A stretch of 64,000 nucleotides of DNA. Source: Tetragonia tetragonoides. Lineage: Eukaryota > Streptophyta > Magnoliopsida > Caryophyllales > Aizoaceae. Numbering within the stretch: position 1 is the stretch's first letter; each line of letters begins with the position of its first letter. Of the stretch, positions 1-64,000 are shown in pieces. Location of the stretch: contig CM076154.1 in NCBI GenBank assembly GCA_038025085.1, positions 19,478,501 through 19,542,500 of the forward strand. The letters run 5' to 3'. The notes beneath the pieces were generated by a model. The model was not told where the DNA came from. It did no database searches and saw only the letters and a program-made list of their open reading frames with translations. The translations under genes and the position numbers were made by a program.

Positions 1-2000
1 GGTTTGCAGCATTTAATTTGAGCAAATATGGCTGCAAAAGCTTTTACATATCCTTTATTTGATTTTCTATAATGTTGAGGACTATGTTGAGTTAGGGAAA
101 ACATCTCTAAACGGGTATAGAGCAAACGTCACATCTGAAGACCATAGATGAGTTTAGTTCGGAAAAATAGATTGATTATTCCTTGTCAAAGTTTGTAGAG
201 GATCGAGTTCTGATGCACCTGAGAGACCTCTGCTTTGATTTGCACTTGAGAGTACCTTATTGACAGCTGATGACTATAACCTAGAAAGGAGAAAATATCT
301 GTCTTCCCAAGCTTTGTGTACTTGAGCCATGTTCAGGCCTTGAGGGAAGTGTTGCCAAAGTTGTTTTGATTCTATTCTCTGGAAGTAATAGGGAAGTGCT
401 GATACAGAGGTTGTTACAGTAGATAATGCCTTGTTCAAGACAGGACAGGATTGGATATTGCCCTGAACTGCAAATCCAATTACACAAAAGGCTTTAGAGG
501 CGTTATTGTATCTCTCTTTCAACTGTCTGTATATGCTTTAAGGGAGATTATCTTTTTGGGACTGCGGAGAGACCAAGAAAATATTCATAAATGCATTGCC
601 ACTGGTTCACTTTGAAGACATGCTAGTCTCTTCAATTTTGGAATGTTCTTCAGTGGAACATAAGAATGATGCTAGTGCTTCAATGTTTACCTTGGGAAAT
701 TTCCTGCCTATGTTCATTTACAGTGACATCCTTTCTCTTATACGCGTGAGCGTACAAACGGCTGTAGTTAATGTCTAAGAGGAGTTGGGGGTTCATTACT
801 TCATTTGCACTCTCCTCCCAATCTTAAGTTGTCTTCTCGTGGGCGTTTTCTTGAAAACAGCCAGAAATAAGCACGACAACAATTTTCCATCCATGTAATA
901 TATTTTGTCAGATACTTTTTGAAATCCCTTTCTTCTTTTACATCTGGTGGTTTCATTCTGCATAGCCACACTAGCTCTTCTTTGATGGCATTGTGGATAA
1001 CCTCTGATATCAATGCTCATCTGAATCTTGTCCTTGTTTATCGGGGTCTGTTTTGTTTTTGAGCAGTTTCTCATCTGTTATAGCAAATGCTTTGATTGAC
1101 TAGGTTTGCCTCTTTTTCATCCGCCTATATCCTTGTTGATTACTCTATCCTGTTTTTTTTATGGAACTTGTATGAATTGTAGATTTGTGTATGTTATCAT
1201 AGCTTTCTTTTGCTTCAAATTGCAGATTAACTACTCTCTGGGCTATCAACGACGTCTTTAGCTGCAGGTAAGTGAACCCTATTGTCCCTATGTCGTTTAT
1301 CTGCCAGCTCAGGCCTTCTTTGTCAACAAGAGCCCTGTCTTTGGGGCAGGTGGGGAGGTGCTAAATATACTGTTCAAAAATAGGTTTTTAAATCCTAGAG
1401 CAAGGACTCTCTTGCTTCCTACAATGTTTGCAACATGTAAGTTTTGTTTCGTCGCTTTGAACATTGCTGTTTAAATAAAATTAGCCGTGCAGATCTTCAG
1501 AGCGGATGGAACTGTTGGACGTCGCTTTCCATGGTTGCAGCATAATCATCATGTACAAGAGTAAGATTCCTACTTATCAAGGAAACAAAGAAGTTCAGAA
1601 TCGTCAAGAGGTTGTAATTTGCGGTAGTTGTCTATTTACACAAGCTCAATGGTCTTCGGACTATTTGTCTATTTTACACCCATTTTTAACTTGTATAGTT
1701 GTATACTTGCATTGGTGTGCATTATGTGTTGAAGTCTGAAATCTCTTCAAATCTTTTTTGTGGGTTTTCTGTTTCAGCTTGTGGAAAAATATACCCAAAA
1801 AAACGTATTTGTATTAGCAAGGCGTCCATTTCAGGGGGCTCTGATTTTCCTGTCTCCAGCTTGATGCTTGACATGGAGAAATTGCTTCTCGGTTGTGTCT
1901 GAATTTGAATAAAAGTAAACAGAATTTAACCAAAAGGTGTTTTGTATGCTCATAAACAAGAAATGTATTTTCATGCGAGATTAGAGGTTAGACTATCTTA
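1..2000 (+). other. Unrecognised stretch, possible 3' end of a plus-strand gene
   Basis: No protein family is recognised here. One 42-nt segment (1226-1267) is bounded by a TTGCAG acceptor and a GTAAGT donor, as an internal exon would be. A longer open stretch follows around 1489-1739, and a canonical AATAAA lies at 1908-1913. This would fit the spliced 3' end of a gene starting left of the window and converging on the LRR gene that ends at 2533. The short ORFs show no conserved motif and none is called as a gene. Confidence 0.25.
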
Positions 2001-2532
2001 GGGAGCACTTGCAGGAATTCGATCTGAGGTTGTGTGTTGGAAATTTGGGTCTATGGACCAAAAGTCCCAACAGCCAAAGCAACTTGGTGAGTAGATTGTA
2101 GAAATACTCGGGCCTTTTTCGTCCGCCTCAATTCACCCACATCATTGGCTCATAGAAAACACATGTACATTCAAACATTCTAGCACGAGCATCGTCAATC
2201 AAAACTACCACTACTGAATAATATTTCACACCAGATTGCAAGCAAATTTTAAAGAAAAAACCTGGATCAGGTTAACAAAAACGCGGTCAATAACATTGAA
2301 ACAAACATGAACGTCAAGAGTACAACAATGAGCAACTTATTCTTCTCAATCAACAAACAAAGGCAAATCTCGAATAACTGGCAAAATGCCTGAAAGGGAT
2401 AGGGGACTAACTGAAATCAAACACATCATGAACTTGAATAACTGGCGAAACGCCTTAAGGTGATAGGGGACTGAAAGCAAACAGAGTGCAGCGCACCTTG
2501 GGCTTGTTCGATTGACCAGCAGAACAGGAACC

Positions 2533-5500
2533 TTAAAGTGCTGCAAGAGTGCCCTCACTCCTACTCTTGTGGATTGAGGAGAGACCAGCTCTCAAGCCCT
2601 GGAGCTTGTTGCGCAAGTCAAAGTGATGGTGGTGGCTGGATCTTGTTCCACTGGAACTGGGTGGAACAAGCCCATGTCTCCCTCTAGATTGCTTTGGCAA
2701 GTCAGTCACTGGACCTTTTTGACCATGGGTAGAAGTAACAGATGACCTCTTCAGACTAGTGCCACCATGGCTTCCCCGACGTGAAGACTTGTGATCAGAT
2801 CTAACCCCACGATCAAACTGATGAGCAGAAATACCTAATCGAACTGACCGATCTGAAGAATCTTTCAGTGTGCTGCTTTTTATATGCTGCCGGTTGTAGT
2901 AAGCCAAATGTGGAAGTAGACCCTGTACATATTTCTTCAGTTGCTCATCCCCAACATTCTTCTGGGCCGGATTTCCTTCCAAGCTAATGCCTTGCAAGGA
3001 ATTGTAATTTGCAGCAAGTTGTCCAAGACACTTGGAAGTAGCAATTTTGTTGAACCGCAAATCAAGAACAGACAGCTTTAGAAGTCGGTGAAGACCTTCC
3101 ACCTCACTGATTTTATTTCCGGCGAGGTATAGCTCCTTTAAGGAGGAACATGATGCAAGACCTTCAAAACAAAACGACGGCAGCACGCACATTAGTATTC
3201 ACAATCCACTTGCAAAGAGAACATGGCATAACTTCTTGTCAGCCAATTATACAGGACGAATATGGATTACTATCGATAAAATAACCACAAGGAAGTTGGT
3301 GGCAATGGGTCTGGCGGAGCCTCACCCGCACCCATGTCATCCATGCACCCGTCACCCGCAAAATATTCCACTTGAATCCAATCTACCCATCACCCGAGGG
3401 TGAAACGGGTGGATCCAGTGGCCAACAGGTGATATGTACGAAATAAACCAAAAATAAACTGATTCTTGGTGCGTTTGACATTAATGGATAGCAATCTTGC
3501 TGCTGCTCAAGCAAAACTTCTATTTCCCAGGGACAATAACAACTCAAAAAAAAAACCAGAGACTAAAGATATCTCGTGCTCATAATTAGGAAAAGATAAT
3601 AAATTCCTTTGTGACTAATTCGACACCCTCAAACATCATTGAACCACTAAGAGAAAGAATTCTGCACTAGTTAACTCAGTAAGATTGATAGACATCTCTA
3701 CAGAAATAAAAACCCACAACTTAGCTTACAAAGGAAACTGGTAAACTATAAGGTGGCGGTTACTTGGTAGCAATGGTGAATTGTGATCACCATTTGAGTA
3801 TAGGTGGAATGGGAAAAGGAAGGAGGGTGAGGAGAGAGATAGGAAAAGTGAGATTGATTACATCATCCGTTGTAATCATCTTTACATGGAATGAACAATT
3901 GTGATTACATTGAATGATATAATTAATTTCACTCTTCACACCTCTCTCCTCCTCCTTACTCTTCCACCACACCTTTACTCTATAAAAAGGCCCATTACCT
4001 TGTATCATCATTGCAAAGTAAACAAGACCTAACTATGCATAGGCTAACTTCATTATAAAAGGAAAATGGGTCTACTGACTCACCCAGTAAAAGGTAAACT
4101 GAGGGACCATCTGAATTAGATATATTGAAATATATATAAAAGGAGAAAAATAATAATGCGGATGACTGGTGGCCGTGGTGGGTGAATGGGTTGGGTTCAA
4201 GGAGAATAATGATACCCGATCCACCCGTCACCCGCCTAATCATCCGTTTAGTCGAGTTTTCACTCATATTTTGGGTTGGGTGGGGCGAGTAACCACGGGT
4301 GTGGGTTAAATTGCCAAAGGTCTACTAGAGTTGATGAATTTCTGATACGCAGACACATTTAGGCCTCGTTTACTTGTTTGCAATCAAATGTAATGCAATG
4401 CAATCATTTTGTAGAGTAAATGTGGGGTGAAAAGTGAAGGAGTCGGAGGAGAGAGATGGGAAAAGTGGGGTTGATTACATTATTCAATGTAATCACAATT
4501 GCTCAACTTTCCCCATGTAATGTTGATTACTTTGAATGATGTAATCAACATCACTTTTCCCATCTCCTTCCTCCCCCTCCTTCATTTTCCACCCTATATA
4601 ATGATTGCATTGCAAGCATTTGATTACAAGCAAGTAGACACCGCCTTAGTTCAAATGCTCATGCAATCATTAGATACACTAAAAAGATAACAGCAAAGTT
4701 ATTGATTTCCTTCCCAGGGTAGGAGCTAGCACTCCACAATATAACCAAGGTAAGAAATTATCCCTCTTCTTTGGTAGCTTGTCAGGAATAAAGAGAGACA
4801 AATTGTGAATGAGGGAATGACAGGAGGGAGGCAAAGCCTTTCATGATCAAATTATTTATATATAGCAAAAACATGGGCCCAAAAACATGGGCAAAGCAAT
4901 TATTTCTTGGCTCTGAATACTTGAGCAATAGAAGCTGACAGCTGAAATCACATAATTTATTTATTTTAACCCCAAAATAACACTCTATTGAAGCTTAAGC
5001 CAATAGGCTGAAGCAATACCGCTACGAAATACCAATAGAGGTCCTTTTCCTCGATTTCCTCTCCATGGGTGCAGTACGCTGGTCAAAACAAGCATGTTTG
5101 GGCTGCATACTTGATTAGTAAGTAAGCTGGACAATATTTTCTCACATCTACTCATCTTCGAGGGTGAGATAAAAATATTAGTATTATGGAAGCATGCAAG
5201 ATTTAGCCTCCTCTAATCACCTTGAACACACACACCCCCCCCCCCTCCTCTCTTTCTCCATAGTCCATCTTTATACAAATGACGGATCCCAAACATCTGC
5301 CTCCCACTTAGCTTACCTCTCCCTCCTCTGATTTCTTATCCAGACATGGTTTCAGGAGGGTTTTTTTGTTCAGAGTTTCTTCCTCTGTGTATGTGTGCTT
5401 TTAGGAGTGGCGGCACAGAAAACATAAGATGCTCTGGAAAAAATAGCCGCGAAAATAATGCAGTATGTCGAAGCATAAATGAAACCGAGTCTTACCATGT

Positions 5501-7216
5501 CCAATTCTGGATATCTTGTTATAGCTTAGGTCCAATAGACGGAGTCTTGTAAGTTCTTTTAAGCCTTCAATTGTTGATATTTTGTTTTTTGATAAATTCA
5601 ACATATGCAGCCCTCGAGGAAGAGCACCAGCAGTTATTCTCACTGCAATATATGTCAAGAAAGAAATCACTTAAAATTAAATTAGCACAGTAGATGGATA
5701 TCTAAATAGCAAGTCAAAGCAAAGGAAAAAGACACGCTCATGAATAACAATTAGAAAGGGACATCTAAAATAAAGAGGAGCTGTTGTTTACAAACCTATG
5801 GAATTCCCAGATAGATTTAGAGCCTTTAAGCTAACAAAGGCACTGAGAAGCGGAATTACAGCCAAACCATGATTTGCTAGCTGAGCAGTGGTAGCAGCAG
5901 CATTCAGAGAGGTTATGTATCTTTTAGCTGCCTCCATACTAGGATTTAACTTGGTGACCTCCTTCGCAGCATCCAGGCCATCCAAGAATTTTGAACCTCT
6001 CTTTAGGTCATTATTATAGGAATCAGCTATTTCACTGGTCTCATCGACAGGGCTACAGTGCTGAAGATCAACAACCCAATCCTCGATACGTTTGATCTTG
6101 AAATCCGTATTTGGAAAGTGATCCCAATTGCGAGATGAGGACTCGCCCTGGTCAAGTTTCATCATCCCTGTCTCATTATATTCTGGTACTATCCAGTCTT
6201 TGCTCGAACAAGCATAGTTACAAGAATCATAATTGTCCAGAAGACTATTTTCTCCCTCAAACTTCTCAGACTTGCGACATCTATGATCCTTGTTTACTTC
6301 AGTGATTTCTGGAGCATTGGCACCAGGAGATGAATCAGGAGATGAAGCATCCCCCTTCTTGATGGCCAACACACTCAGGTCCTCAAACGATCTTTTTCCA
6401 ATATGAGGAGAAAGTCCAGGAGAGTTCGGAGAAGTAGAATCAAAATTGGGCATGGAGTACGATTTTGAAATCATAGGAGGAGCAGGAGTTTCCTGGCCAC
6501 CATTATTAACCGTATGCTTGGTATGTAATGGAACTTCAGAATCATCATCACCTTCCTTTTCCAAACACAGTGGGTCACCATCAGAGAAGCCCGACTCATG
6601 GTTCACCAGATCAGAACTTAAATGCGGAGACAGACACAGGTGAACTGCTTTATCCTGGTCAGACAGGGTGGTTGAGCTCTTTAGATCATTTGGTGCCGAC
6701 ATTTCAGTGATCTCCTTGCAATCATGAGACCCATTACTAGAATATCCCTGATCTGTACAGTCATCACCAATAATTCTTCCTTTCTGATCTAGTTCACATC
6801 CTGCAGAGAGACTTCTTCTAAAATTTCCCATCTCAAAGAGCACAGTTTCTGTGTTGCTCTCAGCATGATACTCACAGTTTAGCTCTCCAGATTTCCATCC
6901 ACGCAAGGGTAATGTAACATGCTCTGTATCATTGTTCAAACTACTAGCCTCATTATCCACCAAAGGCAATTTGTGTATGGTAGTAGAATCAATCAAGTTT
7001 GCTGATGCATTATTTTGGAAGCCAACTTGCAGCATCTTAATCTTTGTGTCAAATGAAGACTGCGCAGATTTCTGGAAAAAATAGTAGAGGGTTATAACCA
7101 AAGTGATACAAATTATCAACGGACTTAACTTCCGCAAAAATAAATAGAATGACTTCAAAACTTACCTTTTGCTTTTGACTTTGAGGATGGCCATAAAAGC
7201 ACGAGAAACGACCCAT
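2533..7216 (-). CDS. SDS22-type leucine-rich repeat protein, four coding exons, 700 aa
   Basis: Exons on the minus strand are 7216-7166, 7071-5796, 5642-5496 and 3161-2533. All junctions are GT-AG and all phases agree, giving 2103 nt including the stop. The first exon codes for 17 residues starting MGRFSCF. A long Ser/Asp-rich, probably disordered region fills most of the protein. About five SDS22-like LRRs of the LxxLxLxxNxI type lie near residues 420-560 and run cleanly across both downstream splice junctions. The C-terminus is basic and Ser-rich with a short His run. The N-terminus and layout resemble the plant family often annotated as outer arm dynein light chain 1 (Arabidopsis At1g78230 type). 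Flowering plants lack motile cilia, so that name reflects only LRR similarity. The role is unknown; a scaffold or phosphatase-regulatory function is inferred from SDS22-like repeats. The last intron (5495-3162, 2334 bp) carries MITEs. Confidence 0.88.
3301..4315. repeat. Possible hAT-like element with CACCCG-rich ends
   Basis: Both ends of this stretch are rich in CACCCG/CGGGTG motifs and finish in a short TGGCAAT-type inverted end (near 3299 and 4316). The middle contains the MITE at 3752-4029. No clear target duplication was found, so the boundaries are provisional. Confidence 0.25.
3752..4029. mobile_element. Tourist-like palindromic MITE, diverged copy
   Basis: This 278-bp foldback element is flanked by TAA on both sides (3749-3751 and 4030-4032). 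It starts GGTGGCGGTTACTTGG and ends with the inverted counterpart AAGTAAACAAGACC. The centre holds the inverted TGATTACAT/ATGTAATC-type segments also present in the copy at 4362. A TTA/TAA duplication is typical of PIF/Harbinger (Tourist-like) MITEs. It lies in the last intron of the LRR gene. Confidence 0.65.
4362..4645. mobile_element. Tourist-like palindromic MITE, well-preserved copy
   Basis: This 284-bp element is flanked by TTA on both sides (4359-4361 and 4646-4648). Its terminal inverted repeats begin GGCCTCGTTTACTTG on the left and end CAAGTAGACACCGCC on the right. The two halves are near-complementary along almost the whole length, so it can fold into one long hairpin. It is closely similar to the split copy at 59453-62137. 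Confidence 0.8.
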
Positions 7217-9780
7217 TTTAGAATACTGGCAGCACGGAGCAGAATTCACTCAAATAAGCTATCACTACTTCACATAGAGGGCAATGTAGATTTCGCTATT
7301 TGGAATAGTATATTTAATTAACTCCAAAAGACTTCCACTACTACACTTCCTGAAAGGTACTCAACAGGCGGTGATCTTAGCCGTAATCGACAGACAAGCC
7401 CTCTGAAATACGGCACAATCTCCAAACATGTGATGATCTTGATCTTCGCAGGACACACAGCCCAATCACCCGGTCATTGGTACCCCACACCCGATTAGAG
7501 GTGCGAGAAAGCTTTGACTGGTTTGCAGCTGCCAGAGTGATTGAGAATCTTTGCCAAGCCGGAAAGCTGAATCCGAAGAAAATATAAGAGACAAAAACCT
7601 GAAAAACCAGAGAAGAGTAGAGACCTAAGTAATCATGAAAATTAAACAGTCAACATCAAATGTACTACAATATCTCTCCTGCGTTAAACAGCACGAAAAT
7701 GCAATTTGTTTAAATCTCAAGTATGAAAACAATATTTCCTCTCCTAACTGGCTCTACACCTGCCCCTAAGTAAGGTAGATGATTTGATTATTCAAAAGAA
7801 ATAAACAATTTTCATCCTTAATATGAATGGTTTATGCAAAAGGCACTTTTAGTGGTGATCTAATGTACATGTTTGGCCTAGTTTCTAGAATTTGAGTGTG
7901 TCCTGCTCACTTCCCTTCCCTTCACCTCCCCCCCCCCCAACCCCCCCGCTTCCCTATGTCCTCCCTTCCTCTTCACTTCGTCCTCCCCCATGAGTTTCTA
8001 AGAAACCAAAATGGGAATTATAGCCCTATTTTGGTTTCTCAAATACTCATGGGGAGAAGTAAGTGAATCAGGCATGTGAGATGGATGTGAAAGGAATAAA
8101 GTGACAATCCTTGAAACAAGGTCAAACATGCCCTTAACATCCTATTCATGCCTTGTCAAAAATCAAGACGCGGCAAAAGAGCAATTCAAAAAGAAGAAAG
8201 GCAAGCATAGCGATAACTAAAGGCCCTTCCATGTTGACTTATGTAGCTAAAATAGTGAAACCTTCAACTAAGTGCTCTCTCACTAATCTACAACCATCAA
8301 ACTGTTCATTTAGAGTTTGTTTAGAAGGTTTCAGGGAAAGGGAAGTGGAGGGAGGGGAGTTAGTTTAACATGTTTGGCAATTTTCCCTCCCCTCCTGGCC
8401 TCATTTCTCCACCATTTTTGGGGAAACAAAATTGACTTAATGATGTGAGATATTCTGCTCCATTCACCCCCCCTCACCCTTTTCTTAAAAACTCACAAAC
8501 AATGGGACTTTTTTTTTTAATTCCCCTTCATTCTCCTCCCTTCCCCTCCATTCTCCAACTCCCAAACACACTGCTAGGTCCTAACTGGTTACCGTAGGAT
8601 AAAAACTATGTTTTCTTAGCATAGCTCACCAGTCAATTGGCACCTAACTAAGGCTCTGTTTGGGATTACTATTCTACCACCATGATCCATAAGGGGTCAA
8701 CTATCCGCTATCCGTTAATTGCCAAACAAGGCCTTTGAGGTCCCAACAACCCAACATGGAGAAACCGCTCTTCTTTATATTTCAAAGCAGAATAGAGTTG
8801 TTCTCTTCTAACGAACTTATCGAGCATCCCAAACATGTTCACTCAATACAAAAGCTTTAAGCACTATAGTAAGACATCTTTTTGTTTCTTTATGGTCTCT
8901 TCAGAAAACACGGCCCCTTTAAATAATCAATTACTAACTTTTTGCAGACAGCATTCAGACCCAATTTCTATATAATCAAAACAGTGAGCTAGTGGAGGCA
9001 AAATCACTTTGAGAATTGATATTAAAAAGAGCCTTTATCTAGCGGACAATAATTTATTTACCAATATTTTCACATCTTAGAAAAGGTATTCTACATCCAA
9101 AAGTTCACAATAATATTACCTAAATTGCTTTACACAATCCATATTAATATAATTCATGAGTAATATAGCCAATTAGCTACCACATATATGAATATATTAG
9201 CTAGCTGAAAAACCCAGAAATCTTATTCATCAAAACAGAATTGCACCTCAAGAATAAAATTAAAATCCCACATTACCCAGCTAAAAAGAATGTAGGGACA
9301 AAAGCAAAATAGAACAATTACCCATGAGCCATGAAATTCTATTCAAATCTTAATAAACAAACACCTCATCCAGTAGTTTATACTCCATCAAATTTACAAA
9401 ACAAAATCAATTGCAAAAGATAAATAGCAATAGAGATTAAACCTGTGCACAGCCAGATTGTGATCCTGGAAATCCAAGCTTAGAGAGAAAGAGAAATTAA
9501 TCCCTCCCTTGCGTAGAGACAACGCGAACAATCTCTTTCTTCAAAGTTTTGCACTTTTTTTTTTGTTTTATAATTTTTTAGTTTTCTTTTTTTCTTTTCA
9601 TTTGCAATAACTCGATCAAAGAAATACCAGAAAGTGCAGAACCATAAGAACAACGATAACAACGAAGATGAAGAGAGAGAAAAGGAAAAGAGGGGTTGGT
9701 CCAGGGAGGCGGGAGGAGAGAGAAAGGAAATAAAATCAAGGTGAAGGGTTAACGCGTGGCCAACGGTTATAACTTATAAG
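7217..9780 (-). promoter_or_regulatory. 5' UTR with leader intron and probable promoter of the LRR gene
   Basis: Reading the minus strand, a CT-rich leader exon (about 9750-9443) ends in CACAG followed by a GT donor at 9442. A TTTTTCAG acceptor lies at 7600-7599, and the second leader exon runs from 7598 into the ATG at 7216. This implies a leader intron of about 1.84 kb. A TATA-like TTATAAGT lies near 9770. The leader assignment is inferred from splice signals and has no coding support. Confidence 0.5.
7865..8740. repeat. Cluster of small foldback repeats in the LRR leader intron
   Basis: Three short segments have inverted ends containing GTTTGG/CCAAAC: about 7865-8115, 8310-8572 and 8652-8735. 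The smallest runs from GGCTCTGTTTGGG to CCAAACAAGGCC. They look like MITEs, but no target duplications were established. Poly-C and poly-T tracts are also present. Confidence 0.35.
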
Positions 9781-12392
9781 TGAAAGATCACAGATTTTTT
9801 TTTATTTTTATTATTTTAAAAGATATTCACTTTTTCAAAAAAAGGTCCAATTTTTTTGATTTTTAGTGGCTGAAGTACCTCGTCCTCTTATAAGTCGAAT
9901 CAAATCTTGTTGATTTAGGTGCGGTTTGTCCACAATTGAATATTTGTTGAGTTTGTTCTATTCAAGGAAAATTCGCGGTTGTGCGGTGTTATGTCGCATT
10001 TTGCCTCATTTTGCCACGGCACTTCGGTGTTTTCCGACCCCAAGTAAACAACCAAATGGGCAGGGGATGTGCGTTGCAAAACAAAAGGGTAGGGAATGTA
10101 GACAGTAGTTCTATACTTCTATCTAATGGGTTGGTCGGTTCGGATTCAGTTTGGATATTTTTGTAGCGGCTTAAATTATAAGAGAATAAAGATTTGATGG
10201 ATCTGCGTTTGGGCATTTTGATTGGATTTCGATGATAATTTCTTAATTTATTAAAAACGCGGGATTGTTTACGTAATTCGCCCGTCAATCCCTCTTTTAC
10301 TTTTCTCACGCTCTGTGGCGTTTCTCAAATGAAACATGGAACATTACTTTCTCTTTGTTCTCACACTTTCATGGATTCCAATAGCTTTTTTCAAGTCCAG
10401 AAAAATTGAGGAGGTTTCACGGTCTTCATGAGAGAGAAAATAAAACCTATTGGGGGAGTAGGTTTGGCGTTGATTGGGTGGTGGTTAGGAAGGGAGGCGA
10501 GTGTACCTGAGTTGCAGAGGAGAGAGTGGGTGGTGTTGTGTGGGGGTAATGGGGTGGCGACGGGTCGTAGGTTTTTCGTTATTTTTTCACAGTGGTACGA
10601 AGATGATGATGAATATCTTTTCTCTTTTTTCTTCCTTTTTTGTAAAGTAACTTTGGTACAGTGACAAGGACATCAATACGACATTAGAAGTTCATAACTA
10701 ATATATTGTAGGTTGATAAACAACATTCTTTTGTTTTTTTAAACTCAAACTTTGGGGATGGGGGCAATGTGAATCGAACATTGGTCTTTGCCAAGAAATG
10801 TGGAGGAGTTACTACTCTTCAACCCAATTCTCTCATAAACAATATTTTTATAGTTCATAACCAATAAACGAATAGTTCATAACTTGTATATTGTTCCAGT
10901 ACTAGAACTAGAATCAATTTGAGATAGGCGGTTGAAATATGTAAACGGCTTCAATTTTTTACTCCAAAAACAGAAAGTAATACAACCGGATCCAATTTCT
11001 ATTCCTAGATTTTTGGTTTTGGGTGTTATTTTGATTTGTCCACTATTGAATAAGCTAAGAAAATAAAACACTTACATCTTTTTTCATGTCCCTTTGCTTC
11101 TTCAATCACTCAACTTCTCCTCATTCCCAACTAGGCTTGACTCAATTTGCATTGATAAAATATTTGATTCCGAAATAAAGGACAAGATTCATATAGTAGA
11201 GAGACCCTCCCCCTCCCCCGTGTGCAATAGTAGGGGCATGAAACCAAGGAGTTTGCATAGGTCTGACCCTTGCTTGTGGTGTCCAACTTAGAGTCCCTTT
11301 TTTATTTTATTTTGTTTTTTAATTTGTCACATGTAGAAATACTGGTCAAGTTATATATTGTGCAACTATGACATAACATTGCTTCCTTACCATAGTGGTT
11401 GGTAGGAGAAATGGAAGCCTTTATTTAAGGCTATGATGCGGGATCATGCCTGCACCTCAACACTTTAGGTTGTTTTTTTCACCACTTTTTTTTTACCAAC
11501 TTTTCTCCAATTCTCATGCATTAAATACTTTAACACCGACACGACATCTATTCTATTAAATATTGATCGTATTCCACCCAGATACCCAATCTTTTACAAG
11601 CTTTCTTATTCTAAAAACTAAAATTATAAACCCTAAGAATTAAATCCATTATCCCACTTCAAACTTAAAAGAGAGAGAAAACACGAAAATAACATATGCA
11701 TTCACTTAAGCCTAATGTCAGAACTAACAACTGATGACATGCTTAATCGGCACCAGAAGCTTCAATTATTATATTAAAAGGACGCCAAGGCAGAGTGCAA
11801 GTACCAGAGAAACGAGCCAACATATGGTATATTTAATGACACCAATTAGACAATTTGGTATATTTGAATTGCAAAGCGTCCTTAAGGTATAAAAAAAACG
11901 ATAAAAGTGCTGATTCACCTAGAAAATCTGGTTCTATGGAATCTTAGTTAAAAAAAACCCAATTTTTGGCCTATTTTAATTACTTTCGTGGTTTTATTAC
12001 TTTTTTGGCCTATTTCTTCTGTTTTTTCGTTTCTTTCCTTTTATTTGCTTTTCTTCCTTGTTGACTTTAATTCCTTTCCAACTAAGTCGCGCCTTCCCCT
12101 ACATGCGATTATCCCCCTTTTCAAAGCCCCTGAAAGTTAGGATTAGAGTTTATATAACACAAAAGGGGTTTTATACGAAACGAAGAAATTGGCAAAATTG
12201 GTTTGATTTCGTGGTAAATTCACTTCAATCTTCTGCGTTACAAGTATAATCGAGTAACATTTTTTATGTAAATGTCGCCAGAACAGCCAGTTCTTCACGC
12301 GATCAGAGTGGAGCTAGCAGTTTGTTAAGTAAATTTATTTTTGTGATTAAAATGTAAATAATAGTCTGTTAATGGTTCAATTTGGTTTGTAG
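9781..12392. other. Intergenic DNA without a recognised gene
   Basis: The stretch is AT-rich with short ORFs that show no conserved motifs. A segment at about 11290-11440 recurs at 14330-14490, so it belongs to the GRF-associated unit described below. An ATG at 12272 opens a 17-codon frame that may be a leading exon of the GRF ORF, but no good donor follows it. Confidence 0.4.
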
Positions 12393-12822
12393 ATGAAGAG
12401 GGCAGCGGGTTTGAACAATCTCCCATGTATAAGAAGTGGAACGAAGCTGTAAGAAGGTCACGGTTCATGAGGTGTAAGTGTAGGTTGGTTTGTGACTATC
12501 TGACATCTTTTACTGATAAAAATCCAAAGAGGAGGTTTTTTTTGTTGCCCTCGTCACAAAAATAAGAAAGGTTGTGGGATGTGGGATGTGGGAATGGATT
12601 GATCATGAATTGTGCCAAGTTATTGCTCAATTGCTTTCATTGATTAAAGAACAACTACTAGATATGAGGGATAGTATCTATGTGAAGGAATCTCTGGTTG
12701 GTGGCTATGAAACTCAACTGAGAAGATGCAATGAACAGATTACTGAACTGCAAGATGAGCTGGAGGTTGCTAAAAGAGATATGATGCAGTTTTGGAGGAG
12801 ATCAGTAGGATTAAATCTGTGA
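12393..12822 (+). pseudogene. GRF-type zinc-finger / coiled-coil protein remnant, frameshifted
   Basis: Behind a TTTGTAG acceptor the frame encodes a GRF zinc-finger-like module. CKC is followed by TSFTDKNPKRRFF, then a second Cys pair and CGMWEWIDHE further on. About 60 residues follow that are predicted to form a coiled coil (heptad-like Leu, Ile and Glu from LLSLIKEQL to ELEVAKRD). Two lesions break the frame: a one-base gain in a T run near 12537-12545 and a 7-nt tandem duplication of GGATGTG near 12573-12590. GRF fingers bind single-stranded nucleic acid in other proteins. Small plant GRF/coiled-coil ORFs are often seen near DNA transposons, which fits the MULE and duplication context here. 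It is not functional as it stands. Confidence 0.65.
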
Positions 12823-12837
12823 AGGCAAATGTGAAAG

Positions 12838-13075
12838 GTTGGTGGGAGGGTAGTGTCTGTGTTAGGTGTTGTTGTTGCTGTAATTGTTGTTTTGGTCATA
12901 TGTAAAGTGGTAGGATTTGTGTGGGCAATTGAAGGACCTGTATTTGGCTCATGACCTATGGCAAATGTATTTTGGTAATGTAATGGCTTCTCTGTTTTTT
13001 GTTTTTTTTTTTTTTTTTGCCATGATATGGCATATGTATTTTGGTGAAATTGTTCAATGAATTGTAACCAGAATC
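12838..13075 (+). repeat. 3' flank of the GRF unit, duplicated at 14488-14810
   Basis: The sequence from GGTTGGTGGGAGGGTA to AATGAATTGTAA recurs with many small differences at 14488-14810. It contains TTTTGGTAATGTAATGGCTTC and a long T run, and is probably the 3' UTR or terminal part of a mobile unit. Confidence 0.6.
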
Positions 13076-13244
13076 AATCAATATCAAATAAACAACCATT
13101 TTTTCTTATACATAAAGTGCAGCTTCTCAACACAAATTGTCATTATTTGATTGATAGACCATAAATAGGGGGAAAAAATGAGTATTCTGAATTTCTGATT
13201 CATCTCATATGATATATTTGAGAATAAATAAAATTGTTCTTGTA

Positions 13245-13398
13245 CTCACTAATGACATTGGCACTCAAACAGATAAACAGAATTGGTACTACACTCAAAG
13301 AGAGGTGAACAAATGGTTGTCTGTGGTCTATGAGCATAGCTCACTAATGGCATTTGCACCCAAACAGATAAATAGAATTGGTACTACACTCAAAGAGA
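13245..13398 (+). repeat. Tandem duplication, 95-bp period, about 1.6 copies
   Basis: Segments starting CTCACTAATG at 13245 and 13340 share about 60 bp containing CAAACAGATAAA and AATTGGTACTACACTC with a few substitutions. The two repeated parts are separated by unique sequence. Confidence 0.75.
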
Positions 13399-13529
13399 GC
13401 AAGCAACTTCAGTAACCTAGACCAGATGGCCTTCCTCGGATCACAACTCAAACAGATAAATAAATAAAAATGAATAAAGTCAAGTCAAAATTTCGATAGA
13501 GTTTCCTTTGTAAATAGACATCCCAAGTA

Positions 13530-14131
13530 GATGTGGCAATCGGGCTGATCGGGTCGGGTCTGGGTCGGGTCCTTTCGGTTTCGGGTCCTTTCGGTTTCGG
13601 GTCATTACGGGTTTGGGTTATATCGGGTCAAAAGAGTGATCAAGGTCGGGTTGAGTCGAGTCGGATTGATTCGAATTTTATGCTAATGTGGGGTTCTGGA
13701 TCTACTTGGGTTGGGTTAGTTCAGATTTCGGTTAAGTCGGATTCGGGCTAGTTTGGTTTTCGGGTCATATCATGTCAAGTTTCATTCATTTTTCACAGCA
13801 TATAAAGTCGAAAATAAAATGAAAAACTCAAGTTTATGTGAAAATTTTCATTAACAATGAATACATGTATGTTTATTTACGATTTTTTCAGTCATTTAGA
13901 GATTATGTTATTATAAATCGGATATACTCGGGTTTCGGGTAGAGTCGATTCGGGTTTATTTTGGTTTCGGGTTAATTCAGAGAATGGGTGTTGTCGGGTG
14001 TCGGGTTGGACCAGATCGGGTCGGGTCGGTTTAGGATAATGATAATTAATACATTTTTAGGTGTCGGACGGGTTTGATATCGGGAGGATCGGATCGGCTA
14101 TCTCGGGTCGGGTCGGATTTTGCCAGCTCTA
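13530..14131. mobile_element. 602-bp non-autonomous element full of TCGGGT repeats, with target duplication
   Basis: The 10-mer ATCCCAAGTA occurs directly on both sides (13520-13529 and 14132-14141). The element starts GATGTGGCAA and ends TTGCCAGCTC, an imperfect 10-bp inverted repeat. The outer thirds are dominated by degenerate TCGGGT/GGGTCGGGT motifs and the middle is AT-rich. A 9-11 bp duplication points towards MULE-type insertion; the short ends and missing transposase make it non-autonomous. Confidence 0.7.
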
Positions 14132-14319
14132 ATCCCAAGTAATCGATTTTATTAAAACCTGCTTCTACAGAAAATTACAACAATATCCAAAAGCATTTTC
14201 CAAGCATTCTCCATTGACCAAAAAACATTAATTTCCCACACCACAAGCAAAAAAAAAAAAAAAAAAAAAAAGTCACAAAATATATAGCATTTGGATAGTT
14301 TCAAGGCTCGCTTTGACTA

Positions 14320-14812
14320 GGTTGCCCTTGAGTTGTCTAAGCTTGTGGTTTCCAACATGGAGTCCCTTTTGTAATTATTTTTTAAAATTTTTCACATATA
14401 GTTATATATTGTGCAATTATGACATAACATTGCTTCTTTACCATAGTGGTTGGTAGGAGAAATGGAAGCCTTTATTAAGGCTATGAAAGGTTAGTGGGAG
14501 GGTAATGTGTCTGTATTAGATGTTGTTGTTGCTGTAATTGTTGTTTGGTCATAGGTAAAGTGGTAAGATTTGTGTAGGCAGTTGAAAGACATGTATTTGG
14601 CTCATGAGTCATGACCTATGATAAATGTATTTTGGTAATGTAATGGCTTCTCTGTTTTTTTTGTTTTTTTTTTTTTGGTCATGATATGGAATATGTATTT
14701 TTGTAGTGTAATGGCTTCTCTGTTTTTTGTTTTGTTTGTTTATTTTTTTTTTGTCATGATATGGCATTTGTATTTTGGTGAAATTATTCAATGAATTGTA
14801 AGCGATTACACA
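14320..14812 (+). repeat. Internally deleted second copy of the GRF-associated unit
   Basis: The left half matches about 11290-11440 (TATATATTGTGCAA, CATAACATTGCTTC and GGTTGGTAGGAGAAATGG are shared). At about 14488 it jumps directly to the sequence seen at 12838-13075, so the roughly 1.4 kb holding the GRF ORF is missing. A stretch containing TGTAATGGCTTCTCTG is additionally repeated. Element A begins immediately to its right. Confidence 0.6.
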
Positions 14813-14816
14813 TAAC

Positions 14817-17800
14817 ATGGATCCTTATCCTTACTATGGATTCTCTGAACCATACACGATCAACGGAATCCTAATGCCACGTTTTGAAGCATTTCAAAAC
14901 TGTTTCCTCATGAATGAAGACACACCCATACCTCCCAATGAGGACCAATTCACTAAAGATTGGGCTAATGACATGGCACCCAATGACTTTGGGCTTTTAT
15001 TTGGCGAAGAACGTCGTCAGTACGACGAGACCACTAACAAACTTCCCCTTACTGTGCTTTTTAATGAAGGTTTCGACTCGGCCAAGCTGATCGCCCCAAT
15101 TAGGCCCGACCGCACCACCTGGAAGCACAAGACAAGTTGGACTCGGTCAAGGGAGCCAAGTACAAGTTCACCATCCGCAACGGTCCTACAGGAGGGCCCA
15201 ATTCCGATTCCGAGTCTGATTCTGAGTCTGTTATCCTAGAAGTGTCGGGTAGTCCACCCCAGTCTATTCCTAAGGTCCTTAATGATGACCTCATTGATGT
15301 ATTGTCCGCTTCTATTAATGTTATGAACATCGATTTTGCTTACTCGGATTGCCTCACTGCTAATAATTCAAAAAATATAACGGAATTGCCAAAAGAAGTT
15401 ATTAAAGCACTAATCGAACATGAGCAAAAGACTTCAATAGTCGAAGAAACGGAGACAATAAACATTGCAACTAATATTCAGCCTCGCCACATGCAAATAG
15501 GCTTGTCTTTAACATCTAATGAACGCGAACAATTCGTAACACTCCCAAAGGATTATACGGATGTTTTCGCCTGGTCCTACAAGGACATGCCAAGCATAGA
15601 CCGCAAAATTGCTTAGCATACCATTCTGCTAAACCCCGACTGCAAACCAGTCAAACAAAAGCTAAGAAGAATGAAGCCAAAATGGGCTCTTAAGATCAAG
15701 GAGGAAGTCCAAAAACAACTAGAGGCAGTCTTTATAAGAGTGGCCAATTACCCCGATTGGGTAGCCAACATTGTGCCAGTCCCAAAAAAGGACGGACGGG
15801 TCCGAATGTGTGTAGATTTTAGGGACCTGAACAAAGCAAGTCCAAAAGACGACTTTTCCTTACCTCACATAGACGTCTTGGTAGACAACACCGCCGGACA
15901 CGCCCTTCTATCATTCATGGACGGGTACGCAGGATATAACCAAGTCTTGATAGCCAAAGAGGACGAAGAGAAAACCACTTTCATCACACAGTGGGGCACT
16001 TATTGCTATACAGTAATGCCGTTCGGGCTCAAGAATGCGGGAGCCACATACCAAAGAACCGCTACGACCTTACTCCATGATATGATGCATAAAGAGGCTG
16101 AAGTGTACGTAGATGACATGATCATAAAGTCCAAAGACAGAGAAGGGCATGTACCCTCACTTCAAAAGTTCTTGGACAGGCTTAGGAAGTACAATATGAG
16201 GCTCAATCCCAAGAAGTGCGCATTCGGAGTTACATCTGGAAAACTTCTAGGATTTGTCATAAGCACCAGATGGATAGAAATCGATGCATCCAAGATCAAA
16301 GCCATAATAGACATGCCACCTCCGAAAACGGAAAAAGAAATAAAAGGCTTCCTAGGAAGAATCCAGTACATTAGCAGGTTCATCTCTAAGCTAACTATCA
16401 CTTGTGAGCCCATATTCAAGAAACTCAAAAAAGAGGTAAAAACGGAATGGGACGAGCAATGCCAAAAGGCATTTGACAAAATTAAAGCCTATTTATCTGA
16501 ACCACCCGTTCTAGTACCGCCCATCCCAGGCATGCCTCTAATCCTCTACCTTACGGTCACAGAAACGTCAATGGGGCCCATGCAATCCCAAGAGCTAGAT
16601 AAGGAAGAAAAAGCAATATACTATGTAAGCAAGAAATTTCTGGAATATGAAACTCGCTACTCATCCCTGGAAAAGACATGTCTAGCTCTGGTAGCGACTA
16701 CCAAAAAGCTATGACACTACATGCTCCAATACACGATCCACATCAAATCAAGAGAAACCCCTTTGAAATACATATTCGAAAAGCCCATACTAAATGGTAG
16801 AATAGCAAGGTGGACCGTTCTCCTCTCAGAGTTCGACCTCAAGTTTGAACATCAAAAAGCCATAAAAGGGCATGCTATTTCGGAATACTTGACCGACCAA
16901 GCCATAAATGAACTAGATAACAAGGATGAATATCACTTCCCAGACGAAGGGGTCATGACCTTAGACACCGAAACTTGGCAGCTATACTTCGACGGAGCAT
17001 CCAACCAAAAGGGTTTTGGAGTAGGAATACTGATAGTATCCCCCGAAGGTGCACATACACCCATTTCAATCAAACTGGACCATGAGGTTACAAATAATGG
17101 CGCCGAATATGAAGCCTGCATAATAGGACTGCAATCTGCCATAAGCCTTGGCATTAAGACACTCCGAGTCTATGGGGACTCGTCACTCATAATTAACCAA
17201 ATTTCCAAAGTATGGAAGGTTAAAAGTGAATCCCTAGCACTCTACCAGGAATACTTAGACAAGATCATAGTGTATTTCAATCGAATACACTTTACATACC
17301 TTCCGAGAGAAGATAATCAATTTGCAGACGCCTTGGCTAAGTTAGCAAGCATGATTAACATACCCGAAACCATTCGAATGATGCCCATCTGCGTACAAAG
17401 GAGATCCGAGCCTTTATATTGTGACGCCCTGGAAGTGTTCCACGATGAGGAAGATGAGTGGTACACCGATATAAAAAATCTACTTGTTTACCAGCTCTAC
17501 CCTCCTGATTCTAGCCCAAGAGTCCAGAAAGCACTCAGAAGGCTCGCGGCAGAATTCTTGGAAGTACAGGGTGAAATATACAAGAAAGCCCAAACGGAGT
17601 CAACCTCCGCTGTCTAGGTACCAAAACGGCCCATAAGGTCTTGAGAGAAGTACATGCATGAGTATGTGGACCGCACATGAACGACATGATGCTATCTAGG
17701 AAGATAATAAGGCTTTGATATTATTGGACAACGATGGAAAAAGACTGTTGTGAGTTTGTCAAAAGATGCGTACAATGCCAGATCCATGCAAATCTACAAC

Positions 17801-18693
17801 ATCTGCCACCAAGCCCATTATATACCTTCACCTTACCTTGGCCTTTCTCAGCTTGGGGGATCGATATCATCGGTAAAATAACCCCAACAGGAAAAGGGGG
17901 CCACAAATATATCCTAGTCGCAATCGACTACTTTACCAAATGGGTCGAGGCGCAATCATACGCAAAGCTCAAAGCAAAGCACGTGGTAAACTTCATTAAA
18001 AATAACATAATAGCTAGATATGGAGTTCCCCAAGAAATCATCAGTGATATGGGGTCACACTTCATGAAAGAAGGGATTGAGCTGCTGGACTAATTTAAAA
18101 TCCAACATCGAAAATCATCTCCCTATAGACTGCAAACAAACAGTGCAGTAGAGGCGGCTAACAAGAACATCAAGAAAATCATTGAAAGAATGTCCGAAAA
18201 TTATCATGGCTGGCCAGACAAGCGCACTTTGGGGTTATAGGACATCGGTCGCGCATCAACGGGAGCAACACCATACTCCCTGGTTTACGGAATGAAAGCC
18301 GTATTACCAATCGAACTAGAGATCCCATCTCTAAGGATCGTCTTAGAAAGTCAAATCCAAGAAGTGGATTGGGTCCAAGCCCGCTATGACCAATTAGTCC
18401 TGCTGGATGAGAAAAGGTTACAAGCTCTGCACAATGTAAGAGTCTATCAAAAAAGACTAACTAGGCAGTTTAACCAAAGGCTCAAAATGAGGGACCTTAA
18501 GGTTGGAGACTTAGTACTTAAAGAAGTAAGAGCCAATGTCACTGACCCAAGAGGCAAATTCCGACCCAACTGGTCGGGCCCGTTTATCTTCACAAAAATC
18601 CTAACAGGTGGCACTGCAAGATTGGCAGATTTAGACGGGATCGAATTTAGTCAATGGATAAACATGGATCAATTAAAGAGGTTCTACGCTTAG
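14817..18693 (+). pseudogene. Broken pol of element A (protease tail, RT, RNase H, integrase)
   Basis: Reverse transcriptase lies at 15671-16714 with YVDD at about 16105-16119. An RNase H region with LYFDGAS starts near 16982 and has the archaeal-type look (GDSSLI, EYEACIIGL). Integrase shows HHCC traces near 17760, WGIDIIGK near 17860 and a C-terminal part at 18292-18693. Lesions: a frame change at about 15137-15239; stops at 15614-15616 (Gln to TAG), 16712-16714 (Arg to TGA) and 17615-17617; stops in the integrase N-terminus; the integrase DNG motif changed to DMG near 18050; and a frameshift around 18230. In an active element this polyprotein would be processed into enzymes for reverse transcription and integration. 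Here it is decayed. Confidence 0.88.
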
Positions 18694-19128
18694 GCAAGAC
18701 ACCCAATATAGCACTTTCGAGAGGCCCATACAAGGCTAACTAATCTCCTAAAAAAAAAAAAAAAGAAAATCGGATTGAATGTTAAAAAAAAAATGGATAA
18801 GAACTACGAGTGGCCTGATTCCCCTAAAAGGATACGTAGGAAAACCCAATTGCAATTGGGCCCGGCCCCTTCATCAAATTCGCATTCAAAAGTTGTTAAA
18901 ATTTGTGCACATAATAAACACAAGGTTGGAAAATTAAAATGAGCATGTCTCCATAAATAAATAATAATAATGTCCATTACAAGACTTGGCAATTCCTAAG
19001 CAATAAAATAAATTAACTAAAAAACAAAAGAAGAGAGGGGCACATCACCCTTATTGAATTTAAAGCATAAAAAAAAAGAGAAGGCAATCCTAAGCTAGAC
19101 ATGCTCCAAAAGAGTATATCCTAATAGA
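18694..19128. other. Spacer between pol and the antisense gene, element A
   Basis: No ORF of note. It contains an A run and the segment GGATACGTAGG, also found inverted in element B near 30570. The two genes on either side converge here (pol plus, DUF7745-like minus). Confidence 0.5.
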
Positions 19129-20671
19129 CTACTCCGTAGCTTTGGTAGTAGGGACAACATCCTCCATAGGTTCATCAACCTTTGGGCCTTCCACTTCGCG
19201 TTCCTTGGGAGCCCATCTCTCTCGGACCACGGGCTCTTCTTCTTTTTCAACCTCCATTAGAGGATCACTTGTAGAGGCTTCATGATCATTGGCCCGAATT
19301 TGGGGCTCCTCCTCTGGCTTAGTAGTAATCTTGGCTAAATCTTTCTTGGCCTTTGGGTTAAGAACACTTTTCACATACTTGATTCCCTTTTGTTTACCCT
19401 TCCCTTTAGGATCATTGGGGTTAGAAAGCCTTAAGCTAGCCTTGACCGATTGGGCCTTAATATCATCTTGTTCGGATTTCCTGCATGCACGACGACCTTT
19501 CGCAGTCTTACAATCCATCCAAGCTTCATAAGCTGAAGATATCGTCGTTGGGGCCTTGATATGAGGAATAGTCCACTTAGGGCGACGATCCCATGCACAC
19601 TCCCATGATCTCACCATACTAATGGTCAAAACCCGGGTTAAAGGCGCAACACTATCCTTCTGGGGGATAATCTGGCGTTTCCCATATTGCCGCATGATAC
19701 AGCTAGGATATATATAAGTCAAATTTTGAAGGTCAAGGATTTGATAATATCCCGTCTCTTTGCTGCATCCGATTGCGGATTTTAAGCCCCACCACTTGAC
19801 AGTCCATCTTAGCAAAGGGCAAGCTTTAAGGTATCCACGCCATTCATCAATGGTGGATTCATAATAGAGCCTTCGACGGGCAGGAAACTGCTTTGGTTGG
19901 TACTTGAGCGCATTAGCCGGCCTCTCAATGAAGCGCATATGCTCCAAAAGCCATATCTACAAAAAAACACAAGCAAAAAAAATAATGTTAGGTATCCATT
20001 AAAGATTCAAACTTTATATCCAAAGCAATTATTCAAGCACTCACTTGAAGGAGAAGAGGGCTTCCCGTCCATCCACCATGGGTTGGTTCTTACTTCTTGC
20101 GATCCAAGCACATTAGGGTTTCACCAATAACAATAGACATAGGGGTAAAATCTTTTTGAATTTGTTCAACAATTCTAAGCATACAAGTTTTACCATCATT
20201 ACCTCCACCAACAAAGAGGTACCTATGTAAGATACATAAGATAAAAGCACGCCTATAATATGTCTCATTATGATCATCCCTTACCTTGGGGAAAAAGATA
20301 TCAATCACACCATTGAGGTCTAACTCACCGGTTCTAGCCACAGAAGAGGCTTGTGTTGCAGATACACCAAGATATCTTTTATAATAACCTTCAAGGTTGG
20401 CCCAGAGCCATGGAGTCGCAGGAGCTTGATCATGAGGGAACCCAATTATGGCAGCAAATTCTTCAGGGAGAGGGCACAATTCGTTATACCCGAACCTAAA
20501 AACATGAAGCTTGTCATCCCCAAATTCAACCGCAGCCTCAAGAAGGTTCCAGACAACTTGAACTTGCTTAAGATGGAAGAAAGCAGTCAAGTGAAAGGGC
20601 ACAAGTCTCATCCTCTCTTCAGGGGGCATAGATTGCAACCACTTATCGAACTTAACTTCAAAACTTGTCAT
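19129..20671 (-). pseudogene. DUF7745-like extra gene of element A, antisense, two exons
   Basis: Exon 1 is 20671-20045 (209 codons) and exon 2 is 19956-19129 (275 codons plus stop). They join in phase 0 over an 88-bp intron with GTGAGT and TTTTTTGTAG. Exon 1 starts MTSFEVKFDKW and carries the motif VFRFGYNELCPLPEEFAAI, which resembles the plant domain called DUF7745. Exon 2 contains a Trp-rich block (WTVKWWGLKSAIG, RSWECAWDRRPKW) and a Lys-rich then acidic tail (KGKGKQKG), suggesting a nuclear or nucleic-acid-associated protein. One in-frame TAA at 20090-20092 breaks exon 1; otherwise the 484-residue frame is open. Such domains occur in plant retroelement ORFs and their function is unknown. 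A retained intron shows the gene was not carried as processed RNA in its own sense. Confidence 0.7.
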
Positions 20672-20785
20672 GGCTGAATTCTAAATTAATTGGAGGTTTC
20701 TCTCTCTAAAAAAAACTCTCCATTGCTATGGAATTATGAGGGTGATGTTCCAAAATCGGATTAACCCAAGGCTTATATAGGGCTC
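20672..20785 (-). promoter_or_regulatory. Promoter of the antisense DUF7745-like gene, element A
   Basis: On the minus strand a TATA box (CTATATAAGC) lies at about 20771-20780, roughly 105 bp before the ATG at 20671, with a leader that includes GAGAGAGAAACCTCC. In element B the corresponding site reads CTAAATAAGC near 28623, a weakened TATA. Confidence 0.55.
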
Positions 20786-20813
20786 GCACGAAAAAAGGAC
20801 GAAAATAAGGCAA

Positions 20814-20925
20814 CCCGTCGAAAAATAAGCCTCAGCGGCCCATTGGGGGCCCCACTTTTGACCCACGCTCCTTCGTGTCAGCCGCTGAGCACCCTCCTTT
20901 GGCCGCCGAGCCTCTTTTTCGAGAC
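20814..20925 (-). promoter_or_regulatory. GC-rich GCCGCTGA module upstream of the DUF7745-like gene (A)
   Basis: The module contains CAGCGGCCC, CAGCCGCTGAGC and GGCCGCCGAGCC. On the minus strand the end nearest the gene reads GCCGCTGA, then a T-rich spacer and GACGGG. The same arrangement occurs at 28565-28590 and in the LTR at 25512-25537. It lies about 35-145 bp upstream of the TATA box. Confidence 0.5.
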
Positions 20926-21355
20926 AACACTCTTCTACCCGGTTTTGGACACTTTCCTTAACTGTTTTGGACTCCGATTTGGCTCAATTTCCTATTTCTT
21001 CTATTATTGCTATTTCCTATTATTTCCTTAATTATTTATGGGAACTCCACAATTTCTTTATTTCCTTTTTGGATGATGATCATCTTTTATTTTGTTAACC
21101 CTTTTTATACTTATTATTTTTATTTCATTTACGGCACCCCTTTCTTTTTTCATTTTTTTAAGGGGGGATAAGGTACACCCAATTATAACTTTTTTGGATG
21201 TACCATTTTTTGCTACATAGCTATTACTTGCGCTTTTGCTTGACTACCTGTGCATTTGCATTAGCCTAATTATATGCAGGGACCAATAAGAACAGCAATA
21301 AATTACAAAGCAAAGTTTGAATATTTTGTTCAACACAAATGTTCAAAAATGTATT

Positions 21356-24037
21356 TCATACAAATGCATTGTCATAAAAATCATCACCCGCATCAGCATC
21401 TGAACGGAGCACCTCAAAATGATCCTCCGACCTCCGAGGCTCATAACCAAAGATCGACGCCGCCAGCTGGCCAGGGTCAAAGGAAGAATGACAGGCAGAC
21501 TCCCGATACGAGCACCCTCTCCAGCATAACTCGAATCATACCCCCACGAAGAACGAGGAGGCATGGTAGGCATCATAGGAGCAGGGACAAGGGGTTGATA
21601 GTAAAGGCCACCATAAGGAGCATACCCCGCATACCCGGGATAAGAAGGATACATCGGTATATGCATAGGAGTAGGCTCCACAAACGGAGCCATCCTACTC
21701 CCACCAGGACGGTCCGTCTGATGCACTGGCTCCCTCTCTCTCCGAGGGCTCTCCCTCCGAGGACTCCTCTCACGGGAATACCACCGACAATACCACCTGT
21801 CGTGACCGACGAGGAAGGGGTCGACGATACTCAACCTGCAACCCATCAAACATATAAGATACATTTCTCAAAGCATACAACTTTGAAGATGCAAAGTCTA
21901 GCTCACCTTATCCAAGTCATCCCTCGAGCAGGTGCCCTTCAAGAGAGCTCGAGAAATCCAGGACTTCATAGCATGCATCATCTTGAAGACCTTCCCGGTC
22001 TGCTCACGGTCAAGCTGCGCAAAGAAAAGTCAATACAAGAATAAAAGCAGTAAAAATCACACGCAACAGGTAAAATTACGAATTTACCCCTGGATGCCCA
22101 ACTGGAAGAGGAAGGCCCTGTATGTCCTCATCAAGGTCCTCCGTCATTGGGACCTCTCCCCAATACTCCTTCCCGCCATAGTCCCGACCTCGGACCCGCA
22201 TATCCGGGACATCCACGTCGACATCGTCAACCCGAGGCTCCTGCAAAGTAAAGTAAGTCAGCAAATCAACAAAGCAAGAAAGGCATAGAATAACAAAAAA
22301 TTCTTACCTTCAAACCCACAAATAAAGGCATGAGGCGATCACGACGGAACTGCTCGTAGTGCCCCGCAAGGTCCTCCGCAGGCTTCCTCAAATACCGCAT
22401 AGCATCCGAGCCCACCATGGCCTCCGCAACCTGCTCGCGAGACAAGCACCTCACCAAGAACATGGTCGAGGGAGGATCCAAGGGAATCCTTGGGCCAGCC
22501 ACATCAGGATAAACCTGACGGAAGATCCGCTCTCCTAAATACCACTCGAAAGAGAATGGACCCGCGATTAGGATCCTCTGGCGGTCTATCGCCCTAGACG
22601 CAAGGAGAACATCCGGAGCCAACCCGTGGTACTTCGCCCATGGGAACTAGTCAATCTACACAAACATACAACATAAGATATTTCCACACCAAGAAATACA
22701 ATCCATGCAACAAAAAGAAAAATTGCGCTACCTTATGCCAATCTAGGCGCAGGAGAGCCTCCCTATACTGCTGGAGGGTCGAAAAGGGCGCAGGACCCCT
22801 ATGACGCCACGCCCTGCAAACCGGAAAATCCAACTCCCAGCCCGTAGGCGCCATGTACGGGAAATGCTCGAAAAATCAAGGCTACATCGAAACGTGAAAT
22901 TAAGCACCATACACTTAAAACATGCAAGTCATCAAATGGATACAAAAAGCAAAACGCACCTGCAAGGCCTTCTAGAAACCGCATAAGCTCGCGAGAGGAA
23001 GAGTCGTCTGCTTGTATCCCTCATCATTCACGCGGCAAGCAAACCGCATGCACCTCAAGAGGTTGGCGTAGCCCGGCAACTCCCAGTTGTACTCTCTCAC
23101 CCTCTCCCAGTCCAACAAGCTAGAGAGGTAAATAGCATGAATACGCTCTCCCTTGCTCCACCGAGGTAGTTCTCTTGTACCTCGCATCAGTCAAAGCGGC
23201 ATAGAGCTCGCTATAGGGACGATAACGGTGACCCCAGGTATTCCCCCAAGGGCCAAACAACTCCACCATCTCAGTCTTACGTTTCCAGATGGAAACGTCA
23301 TACACAATGGGCGTACCCACGCAACGGACCCCATTCAGCATAGCAAACTCCGAAGGAGTGATCATCATCTCCCCATTAGGGAAGTGGAACGTGCTGGTGT
23401 TATCCCAAAAACGTTCCAAAGACAAGCGGACAATGCACCTCTTGACTCGCTCAACCGAGTCCGCCGCTTTCAAAAGGGATCCAAACCCCGCACCCAAAAC
23501 CGCGCTTTGCACCTCTTTGGGCAAAGTCTTAAAAAGTCTCACCGAGGAACCATAATTACCATGGGGCTTCAAATTCCCATCGGGTTCCTATAATCAAATT
23601 TGCAACCTCTTAGGTTCACATTTCAACCAAATGTTCAAATCCTAAGCGTGTTTCTAAGCTCGTTCAAGCCGCGCAAGATCACATGAGCTACAAACTTGAC
23701 AATTGCATACAATTCCTACACATTTCTACTCAAAGCAAAGCATATAAACTAAAATTCAATGCATAAAACTATGAATTCAAAGTTTGAGGCTTAGCACAAA
23801 CTTGGAAGCACGGGAGCTCAAGTGAGTCCCCGGTCGAAAGAGCAACTCCGACCAATCCGAAACGATGTCGGGCATCCTATCCGACCGTGTGTACCTATAT
23901 TGAGCAAAAGCCACATTAGGCTTCCTCTTGGAAGGATTGACATGGGATGGAAAAGCTTTGGTGAAGATGTTAATTTCTTCAACCTCCTCCCGGACCTCGG
24001 CCCTTCTACTCCTCTTCTTCGCCAATTTGGGAGCCAT
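21356..24037 (-). pseudogene. Plant mobile domain (PMD) extra gene of element A, antisense, about seven exons
   Basis: The ATG is at 24037 (start MAPKLAKKRSRR, a basic nuclear-type N-terminus). Exon 2 starts at 23587 behind TTATAG and contains the PMD hallmark STFHFPNGEMMITPSEFAML. Later exons carry EHFPYMAPTGWELD and SFEWYLGERIFRQVYP, then a segment with SREQVAEAM. Clear later exons are 22240-22088 (153 nt), 22014-21907 (108 nt) and 21835 onward, with GT-AG junctions identical in position to those in element B. The last exon codes for an RS-rich run (ERSPRRESPRRE) and a Pro/Gly/Tyr low-complexity tail. A frameshift near 23165 and a deletion at the start of exon 7 break it. PMD proteins (MAIN/MAIL family) act in nuclear silencing in plants, and PMDs also occur in transposons. 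A role in silencing control is inference. Confidence 0.72.
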
Positions 24038-24344
24038 GAAGAAGGATGAACAAGCAAGCAAAGATCAACAAGCAATGATGGAGAAATTGAGATTTTCTCT
24101 CTCCAAGGGTTTCAAAAACCCACTCACAAATTCACCCCAAATTTGTGAGAAATCACAAATAAACTTGAAATTATGCAAAGATTATGCAAAACCAAGCAAA
24201 TGCAAGCAAAAAGCAAATTTGAGCAAATTTCAGCAAGAAATGAGGATTTGGGCAACAATGGAGGTAGAGAGAGAGAGTCTCGAACTTTTGGGGAAGAAAT
24301 GACCCAAAAACTCGGCTCCCCCATAAAAATACCCGTTTTGCGCC

Positions 24345-24515
24345 TCTGAACCGGCCCGGCGGCCAGGTTCAGGGCTGCCCAGGCTCCGCGACTGAGCCGC
24401 CCGGCCTAGCGGCCCCTTGTTTAGCCTCCGCCCGGCCATTTCAGCCGCCGAGCGAGCCCGTAAAGGCCGCCCAGCGCTCCGCGGCCGTCCGCATGGCCGC
24501 CCAACCGTTTTTTGT
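24345..24515 (-). promoter_or_regulatory. GC-rich module upstream of the PMD gene (A)
   Basis: Many copies of GGCCGCC, AGCGGCC and GCCGCCGAGC lie between a weak TATA-like ATTTTTATGG (minus strand, about 24321-24330) and the LTR side. The composition matches the modules at 20814-20925 and 25405-25537. This is the longest of the GC-rich islands in element A. Confidence 0.45.
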
Positions 24516-25096
24516 GTTTGCCCCCTCGGGGTGGGCCCACGAGTTCAAATTCCGCGCGGAATTGCATTTCTCGACCGTTGGAAGCCCGGGAAATTCGAAT
24601 ATGTTACCCAAAATGACTCTTTTGCCCCCACAGCTTGGTTTCTTATTCTAGGGACCCGTAACTATCTATTTTTGGAAGCGCGAGCCTTATATCTAACTTT
24701 TTACAGGCACATGCACTTTATTATATGTTTTGCTGGCATAATTTTTCTAGACAACTGAAGCAGAGCAACATACCGCTCTTTGGCAACGAAGCTATCAAAA
24801 TTAGTGTCACGTTGACAATAATTAAAGCAGGGCAACACAACGCCCTTTTGACGATGAGGCTATCAAAATTAGCGCCACGTCAGGATCTGCAAAGCAGAGC
24901 AACATACCGCTCTTTAAAACAAAGCAGAGCAACGCACCGCTCTTTAAGCAAAGAAGGTAACCCTGACCACAGGCGGTCAGGAGCCTATCTTTTATTCTTT
25001 CTAACATAAAGCATTTTCAAAAAAAAAAACATTGCAGGAATTTTTAGCAAATACTTTGACCTTCGCTTTTACAAGCTCGGCCAAAGTGGGGGCTTC

Positions 25097-26593
25097 TATA
25101 GACACCCTAATTGGTTCTCATCTCCTGACACCGCAACGCCCGACGATAATGGTAATGGATTAACATGGACGTAAGTAGAAAAGAACATTTCTCGGAAATC
25201 TAGACCAAATTCCTTAAAACCTCAGTCTTTGGATAGCCCTTGTTATAAGGATTCTAGCTCCTTTGACCTTTGCCTCAATCAGGTTCCTGGATCAAGAGAC
25301 ATCGCGTCTCGAAGACTTGGGTCAAAACCGCTCAATCCCGGCCCCTTGGGCCTGCCCAAGGGAAATTTCGTAATTTACAGAGCACAAAAAGTCAAAAACC
25401 CTAGTCACGCGCGCGCCGTCAGGCCCGGTGGCCTTCGCAGGCTGCTCAGCGGCCAGCGCGTGACAGCGGGGGCCATTGAGCCAGCCGCTGGCCCCAGCTG
25501 CCCTCCGTGTGGCCGCTGAACTGGTTTTTTGACTGGGCCGAGTTTTGGCGCCAGGCTTCTTGTCGTAGGCCCCTAAATCCGTCCCCCAACTCTATAAATA
25601 CTCCTTTTCACCCTCTTTTGCAAGGGGTCAGCCAATTCACAATTTTGAGAGCATTGAGAGCACATATTTTCCCAAATTCAGAAATCTGAAGATTCAAGCA
25701 AGCAATACACCTAGCCTAGCACCCAAGATCGAAGAGCAATCCCAATTCTACTAGTCCCGTTGGAATAGAATGTCCAGGTTAACCATCCTGAGGGCCTAAT
25801 TCTTCATTAAATCTCTTTTTTTATTGTTTATTAATCATGTTTTATTTAGCTTTTGATTATGGTTGAATAAATTTGCATGCTTTTGATTTTGTATATAATT
25901 ATGCATGATTAGTTAGTATAAAGTTTGTGTCTTTTTATTAGTTTATGCAAGTTTGCATCTTTTCATAGTTTTTGCATGCATCTAGTAGCCTCATAGGTTT
26001 ATCTTAGCATAAAGTTAGCACCTTTACAATAATATTATCATTCCTTTTGAAGATACTAACAGTTTTATTGATGTGCATATGCAATACATGGCGCGTTTAG
26101 CAAGTTCGTAGGTTGGAGCGTTAATTAATGCTTTATATCATGTTTATGCTTGTTAATAGTATGCATGTAAATTAGATATAAATCGTGCAAAGTGACAACG
26201 TAGGTAATTTGGTTGATCTTAACCCGCCTAGTTAATTTAGGATCATTGGACGACCGGATTTGTATGGAACCATATAGCATAAATAAATACTTGACATGGA
26301 TAAGCTTAGTAGAGGCCGTTAATACGGGCGATTTAGATGAGATTCATTTTGTTTATTTTGTACCTACATGCCCCAACTCAATACTTAGTACCCACGTGCA
26401 TGAGTCAATTCCCAATAGGAATTGGGGTGCACTTTTGATGGTTTCCAATTGTTTCCTTAAAAATTGGTGGTGGCTTCTTATTTGCAAATTATTGTTCTTT
26501 ATAATTAATTTGAAACGCATGTGACACATATTTAAGAACCATTAATCTCAACTAAAAATCGAAAACGCGCCGGGAAAGGCGAGGGTTCTTACA
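25097..26593 (+). repeat. 3' LTR of element A, 1497 bp
   Basis: The LTR is preceded by the polypurine tract CCAAAGTGGGGGCTTC and ends in GGGTTCTTACA. It matches the B LTR (38294-39103, opposite strand) at both ends. The first dinucleotide is TA instead of TG (TATAGACACC versus TGTAGACACT in B). It holds a GC-rich module at 25405-25537, a TATA box at 25591-25600, and an AT-rich R/U5-like region that B's LTR lacks. Its last base directly abuts element B. Confidence 0.88.
25405..25600 (+). promoter_or_regulatory. LTR promoter of element A: GC-rich module plus TATA box
   Basis: The module contains CAGCGGCC, CAGCCGCTGGCC and GGCCGCTGAACTGG, followed by TTTTTTGACTGGG. TCTATAAATA lies at 25591-25600, about 55 bp beyond the module. 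Spacing and motif order parallel the modules upstream of the antisense genes. Confidence 0.6.
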
Positions 26594-27896
26594 GTAGGCT
26601 TCGGATGCTATCCTAGCATCTAGGGCGGTGGACCGTCAGAGGATCCTGATTGCGGGTCCGTTCTCTTTTGAGTGGTATCTAGGAGAACGGATCTTCCGTC
26701 AGGTTTATCCTGACGTGACGGGTCCTAGGATTCCCTTGGATCCTCCCTCGACCATGTTCTTGATGAGGTGCTTGTCTCGCGAGCAGGTTGCGGAGGCCAT
26801 GGTGGGCTCGGATGCTATGAGGTATTTGAGGGAGCCTGCGGAGGACCTTCCAGGGCACTACGAGCAGTTTCGCCGTGATTGCCTCATGCCTTCATTCTTG
26901 GGTCTGAAGGTAAGAGTTTAATATTTAATATTCTATGCCTTTCTTGTTTTGCTTGATACTAACCTACTTTGCTTTGTCGGAGCCTCGAGTTGACGCCATT
27001 GATGTGGATGTCCCGGATATGTGGGACCGACGTCGGGACTATGGCGGGAAGGAGTGTTGGGGAGAAATCCCCATGACGGAGGACCTTGATGAGGACATCC
27101 AGGGCCTTCCTCTTCCAGTTGGGCATCCAGGGGTAAATTCATAATTTTACCCATTGTATGTGATTTTTACCGTTTTGCATGCTTGTATTGACTTTTCCTG
27201 TGTAGCTTGATCGTGAGCAGACCGGGAAGGTCTTCAAGATGATACATGCTATGAAGTCCTGGATATCCTGGGCTCTCTCGAAGGGTACTTGCTCAAGAGC
27301 CGACTTGGACAAGGTAAACTTGGCTTTGCATTTTCAAAGTTGCATGCTTTGAGAAATGTATCTAATGTATTTTCTGTGGGTTGCAGGTTGAGTATCGTCA
27401 ACCCCTTCGTCGTCGGTCACGATAGGTGGTATTGTCGGATGATGAGGTCGTGAGCTCTCCTCAGCGTAGCCCTTCGCGCGAGAGGAGCCCTCGGAGGGAG
27501 AGCCCTAGAAGAGAGAGTGTGCCTGTACATCGGACGGATCGTCCTGGCGGGAGTAGGATGACTCTGTTTGTGGAGCCTACTTCTATGCCTATCCCGATGT
27601 ATCCTTATTATCCTGGGTATGCGGGGTATCCCTCATATGGCGGTCTCTACTACCATCCTCCCGTCCCTGCTCCTATGATGCCTACCATGCCTCCTCGTTC
27701 TTCGTAGGGGTATGATTCGAGTTATGCTGGGGAGGGGTGCTCGTACCGGGAGCCTGCCCGACATTCTTCCTTTGACCCTAGCCAGTTTGCGGTGTCGATT
27801 TTTGGCGACGAGCCGCGGAGGTCGGAGGATCACTTTGAGGTGCTCTGCACGGATCCTGATGCGGGTGATGATTTTTATGATAATGTATTTGTATGA
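26594..27896 (+). pseudogene. PMD extra gene of element B, 3' half only
   Basis: Exon remnants are 26594-26909, 26980-27132 (153 nt), 27206-27313 (108 nt) and 27387-27896. The first carries SFEWYLGERIFRQVYP and SREQVAEAMVG. The acceptor before 26980 has mutated from GCAG in element A to GTCG, so that intron could not splice normally. The last exon codes for an RS-rich stretch (SPSRERSPRRESPRRE), a Pro/Gly/Tyr-rich tail (YPGYAGYPSYGGLYY) and an acidic end. It keeps more of the 3' coding sequence than A but has stops at 27423-27425 and 27705-27707. The N-terminal PMD core is missing because the element is cut by the junction with A. Confidence 0.7.
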
Positions 27897-28379
27897 AATA
27901 CATTTTTGAACATTTGTGTTGAACAAACATTCGGACTTTACTTGTAAATATTGCTTATTTATTGGTCCCTACATATAATTAGGCTAAAAAATGCACAACT
28001 AGTCAAACAAAAATGCAAGTAAATATTGCTTATTTATTGCTCCCTGCATGTAATTAGCCTAAAAAACGGAAGTACAGCCAAAAAAGTTAAAATTGAGTGT
28101 ACCCTATGCCCCCTAAAAAAATGAAAAAAAGGAAAGGGGTGCAAAAATGAAATGAAATTAATAAGTAAAAAGGGGTTAATGAAAAAAAAAAGAAAGATGA
28201 TGAAAAGAAAAGATGATAATCATCCAAAAGAAATAAGGAAATTGTGGAGCTTTCATAAATAAAAAGGAAAAAATGCAAAATAGAAATAATAAAGAGAATA
28301 GGAAATAGAGCCAAATTGGAGTCCAAAACGGTTAAGAAAAGTGTCCAAAACCGGAGAAAAGAGGGATGTCTCGAGAAAA

Positions 28380-28590
28380 TAGCCCGGCGGCCAAAGGGAG
28401 TCGTCCAGCGGCACACGCGAAGGTGCGGGGGCGAAAATAGGGGCCGCCAGGCTCAGTGGCTGTGCCGCTGGGGCTTGGCGGCCTGTCGCTGAAACTCCGC
28501 GGCTGGGCCGCTGGGCCTGGGCTGCACTATCGGGGTCGCCGAGCCTTCGACGGCTGTCCCAGGGGCCGCTGAAGCCCTTTTTTTGACGGG
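28380..28590 (+). promoter_or_regulatory. GC-rich GCCGCTG module upstream of the DUF7745-like gene (B)
   Basis: More than ten AGCGGC/GCCGCTG-type cores lie here, ending in GCCGCTGAAGCCC, TTTTTTT and GACGGG. A weakened TATA (CTAAATAAGCC) follows near 28623 and the ATG is at 28731. The final part is strikingly like 25512-25537 in the LTR of element A. Confidence 0.5.
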
Positions 28591-28730
28591 TTGCCTTATT
28601 TTTTCGTGTTTTCCGTGCGAGCCCTAAATAAGCCTTGGGTTAGTCCGGTTTTGGGACATCACCTTCATATTTTACTAGCAATAGAGATCTTTTAGAGAGA
28701 GAAACCTCCCCATTAATTTAGTTTTCAGCC

Positions 28731-30280
28731 ATGACAAGCTTTGATGCTAAATTTGACAATTGGTTACAATCCATGACCCCCGAAGAAAGGATGAGACTTG
28801 TGCCTTTCCACTTGAATGCTCTCTTCCACTTGAAGCAAGTTCAAATCATTTGGAACCTTTTTGAGGCTGCCGTTGAATTTTGGGATGACAAACTCCATGT
28901 CTTTCGATTTGGGTACAATGAATTATGCCCTCTTCCCGAAGAATTTGCTGCTATCCTTGGGTTTTCTCATGATCAAGCTCCCGCTACTCCATGGCTTGGG
29001 GCAAACCTTGAAGGCTATTATAAAAGGTATCTTTGCCTATTCTCAACACAAGCCTTATCCGTTGCTAGGAGCGGTGAGGTAGACCTCAATGGTGAGATTG
29101 ATATCTTTTTCCCCAAGGTAAGGGATAACCACGATGAGACTTATTATAAACGTGCCTTTATCTTATGTCTCTTGCATAGGTACCTCTTTGTTGGTGTGGT
29201 AATAATGGTAAAACTTGTATGCTTAGAATTGTGGAACAAATTCAAAACGATTTACCCCTATGTCTCTTGTTCTTGGTGAAACATTAATTTGCTTGGACCG
29301 CAAGAAACAAGAGCCGTCGCCTGGCAGATGGACGGGAAGCCCTCTTATCCTTCAAGTGAGTGCTTGAATAAATTGCTTTGAATAATTTAATAAAGTTTGA
29401 ATCTTTAATGGATATCTAACTTTATGTTTTTGCCTTGTTTTTTTTTTTTTTGTAGATATGGCTCCTGGAATACATGTGCTTCATTGAGAGGCCTGCTAAT
29501 GCGCTCAAATATCAACCAAAGCAATTTCCTGCTCGCTGAAGGTTTTATTATGAACCAACCATTGATGAATGGCGCGGGTACCTTAAAGCTTGCCCTTTGC
29601 TAAGATGGAATGTCAAGTGGTGGGGCCTAAAATCCGCAATCGGATGCAGCAAGGAAACGGGATATTATCAAATCCTTGGCCTTCAAAACTTGACTTACAT
29701 ATTTCCTAGCCGTATCATGCGGCAATATGGAAAACGCCAAATTATCCCACAAAAGGATAGTATTGCTCCTGCTACACGGGCTTTAACAATTAGCATGGTG
29801 CGATCATGGGAGTGTGCGTGGGATCGTCGCCCCAAGTGGACTATTCCTCACATCAAGGCTCCTACGCCCATATCTTCGGCCTACGAAGCTTGGATGGACT
29901 GTAAGACTGCGGAGGGTCGCCGTGCATGCAAGAAATCCGAACAAGGCGATCTCAAGGCCCAATCGGACAAAGCTAGCTTAAGACTTTCAAACTCCAATGA
30001 TCCTAAAGGGAAGGGTAAGCAAAAGGAAGTCAAGCATGTGAGAAGTGTCCTCAACCCGAAGGCCAAGAAAGCTTTGGAAAAGATTACTACCAAGCCGCAA
30101 GCAGAGCCCTAGATTCGGGCCAATGATCACGAGGCCTCCTCGAGCATGCCTCTAATGGAGGTTGAAGAAAGAGAGCCTTTGGTTCGAGAGAGATGGGCTC
30201 CCAAGGAACGCGAAGTGGAAGGCCGAAAGGTAGATGAGCCCATGGAGGATGTAGTCCCTACCACCGAAGCTACGAAGTAG
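28731..30280 (+). pseudogene. DUF7745-like extra gene of element B, two exons
   Basis: Exon 1 is 28731-29355 and exon 2 is 29456-30280, separated by a 100-bp intron with GTGAGT and TTTTTTGTAG at the same place as in A. The frame starts MTSFDAKFDNW and carries VFRFGYNELCPLPEEF. A net 2-nt loss near 29195-29215 shifts exon 1. Exon 2 has TGA at about 29537-29539 (Arg in A) and TAG at about 30110-30112 (Gln in A). The C-terminal Lys-rich and acidic tail is otherwise conserved. The two copies carry different lesions, so the ancestor was probably intact at transposition. Confidence 0.7.
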
Positions 30281-30712
30281 TCTATTAAGGAAATACTCTT
30301 TTGGAGCATGTCTACCTTAGGATTGCCTTTTATTTGCTTTTAATTCAATAAGGGTGATGTGCCCCTTCTTTAGATTTAGTTTAATTTTTGTCTTAATATT
30401 TGGGAATTGCCAAGTCTTTGTAATGGACTTTAATATTATTTATGGAGACATGCTTATTTTATTTAATATTGCAACTTGGTGTTTATTATATGCACACCTT
30501 TTTTTTAACAACTTTTGAACGCGAAAATGATGAAGGGGTCGGGGTCAATTGCAATTGGGTTGTCCTACGTATCCTTTTAGGGGAATCAGGCCGCTCGTAG
30601 TTCTTATCCGTTTTTTTTAACATTAAATCCCGTTTTATTTATTTATTTATTTATTTTTCGAATTATGCAGCCTAGTATGGGCCTATCGGAAGTGCTATAT
30701 TGGGTGTCTTGC

Positions 30713-33700
30713 CTAAGCATAGAACCTCTTTAATTGATCCATGTTTATCCATTGACTAAACTCAATCCCGTCAAAATCTGCCAATCTCGCTGCTCCACCC
30801 GTTAGGATCTTGGTAGTGAGGAACGGGCCCGACCAGTTGGGCTTGAATGTGCCTCTTGGGTCAGTGACATTGGCCCTTACCTCTTTAAGTGCTAAATCCC
30901 CAACTTTGAGGTCTCTCATTTTGAGCTTTTGGTTAAAATGCTTTGTTAATCTCTTTTGATAGATTCTTACATTGTGCAAAGCCTGTAACCTTTTCTCATC
31001 TAGCAAGACTAATTGGTCATAGCGGGCTTGGACCCAATCCACTTCTGGAATTTGACCTTCCAAAATGATCCGTAGAGATGGGACCTCTAGCTCAATTGGC
31101 AATACGGCTTCCATTCCGTAGACCAAAGAGTATGGTGTTGCTCCTGTTGATGCGCGGACCGACGTTCTGTAACCCCATAGTGCGAATGGCAATTTGTCAG
31201 GCCAAGCATGATAATTCTCGGACATTCTTTCAATGATTTTCTTGATGTTTTTGTTAGCTTCCTCTACTGCGCCGTTCGTTTGCGGTTTGTAGGGAGACGA
31301 CTTTTGGTGCTGGATCTTAAACTGGGTTAAGAGCTCAATTACTTCTTTCATGAAGTGTGACCCATTATCACTGATGATTTCTTGGGGAACTCCATATCTA
31401 GCTATTATGTTATTCTTGATGAACTTAACCACATGCTTTGCCTTGAGCTTCGCGTATGATTGTGCCTCGACCCACTTGGTGAAGTAGTCGATTACGACTA
31501 GGATATATTCATGACCGACAGGAAACCTCCTTTTCCTTTCGGGGTTATCTTGCCAATGAGGTCTATTCCCCAAGTAGAGAAAGGCCAAGGTGAGGTGAAG
31601 GTAAATAGCGGGCTTGGTGGTAAGTGTTGTAGATTTGCATGTGTCTGACATTGTATGCACCTTTTGACAAATTCACAACAATCTTTTTCCATTGTTGTCC
31701 AATAATACCCGAGCCTTATTATTTTCCTGGATAGCATCATACCGTTCATGTGCAGTCCACAAACTCTTCCGTGTACATCTCGTAAGACCTTATGAGCCAT
31801 TTCGGTGCCTACGCATAGGAGGTTAATCCCGTTTGGGCTTTTCTTGTATATCTGGCCTTGTACCTCTATGAATTGGGCTGCGAGCCTTTTGAGTGCCTTT
31901 TGGGCTCTAGGACTAGAATCAGGAGGATAAAGCTGATCGACGAGTAGATTCTTTATATCGGTGTACCACTCGTCTTCTTTGCACGCAGATGGGCATCATC
32001 CGAATGGTTTCGGGGATATTGATCATGCTTGCTAGCTTGGCCAAGGCATCTGCGAATTGATTATCTTCTCTTGGGAGATATGTAAAATGTATTTGGTTGA
32101 AATACACTAGGATCTTGTCCAAGTAATCCTGGTAGAGTGCCAAGGATTCACTTTTGACTTTCCATACTTTAGAAATTTGGTTAATTATGAGTGACGAGTC
32201 CCCATAGACTCGAAGCGTCTTAATGCCGAGGCTTATAGTGGATTGCAATCCTATTACGCAAGCTTCGTATTCTGCGCCATTGTTGGTGACTTTGTGGTCT
32301 AATTTGACTGAAATAGGTGTATGTGCACCGTTGGGGGATACTATTAGTACTCCTACTCCAAAACCTACCCCTTCGTCTGGAAAGTGGTATTCATCTTTGT
32401 GATCAAGTTCGTGTATAGCCTGGTCGGCTAAGTACTCCGAGATGGCATGCCCTTTTATGGCTTTTTGGTGTTCAAATTTGAGGTCGAATTCTGACAGGAG
32501 GACGGTACATCTGGCTATTCTACCATTGCGTATGGGCTTTTCAAATATGTACTTTAGAGGATTTTCTCTCGATCTTATGTGGATCGTATACTAGAGCATG
32601 TAATGTCGCAACTTTTTAGTTGTCGCGACCAAGGCTAGGCACGTTTTTTCTAAAGGTGAATAGCGGGTTTCGTATTCTAGAAACTTCTTGCTTACATAGT
32701 AGATGATCTTTTCTTCCTTGCCTACTTCTTGGGCTAGCATGGCCCCCATTGACGTCTCTGTGACTGTAAGGTAAAGGATTAGAGGCATGCCTGGAGTGGG
32801 CGGTACCAGAACGGGTGGTTCGGATAAATAGGCCTTAATTTTGTCAAAAGCTTTTTGGCATTGTTCATCCCATTCTGTATTTACCTCTTTTTTAAGTTTC
32901 TTGAATATGGGCTCGCAAGTCATAGTCAACTTAGAAATGAACTTGCTAATGTATTGGATCCTCCATAAAAAGTCTTTTATTTCCTTTTCTGTTTTTGGTG
33001 CTGGCATGTCTATTATGGCTTTGATCTTGGATGAATCAATCACGATTCCTCTAGTACTTATGACAAATCCTAGAAGTTTGCCGGATGTAACTCCGAATGC
33101 GCACTTTTGGGGATTAAGTCTCATGTTGTACTTCCTAAGCCTGTCGAAGAACTTTCGAAGTGAGGGTATATGACCTTCCCTATCTTTAGACTTTATGATC
33201 ATGTCATCTACATAAACTTCAGCCTCTTTATGCATCATATCGTGGAGCAGGGTTGTCGCAGTTCTTTGGTATGTGGCCCCTGCATTCTTAAGCCCGAATG
33301 GGAATACTGTGTAGCAATAAGTCCCCCATTGCGTGATGAAAGTGGTTTTCTCTTCATCCTCTTTGGCCATCAGGACCTGATTATATCCTACGTACCCGTC
33401 CATGAATCATAAGAGGGCGTGTCCAGCAGTATTGTCCCCCAGAACATCTATATGGGGTAGTGGAAAGTCATCTTTTGGGCTTGCTTTGGTCAAGTCCCTG
33501 AAATCTACACACATGCGCACCCGTCCGTCCTTTTTTGGGACTGGGACGATGTTGGCTACCCAATCGGGGTAATTGGCCACTCTTATGAAGCCTGCATCTA
33601 ACTGTTTTTGGACCTCCTCTTTGATCTTAAGAGCCCACTCTGGTTTCATTCTTCTTAACTTCTGCTTGACTGGTTTGCAGTCGGGTTTTAGCGGGATGGT

Positions 33701-36700
33701 GTGCTGGGCAATGTTGCGGTCTATGCCGGGCATGTCCTTGTAGGACCAGGCGAAAACATCCGTATAATTCTTTAGGAGTGTTATGAATTGTTCGCGTTCA
33801 TTAGAGGTTAAAGACAAGCCTATTTGCACGTGGTGAGGCTCGTCATTGGTTGCAATATTTATTGTCTCTGTTTCTTCGACTATTGAAGTCTTTTGTTCAT
33901 GTTCGATTAATGCTTTAATGACTTCTTTTGGAAATTCCACTATATCTTCTTCATTATTAGCAACGAGGCAATCCGAGTAAGCAAAATCGACACTCATAAT
34001 ATTAATAGAAGCGGACAATACATCAATGAGGTCATCACTAAGGACCTTAGTAACAGCAGGAACAGACTGGGGTGGACTACCCGACACTTCTAGGATAAGG
34101 GACTCAGAATCAGACTCGGACTCTGAATCGGAACTGGGCTTCTTTGCAGGACCGTTGCGAATCGTGAACTTTTACTTGGCTCTTTCGACTGGAGTCCACT
34201 TCGTCTTGTGCTTCCAGGTGGTGCGGTCGGGCCCGATTGGGGCGATCAGCTTTGATGGGTCGAAACCTTCATTAAAAAGAACAGTAAGGGGAAGTTTGTT
34301 TGTTTGTTGCCTCATCGTATTGGCGACGCTCTTCACCAAATAGTAGCCGAAGTCGTTTGGTGCCATGTCATTAGCCCAATCTTTATTGGATCGGTCCTCA
34401 TTAGGAGGTATGGGTGTGTCTTCACTCATGGTGAAGCAGTCTTGAAATGCCTCAAAGCCTGGAACTAGGACTCCATTGTTTGCATATGGTTCAGGGAATC
34501 CGTAGTAAGGACATGGGTGGCCTTCTTGAATAACTGCCCATTAAGGGTGAGGGGATAAGGATCCATGCTGTGCGGGATAAGCCTGTTGGCTGCGCGGGCT
34601 CTTTTTCTATCCATTTCCTTTGATATGTAAGCTCGGATTTCTTGCCTTGTGGGCTTGTAGCCTAGCCCAAATAGATCGTTTTTGACCTTGGTATTCCAGC
34701 AGGTTTGGGCTATCTTGGGGTGAGGGCCCAGAGTGGTGCCTGAAAAGTGACCTTGCTTTCTGAGTAGAGCATTTACATTAAGTGTGGGCTCTATTGTTTC
34801 TATGAAGGCTATTTTCTCGAAGCCCCATAATTCTTCGTCTTGTTCATTATGCTCTATCTTTAGGACTGGAGCTTTTTCTATCTGGGCCATCATGGTATCA
34901 GCGCAGACTTCCAGTGTGGATCCTGCCAAGGACAGCTTTACCTTTTGAGGCAGGGTTGAAGCTACAGCATTTAGCTCATGCAACCAAGGCCTTCCTAAGA
35001 GTAGGTTGAAAGGTGGCTGGTATATCGATTACGTGGAACTGGACCATTTTCTCGATCGGCCCAATATTGATGTTCATGGAAAATGTTCCCAAGACGTTTC
35101 TTTTGGAATTACCGTAAGCTCTTAGCCCTTGTGCAGAATGCGCGAGATTGTTACAATCTATTTTGAGGTGTTCAGTGGTCCTCAAAGGGCAGACATTTAC
35201 AGCTGAGCCATTGTCGACGAAAGTCATAGGGACTCGTCTTTGATGATAGATTACGGTCAGATAAAGGGCTTTGTTGTGATGGATACCTTCAGGTGGAAGG
35301 TCTTTGTCAGAAAAGGTGACGGGCGTGGATGACTTTCCTTGGACCAGGAGGTTAACTACCTCTTCAGGAGTGGCGTTTGGAGAAATAGTGGTTGCATTCA
35401 GGGCTTCTAACACGACCTTTCTATGAGTGATAGAAGTGGTCAACAATTGCCAGATGGATATGTCGGCTTTTGTCCTTTGCAACTGTTTGAGAATGTTGGT
35501 CCCATCATCTTTTTTAGCCATTTCTCTTTGGGCTGGATCCCTATTGGGGATTGTTACTGGCTCTATGGGTTGGATTTGAGATGGGTCCATATAGATATTT
35601 TCGAACCTGAATTGGCGTCCTGACCTTGTGAAGTAGTTTAGAGCTTTGTCATCCTCCTCTTTCTCGTCATCGGAGATATCATACTAGGATTTGCCGTTTT
35701 CTATGTCATGGACTTGCGGGATCAACACGTCTTCTGGATCAGTATAAGATCCATTATCTTCTTCGTCACTGCCCAAAGGCCGCAAATGTCTAGCGTGGAC
35801 CTTGGGCTTGGGTATGGTGGTATGGCCTGTCCAACAGGAGTGATCAGGTAGGATGGGTCAAACCCTTCTTCTGTGTCAATGTGAAAAGAGTTCCCGAGGG
35901 GATTATTGTTGTTACTGGGCGGCGGTGCGTCTTTAGGCAATGGTATGGTACCATTATCGAACAGATCCTGAATTTTCTCCTTGAGGGTGTAACACTTTTC
36001 AATATCGTGCCCACGACCCCTATGGTATTTGCAGAATGCAGACTCGTTCCAGTATGGCGACCTTTTCTCTATATGTGGATTGGGAGTAGGCCCAATCGGG
36101 TGTAGATAGTCTCCTTTGACTAGTTTGTCTAGGGCCTTGACATAAGGCATCCCGAGGGGAGTAAACCTTCTTGGACGTCTATCAGGAATGGTGTTCACTT
36201 CATTTCCTCTACTTGTGGAGCCATGATTGGTATTGGTGTATTTCTTATCCTTGTAACCACTTGTATTGTAGTCGTAAGTGACCTTCGTTCTTTCCTCTTT
36301 GGAGTTGGTCGTCTTCAATGGCCATGCCTACTTCAGTTAGTTGGGGATAAGTGGTTATGGGCTGAAACTTCATGTGTTCACGGTATTCAAATGCCAAGTT
36401 CTGGACCAGCATTCTAATTTGATCCCTTTCAGATGGGCGATCAATCATTTCAGCAACCTTAATTCTCCATCTTCTCACGAAATTGGTGAACCCCTCTTTA
36501 TCACCGTGCTTGGTGATGTCCAACTCTCTTAATGTCATGGGAGGTAAGACATTGTCAGCATATCTCTCGAGGAACAAGGTGGATAAATCTTCCCATTTTT
36601 GCAACTTTTGGGTGGGCAATTTGAAGAACCAGGTCCTGACAGCAGGATCCAAAGTTTGGGGAAAGAGGTGAACATACAGCTCTTGTTCAATGCCTCTAAG

Positions 36701-37283
36701 GCCCAATGCAGTAGTGAAAGCTCTAATGTGATCTTGTGGATCGTCGGTTCCTTCAAAAGGTGGGAATTTCAGGCATGGAAAACTTAGTGGGCAATTTTCC
36801 CTTGATGTGGGGAGCATAGCCTTCAGAATTGATGATCATGTCGTTGAAGACACGACTTTTGCCTAGTACAGATTCAAGCCTGTTCAGTTTAGCTTGAAGT
36901 TCTTGAACCTCTTTAGTGGAGGGCTCAGTCTTTTCCTCGTTGGGCTTGGGCTCATCCTCATCCCTAGTAGGGGGATCCAACTTGGCGACACGGGCTTCCA
37001 TATCAGTAAATCTAGCATTCATGGCGACCATTTGGGCTAAAAGGTCATCCATCTTTTGGTCAGCGGTTTTCTCAGCGTCTCCAGACATAGAGGGCTTAGG
37101 TGAACTAGGTGGTGAGGCTTGAGGTGACAATGGCGGTGTGCGAAGGTAGTCGAGCAAAATGGGGCCTACGAACTGTGCTTGTGGTGAAGGTTCGAATGAC
37201 AATTTGCGGACCAGTCTCTTGCTGGACTCGTCCCTCTCCCACTTCCTAGGACCAGTATCTTTACTCCTACCAATTCTGGACAT
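30713..37283 (-). pseudogene. Broken gag-pol of element B
   Basis: Gag starts at 37283 (MSRIGRSKD) and shifts frame near 36800 into the retrotransposon gag core (LRGIEQELYVHLFP, TLDPAVRTWFFKL). A CX2HX4HX4C knuckle (CKYHRGRGHDIEKC) lies near 36000. Protease carries FVDNGSAVN near 35210. RT spans about 34087-32591 with YVDD near 33205 and a TGA replacing Ser near 33405. The RNase H region follows to 31919, and integrase runs 31800-30713 with WGIDLIGK and ISDNGSHF. The catalytic motifs are mostly retained but at least five frame breaks are present. It is the better-preserved copy and provides the gag and protease missing from A. Confidence 0.88.
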
Positions 37284-38293
37284 AAAAAAGGCTCACTTAA
37301 GAAAATAGGAAGTAAATGGAAAACTCCACAGAATAAAGATTTTATTTTAAAACAAACGTGGGAAGGGAATCTAGCACTATTCCTCAACATGGTGATCCTT
37401 GGGAACGATGCGATTTTATGTAAATAGCATATTCTAGTCAATGATCTTTCGACTTCATTAGAATAAAAATGTACTCTTGACTTGCATATGGGATAAAATT
37501 CCCTAATATAAGAAAAGAAGATATACTATTGACTTGCATATGGAATAAAGTAAGACACTTTTTTTTTTTGAAAGATCATTGACGGGATATATTATTGACA
37601 CGCAATCTAATTCATATGGAAAGGAACGTCTTCCTAGTATGGTCACTACTGTCATAGGAGTCATGCATGGATTCTACTTCCTAAAAAGAAAAGATCCTAG
37701 ACTCTATTGGTAAACTTGACAAAACACACAAGTAAACAAAAGAGAAACCTTCCCTAACCAGGACTCAATAAAAAATCCTATGGGGGGATCTAATCCTAAT
37801 ATTCTATGAAAACTAATCACATAGCAAGGAAACAATCAATAATAATATGGCAAGTAAATCAATTAGCACCTTGATATGGACTATGGGACTAATGCAATAT
37901 TTTGACACAATCTATGGTTGGATAAGGTAACCCACATCCGGATGCGTTTCGTCATCTATGGGATGCATAGTAAAACTAAACGTACCGTTTTACACATCTC
38001 GAATTGGAAACATGTAAATGCCATGTGGTGGAACAGGACTATGTGCTAAGGTAATTCGGACGGAGTGGGTCACCGGCCTAAGTCATAGACAATGTTCCAA
38101 TGGGTAATTCCTGTTTATGGTGTGGTGATGTCGACATCTTGCGATGATAACGCATGCATTATGAATGATATGAATACAAAGCAAAGAAAGTAAACACATG
38201 CGGTAATTGAACCAAATAGCTAAAATAAATTGTTGACATGGATAGGTGTTCGAATTACACCCTCTTGTTAATTATCCCTAGTGAAGTCGCCAC
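37284..38293 (-). other. Leader of element B with primer-binding site
   Basis: Non-coding leader between the 5' LTR and gag. Directly next to the LTR, the minus strand reads TGGCGACTTCACTAGGG (38276-38292), a PBS-like sequence of the Tat/Ogre kind (tRNA-Arg-type is my recollection). The remaining 1 kb has several similar GATCATTGAC segments and no ORF. Confidence 0.6.
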
Positions 38294-39103
38294 TGTAAGA
38301 ACCCTCGCCCTTCTGGCGCCTATCGATATATTTAGTTGGAATTAATGGTTCTTAAATAATACGTCAATAATGCAATTTAAATTAATTATGGGGAATAACG
38401 ATTTACAAACAAAGAAGCCGCCACCAGTTTTTGGGAAACAATTGGAAACCAACAAAAGTGCACCGGAATTGACTCATACCCAAAGGGGGCCAAATATTGA
38501 GTTCGGGGATGTAGGTACGAAATAAACAAAACGAATCTCATCTAAATCGCCCGAATAAACGGCCTCTACTAAGCCTATCCATGTCAAATATTTATTTATA
38601 CTATATGGTTCCATATAAGTCCAGTCGTCCAAGATCCTATATTAACTAGGCAGGTTAAAACCAAACAAATTGTCTGCCCAAAAGAAGCTCAGTGGCATGC
38701 CGCTGGGCCCAGCGGCTGCCCAGAGGGCCCCCGCTGTCACGCGTGTGCCGCTGGGCTGACAGCATCAGCGGCTGGGCCTGGAGGCGCGGGCGTGACTAGG
38801 GTTTTTTGACTTTTTGTGCTCAGTAAATTACGAAATTGCCCTTGGGCTGACCCAGGGGATCGGGATTGAGCGGTTTTGACTCAAATCTTCGAGACGCGAT
38901 ATCTCTTGATCCGGGAACCTGATTGAGGCAAGGTCAAAGGCGTTGGAAACCTTATAACAAGGGCTATCCAAAGACTGAGGTTTCAAGTAATTTGGTCTAG
39001 ATTTCTGAGCAATGTCCTTTTCTACTTACGTCCATGTTAATCCATTGCCATCATCATCGAACGTTGCGGTGCTAGAGGATGAGAACCAATTAGAGTGTCT
39101 ACA
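38294..39103 (-). repeat. 5' LTR of element B, 810 bp, internally deleted
   Basis: In element orientation it runs from TGTAGACACT to GGGTTCTTACA, matching A's LTR at both ends. About 690 bp present in A (the TATA box at 25591 and most downstream sequence to about 26205) are absent. The GC-rich module survives at 38690-38795 (GCCGCTGGGCCCAGCGGC). Without its TATA this LTR should not initiate transcription normally. Confidence 0.85.
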
Positions 39104-40636
39104 CCCTTTGCATATACAGTATACCACTCTGGCATGGCAACAAGGTACCCCAGTGAGATCCCATACGCTACAAGAACATGTCCACTTGTCTAAATTAGCT
39201 GCATGTGAGATACCCCTATGCAATACCTCAAAACCAGAACTTGTATCCTCCCCATTCCATTTGCATTCACAATTATGTTGCTCATCATAAGCCTCAATTA
39301 ATTTCACAGTTATCCTAGGAGATATTCCAGCAAGAAACTTGGGTACTAAAGCCTTTTTCTGTCTCATCTTATCCATAAGGGCTAGTCTAATGTCTTTTAA
39401 CATGGTTATAATAGACTTATACCTGGCAAGGAGGAAGTATGAATTGAATGTCTCCGCCATATTGTTGTCGACTGAGTCACACAAACAATGGTACTGCAGA
39501 AGCCTGATTTGCAAAAGGTAGTAGGATCCTGTGCCATGAAGTCATTGTATGCAGATTCTGACAACTCCTTCAACTTGGCAGTCTCAATGTCAAATTGGCC
39601 CTTTGAAGTTGATTTCACACATCTCCAGAACTATATTTCAAGTTATCTTCCCATGTGTTTCTTCCTCCAGTTAGTGAAGATGTGCCTAGAACACATCCTC
39701 TGCTTAATGTTAGGCAATATATTTTCAGCAACTGATATAAGACCATGCAATGCATAGAAACACACCACATAAATGAATAGTTAAAATAACATATGTGAAA
39801 AACTAATATAGCATAAGTAAACTTCACCTTTTGTTGATCAAACAATAGAGTCTATCCATCTCCAAACTCCATCTTCAAGTAAGAGCTAAAAAGCCTGAAA
39901 AACACTCCCAATGACTTTTTGTTTCAGATTCTACAACTGCCCATACAATGGGAGACATGTAATTGTTCCCGTCCCTTCTCATAACACATAGTAACTGCCC
40001 TCCACATGCGTGCTTCAAGAAGCAACCATCTACACCAATAATGGGTCTACAACTCTTCAAAAAGCGTTCCTTCAAAGCATTGAAGCACACATAGAATCTT
40101 TGAAAAGTTGAAGGTTGTCCTTCTTCTCCCTCAATTGTTTTCAAGATGTATTTTGTTCCTATATTAGAACTCACTAACTTATTCAAGTATGGTTTTAAGA
40201 TACCATATTGTCTCTTCATAAGATTTGTCACTGCATTAAGGGCTTTCTCTTTAGCTCTTTGACACATTATGATGTTCACGCAGATTTTGTACTTGGCTTT
40301 AATGTCCTCTTTCATTTCCCTAGGCTTCCACCTTGGATCCCAAAAACTTATCCATGTATTCATTCGCTAAACAGCTCTTAGTGATTAATCTGTTTTTAAA
40401 GGTACTGACACATCTATGTTCTGTCCTCATACTTTTAATGTGCCATCCCCTTTTATCCTCCAAGTCTGTACCAGAACTAAGCTCCTAAAGGAAACTTGAA
40501 CACCCAATTTGTATTTGCCATCTATGTTCTGTCCTCGCGGTGTCATGAACGCCGGTGAGTAGCTCCAACGAGTCACCATCGAGTTTGGAGCGATTCCCGG
40601 GATGGAATGTCGACAAAGATGCACTAGCTGACTCAT
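39104..40636 (-). pseudogene. MULE (MuDR-type) transposase remnant cut by element B
   Basis: On the minus strand, N-terminal fragments lie at 40636-40427. The MULE transposase core follows (40363-39875) with the motif PIIGVDGCFLKHACGG and NNYMSPIVWAVVE. After a probable intron, a helical segment with RMCSRHIFTNW appears near 39700. The SWIM zinc finger CSCSVWDLTGVPCCH lies near 39150. Frame breaks, including one near 39500 and stops near 40300 and 39870, show that it is dead. The LTR of element B begins in the middle of the codons just after the SWIM motif, so the C-terminus is gone. MULE transposases catalyse cut-and-paste transposition with 9-11 bp target duplications. Confidence 0.85.
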
Positions 40637-40704
40637 TTGAGGTTTTCCTTGTTTTGTATTAGAGGAGAGAAAGAGGGGGGGGGGGAATGGAGAGGGGGTG
40701 AGAA

Positions 40705-40760
40705 AATTTATCTCAAGTGGTTTGGTAAGGCAAGGTCATGGGTTCGAATCCCCATTCCCC
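40705..40760 (+). repeat. tRNA-like internal promoter, possible SINE head
   Basis: A-box-like TATCTCAAGTGG is followed about 30 nt later by GGTTCGAATCC (a perfect B-box, about 40741-40751), the spacing expected of a pol III internal promoter. It does not fold into a complete tRNA. A run of G upstream (40677-40700) and CCCCATTCCCCCCC downstream are also odd. No tail or target duplication was found. Confidence 0.35.
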
Positions 40761-42003
40761 CCCATGCCTTGTGTCTACTGGCTTCTAGGAACTATACTAG
40801 CCCCTTGTTGGTGCTACGTTGACGGAGCCAGTGCTTGCCCTAGTTGTTCAGCTAGTCTGATATGTTCGCTATTGAACACGAGAGTCCGAACATGATGTAG
40901 CAGGGGGTGTCTCAGTCGCCATTCACTTGCACCCTCTTTTTAACAATCAAAAAACTACAACCTTTTTGAAAAAATTTAATTAATATTTTAGTAAGGTCTA
41001 GCTAGCCTTTGTGGCCCAAAATTTTATTGAAAATATTCACACCCACATTTCATTTATAGACAAAGGTGGAAGCAAATTACTTCCCTTTTGTTGATGTGGG
41101 ACACAAGAATGCATCACCGTTAACTATTGCTGGGATCTTTCCATTCCAAACAAAGTTGCACCTTTTTCTTACTTCAATTCCACCAATTCTCTCTCTCTCT
41201 CTCTCCTACTTTCATATAAATTCTCTCTCCTATGTTTTGATATTTAATTGGTGACTGACCTCCACAAGAGCTGGGTTGTTGAGAATGATCTTCTCCTTAA
41301 TGACACTCAACTCCATAGTTGCTGGTGCGTGGTGTTGGTTTGCTCATATTTCTTTTTCTTTTCTTTTTCCAGAGAAAAGAGTTAAAGGGGGCGGTGTGTT
41401 GTGTTTTTTGTGAGCAATTGTTTGTTATTTGACTGACGAATATTGCCGGTGACTTGGCTTCTAACCTCTCTCCTTCTCATCACTTTATATCTCTTCTCTG
41501 ATATCGTTACAACTGAGTCGGTGGATCGTGCGAATCGGAGAATTGTGTAATTATTACAATATTCTTTTATTTTTTAAGAGTACGTTAAAATTTTAATAAA
41601 ATTGGCGTAAGTATGAAGAGTTACCATAGACCCCTTGCACTTCTTTTAATTCTTTCATCATTTTGTTGCAATATTTCCAAATTGCCACAGAATTATACAT
41701 AATTTGTGGCACTTTTGTTTCACCACAGACATATACATGTAGATCCATTTCTTGTGGTAAAATAATTTTCACCTCTAGAAGTTATGCTATTAAATGTACT
41801 TTTTCTTGTAGTGTAACCAAACCATCTATTAACAAAAGCAACAAATGCGTAAACATAAACCTAATGTCACAATTAACAAATAACAATATCGGTAATTGGT
41901 AAAAAAAAGTTTCAAGTTTAATATTGAAAGGACGTTAAGGCTAAGTGCAAGCACAAGATAAATTATTCATCCGGTTAGGTGTCCAAGCACGCGTGTCTTG
42001 ACT
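40761..42003. other. Intergenic DNA; a TTCTTGTAGTG end suggests a CACTA relic
   Basis: No gene is seen. A short (CT)n run lies at about 41190-41205. TTTTTCTTGTAGTG at 41800-41813 is the inverse of a CACTACAAGAAAA terminus, typical of CACTA transposons, but the opposite end is not visible. Confidence 0.3.
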
Positions 42004-42165
42004 TAAAGGTATATCTACGACACTGGTTCAAAACCGACCGCTGTCGTATGTCGGTCAAAGTAGACTCTTGACTTAGTTCTGACATACAACAGCGGTCGTT
42101 GACCAACCGCTGTCGTATGTGCCTTATGACAGCGGTTTTTGACCGACCGCTGTCGTATTTTTGTT
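42004..42165. repeat. Cluster of inverted ACCGCTGTCGTA repeats, CACTA-like subterminal region
   Basis: Four copies of a core such as GACCGCTGTCGTATG (42037, 42105 and 42147 regions) or its complement GACAGCGGT/CAACAGCGGT occur within 160 bp in both orientations. Short subterminal repeats in both orientations are usual in plant CACTA elements. No intact TIR pair was found. Confidence 0.4.
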
Positions 42166-42362
42166 ATTATTTTTTTCTGCTCTACGTGGCTATTGAATGT
42201 TCAATTGGAAGCACGTTAACTTTATCTTTGCACCAAACCTATAATATCAAGATAAAGTGTCGTAAACGCAATAAAAGACACCATTACTAAAAAAAAAAAG
42301 GTATTTCATAATAATAAAACTAATCCCAAATACAAATTAAGTTGTAAGAGCCCCTAAACAAA

Positions 42363-42401
<39 letters not shown>

Positions 42402-43536
42402 AGATGTAACAGTACATCGATCCACCACAAAATTTTAACTATTAGCTTAACTCATAACATAGAATGCCCCAACGCTCATAACTTCATCGATCTGAGATTG
42501 TGAACAACTAGGATATTTGGAATCTTCTCAAAATATTTCAAAAAATGATGATTCGAAACTGAAAGATGTTAGCAAGTACCCAAATTACACAGAATATACG
42601 AGAAGGCTAAAAAGATTTCTCAAAAGAGAAGAAAAAAGAATAGAATGTAAGGTATACAAATGCAAAATCATATGTAACAAACCTGAGCAATCTGGTTCAC
42701 CTCAACGATTAAAGTTTTTGCTTTGTGTACGGCTGTATAGATACTGCGAACATAGATTTAAGAATGTCTTCAGCAATATTGGACTTAACAACTAGTTCAA
42801 GAAAATCAGCGGATAACATGATATCCATTTAACAAAAGAAATGAAGAACTTAAATCAGGCAAAACGTAACCCCTTACATACACAACAGCCTTTTGTCTCC
42901 AAGAACATATTCTGAGTGCTAATGGCAGCAGATGGTCACAAAGTGGGTTAGTTACTGGGTTGCCCGCAATGGCCATCAAAAGTGCTAATGAAAACATGAA
43001 ATCAAGAAAAAAGGAAGCATGAACTGGTGCCTAGTGTTATCAGCTATGAAAATCTCACTATAGTAGTCAGAAAATTATATATATGCATACATGTCCAATG
43101 TGATCAAGCAAAAGACACTAGGTGCAAATCGCTCGTTTTAAATGAATAATACCAGACTTCAGCACACTAATTTTATGATCCATCCTAACACATCTGCAAG
43201 TCTTACAGTGGGGAACCTCCAATTAGGCCCTATAGAGCTTCAACTTGAGCCTAAAAGGGGAATGCCCTGTTACTTGGTTAGAGGGCTAGAACTCATTTAA
43301 ATCAGCCATTACTATCACCTTCTCCCCATGTAAGACTTGTGATGTAACGGCCAGTTCCTCATCTTTCTTCAATTACGTGAATAACTCTTCATTCCAAAAC
43401 CAAAATCACCAACCAAAACTACTAATCTGACAATATAAGACTTCACAGTGGCTTCAGTCAAAGTGAAAACCTGGACAGTGGCCATAACATAGCAACAAGA
43501 ACATAGAAACAAGAACATAGCAAATATGGTAATTAC
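42166..43536. other. Non-coding stretch with a 36-bp poly-A tract
   Basis: An uninterrupted A36 lies at 42364-42399. An ORF at 42517-42795 shows no recognisable motif. The minus strand at 42890-42990 might be a further eroded exon of the adjacent DEG7 pseudogene, but the similarity is too weak to claim. Confidence 0.35.
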
Positions 43537-44057
43537 CTTGCAACATAAACACCATGGCCTTCTTCAGGAAGAAACCCAAGTGCTCGTACTGCTGGGTGAG
43601 GATCCTGAACTATGCTTCCACGCCAGTTTATAACACGTAATGTACCAATACGGCAATACCATCCCTAACATCAGTTCATACAGTTACTTCCAATTCATGC
43701 GCCTGCACAGTTCTTCAGATTCGGAAACTAGACCAGTAATCTTCTTACTGACATTACTAACAACGGTCCAATGAAGGCAATTTGATACACCCACACTGCA
43801 TACTTAAGTAACTTAGAAAGCTCCTACTTAAATCAACCAACCTGCCGAAAGATAGTCATCTGAAGTGTCCCATCACTTTTATCATCCTTGTCTAAATTTT
43901 GGCAACCAATTTTTACATCACGAAAGCACGTTACAGGTTCTTTATATACTGCCAAAATCATGTCACCTTGTTCCAAAATATTTTCAGCTATTGATCCTGC
44001 CAAACAACCTTTCACACATAAGACTTGACGTCTCAAAGGATCTTTCTGAGCAAGAGC
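43537..44057 (-). pseudogene. DEG7: DEG7-type serine protease fragment (PDZ region), non-processed pseudogene
   Basis: Exon a is 44057-43842 (72 codons, phase 0), with the PDZ-type sequence RRQVLCVKGCLAGS, then LEQGDMILAVYKEPVTCF and TIFRQ. Exon b is 43702-43537 and contains DVRDG, then RVINWRGSIVQDPHP and ALGFLPEEGHGVYVAR. Both match my memory of plant Deg7 proteases (Arabidopsis At3g03380 type), which are large nuclear-type DegP/HtrA relatives. Exon b has an in-frame TGA (Gly in the family) before DVRDG and a frameshift after it. Intron positions with AG and GT signals remain, so this is a duplicated genomic fragment and not a retrocopy. No protease catalytic triad is present in the window. 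Confidence 0.72.
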
Positions 44058-45573
44058 CTAAAAGAAGCATTTCAAAAAAGTAAATAAGTTCATGTTCCAA
44101 CTTCATAGACCAACAACTTCTGAAAGGGAAAAGAAAATCTTTTCGTTTTTTTTACAAGGAGGGGAATTTTCAGTTACGACGTTTTACCTCAGATTCGCAA
44201 AATTATAACCCAGAATTTAGAAGAGTGGTGGAAGAACTGAAAATGAATACCTTTGTTGTAAGTCTAAAGTTGTAAGTGTCTAAAGAGATATTGTGAGATA
44301 AGAAATCACAATGGCCATATAAAATTCCAGCAAACATGTACACCCCCGAATTCGCAACGATTTTCAGGGAACTATCGACGTCGCTGTCCAAGACTCGACA
44401 CAACTGAACCTTCCCGAACCCGAGGGCGCTACTGCAACATTTATCGCTAAGGAGTAGATGCTAAGCAAAAAGAAAGGCTAGGCATCAAAAGGAGCTTCTA
44501 AGGAACTAATCAATCTAAAAAACAGTTAATATCAGAGTTGTCTATATAGTGAGCTAAAACCATTAAACCAAATTTATTACAACATGCCTTAAAAGGCTAA
44601 AACAAATAAAATCTCAACGATCTAAACTGAATAGAAATAGTTCTAAGAATCGACATCAAATCTAACCCTCCAAGTTGTACGTCCTCAATCAACTAAACCT
44701 GCACTTTGGTTTCCGTGACGGAAACAAAAATACAGAAAAAAAGAAAAGAAACAAAAATCAGATAAACTGAATAAACGTCATCCGTACCCAGTAAAAACAT
44801 TTCGCAAACCTTACCTGAGGTTTTAGAAGAATCATTGAAATTCATTTGCATACGCACATAAGCATATAATCAAGCATACGCATAACGACATTCTTTTACA
44901 TACAATTCTTGTATAGTGATCATACAAAATACGACATAGACAATCCGCCTTGATTAGAAAGATTGTAAGAGAGCGAATAAAACATCAATTACCCATACTG
45001 TTTATCGAAGATACAATCACGCCATGGACTTAATGACTCTAGTGTGCACACTACCTCTAGTGCAATTACACGAGCCTAGAGGACTTAATAAATGGGAAAT
45101 GATTCATCCCAGACACACTGTGAGGTGTCCATAAGTAACTTGGAAATCACTCATCCCTTGAACTACACCATTAGGTGCAATCCCGATTGCTCGACTACTC
45201 CTAGGGATCCATTAGGAGTCTTACTCTCATTTAATTCAATTCACATAATTTGCATTGGTTGACATAAGTGGTACCACGAGACCACGACTTACTAATTCAT
45301 TTCATGCTCTAGACAATGACTAGTAAATAACGACGATAATGATAATTCAATACGATGAGAATTAAACATGCTTTAATTCAATAACGACGATAATTCAATA
45401 ATGATGACAAGTAATGTCTAGCACAATTTTGGCAACACTTCAGTAGGGTAATATGATATCCAAAAATTCACAAATCATCCAAGACACTCAATCAATCATA
45501 TATAGGTGCTCATTAGCACTCAATAATACCCATACCAATTAGCACTTATTTAATAGCATAATAATACTAATAA
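44058..45573. other. No recognised gene; left part of a larger AT-rich repeat
   Basis: A minus-strand ORF at 44403-44203 has no recognised motif. From about 44900, AT-rich sequence with AACGACGATAAT-type motifs is seen; related phrases recur at 46640-46800, suggesting that the Helitron-like units at 45574-46645 interrupted one older repeat. Confidence 0.35.
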
Positions 45574-45920
45574 CTAGATTTCGTGCCCGTGCGAAGCACG
45601 GGTTCTTGTTTGTCCTACATACTTCGTTATTAGAAGAAATATAATAATTTTTTAATCACATCATTATGTAAAAGTTGAATAATAGGAGTAGCAAAGAACA
45701 ATAATAATATTTTTACCAACAAAAAAAAAAATTAACAAAGAAATTACATTTTTAGTAAATGTATAAATAATTTTTGTTTTGCATAATAAATATAACACTT
45801 ATGTTACTTATTTCTTGTTAAAATAAAATTATTTTTTTAAATTTTTTTTTAATCACCCATGTATTTATGGCTATTTATTACCTATTCAATGCTTGGTGAG
45901 AACTCAATTTTACATATATA
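45574..45920 (-). mobile_element. Helitron-like terminal unit, copy 1
   Basis: On the minus strand the unit ends in a perfect hairpin CCCGTGC-TTC-GCACGGG, 8 nt of spacer, CTAG, then T. This is the arrangement of a Helitron 3' end inserted at an A/T dinucleotide. The rest is AT-rich and non-coding; the opposite end reads AACTCAATTTTACATATATA. No 5' TC end is evident. Confidence 0.45.
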
Positions 45921-46255
45921 CTAGATTTTGTGCCCGTGCAATGCACGAGTTCTTGTTTATCATCCTCCGTTATTAGAATCAATATAATATTTTTTTAAAT
46001 ATATCGATATATAAAGTTGAATAATAGGAGTAACAATGAACAATAATAATTTTTTTATCAACCAAAAAAAACACAGTTAACAAAGAAATTTCATTTTTAG
46101 TGAATATATAATATTTTTATAAGATAATAAATACAATACTTATGTTAATTATTTTTATTAAAATAAAATTAAAATATTTTTAATTTCTCTTTAATCACCC
46201 ATACATTTATTACTATTTATTACCTATTGAATGTCATTTTTGTGAGAACTCAATT

Positions 46256-46311
<56 letters not shown>

Positions 46312-46312
46312 A
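45921..46312 (-). mobile_element. Helitron-like terminal unit, copy 2
   Basis: The second unit in the same orientation starts at CTAGATTTTG (45921). The hairpin arms CCCGTGC/GCACGAG have one mismatch. Internal landmarks (TTGAATAATAGGAGTA, AAGAAATTTCATTTTTAG) match copy 1. An (AT)n tract at 46257-46309 separates it from copy 3. Confidence 0.45.
46257..46309. repeat. (AT)n microsatellite
   Basis: About 52 bp of uninterrupted AT dinucleotides between Helitron-like copies 2 and 3. Confidence 0.95.
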
Positions 46313-46645
46313 CTAGAATTTGTGCCCGTGCGATGCACGGGTTCTTATTTATCATGCATACTCTGTTATTAGAACAAATATAATAAAATTTTTAATCATA
46401 TCAATAAGTAAAGTTGAATAATAGTAGTAAAGAACAATAATAATATTTTTATTAACAAAGAAATTACATTTTTGGTGAATGTATAATATATTTTTTTTGG
46501 ATAATAAATATAATACTTATGTTACTTATTTTTTATTAAAATAAAACAAAATTATTTTAAATTTGTTTTCAATCGCTCATGCATTTATGGCTATTTATTA
46601 CCTATTCAATGCTTAGTGAGAACTCAATTTTACATATATATATAT
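46313..46645 (-). mobile_element. Helitron-like terminal unit, copy 3
   Basis: The third head-to-tail unit has CTAG at 46313-46316 and an exact CCCGTGC-GAT-GCACGGG hairpin, with the same internal order as copies 1 and 2. It ends in ACTCAATTTTACATATATATA. Confidence 0.45.
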
Positions 46646-47298
46646 TGATTCACCATTCAATAATTGTCCAATAATCATCATATGGGCTAACTAATTCCCA
46701 AAACAGGATGACATCAACATGCTAATTATAAATCATATTTACAGTAGTGAATCATACTTAATAACTTCATAATGACGACGATATAATTTAATCATGCTTT
46801 GCATATTAAATTCACAACAAATTCCCAATTAGCACATAACACATCAAAATAGTTTTGACGGGGCTTGGAAGAAGGTAGGCATGAGCGCTTACCCCCAATA
46901 CGCTTGCTCGTTAGGTCCTAATTAAAAAAAATGACCGAATCAGTATTAATTTAATACGAAAATACAAACAGTAACTCAATATTGATCTGATATTTTTATT
47001 AAATGTTTTGATTTATTTCAACCAATCTAAGCTTTTGAAAACCCGAATTCCGATTCTGAATGAGTGCAGAAAAATAAAAACATTAAATTGAAATACTGAA
47101 AATCGAATTAATAAGTACGAAAAATATAAAAACGAAACCCTAACTTTAAAACTAGATCTAGGTCACGGGTACCCATGCATGGGACTCATAACCTGACCCA
47201 TCACCACCACCACCACCACCACCCACTGGCCACCATGGCCGGTGGTGGTGGTCGCAGGAGCTCCGGCGACGAGAGGAGAGAGAAAATCGCGAAGGAGA

Positions 47299-47380
<82 letters not shown>

Positions 47381-48019
47381 GGGCCACATCGCGGCCTTGG
47401 GCCATCACCGGCGACCACCCAGGCACGGCCTGGTGGTGCCATGGTGGCTCGCGGCGGCCGGAACAGGGGAGAGGGAGCAGCAGCGCGAAGAGAAAGAAAG
47501 AAGGAGAAAAAGAAAGAGAAAGAGAGAGGGAGGAGAGAGAGTTACCTCCGGTGAGGGGTTCTCCGACAAGAGTGGCCGGTGGTGGAGAGAGAGAGGAGAG
47601 AGAGAGCCGGAGAGGGTTTGAGAGAGAGAGGTTTCGGTGAGAGAGAGAGAGCTTGAGGGTTTGGTTCAGTTTGCAAAACTGATCAACTGTCTCACCTTTT
47701 TCTTTATATAGGCCCTCAGTCAACCAAAGTCAAAGACTACTAGGTTTAGAAATTTATTTAATAATTTTCTGATTTAAAAAGCTAATTAAAACTAATTAAA
47801 ACTATATGAATAATTCTTATTCGTATATAAAACATTTTAATTAAACTCCTCAAAATTAATAAATGCAATTTATGAAAGTCACATAATAATAACTAATATT
47901 ATTATGGCTTTAATTGGATAAATCGAAACTTTAAATGAATATACGATTTAATTTTCGAAACTATTTATAAATCATTTATACATCAATATAATAATTATGG
48001 AATATTGGGGTATCACAAC
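46646..48019 (-). repeat. LTR-like non-coding repeat with internal TATA box
   Basis: On the minus strand it begins TGTGATACCCCAATATTCC (48019), like the TGTAACACCCC starts of many plant Ty3 LTRs. CCTATATAAAG follows at about 47703-47712 with a leader-like GTGAGACAGTTGATCAG. The (GA)n tract lies within it. No coding region belongs to it, so it may be a solo LTR or part of a larger non-autonomous element extending left of the Helitron units. Confidence 0.35.
47303..47375 (+). repeat. (GA)n microsatellite, 73 bp
   Basis: Perfect GA dinucleotide run inside a 450-bp purine-rich stretch; a CAC-rich run (47202-47223) precedes it. Confidence 0.97.
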
Positions 48020-48688
48020 ATAACACCCCAATCATCTAAATTAAATAAGTAGACTTGCAAATAATCAAATGGGTGGTATAAAAACTACCATAAGCAAGGC
48101 TACGTTTTTGTTTACCAATAATGATATTCACCATACTCGTACTTATTTTAGTTATAACAATTGTAAGATCACATATACACACACTCTAGCCCTAAGTATA
48201 GTAATGAAGGTTATCTCAATGATCTACATACTTATGTCATCCGAATCCTTCAACCCGATTCACAACTCATAAAGACAGAACTGAAATGAAACAAATTCAA
48301 ATTAGAATTTATAGTTTTGAAACCCCAAAATAGAACATTTAAATCAAATTAATATCAAAACCAATTTGGGTTTAAGGCCTTAGTACAAACCAGCAAAAGA
48401 AGTGAAGATGGTGATAATATAACTGATGGTGGCCTTGACGGAAGGCGAGGATCGAGATGACCAGCCATGGTCGCATGATGATGGCGGCAAGAGAAACTCG
48501 ACCAAAAGGAGAGTGAAAGAAAATAGTGGGTTAACAAAATAAACTTAAAACCCATAAAAACGAAATTGAAATTGGGATTAAGAGATTACCCAATTGACTA
48601 AACACAAGGGAGCATAAGAACGATGGTGGTGGGAGCTTTCGGTCACCGGAATTCATGGTGGAAAAATCTCTCATGGTTTTGCACAAAC

Positions 48689-48693
<5 letters not shown>

Positions 48694-48726
<33 letters not shown>
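48694..48726 (+). repeat. (GA)n microsatellite, 33 bp
   Basis: Perfect GA run between two LTR-like repeats. Confidence 0.95.
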
Positions 48727-48729
<3 letters not shown>

Positions 48730-49182
48730 CAAATGGGTGAAGTAGCAAGCAAGGAGAATTTTCATTTGATTTCATGAACCACAATTTAACATTAGGCTTT
48801 TAGGATTTGTCTTGAGAACTTTGAAAATAGGGAGAAGGAGTGAAAATGGCGGTGAAGGGTGATGGATGAAATGGAGGCGGAAGAAGGGAGGATGAGAGTT
48901 GTTTGATGTTGTTGAGTTCTTGATGGGTGTTTGATAAGCAGTAATATTATAAAGGAAATTTGGAGAGAAAGGAATAAAATATTGAGTAGCTTTTGTTTTT
49001 GAGCAATAAAATATGGATGTGAGAGAGACTGTTTAGTGAAGGAGAGTAGAAAACTGGGAACAAAAGTAGATGGTTTTAGTCTAGGCAATAAAAATAAGGT
49101 GGAGAGGGAGGATGAGTTGTCGGGGTTTATGGCAATAGGTGAGTTATACTCCCCTCTCCACCTAGCTACATAGAGCCTTTCC

Positions 49183-49185
<3 letters not shown>

Positions 49186-49258
<73 letters not shown>
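49186..49258 (+). repeat. (CT)n microsatellite, 73 bp
   Basis: Perfect TC run, the complement of the GA tract at 47303-47375, of equal length and inverted orientation. Confidence 0.97.
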
Positions 49259-49260
<2 letters not shown>

Positions 49261-49514
49261 CCCGTGGACCTCACTTGCCTATCCCAGCTCCACGAAAAAA
49301 TTTGCGGGTTTATGGTGGACAAGTGTCACACATGAAGGAGCGAATAAAGTTGGATAAGTGTCACTTTTTTTAAAAAAAAAAAAAAATTAAAGTCCAAAAA
49401 TGAATAAAATAAAATATAAATAAATGATCTAATTAACCTTTTAATAATTCATTATTAGTTTAATAAATCATTAGATTATTCACTAAACATACTTAAAAAA
49501 TTTGGGTTATTACA

Positions 49515-50365
49515 TAAAGAGTCTCATAAATGTTAGATTCTCACTTGCATTGCTTTATTGATCTCACGTGCTTTCGTCATATATAAGCCTCCCAAATTCT
49601 TTCGACAATATAAACTTTGCCTCAACCTATAAGATTTGACGCTTTACTCTTAGAGTCGTTACTCCAAAACAAATTTCTATTTAGTTTATCCAACTTATCA
49701 AAAGAAGAGCTCGACAAAGAGAAGATTTTCAAGCGTAGCAGCTAAATTTGTGTGAATAAGAGTAGCTCAACTAGCTTGTGACAGATAATTGATTTTCCAA
49801 TCGGGCGGATGTCCTTTAGTACGATCCACGACATCCTTAAAAGTTGACTCGTTCCCTCTTTAATTAATGATCAAACAACCGAGATATTTGTGTAGATTGG
49901 AAGAGTAGCTCATAACAAGGATTTCCTTACAAGAATCAATCATAGTCAAATGTTCCTGGTACATTGAGAAATCGATATCTCAAAATTAATCTCTTGACCT
50001 AATATAACACAGTAGTCATCTAGGACTCTCTTCATAGCATGACAATTTTGATTAGATCCTAAAGTAAAAATCATTATATCATCTTCATTATATATCTTCA
50101 TTGTATCATCCGCTAAGACACTTCATGTCAAATCTTTATACTAGTACTTTTAGAGGAGGAAACATTTTATCTTTGCAGTCTACGAACAAGTACTTCAATG
50201 CCAAAAGATAGCAAAAAATAAAAGATATCCTTCAACACTTTTTAAAGACTACATGATGTTTACCTCTACTAGAAACTTTTCCTTATTCTTTAAAAATAAT
50301 ATAATAAATGATTAATCAGAAAACATTGTGATTAATACAAATGTGTTCTATTTGAAATTGAAATT
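49515..50365. other. Intergenic, no recognised feature
   Basis: AT-rich sequence with no ORF of interest and no clear repeat ends. Confidence 0.5.
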
Positions 50366-53300
50366 AGATCTAGAGCACATTTGGATTCCACCATTTAGTT
50401 TGAATACCTTGAATTAGATTTAAGAATTTGAAATTTTGCAATTCAAATACAAATTCATTGTTTGGGAAAACCAAATATTTCAATTCAAAAATTTGAAATA
50501 TGAATTTCTTGTTTGGGAAAACAAGGAATTTAAATTCAAAAATTTGAAATGAATTTCTTGTTTGCCAAAACAAGGAATTTCAATTCCACAATTTGAATTC
50601 CATCTATTGTTTGCCAAACCTATTACAACTCTACTTTGCTTATAATCAACTTAAAATCCAAGCACTATCAAATACAATAATATCAACTCGCACCCCATTG
50701 TCAACTTAAAATCGAAATACAATCAAATACAATAATATCTAGGAATCATTGAGACATAACAACACCGAATTCAACTTGCTTTCCATCGGTAGGTCTTTCA
50801 ACGCTTGAAATTCCTTCGGACAACCCACAAAATACTTCATGCCTCTCAAAATCTGATGAGGGAAAATGCCATCTACCTTGGAAAGTTCAGCACGGATCTC
50901 GTCGCAATTGATTTGGTTAGCAGGTTGGATTTTACTTTCAATGTACCGCTGAACTGATTCTGAAAAACTAGTTATAACATCCACCAAATGATTTCTTTTC
51001 ACCTTCTTGTTAGAACCGGAAGAAATAGGCATATCCTTAGTAGTGCTCCCTCCTTCGTGCTCTAAATCCATAGCTGAAGCTGATTCTTCCACTTGCTCCG
51101 CCTCTTCACCTGTCGCTCTATCCGGGCCAACTAGAACACATATATCATCCCAATTTTCAATTGCCTTGTTTTGATAAGCCTTCGCAAACTCATTTTCCTG
51201 TAAAAACAACAGCACCAACAACATCAACAACTACAGTAAGTAATTGAAACATAGACAGAAACAGAAATATGAAAAATAAACGGCATGAGGAATATCAGAT
51301 TGCAGAACTAGTAGACAGTGAAGTATCAGACATGCATGTTACTCTAAACAATTGGCTTGTGTTTTATTTTAATTATGTTTTCTCTGAGGTTCTCCAATCC
51401 CTTTCAATTTACTCATTTGGCATCAGTAACAATTGGCATGAGATTGTTGTTTCTGTTTCCATTTCAGTTGTGTTCCCTCCTATTAAACCAAGTGTGCAGG
51501 GCACAATCAGATGTAACTACTTAAATTCATCTCCATTTAGATTTGCAGGTTTCAACCTTCGCGTTTTCAGTTCAGCCGCAATTTTGAAAACTTCTCAGTT
51601 CATCAATGTCAACCTCACTTCTATTATGCATGTATTCATAAACATCTCATTTATATCTACATGATTATGAATACCATTCAACCAAAGCATATAGCAGCAT
51701 TTAGCAATTGATAGGTGCATGCATCTATAATATTCTTGTCATTTTCTTTTCTGACCATCAATCTTAAACTTGAAACCCAAGACCCAAGCTGTACTAGCTA
51801 TAAACTAGCTGAACTATATATATGTACTAGCAGTTAACTAAGCCTAACCCAATACCCAAGGCTTCATGTTTACACCCAACAAATTATGATGTTATTTGAA
51901 ACAATGTAGTAGGTGCATAAGATGTCTAACAACAATTCAGAATAGTAAGTGCATGAAAAATAAGTCAAAACAGCTAGATAATTGCATCCCATTTAAGCTA
52001 CATAATTAGACTAGGATTCAAGTGTACAAAGCCACAAAAGAACAAGTAGAGTGAATTGTACCTCACAATACACGAGCCAGTCACGGAGTTCCTCTTTGCT
52101 TATGTTTATCATCTTTTTCTCCTCATCCCAAACAAACTTTGTCATGTTGCGGATTTCGGCGATGTTTGTATAATGTTTCTTCCACAAATCAAGTCTATTC
52201 TTCGCATGATCAGCATTTACATTCAGCCCCAACTTCGAATTTAATTCATCAGCCACCACTTGGTAGGCTTGTCGTTTCCAATCACCATCCCATTTGTTAC
52301 CTTGATTAATTTGGTCATATAAAACGGAAGCGAGAATTCCATCAATTTCAGCATTCCAGGAGACATATGCTCAAAATACCCAAACACACTAGCTTAAATA
52401 AGACGGCCAAACATTGACCAACTCAAGTTCATAGCTTGCTATCATAAACCTATGAGCTCTGACCAATGACCATCATTCAGATTCAGAACTCAGAACTGAG
52501 AAACCAGCAGACACATTTCCACTACCAACCCCCATTGAAACTCTTGAATCATAAAAATTGGCCCTTACATGCACTCCAATTAACAAACAAAAATGCTGAC
52601 CAAAAAGACATGTGGTAATGAACAGAATTGGTGAGTCTCCGAAGCACATACATAAATGCAGCAGACTTCATTCATGCAATTTGTCCGAGTAACTTGAGAA
52701 GCACCACATTATTGTTATGCAGCAGAGTTGGATAAGCAGAACAAATATAAGCAATGATAAAGAGAACATTTTACCCAACAAATCGCCTATGTAATTTTTT
52801 ACAAGTTTCTTAGTTAATATAAGTAGTTGGTACTTGGTATACAGATCAAGTACAGGTTGTACAACAAGACAAGATTAGAAACAATGCTGCTAACATGTCC
52901 ACCGCAATGATACCCATTTTATTCATCATTTTCTTTTGTTTTCAGCATAAGAACATTTAAATTCCATTCTAGAAAGAGATTGCCAACATACGACCTTTTA
53001 TAAGCAAAAAGAACATGACATTACCACTAACAAGCATCATAGAGAATAAGGAATGCACTCCCACAACAGCCCACACCACGACCAACAAAAAGTTAATGAT
53101 ATCTACCGTTGTGGGAATCCAAAAACACCCAATGCAAGAATGGAACAAATCATTAGCATAATATTTGGATAGACAGAACTCTTCAAATATCCCAGCTACC
53201 TAAACAACATTTCCTACATGGAATGATCATTGCAAGGCAATATATTGGTTCACCCAATGAAACCACATGAACTAGAAACCTTAAGAAATCACCCAATGAA

Positions 53301-54160
53301 ACCACTGTCTTGGTTCAAACAGGATTCCATACTTTTTTCCTTTTAATCCTTTACAAAATCACAGATTCATAATTTAGTCTCTAGTCTTAACATCTCATAA
53401 GCCATGAAAAAAATCAATCTGAAGCCAATAATTTGCTACTCAAATCAAACAAATTCATAACAAATTCATGAAAATTTCAGAAATTAATTAATTTTTTGCT
53501 TGTCAACAGAACATAAGTTAATTAATTATATCATAGAGAATACTAATAAGATAGAAAGTCCAGAAATTAATTCCAAATTTTCAGTGAATTATTCAAAAAC
53601 TTACTGATTTGCTTTGTAGATGTGCTTCGAACTTCAAGAGCAACAAGTGTAGAAACCCTAGTAGTAAACCTAACCAAACAAATAAATATACATTAAGTAC
53701 TTAACCCTCCTCAAATGGAGCTTAAAACATTCAATAAACCCTAATCAACCAAACAAAATCCTAGAGTAGCAACTTTACCTTTGGAGAGCACTAAAAACCT
53801 CCGATCAAAAGAGGAGATAGAAAGAGTAAGAGAGATAACGAGATATGACAGAGGAGGGAGAGAGAGAGTTAGATTGAAAATCGCCATGGATATGACCTGA
53901 GAGAGGAGGATGGGAGAGAGAGAACTCGTATTCTGTCTCAGAGAGCGAAGAAAAAAATATCACGAAATGCGGATTAGGTTTCTGATTTCAAATTTGGGCC
54001 AAAATGAGTTAATTTAGAATTGACTTTCACATGCATGTTTCAAATGGACGTAGATTTGGTCCAATTCATGGGGTTCAAATTTTGGGTTATCCAAACAGTC
54101 AATTTGGATAAAATGGTAGATTTGAAATCAAATGAGGCCCCAGCCATTTCTAATTCTTAG
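50366..54160 (-). mobile_element. TIR-type element (probably PIF/Harbinger-related) carrying only a Myb/SANT ORF
   Basis: The left end (near GAGCACATTTGG, then CCACCATTTAGTTTGAA) and the inverted right end (GGGGCCTCATTTG, then ACCATTTTATCCAAATT) are related. The left subterminal zone has repeated TTTGAAATxxGAATTTCTTG units (50440-50600). Inside lies the Myb/SANT-like gene below; no DDE transposase ORF is seen. The target duplication is unclear, so the family call rests on the Myb protein type. Confidence 0.45.
50739..52373 (-). CDS. Myb/SANT-like DNA-binding protein of transposon type, two visible exons
   Basis: Exon 1 (about 52373-52062) encodes a Myb/SANT-like domain (AYVSWNAEIDGIL, KNRLDLWKKHY, IRNMTKFVWDEEKKMI). 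Exon 2 is 51197-50739, joined in phase 0 by GTACAA and TTTTTACAG, and starts ENEFAKAYQNK, then ENWDDICVLVGPDRATGE, the usual link in this family. A Ser/Glu-rich segment and KKVKR follow. The C-terminal half has Leu-rich helices. Plant proteins of this layout are relatives of the L10-interacting Myb family and of the Myb-like second protein of PIF/Harbinger elements, which binds DNA and helps import the transposase. A TGA directly precedes the first visible codon, so an upstream exon is missing or the start is lost. The AG just before it may be an acceptor. Confidence 0.6.
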
Positions 54161-54434
54161 AAATTAGAATTAAAATTAATTGTTGCTCATTGCTAAATCT
54201 AAATAGTACTCGAAAGAGCCAAAATTGAATTCGTTCGCATGGTTCTACTTCGAACCACCTGTTTTAAACCAATTTCGATCCCCATACCCTTGACATTTGA
54301 CGCACTTACTCACACCGTCACACGACACATGTGCAGGGAGGGAGACTCGGACAACCCCCAGTCGACCCACTTCTCGACTCTCTCTCCACCTCACTTCCCC
54401 TCATCACCGCCAACTTCAATAACTGAACACAACA
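52374..54434. other. Leader of the Myb ORF and frataxin upstream region
   Basis: 52374-53980 is AT-rich sequence with no further exon found; a purine-rich stretch at 53800-53950 may be the 5' leader of the minus-strand Myb gene. 54181-54434 is the immediate upstream region of frataxin; no clear TATA box is visible. Confidence 0.4.
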
Positions 54435-57400
54435 ATGGCAAGAAAATATCTTGGGCTACGGACCCTCTCAACGCTTCTCAGACATACTACTGTTTCTTCT
54501 TCAAACCTTCCAGAATCTTCCCAGCGTCTCTTCAACGCTTCTGCTCCTTTATTGCGTCCTCCTAGAAACTTCTTCTGTTCTCGCTCTTCCAATTTTATTG
54601 ATGACTCTCAAGTTCCTGCTCCCATTAATTATAGGTACTCTTTTCTACCTATATCCTCTTTGTTTTTTCATCCATCACATTTTAGTTTTGAGGTTTTTGT
54701 TTGCTTGATAGGATGATTGCTGGATTTGGTTTAAAAGTATTTTAATTTAGTGTTGTGTTATCTGTTGTTGATAGTAGAATTGGATTAATTTTTCTGGGTT
54801 TGAAGTAAATTTATGAACATGGGCAAATAGGCAATTTTGCAATATGAATTGGCAAAACGGGGAAAAACAAACAAGCAAAAGATAAAGAGAAGTGGGTTTT
54901 TATGTTGGTAAATTGGGAAATCATGTGAATTGAGCTTGGTGATCTTTGGCTAGAGTGAAAGCTGATTGATTTTGCAGTGTTGGGTAGGAATTTCCCCATT
55001 ATAGTTTTTTTGGAGTTGGGAGTAAATAGTTTACCTCAATGGTTGGGAATGAAACTTAACATGGATTGGCTTGTTCAGGAAAAATGATCTCAATGTTTTT
55101 ACATGAGTTCACTATTGGTACTGAACTTGTTGCATAATCATCTGCTGTTTTGTGCCTATGCAATAATCTATACCAATAATAAGCTTTAGGACAAAGTTAT
55201 TTCATATAGAAATTTTACTTGTTTGCTTAGTGGTGCATATGCATCTTGAATATGACTGTGATAATAATTTATGTTATAACAGTTCTGTGCTACAGGAGAA
55301 TGAATTCCATAAATTAGCTGATTCCACCATACATCACCTGCTTGAGAAACTTGAGGTAATGAATTGATGTCAACTGGTGTACTGTTTGTTATTTTTATGA
55401 ATTGATATGATATAAGTAATCGCTGAATGTTAAGATGCTAACACGACTGAATATCTATTCAGAAATGTTCTGAATATTCCTTATTATAGTATATGCTAGT
55501 ACAAGCCAGTCGTTTGGTTGCTTAAGAGTGCATCATTGTGATACACTTGACGATAATTATTTTGTGGAATCACCTCAGTTGTTAGTTTCTTATGTAGAAT
55601 TATGCACGTTGCTCAAGTGGTGCATGCTCACTTACATAGAATTTTAACAAAGCTATGCACATCCTTACGGATGATGTAATAGGTGTTTCCTTTAGGGTGA
55701 TACAAACTTATGGGAACCCCAAAAGCTAGCTCAAAGGGTGGGAGAGCCCATAAGTCTATATTACCCCACATCAATCCCCATATGATTGATTCGGGACTCA
55801 TGTATACCTTGCAATTGGACCGTAATATTGGGATGGTTTTTATGTAATGGGCGTAGCCCTCTCTCACAAGAAAAGAAGAGAAAAAATTGTTCACATGGAG
55901 CAATTTCCTTTGTAATTTTTTTTTCCTAAATTCACTTTTTTTTTTTGTTCAGAACTTCGAAGTGTTTGGGTTTATATTATAGCGGATAACACTCACTGTC
56001 GCTTTAGCTTTACGGGAATGAAAATTTAAGGTACCGTATGAGTGTAGGAACTTCTCAAGATATCCTAGGCTTGTATTGGCACTTGGGCAGCAAAGTGACA
56101 ATGGAGATTGATGGTTCAGTACAGACATTTCATGCTATGTTTAACCTCCTAGTGTATTGGTCATGATTACATGGTTCAGGAGAGATTCCCAATATATCCG
56201 TGTCTAGATCACAATGCAACTACACTCATGGTGTTAGCCACTTCCTTCTATAGCAGTAGATAGAACATAGGAGCTGAAAACATTAATACCCCTTTTCAGA
56301 AACAGGTCACAGAATGCAAACCTTTGCCTGACAGGCAACGTATGAAATCACACACAGTGCCTTTGCCTAGAAATGTATCCGGGGTTTGAAATGACCAACT
56401 TTAATCAGGAATAATAATAATTGTAGACTTGATGCATTCTAATTTTTCCAACACCAAATCACTGAGCTGTCAGCTCCTCTGCATCTTGGATAGTTTGAGC
56501 GAAATTTACTAGTGTCATTGTCACATCAGACCAAAAATTGGCCACTAAGGAGGGAGAACAGGACGTGTACAGGTTGGCGAGAGCTAGGGAGAGGAAGACC
56601 AGAGACCTGGATCAAGTACGTTGTATTAAGGATGAGGCGGGGAGAGTTCTTGTGGACGACGCGAACATCAAGAGGAGGTGGCATGGGTATTTCAATGAGC
56701 TCTTTAACAACGTTGGAAACGTAGCCATTTCGTTGGGAGACCTTACCACATCCGAGCAATACCGCAACTACAGCTTTTGTCGTCGCGTTATGAAGGAAGA
56801 AATCAAAGGGGCCATGCGGACGATGAAGAGTGGGAAGGCAGTAGGACCAGATGAGATACCCATAGAGGTATGGAAGAGTTTGGGGGAAGAAGGTCTATTG
56901 TGGTTAGTTAGGCTTTTCAACGTGATCCTTAAATCCGCAAGGATGCCGGAGTAGTGGCGACTCAGCACATTGATTCCTCTATACAAGAACAAAGGAGATA
57001 TCCAAAGCTGCAACAACTATAGGGGTATTAAGCTACTCAGTCACACCATGAAGCTATGGGAGAGAGTGATTGAGAAGAGACTAAGGAAGAGTACTCTAAT
57101 CTCGGAGAACCAATTCGGTTTCATGCCAGGGAGGTCAACAACGGAAGCGATTCATCTGATTAGACGTTCTATGGAGCACTACAGAGAGAGACAAAGGGAC
57201 TTGCACATGGTTTTCATTGATTTGGAGAAGGCGTATGACAGGGTACCCAGAGAAGTTTTGTGGAGGTGCTTGGAAGCCAAGGGGGTTCCAGTCGCCTATA
57301 TCTGAGTGATTAAGGATATGTATGAAGGAGTGAGGACTAGGGTCAGGACTACAGGAGGGGAAACTGAGCAATTTTCTATAGATATTGGGTTACATCAAGG

Positions 57401-60400
57401 GTCATCGTTGAGTCCCTTTTTATTCGCAACCGTCATGGATGAGCTCACTAAGACTATCCAGGGGGATGTGCCTTGGTGTATGTTGTTTGCCGACGACATT
57501 GTTCTGATAGACGAGACTACAGAAGGTGTTAACGCCAAATTGGAACTTTGGCGGGACACACTAGAGTCAAAGGGATACAAGCTAAGTAGGACAAAGACCA
57601 AGTACTTGGAAGGCAAATTCACAAGAGATGGGGTTGCCTCGGATATGGAGATTAAGATTGGTACGGAGGTGGTACCGAAGAAGAATTGTTTCAAATATCT
57701 CGGTTCAATCATACAGGGCAACGACGAGATTGACGATGACGTGACTCATCGTATCAGAACAGGGTGGCTAAAGTGGAGGAGTGCAACGGGAGTTCTATGT
57801 GACAGAAAAATCCCACTAAAACTTAAAGGCAAATTTTATTGTACAGCCATCAGGCCAGCTATGCTATATGGGGCGGAGTGTTGGCCGGTGAGGCAGGTGC
57901 ATGTGCAGAAGATGCGGGTGACCGAGATGAGGATGCTTCGTTGGATGTGCAACTCTACAAGAAGAGATAGGATTAGGAACGAAGTGTTGAGAGGCAAGGT
58001 GGGAGTGACCGATATCGACAACAAGATGCGAGAAACAAGGCTTAGGTGGCTTGGGCATGTGAGGAGGAGACATCGTGATGCACCGGTGAGAAGGTGTGAG
58101 AGAATTACACTTAGAGATTGTAAACGAAGACGAGGACGCCCGAAGAAGACTTGGGAAGAGGTAATCAGGCAGGATTTGACCCGTCTAGATCTTACCGAGG
58201 ACTTGGTCCTAGATAGGAGAGTATGGCGTAGCAGGATCCGTGTAGAGGATCCGCGTTAGATTAGGGTTGTGCATTGGCTAGTACTAGAGGTTGATTCAGT
58301 TTGTTTATAGCCTGTAGCGTCTCCTTCAATTTATGTTGCTCAGTAAGTAGAATCTTGTGTTAGTATGTTTACTGATTTACTTCCCTTGCCCTTTTAATCA
58401 TTCTTTACTGCTTTAAAAAAAAAAAAAAAAAAAAACCTTTTCAAATGCATTTTCGAAAAAAAAAAAAAAAGGTTTTTGTGGGTCTTTCGGAAACAGTCTC
58501 TCTTCTAGGCGACTAGTTAGGGGTAAGACTGCGTACATCTGGACCTCCCCAGACCCCGCCCTAGGCGGGACACTTACTGGGTTGTTGTTGTTGTTGTTGT
58601 TGTGTTGTTGATTGTCACATCAATTTGTTATTTCAAGACTTCTGCTCTGACTCCTAGCCATTCAGCCATGATCAACTTGAATGACCAAAGCAATAATATA
58701 TAGCAGCTATCTTCATGGGAGCATCTCCTTAAAATCTAATTCTCCTAAATAAAAGGTCTATACGCAACTAACCATCTTAGTAGGGCCATTTTCTGATCTC
58801 AACATTTGTACACTTGATCTACATCAACATTCTTGAATACAATTACATAGGAAGCAGACCACCATAGCTCAAAGACGTATAAAGCGACTATCTGTTTACT
58901 CATACATAAGACAACAGTTACCAATGCATTATTTGAGGGAAAGGGATACACAGTAGAGTCAGGGGAACATTTTTTACAGAAACTAGATACTTTATTTGGA
59001 AGGATGGGTAAGAGGAATTTCCAACAAATGGCAATGGTCCTGAGAAGGTCATAAGTGAAATATTGTTATAGTTCTACAGGATCGTAGGAAATTTTTGGTT
59101 GTGGAAGCCAAGCATTTTTCTACTTGTCTTAATGCTAGTTGTTTTTGGCCTCGTGATTTGCTCTATGCTTCCTGAGAGATGACCTGATGCAGGTAGGCTG
59201 TATGAGCTTTGAGCTTACACATTTTTCTATTCAGTGAAGGCTTGTGGGTTAAGTGTTGGGGTGCTATAGTTATATGGTTATGTCAATCCTTTGGCTGTGG
59301 TATTTAGCAGTTGGTAACATTACCTGGGTCTGTGTCCTGAATTTGTACTTTGTAGTAGGGTATACGGTGAAGGCTGTATGTACGTATGCCATCTTAATTT
59401 GTCTACACTTGGTATCCTGGATAATATTGTATGATACCATATCTGACGCTTAGGCCTCGTTTACTTGCTTGCAATCAAATGTAATGCAATGCAATCATTT
59501 TGTAGAGTAAATGTGGGGTGAAAAGTGAAGGAGTGGGAGGAGAGGGATGGAAAAAGTGGGGTTGATTGCATCATTCAATGTAATCACAATTGCTCAACTT
59601 TTCCCATGTAATGTTGATTACTTTGAATGATTTAATCAACCTCATGTTATGTGCATTAGCGTAAGATCTAGTCATGGGTCTGGACAAGGAAGAATATTTC
59701 TGAGAACCTCTAGTGAGGGCAGACTCGTCCTTGACAGAGCCCCCGCTCAAAGTCTAAGGCAGACTCGTCTTTGACAGAGCCCCGTTTCAAGACTGGTTTT
59801 TTGAGAGATTAATTGCTTACCCTTTTATTGATTACTGTAGGCCCTTTATATAGGCTGTAATAACAAGAAGAAACCTTAGAATATATTAGGATCTAACTAA
59901 CAAAGGAAAGAGATCCCAGTATCCTAAATATAAGATCTAGATTCTGCAGAATATAAAATCTAAGTATATAGGGAAACAAAATAAACAATTAAAGGAAACT
60001 GAATAATGGTCTAATTGGGTGGATCTCCTGCTGTTGCCTTGCTGCCTTTCCTAATATTGTTTGCCCCAAAAGTGTCCACATCATCACTTCCCTTCTCGGC
60101 CTTGAGTTTGTCCTCAAGCTCAAACTTTGAATATGCTTCCTGGATATGCCCAACTGGTTGTGCACCTGGAGGTTGTCGTCGCCATAAAACCTCATTCTGA
60201 TTTAGGACAAACTTCATAGTCAAAGAGCTGAAGTCCCACAAAATTAGGCCTAGAGTAGTCGACCATTTTACCCCTAGAATCACGTCAAATCCCTCTAATG
60301 GGGTAACATATAAATCAGCCTGGAAGATGTCATTTGCAACCTGAATTGATACCGACTTACAAACGCCCATGCTATTTACACGCTCCCCATTTGCCAAAAG

Positions 60401-62805
60401 TACTTGCTGTCCTGGTCTTTTAAATATTTCCAATCCCAAACTTGGTAATAAACCTTCATGCAGAAGGTTATGCGTGTTGCCGGAATCTATATCGAAACAG
60501 TAACCCCAGACACCTAACAGTCGCATGGTAGAAGAATTGGAGATTCCACTAATGGCATGTAGACAAATATTAGGATCGTCTTCCTCTGGCTCACTTTCGG
60601 CTTCTGGAACCTCAATGAGGAATAACCTTTTACATTTGTGTCCTACTGCATAAGATTCATCACAATTATAACACAATCCTTTGGCCCTCCTTTCAGCCGT
60701 TTCTGCTCGTGTTAGCCTTTTGACAAACGGTGAGGAAGAGTTTACCCCGCTACTGCTCCCGACTGGTTTTTCGGTACTTTGTTCCTCTCCCTTTGCATTG
60801 AAGCTTTTGCTGGAGCAGATAACAGACCCATTGCTGGTTGATATGGGACCAGACCAGTTCATGCTGGTTCGCGAGGTTAGGGACCGCTCACAGACCCGTT
60901 GCTTACGCTCCAATGCTCGAGCCATATTCATGGCAACTCCAAGGTTTCCAGGTTGTTGCTGCATCTCATCAACATCAATCCTGAGATCATCTACCAGCCA
61001 CCGGTGAAGAGGTCCACTTGTTGGCGAGGTTTAAGATCAGAAGTCCTGGCCAATAATGATTGGAACTGGCGTTGATATTCCTCCACAGACCCGGTCTGTC
61101 GAAGGTTGGCGAGTTCTCCCAAGGGGTTATTACTCATAGGTGGGCTGAATCTCACGTGACAGCAGTCCTTAAAATGGCCCCAATCCAGTGGTGTCTCCCT
61201 CTCCTCCTGCTCCAGTTGATCAAACCATAGTTGTGCCTCACCCAGCAAATGAAACGCAGCCAAGCCCAACTTGTCTCCTTCAGCCGTCTTTTGATTGCTG
61301 AAGAATTTCTCACATCGTTTCAGCCATCCCAAAGGATCGTCAGTGCCATCATAAGTAGGAAACTCCATTTTGGAGGTGGCACCATAGATCCCCCTGACTG
61401 CGATCCAAATTTGTCGGAACTGCTGCGGCCACTGCTGTTACTGCTCTGTCCCTCTGCGCTTTCTCCAACAGACCCCTTCCGAAACGAAAGGGTCAATTCT
61501 GCCATTTGCTCTTCTAATGCACGTTGTCGTGTAGACATTTGATCCATAAAAGCTTCCAACTTAGCTTCTAAATCCCCGTCACCCATGACACCAAGATGTT
61601 TTGTGCCTTAGCGTAGGATCTAGTCATGGGTCTGGATAAGGAAGAATATTTCTGAGAACCTATAGTGAGGGCAGACTCGTCCTTGACAGAGCCCACGCTC
61701 AAAGTCTAAGGCAGACTCGTCTTTGACAGAGCCCCCTTTCAAGACTGATTTTTTGAGAGATTAATTGCTTACCCTTTTATTGATTACTGTAGGCCCTTTA
61801 TATAGGCAGTAATAACAAGAAGAAGAAACCCTTTAATATATTAGGATCTAACTAACAAAGGAAAGAGATCCCAGTATCCTAAATATAAGATCTAGATTCT
61901 GCAGAATATAAAATCTAAGTATATAGGAAAACAAAATAAACAATTAAAGGAAATTGAATAATGGTCTAATTGGGTGGATCTACTGCTGTGCCTTTCCTAA
62001 TATTGTTTGCCACAAAATTGTCCACATCACCTTACTTTTCCCATCTCCTTCCTCCCCCTCCTTCATTTTCCACCTCACATCTACCCTATAAAATGATTGC
62101 ATTGCAAGCATTTGATTGCAAGCAAGTAAACACCACCTTAGAGTTTCCCTCAGACATAGGCTTCTTTTCTTAGGAGACTCCCTTTTGGTGGTTTGGAGCT
62201 TTAATTTCTCTGGATCTCTTTTGCTTCTCAAACATTCTGTGCTAATTTTTCAAGCTTCTTGCACTAGTACTATGGTTTGACAAGAACTCCATGTGTTCTT
62301 CTATTAGTAATCTTTATTTGCTTATTCACCCCTCTACGAAAAGGTGAATTGAACTTTTTTTGGCGACTAAATGACAGAGAACAACCAGCATCTGAACTTC
62401 CTGACAACTTTTGTGGGGGTGGTATAACACAGCTTTAGAATACACTTAGGCGACCGTTTTGGTTGAGACATTTGTAATTTCATTTGTTGGCATTTGGATA
62501 ACAACTCTTCTCTGTTTTTTCAACTGTCTTTATTTTGGACATGCCAGGAATATGGTGATGGTGTTGAAATTGATGGTCTTGACATAGACTATGGGGTAAG
62601 TAAAGTTTTCATTTGAAAATTATTACTTTGATCCTCCGCTGCCTGTGCTGGTATGCATGTCAGCACGTATATTCCTGTTGTATGTTTTCTTAATAGAAAT
62701 GTAATTGCAGAATGAGGTTTTGACCCTGAGGCTTGGGAGTTTGGGAACTTACGTTATAAACAAACAGACACCAAACAGACAGATTTGGTTGTCTTCTCCA
62801 GTGAG
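54435..62805 (+). CDS. FH: Frataxin homologue, mitochondrial iron-sulfur cluster assembly (first four exons)
   Basis: Exons are 54435-54634, 55283-55355, 62548-62595 and 62711-62805, all GT-AG and in phase (200, 73, 48 and 95 nt). Exon 1 gives an Arg/Ser/Leu-rich, acid-poor targeting peptide starting [19 protein letters not shown]. Exons 2-4 give the frataxin fold: [19 protein letters not shown] (the acidic helix region), [16 protein letters not shown], then [19 protein letters not shown] and [12 protein letters not shown]. This matches plant frataxin nearly residue for residue. Frataxin binds iron and promotes Fe-S cluster assembly in mitochondria. The final exon or exons (after SSPV) are not found before 64000 and must lie to the right. 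Intron 2 is 7192 bp and is filled by transposons. The coding exons show no damage, so the gene is probably functional. Confidence 0.93.
55600..55920. repeat. Unclassified repeat-like segment in frataxin intron 2
   Basis: Contains AAAAGCTAGCTCAAAGGGTG, CCCATAAGTCTATATTACCC and GATTGATTCGGGACTC, phrases I associate with dispersed plant repeats. No ends were identified. Confidence 0.25.
56529..58259 (+). pseudogene. RTE LINE reverse transcriptase, two in-frame stops
   Basis: A single reading frame runs through the stretch, interrupted by TAG at 56952-56954 (between PE and WRLS) and TGA at 57303-57305 (between AYI and VIKD). Motifs in order: [100 protein letters not shown] (catalytic Asp pair) near 57487; KYLGS. 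The C-terminus has [11 protein letters not shown] and [11 protein letters not shown]. It encoded target-primed reverse transcription. Only two nonsense mutations suggest a fairly recent insertion. Confidence 0.9.
56529..58610 (+). mobile_element. RTE-type LINE, 5'-truncated, with 12-bp target duplications
   Basis: The 12-mer ATTGTCACATCA flanks it directly (56517-56528 and 58611-58622). Inside are the reverse-transcriptase ORF, a short 3' UTR with two A runs (about 58416-58434 and 58457-58471), the conserved segment ACCTCCCCAGACCCCGCC, and a terminal (TTG)n tail at 58580-58610. A TTG tail instead of poly-A is characteristic of plant RTE LINEs and their partner SINEs. The endonuclease domain is missing, as expected after 5' truncation. 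Confidence 0.88.
58623..59449. other. Remaining intron 2 sequence of frataxin
   Basis: No repeat ends or coding segments are recognised. Small ORFs (for example 59253-59453) have no motif. Confidence 0.5.
59645..60083 (-). repeat. 3' LTR of the gag-protease element
   Basis: Carries two copies of GGCAGACTCGTCCTTGACAG-like sequence, and CCTATATAAAGGGCC on the minus strand as a TATA box. The final codons of the protease ORF extend into it (stop at 60011). Confidence 0.88.
60011..61586 (-). pseudogene. gag-protease ORF of the small LTR element, two frameshifts
   Basis: Starts at 61586 ([13 protein letters not shown]) with a short coiled-coil-like N-terminus. The frame moves near 61370 into the retrotransposon gag domain ([32 protein letters not shown]). 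A one-base loss near 61010 moves it again. Then come the zinc knuckle [14 protein letters not shown] (CX2CX4-5HX4C-like) near 60670 and an aspartic protease with DIDSGNTHN near 60495 and [18 protein letters not shown] near 60270. It ends at 60011 inside the LTR. Gag packages RNA and the protease cleaves it, but enzymes for reverse transcription would have to come from an autonomous relative. Confidence 0.85.
61597..62029 (-). repeat. 5' LTR of the gag-protease element
   Basis: About 95% identical by eye to the left LTR, with small indels (for example GAAGAAGAAACCC versus GAAGAAACC). The divergence suggests a modest age since insertion. Confidence 0.88.
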
Positions 62806-63264
62806 GTAATTATGTCGTTATGCTTCATAGTCGCGTCTTTCTATCGTCTATCTTGTGCTTCCTCTTCCAATAGAGATTGTTCACCAGTATCTTGGCTGTG
62901 TACTAACATTACTTAGTTGATAAATGCAATTAAATTGTATGGACCCTTCTTGGTGGGTTCTGGGGAGGTTAATGTAGGCAAGTATGCAACCTTACCTATG
63001 ACTTATGTAGTTATGTTGCATGAAACCTAAAGTTGTTGGAGTTATTGATTGCTTAATGGACTTATGTTGCACAAAAACTAGCTGGTAATTTTGTGAAATG
63101 GAAAGAGATTGAATTGGTTATTGTCAACTCATTGCCTTCTTAATTGGAATATGTCATTTCTCAGATTTTCTCTTAACCTGAATCTACCGTAGTTCTAACT
63201 TCTAAATGGCAGCAACTTATTGTTTTGAACATTAAGTAAAATTATTTTATTTGGTAACTAGTTG
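62806..63264 (+). other. Start of frataxin intron 4
   Basis: Follows the GTAATT donor at 62806. No further frataxin exon was found; AT-rich intron sequence. Confidence 0.6.
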
Positions 63265-64000
63265 CCTAAAATTCTTTCTGGTACAAGGTGATATTTTATT
63301 ACCAAAAGCCAATCAGTACAAGGTTTCAACAGAGGCATACCTCTGGAATAAGACTCATGGGAGGGGCTTACCTTCGAGAAAGGGCCTCCCCTGTACCCTA
63401 TAGTCTCATTACAGCCCAGCTTACAAAACAGAACAACCATCTTAGTACATCACCAGACCTATAACATCAAGCAAACCAAACAAGCAGCGTTATTACCTAT
63501 CAAATAAGCTATTAAATCACATTCTATCATTTTAGGATACCAACTTGGGGCATTACTCCCCCAATTCTAAATCTGTATTTCCTGTTTAATGCTTCTTACC
63601 ACCTGATTAGGATTTTTCATAGTCTTCTGCCACAAAACTTGATTCCTGATGTTTCCATACGTGCTACACTAAAGATGTTAGCGCTGCCGCTGTTACTCCT
63701 CTTCTGAATTTTGTCCCCTTGAATCTCCTGTAGATCCACTTCCATCCCTGCTTAACATCAGGGAGATGTTTAATATGCAACCATGCACACACTCGAATCA
63801 TGCATCATTTGCTGTATGCACATTCAGAAAACAGATGCATACAAGTCTTGCTACTCTGATCACATAGAAGGCACCTGTCATCATCACATACTTTGCACAT
63901 GTGCTGCCATGCTTTGGTTTTCAACCTATCTAGCATCACCAACCAACTAAAAAAATTGTGTCTAGGAACAGCTAGGCGGTTCCATACCCATTTGGCCCAC
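63265..64000 (-). mobile_element. L1-type LINE 3' end with zf-RVT domain, running off the right edge
   Basis: Translated on the minus strand from 63999: WAKWVWNRLAVPRHNFFSWL, then RLKTKAW, then a Cys-rich CDDDRCLLC and HLFSECAYS. This is the reverse-transcriptase zinc-binding domain found at the C-terminus of plant L1 ORF2 proteins. A stop follows AYSK, and the remaining 500 bp looks like decayed C-terminus and 3' UTR. No poly-T was found at the left junction, so the limit near 63265 is approximate. Confidence 0.65.

Follow-up and report, generated by a model that had tools for sequence, protein, structure and literature searches.

Two decayed Tat-type elements in opposite orientations

We analysed a window of 64,000 nt from Tetragonia tetragonoides (CM076154.1, positions 19,478,501–19,542,500 of the forward strand; all coordinates below are those of the window), which holds two elements, A and B, that by their sequence are old, decayed copies of one Tat-type Ty3/gypsy plant LTR retrotransposon. 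Element A (14802–26593, plus strand; delimited by blastn, tblastn and domain matches) is truncated at its 5′ end and keeps its 3′ LTR; at its left edge, blastn blocks to B start at 14828 and tblastn homology at 14802. Element B (39103–26594, minus strand; delimited by blastn) is a related copy that keeps its 5′ LTR and lacks its 3′ end where A abuts. The two lie in opposite orientations with 82.5–85.6% identity in three blastn blocks, and A appears to have inserted into B.

Domain matches to reverse transcriptase, RNase H, an additional RNase H and integrase are present in both copies. On the plus strand of A, the reverse transcriptase and RNase H (15617–16714; PF00078, PF17919) are followed by the end of the RNase H with the additional RNase H (RVT_3, 16715–17614; PF13456, 2e-22) and by the integrase region (17719–18690; PF00665 within 17719–18090; sense-frame dN/dS 0.07 and 0.11), while in B PF13456 matches 31922–32590, between the RNase H and rve matches. 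An additional RNase H lying between the first RNase H and the integrase is the hallmark of angiosperm Tat elements (Ogre/Retand) (PMC6317226), and its presence there in both A and B confirms the lineage given in the original prediction. The gag and protease of B were not recognised by Pfam. Elements of the Ogre clade have an intron between gag-pro and pol and a tRNA-Arg primer site, and the primer site here may be of a similar type.

The 3′ LTR of A (1497 nt, 25097–26593, plus strand) contains a TATA box at 25593, and about 700 nt of it are absent from the 5′ LTR of B (810 nt, 38294–39103, minus strand). The B LTR reads TG...CA from 39103 to 38294; that of A terminates in CA but begins with TA. 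Because the 3′ LTR is found only in A and the 5′ LTR only in B, neither copy is LTR-bounded.

An antisense DUF7745-like gene with a shared intron position

Downstream of the integrase, on the strand opposite to pol, both elements carry a DUF7745-like gene, predicted to have a single intron. In A (minus strand), exon 1 (20671–20045) opens with an ATG at 20671, has one in-frame stop and matches PF24924 below the cut-off; a predicted GT–AG intron of 88 nt in phase 0 (20044–19957) separates it from exon 2 (19956–19129), which encodes a basic KGKGKQKG stretch. dN/dS is 0.12 for exon 1 and 0.11 for exon 2. The counterparts in B (plus strand) are a frameshifted exon 1 (28731–29355) and an exon 2 with two extra stops (29456–30280).

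Five homologs of A exon 1 were found (P0001–P0005). The window proteins fall short of the PF24924 gathering score (16.4–19.0 vs 26 bits), which three of the five full-length relatives pass (P0001, P0003, P0005), and they are therefore termed DUF7745-like. The intron position is common to relatives only 25–37% identical: homologs at the junction either continue straight through or stop there, with 11 of the 18 retrieved proteins ending just beyond it. Searches of viral contigs (queries P0001, the window reverse transcriptase and A1) and of bacterial and archaeal genomes (query A1) returned no relatives.

An antisense PMD gene with several putative introns

A PMD gene, for which several introns are predicted, likewise lies antisense to pol and 3′ of the integrase. 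In A, it comprises seven predicted exons on the minus strand. Exon 0 (23798–24037), with the basic start MAPKLAKKRSRR, is predicted from this single copy, without support from B. Exon 1 (22960–23587) has a frameshift near 23180 and was read in pieces; by itself it matches PF10536 at 8.7e-7 with 28.9 bits, under the cut-off of 34.9, which the exon-joined A protein, with X at the breaks, exceeds at 43.5 bits. There follow exon 2 (22732–22881, 150 nt), exon 3 (22308–22655, 348 nt; dN/dS 0.15 against B across the retained part), exon 4 (22088–22240, 153 nt; 0.27 over 51 codons), exon 5 (21907–22014, 108 nt; 0.08 over 36 codons) and exon 6 (21356–21835), which encodes an Arg/Ser-rich and Pro/Tyr-rich tail in a disturbed frame (0.32 in the best frame). 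A search for PMD proteins gave none at E ≤0.001 among the 7,996 candidates scored.

B retains, on the plus strand, 316 of the 348 nt of exon 3 (26594–26909), exon 4 (26980–27132, 153 nt), exon 5 (27206–27313, 108 nt) and exon 6 (27387–27896). Exons 0–2 are gone, as the terminus of the A 3′ LTR (...TTACA, 26593) directly abuts exon 3, and the acceptor of intron 3, preceding exon 4, is TCG in place of CAG. Thus, the original prediction of two antisense genes in both elements holds for positions, strands and predicted introns, with the B PMD gene reduced to its later exons; their placement before a 3′ LTR stands for A, that of B having been lost. The agreement of the 153- and 108-nt exons and of their junctions between the copies was upheld. 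Stops or frameshifts, some of them confined to one copy, interrupt both antisense genes; together with the TCG acceptor, they mean that the copies are not intact.

Purifying selection in the antisense frames

Between A and B, dN/dS is 0.11–0.16 in the antisense frames, 0.05–0.11 in pol and about 1 (1.0) in the mirror-image sense frame, the dS behind these values probably being inflated by transitions. Substitutions at codon positions 1/2/3 number 26/8/58 and 25/16/68 in the two DUF7745 exons and 17/8/35 in PMD exons 3–5. This third-position excess and the contrast with the mirror frame take the antisense genes beyond chance, and chance open reading frames were rejected; both genes bear the signature of past purifying selection on the protein. 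Differences at four-fold sites are 0.32 in the reverse transcriptase, 0.33 and 0.31 in the DUF7745 exons and 0.18 in PMD exons 3–5.

Clusters of GCCGCTG at LTR and antisense promoter regions

GCCGCTG clusters at the LTR promoters and at the antisense DUF7745 promoters. In A, three copies lie in the LTR promoter region (25400–25600, plus strand) and two in the predicted DUF7745 promoter region (20760–20960, minus strand), followed by TATATAAG at 20779; the predicted PMD promoter region (24300–24580, minus strand) is GC-rich, with seven GCCGC and zero GCCGCTG. In B, the predicted DUF7745 promoter region (28340–28640, plus strand) has four copies followed by TAAATAAG at 28625, and the LTR promoter region (38640–38790, minus strand) another four. 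Altogether, 13 copies were seen against 0.98 expected, for a motif that was picked post hoc and is a candidate site only; the copies are not independent, since four in A and four in B form homologous pairs, and A has counterparts to only four of the eight in B. Similar clusters could arise from GC-rich promoters or from ordinary GCC-box sites.

The idea that the LTR and antisense promoters are copies of each other was rejected: among eight LTR/DUF7745/PMD cross-pairs in like orientation, only LTR_A–DUF_A and DUF_B–PMD_A exceeded all 500 shuffles, and narrowly, so we claim shared motifs and not homology of the promoters. That the antisense genes have promoters of their own is predicted and plausible.

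A possible relationship of PMD, DUF7745 and VANC

In P0001 and in P0003, one stretch is matched by both the PF24924 and PF10536 profiles, each above its own cut-off, which suggests that PMD and DUF7745 are divergent members of a single superfamily; the window PMD protein itself matches the DUF7745 profile weakly (probability 11%, E 0.0027, 35 columns). Calling them two host-type genes, as the original prediction did, is therefore misleading. In the published trees available from Ikeda et al. 2017 (PMC5418596), PMD clades A1 and A2 come exclusively from Gypsy elements, so that no recent acquisition from the host need be invoked.

Predicted models of two DUF7745-like relatives, which share 37% and 33% identity with the window protein, match the fold of VANC21, although these models are of moderate confidence and derive from overlapping alignments, and helical folds may reach such Z scores without kinship. 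Foldseek against the PDB gave no E-value ≤0.001, with VANC21 absent from the best 50 matches listed, and a viral fold library likewise gave none at ≤0.001. The relatives showed no sequence similarity to PDB chains at E up to 10, and 13 of them no match to the DUF1985 domain at the same limit. The DUF7745-like protein may have a VANC21-type fold, as predicted from its relatives, and the suggested link to silencing gains a measure of support. A shared fold does not by itself establish function; we do not class the window proteins as VANC and limit the claim to a likely VANC-like mode of working.

Discussion

Our leading reading, to which we assign a probability of roughly 45%, is that this Tat-type element carries two selected antisense genes, predicted to be split by introns, that likely encode VANC-like DNA-binding proteins which would attach to promoters of the element itself and clear host silencing marks. 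Gene position and strand, antisense-frame selection, agreement of splice positions, recurrence of the intron in remote relatives and the GCCGCTG clusters are read from the sequence. The exon models, the internal antisense promoters and, for the DUF7745-like relatives, the VANC21-type fold are predictions. The PMD and DUF7745 proteins would work as a related pair, one or both may recognise GCCGC(TG), and binding might relieve DNA methylation, by analogy with VANC for VANDAL transposons. Introns would persist because, in the sense genomic RNA that serves as template for reverse transcription, they read CT...AC and could not be spliced out; this proposal, already part of the original prediction, is one of logic rather than experiment, and the DUF7745 intron position shared with remote relatives agrees with it.

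Rather unlikely, but the strongest competitor, is that the antisense proteins are accessories of the replication cycle with no silencing role, for instance nuclear-localised integration helpers or simple transcription factors, roles suggested for the gene23 protein of Grande and TRP28 of Retand. The conserved coding and basic stretches fit such proteins, reviews propose retrovirus-like regulatory roles (PMC7264820 and PMC11963269, in the sections available), and a DNA-binding fold with promoter motif clusters suits a plain transcriptional activator equally well; the closest solved fold, however, is that of an anti-silencing factor, and PMD relatives act in Arabidopsis silencing pathways according to the available part of PMC5418596. 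The same source describes the PMD proteins MAIN and MAIL1 as required for silencing, which would allow the proteins here to favour silencing, so that the element curbs its own copy number. We consider such self-limitation improbable, as the matching solved structure is an anti-silencing protein and long-term purifying selection on a self-repressor in a replicating element would be harder to explain.

Antisense transcription itself might matter, through dsRNA, siRNA or interference with gag-pol, with the proteins incidental, as raised for antisense open reading frames in part of a review (PMC7264820), but the low antisense-frame dN/dS and common splice positions indicate that protein, not RNA alone, has been selected, and we give this very little credence. 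Equally slight is the chance that nested insertion brought in host genes or a DNA transposon (MULE) foreign to the family: a MULE/SWIM remnant does adjoin the B 5′ LTR (39026–40366) and PMD genes, often antisense, are known in MULEs (PMC6446971, available part), but the block occupies the same place in both copies, its DUF7745 four-fold divergence is pol-like, the remnant lies outside the element, and the absence of long inverted repeats in 18600–25200 (longest arm 24 nt at 75%) rejects the nested DNA transposon against which the original prediction had cautioned.

According to Neumann et al. 2019 (PMC6317226), 57% of Ogre elements carry PMD genes, and the window elements resemble these PMD-bearing Ogre elements in their Tat-type pol, in which an additional RNase H sits between the RNase H and integrase domains, and in a PMD gene beyond gag-pol. 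What distinguishes the window PMD gene is its antisense strand, its place on the 3′ side, its six predicted introns and its pairing with another, diverged member of the superfamily; one Ogre family of Medicago has an open reading frame upstream of gag (PMC2533021, available part). Antisense 3′ open reading frames are known from Grande, RIRE2 and Retand (gene23, TRP28), with a promoter of its own reported for gene23 (PMC7264820, available part), but gene23 and TRP28 encode other protein domains. The main texts of PMC7264820 and PMC11963269 do not mention 'intron' and treat splicing for sense transcripts or as future work. The mRNA of HBZ, from HTLV-1, is spliced, and its protein is not known to be related to the window antisense proteins. 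HBZ itself is likewise an antisense retroelement gene for a nuclear regulatory protein (PMC11963269, available part).

Plant elements that counter silencing through a DNA-binding protein of their own have been described among the VANDAL DNA transposons, the proteins being the element-encoded VANC21 and VANC6 of Arabidopsis VANDAL (MULE) (PMC5735166, PMC10398659). The window genes would resemble VANC21 in the predicted fold of the DUF7745-like relatives and in a short motif, a candidate binding site, clustered in non-coding regions of the element; unlike VANC, they are carried by an LTR retrotransposon, the motif is GCCGCTG and not YAGTATTAY, and no sequence similarity was detected. In the available part of PMC6446971, the VANDAL entry of a MULE table reads 'PMD and/or DUF in half the members', and MAIN and MAIL1 also belong to the PMD superfamily but are host genes that promote silencing (PMC5418596, available part).

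Tentatively, Tat-type elements may carry their own sequence-specific anti-silencing system, an antisense, intron-containing PMD and DUF7745 pair sharing the VANC fold and acting on GCCGCTG-type clusters at the sense LTR and antisense promoters, in which case PMD, DUF7745 and VANC would all belong to a single ancient superfamily, whose DNA-binding members regulate silencing and occur in retrotransposons, MULEs and host genes. As for what PMD and the other antisense genes do for large plant retrotransposons, the available parts of PMC7264820 and PMC11963269 still describe their function as unknown; a link from the PMD superfamily to the VANC fold would predict DNA targets, the sign of the effect and perhaps a shared ancestry with host MAIN/MAIL1. 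If true, antisense coding would let a retroelement keep introns through reverse transcription, and the conserved intron hints at a simple route by which retroelements may carry spliced genes.

Two related element copies in opposite orientations

Two members of a single plant LTR retrotransposon family, copy A (14802–26593, plus strand) and the oppositely oriented copy B (26594–39103, minus strand), lie in the window (64,000 bases, G+C 40%). Self-comparison revealed three long blocks of 82.5–85.6% identity (14828–22623 versus 34511–26594), pairing the pol and antisense-gene parts of A with B, and two further blocks of 86.1 and 81.4% identity (25099–26595 versus 39101–38292), pairing the 3′ LTR of A (25097–26593, plus strand) with the 5′ LTR of B (39103–38294, minus strand). 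In both copies, domain searches recognised reverse transcriptase (RT), RNase H, integrase and, between the latter two, an additional RNase H, a position described as characteristic of the Tat elements of angiosperms, Ogre and Retand (PMC6317226). A Pfam search of the gag-protease part of B returned no match to gag or protease domains. At the junction 26593/26594, the LTR of A terminates in ...TTACA and PMD exon 3 of B starts immediately; because these ends abut, the simplest history would be that A inserted, inverted, into the PMD gene of B, and that a later loss took the 3′ end of B together with the 5′ end of A.

Directly outside the 5′ LTR of B (39026–40366, minus strand), we observed a SWIM zinc finger remnant above cut-off and a MULE transposase remnant below it (22.0 bits). 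One open reading frame there (39029–39541) continues into the LTR, so B was probably inserted into a MULE. Elsewhere in the window are further RT and retroviral protease remnants (57306–58259, plus strand, and 60011–61030, minus strand) with direct repeats of 94–96% nearby (59644–60043 and 61596–61998), a tandem array with a 342-bp unit (45573–46640), and a fragment of a leucine-rich repeat gene (2533–3198, minus strand).

Antisense genes with predicted introns

On the strand opposite pol, each copy carries a DUF7745-like gene of two exons and a PMD gene, with splice sites picked by eye as GT-AG pairs that connect open frames. The DUF7745-like model of A comprises 20671–20045 and 19956–19129 (minus strand), separated by a predicted 88-nt GT-AG intron in phase 0, and that of B comprises 28731–29355 and 29456–30280 (plus strand). 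Seven exons are predicted for the PMD gene of A (minus strand): exon 0 (24037–23798, supported by A alone), exon 1 (23587–22960), exon 2 (22881–22732), exon 3 (22655–22308), exon 4 (22240–22088), exon 5 (22014–21907) and exon 6 (21835–21356). The original prediction of an antisense two-exon DUF7745-like gene and a multi-intron PMD gene in both elements was borne out in A, whereas the PMD gene of B is reduced to a remnant from exon 3 on; the exons of 153 and 108 nt noted as alike in the two copies were confirmed as PMD exons 4 and 5, equal in A and B. Both genes are damaged in both copies: in A, DUF7745 exon 1 is interrupted by one stop, and PMD by stops and a frameshift; in B, DUF7745 has a frameshift in exon 1 and two extra stops in exon 2, and PMD has a stop at the start of the remaining exon 3 and has lost its intron-3 acceptor.

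Substitutions between A and B track the antisense reading frames. The two DUF7745 exons had dN/dS values of 0.12 and 0.11, PMD exons 3–5 jointly had 0.16 (0.15, 0.27 and 0.08 singly) and pol had 0.05–0.11, with absolute dS values probably too high owing to the method. The mirror-image sense frame gave 1.0 and the remaining control frames 0.25 to 4.05, the lowest values (0.25–0.28) coming from sense frames that share their third positions with the antisense frames and are interrupted in each copy by 9–11 stops (DUF7745 exons) or 4–5 stops (PMD). PMD exon 6 reached 0.32 in its best frame and is therefore under weaker constraint. The antisense genes are real and old. Four-fold degenerate sites differ between the copies by 0.32 in RT, 0.33 and 0.31 in the DUF7745 exons and 0.18 in PMD exons 3–5. 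The non-coding difference (20672–21355, 18691–19128 and the introns of A) is 0.08–0.21, below the roughly 0.32 of RT and DUF7745 four-fold sites; this low divergence and the 0.18 of PMD exons 3–5 possibly reflect recombination between lineages.

Relatives of the DUF7745-like protein

Protein searches yielded 18 relatives of the DUF7745-like protein (five in the first search, those five and 13 more in the second), 25–37% identical to it. Eleven of the 18 (P0006–P0016) stop shortly past the residue at the predicted junction with V next in each, as expected if translation enters an intron starting GTN, and P0005 has an in-frame insert precisely at the junction. P0001–P0004, including the spinach protein P0002, are continuous across it, perhaps because they were annotated as spliced or come from copies lacking the intron; in P0017 and P0018 the frame shifts ahead of the junction, so that these two are uninformative on the intron. 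The alignment omitted P0010, P0011, P0014 and P0015, whose sequences were inspected separately.

Because P0001 and P0003 exceed the Pfam cut-offs for DUF7745 and PMD alike over the same residues, the two families appear to be homologous. P0002 exceeds the PMD cut-off and P0005 that of DUF7745, while P0004 falls below both. Exon 2 of the DUF7745-like gene in B has a weak PMD match (E 0.016), and in a direct profile comparison with the window PMD protein just a shared 35-residue motif aligned (probability 11%, E 0.0027).

Putative promoters and a repeated GC-rich motif

In A and B alike, a TATA-like box stands 106–108 nt upstream of the DUF7745-like start codon: TATATAAG (position 20779) and TAAATAAG (position 28625), respectively. 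A TATA box also occurs in the LTR of A (TATAAATA, position 25593), and a weaker candidate is found upstream of PMD exon 0 of A, at 24331. When k-mers were counted in annotation-defined non-coding regions of A and B (6,762 bases), GCCGCTG was the top-ranked 7-mer, with 13 copies versus 0.98 expected from local dinucleotide shuffles, the motif having first been noticed post hoc and its copies not being independent, since A and B are related. The whole window holds only 14. Promoter parts of the LTRs carry three copies in A and four in B, and the DUF7745 promoters two and four, respectively; the PMD promoter region has no GCCGCTG and seven copies of GCCGC. Four of A's five motif copies are identical in B, versus 0.17–0.23 for the average 7-mer there, and four of the eight in B are found in A, versus 0.15–0.16. 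The core promoter that follows the motif copies in the LTR of A is missing from that of B: about 700 nt including the TATA box (25501–26206) are absent, more likely through a deletion in B that removed the core promoter than through an insertion in A.

Discussion

An anti-silencing role is our best reading of the antisense genes, at a probability (roughly 0.45) just short of even. Sense transcription from the 5′ LTR would yield genomic RNA, from which the antisense introns could not be spliced, so that they would be retained through reverse transcription and copied back into DNA. Internal promoters would drive antisense transcription of two spliced mRNAs, whose protein products would find their way back to the clusters of GC-rich motifs at the antisense and LTR promoters, bind them and lift DNA methylation; beyond the gene models, these steps are inferred. 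VANC21 and VANC6, anti-silencing proteins of VANDAL transposons, are reported to bind short motifs that recur in non-coding sequence of the very elements that encode them (PMC5735166, PMC10398659).

Several components have precedents. PMD is reported in 57% of Ogre elements (PMC6317226) and ranks first in frequency among 15 non-canonical domains of Gypsy elements (PMC9289625); the PMD-A1/A2 clades are described as encoded by Gypsy elements only, and it is a published speculation that PMDs, once captured, aid MULEs in anti-silencing (both PMC5418596). MULE groups carry PMD genes, often antisense, and one VANDAL entry reads 'PMD and/or DUF in half the members' (PMC6446971), so the association of PMD with VANDAL by sequence annotation is already in print. 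Antisense 3′ ORFs are described for Grande, RIRE2 and Retand (PMC7264820, PMC11963269), and a 2025 review states that introns are generally absent from plant LTR elements, with Ogre and EVADE as exceptions (PMC12786077). Our literature search, with most subscription journals outside its coverage, found no paper naming DUF7745, none joining 'VANC' and 'plant mobile domain', only an unrelated match for 'VANC', 'PMD' and 'crystal structure', and, in the text available to it, no description of introns in antisense retrotransposon genes. Relative to known elements, what is new in A and B is the pairing of the two genes, their predicted introns and a possible VANC-like fold, predicted for relatives of the DUF7745-like protein.
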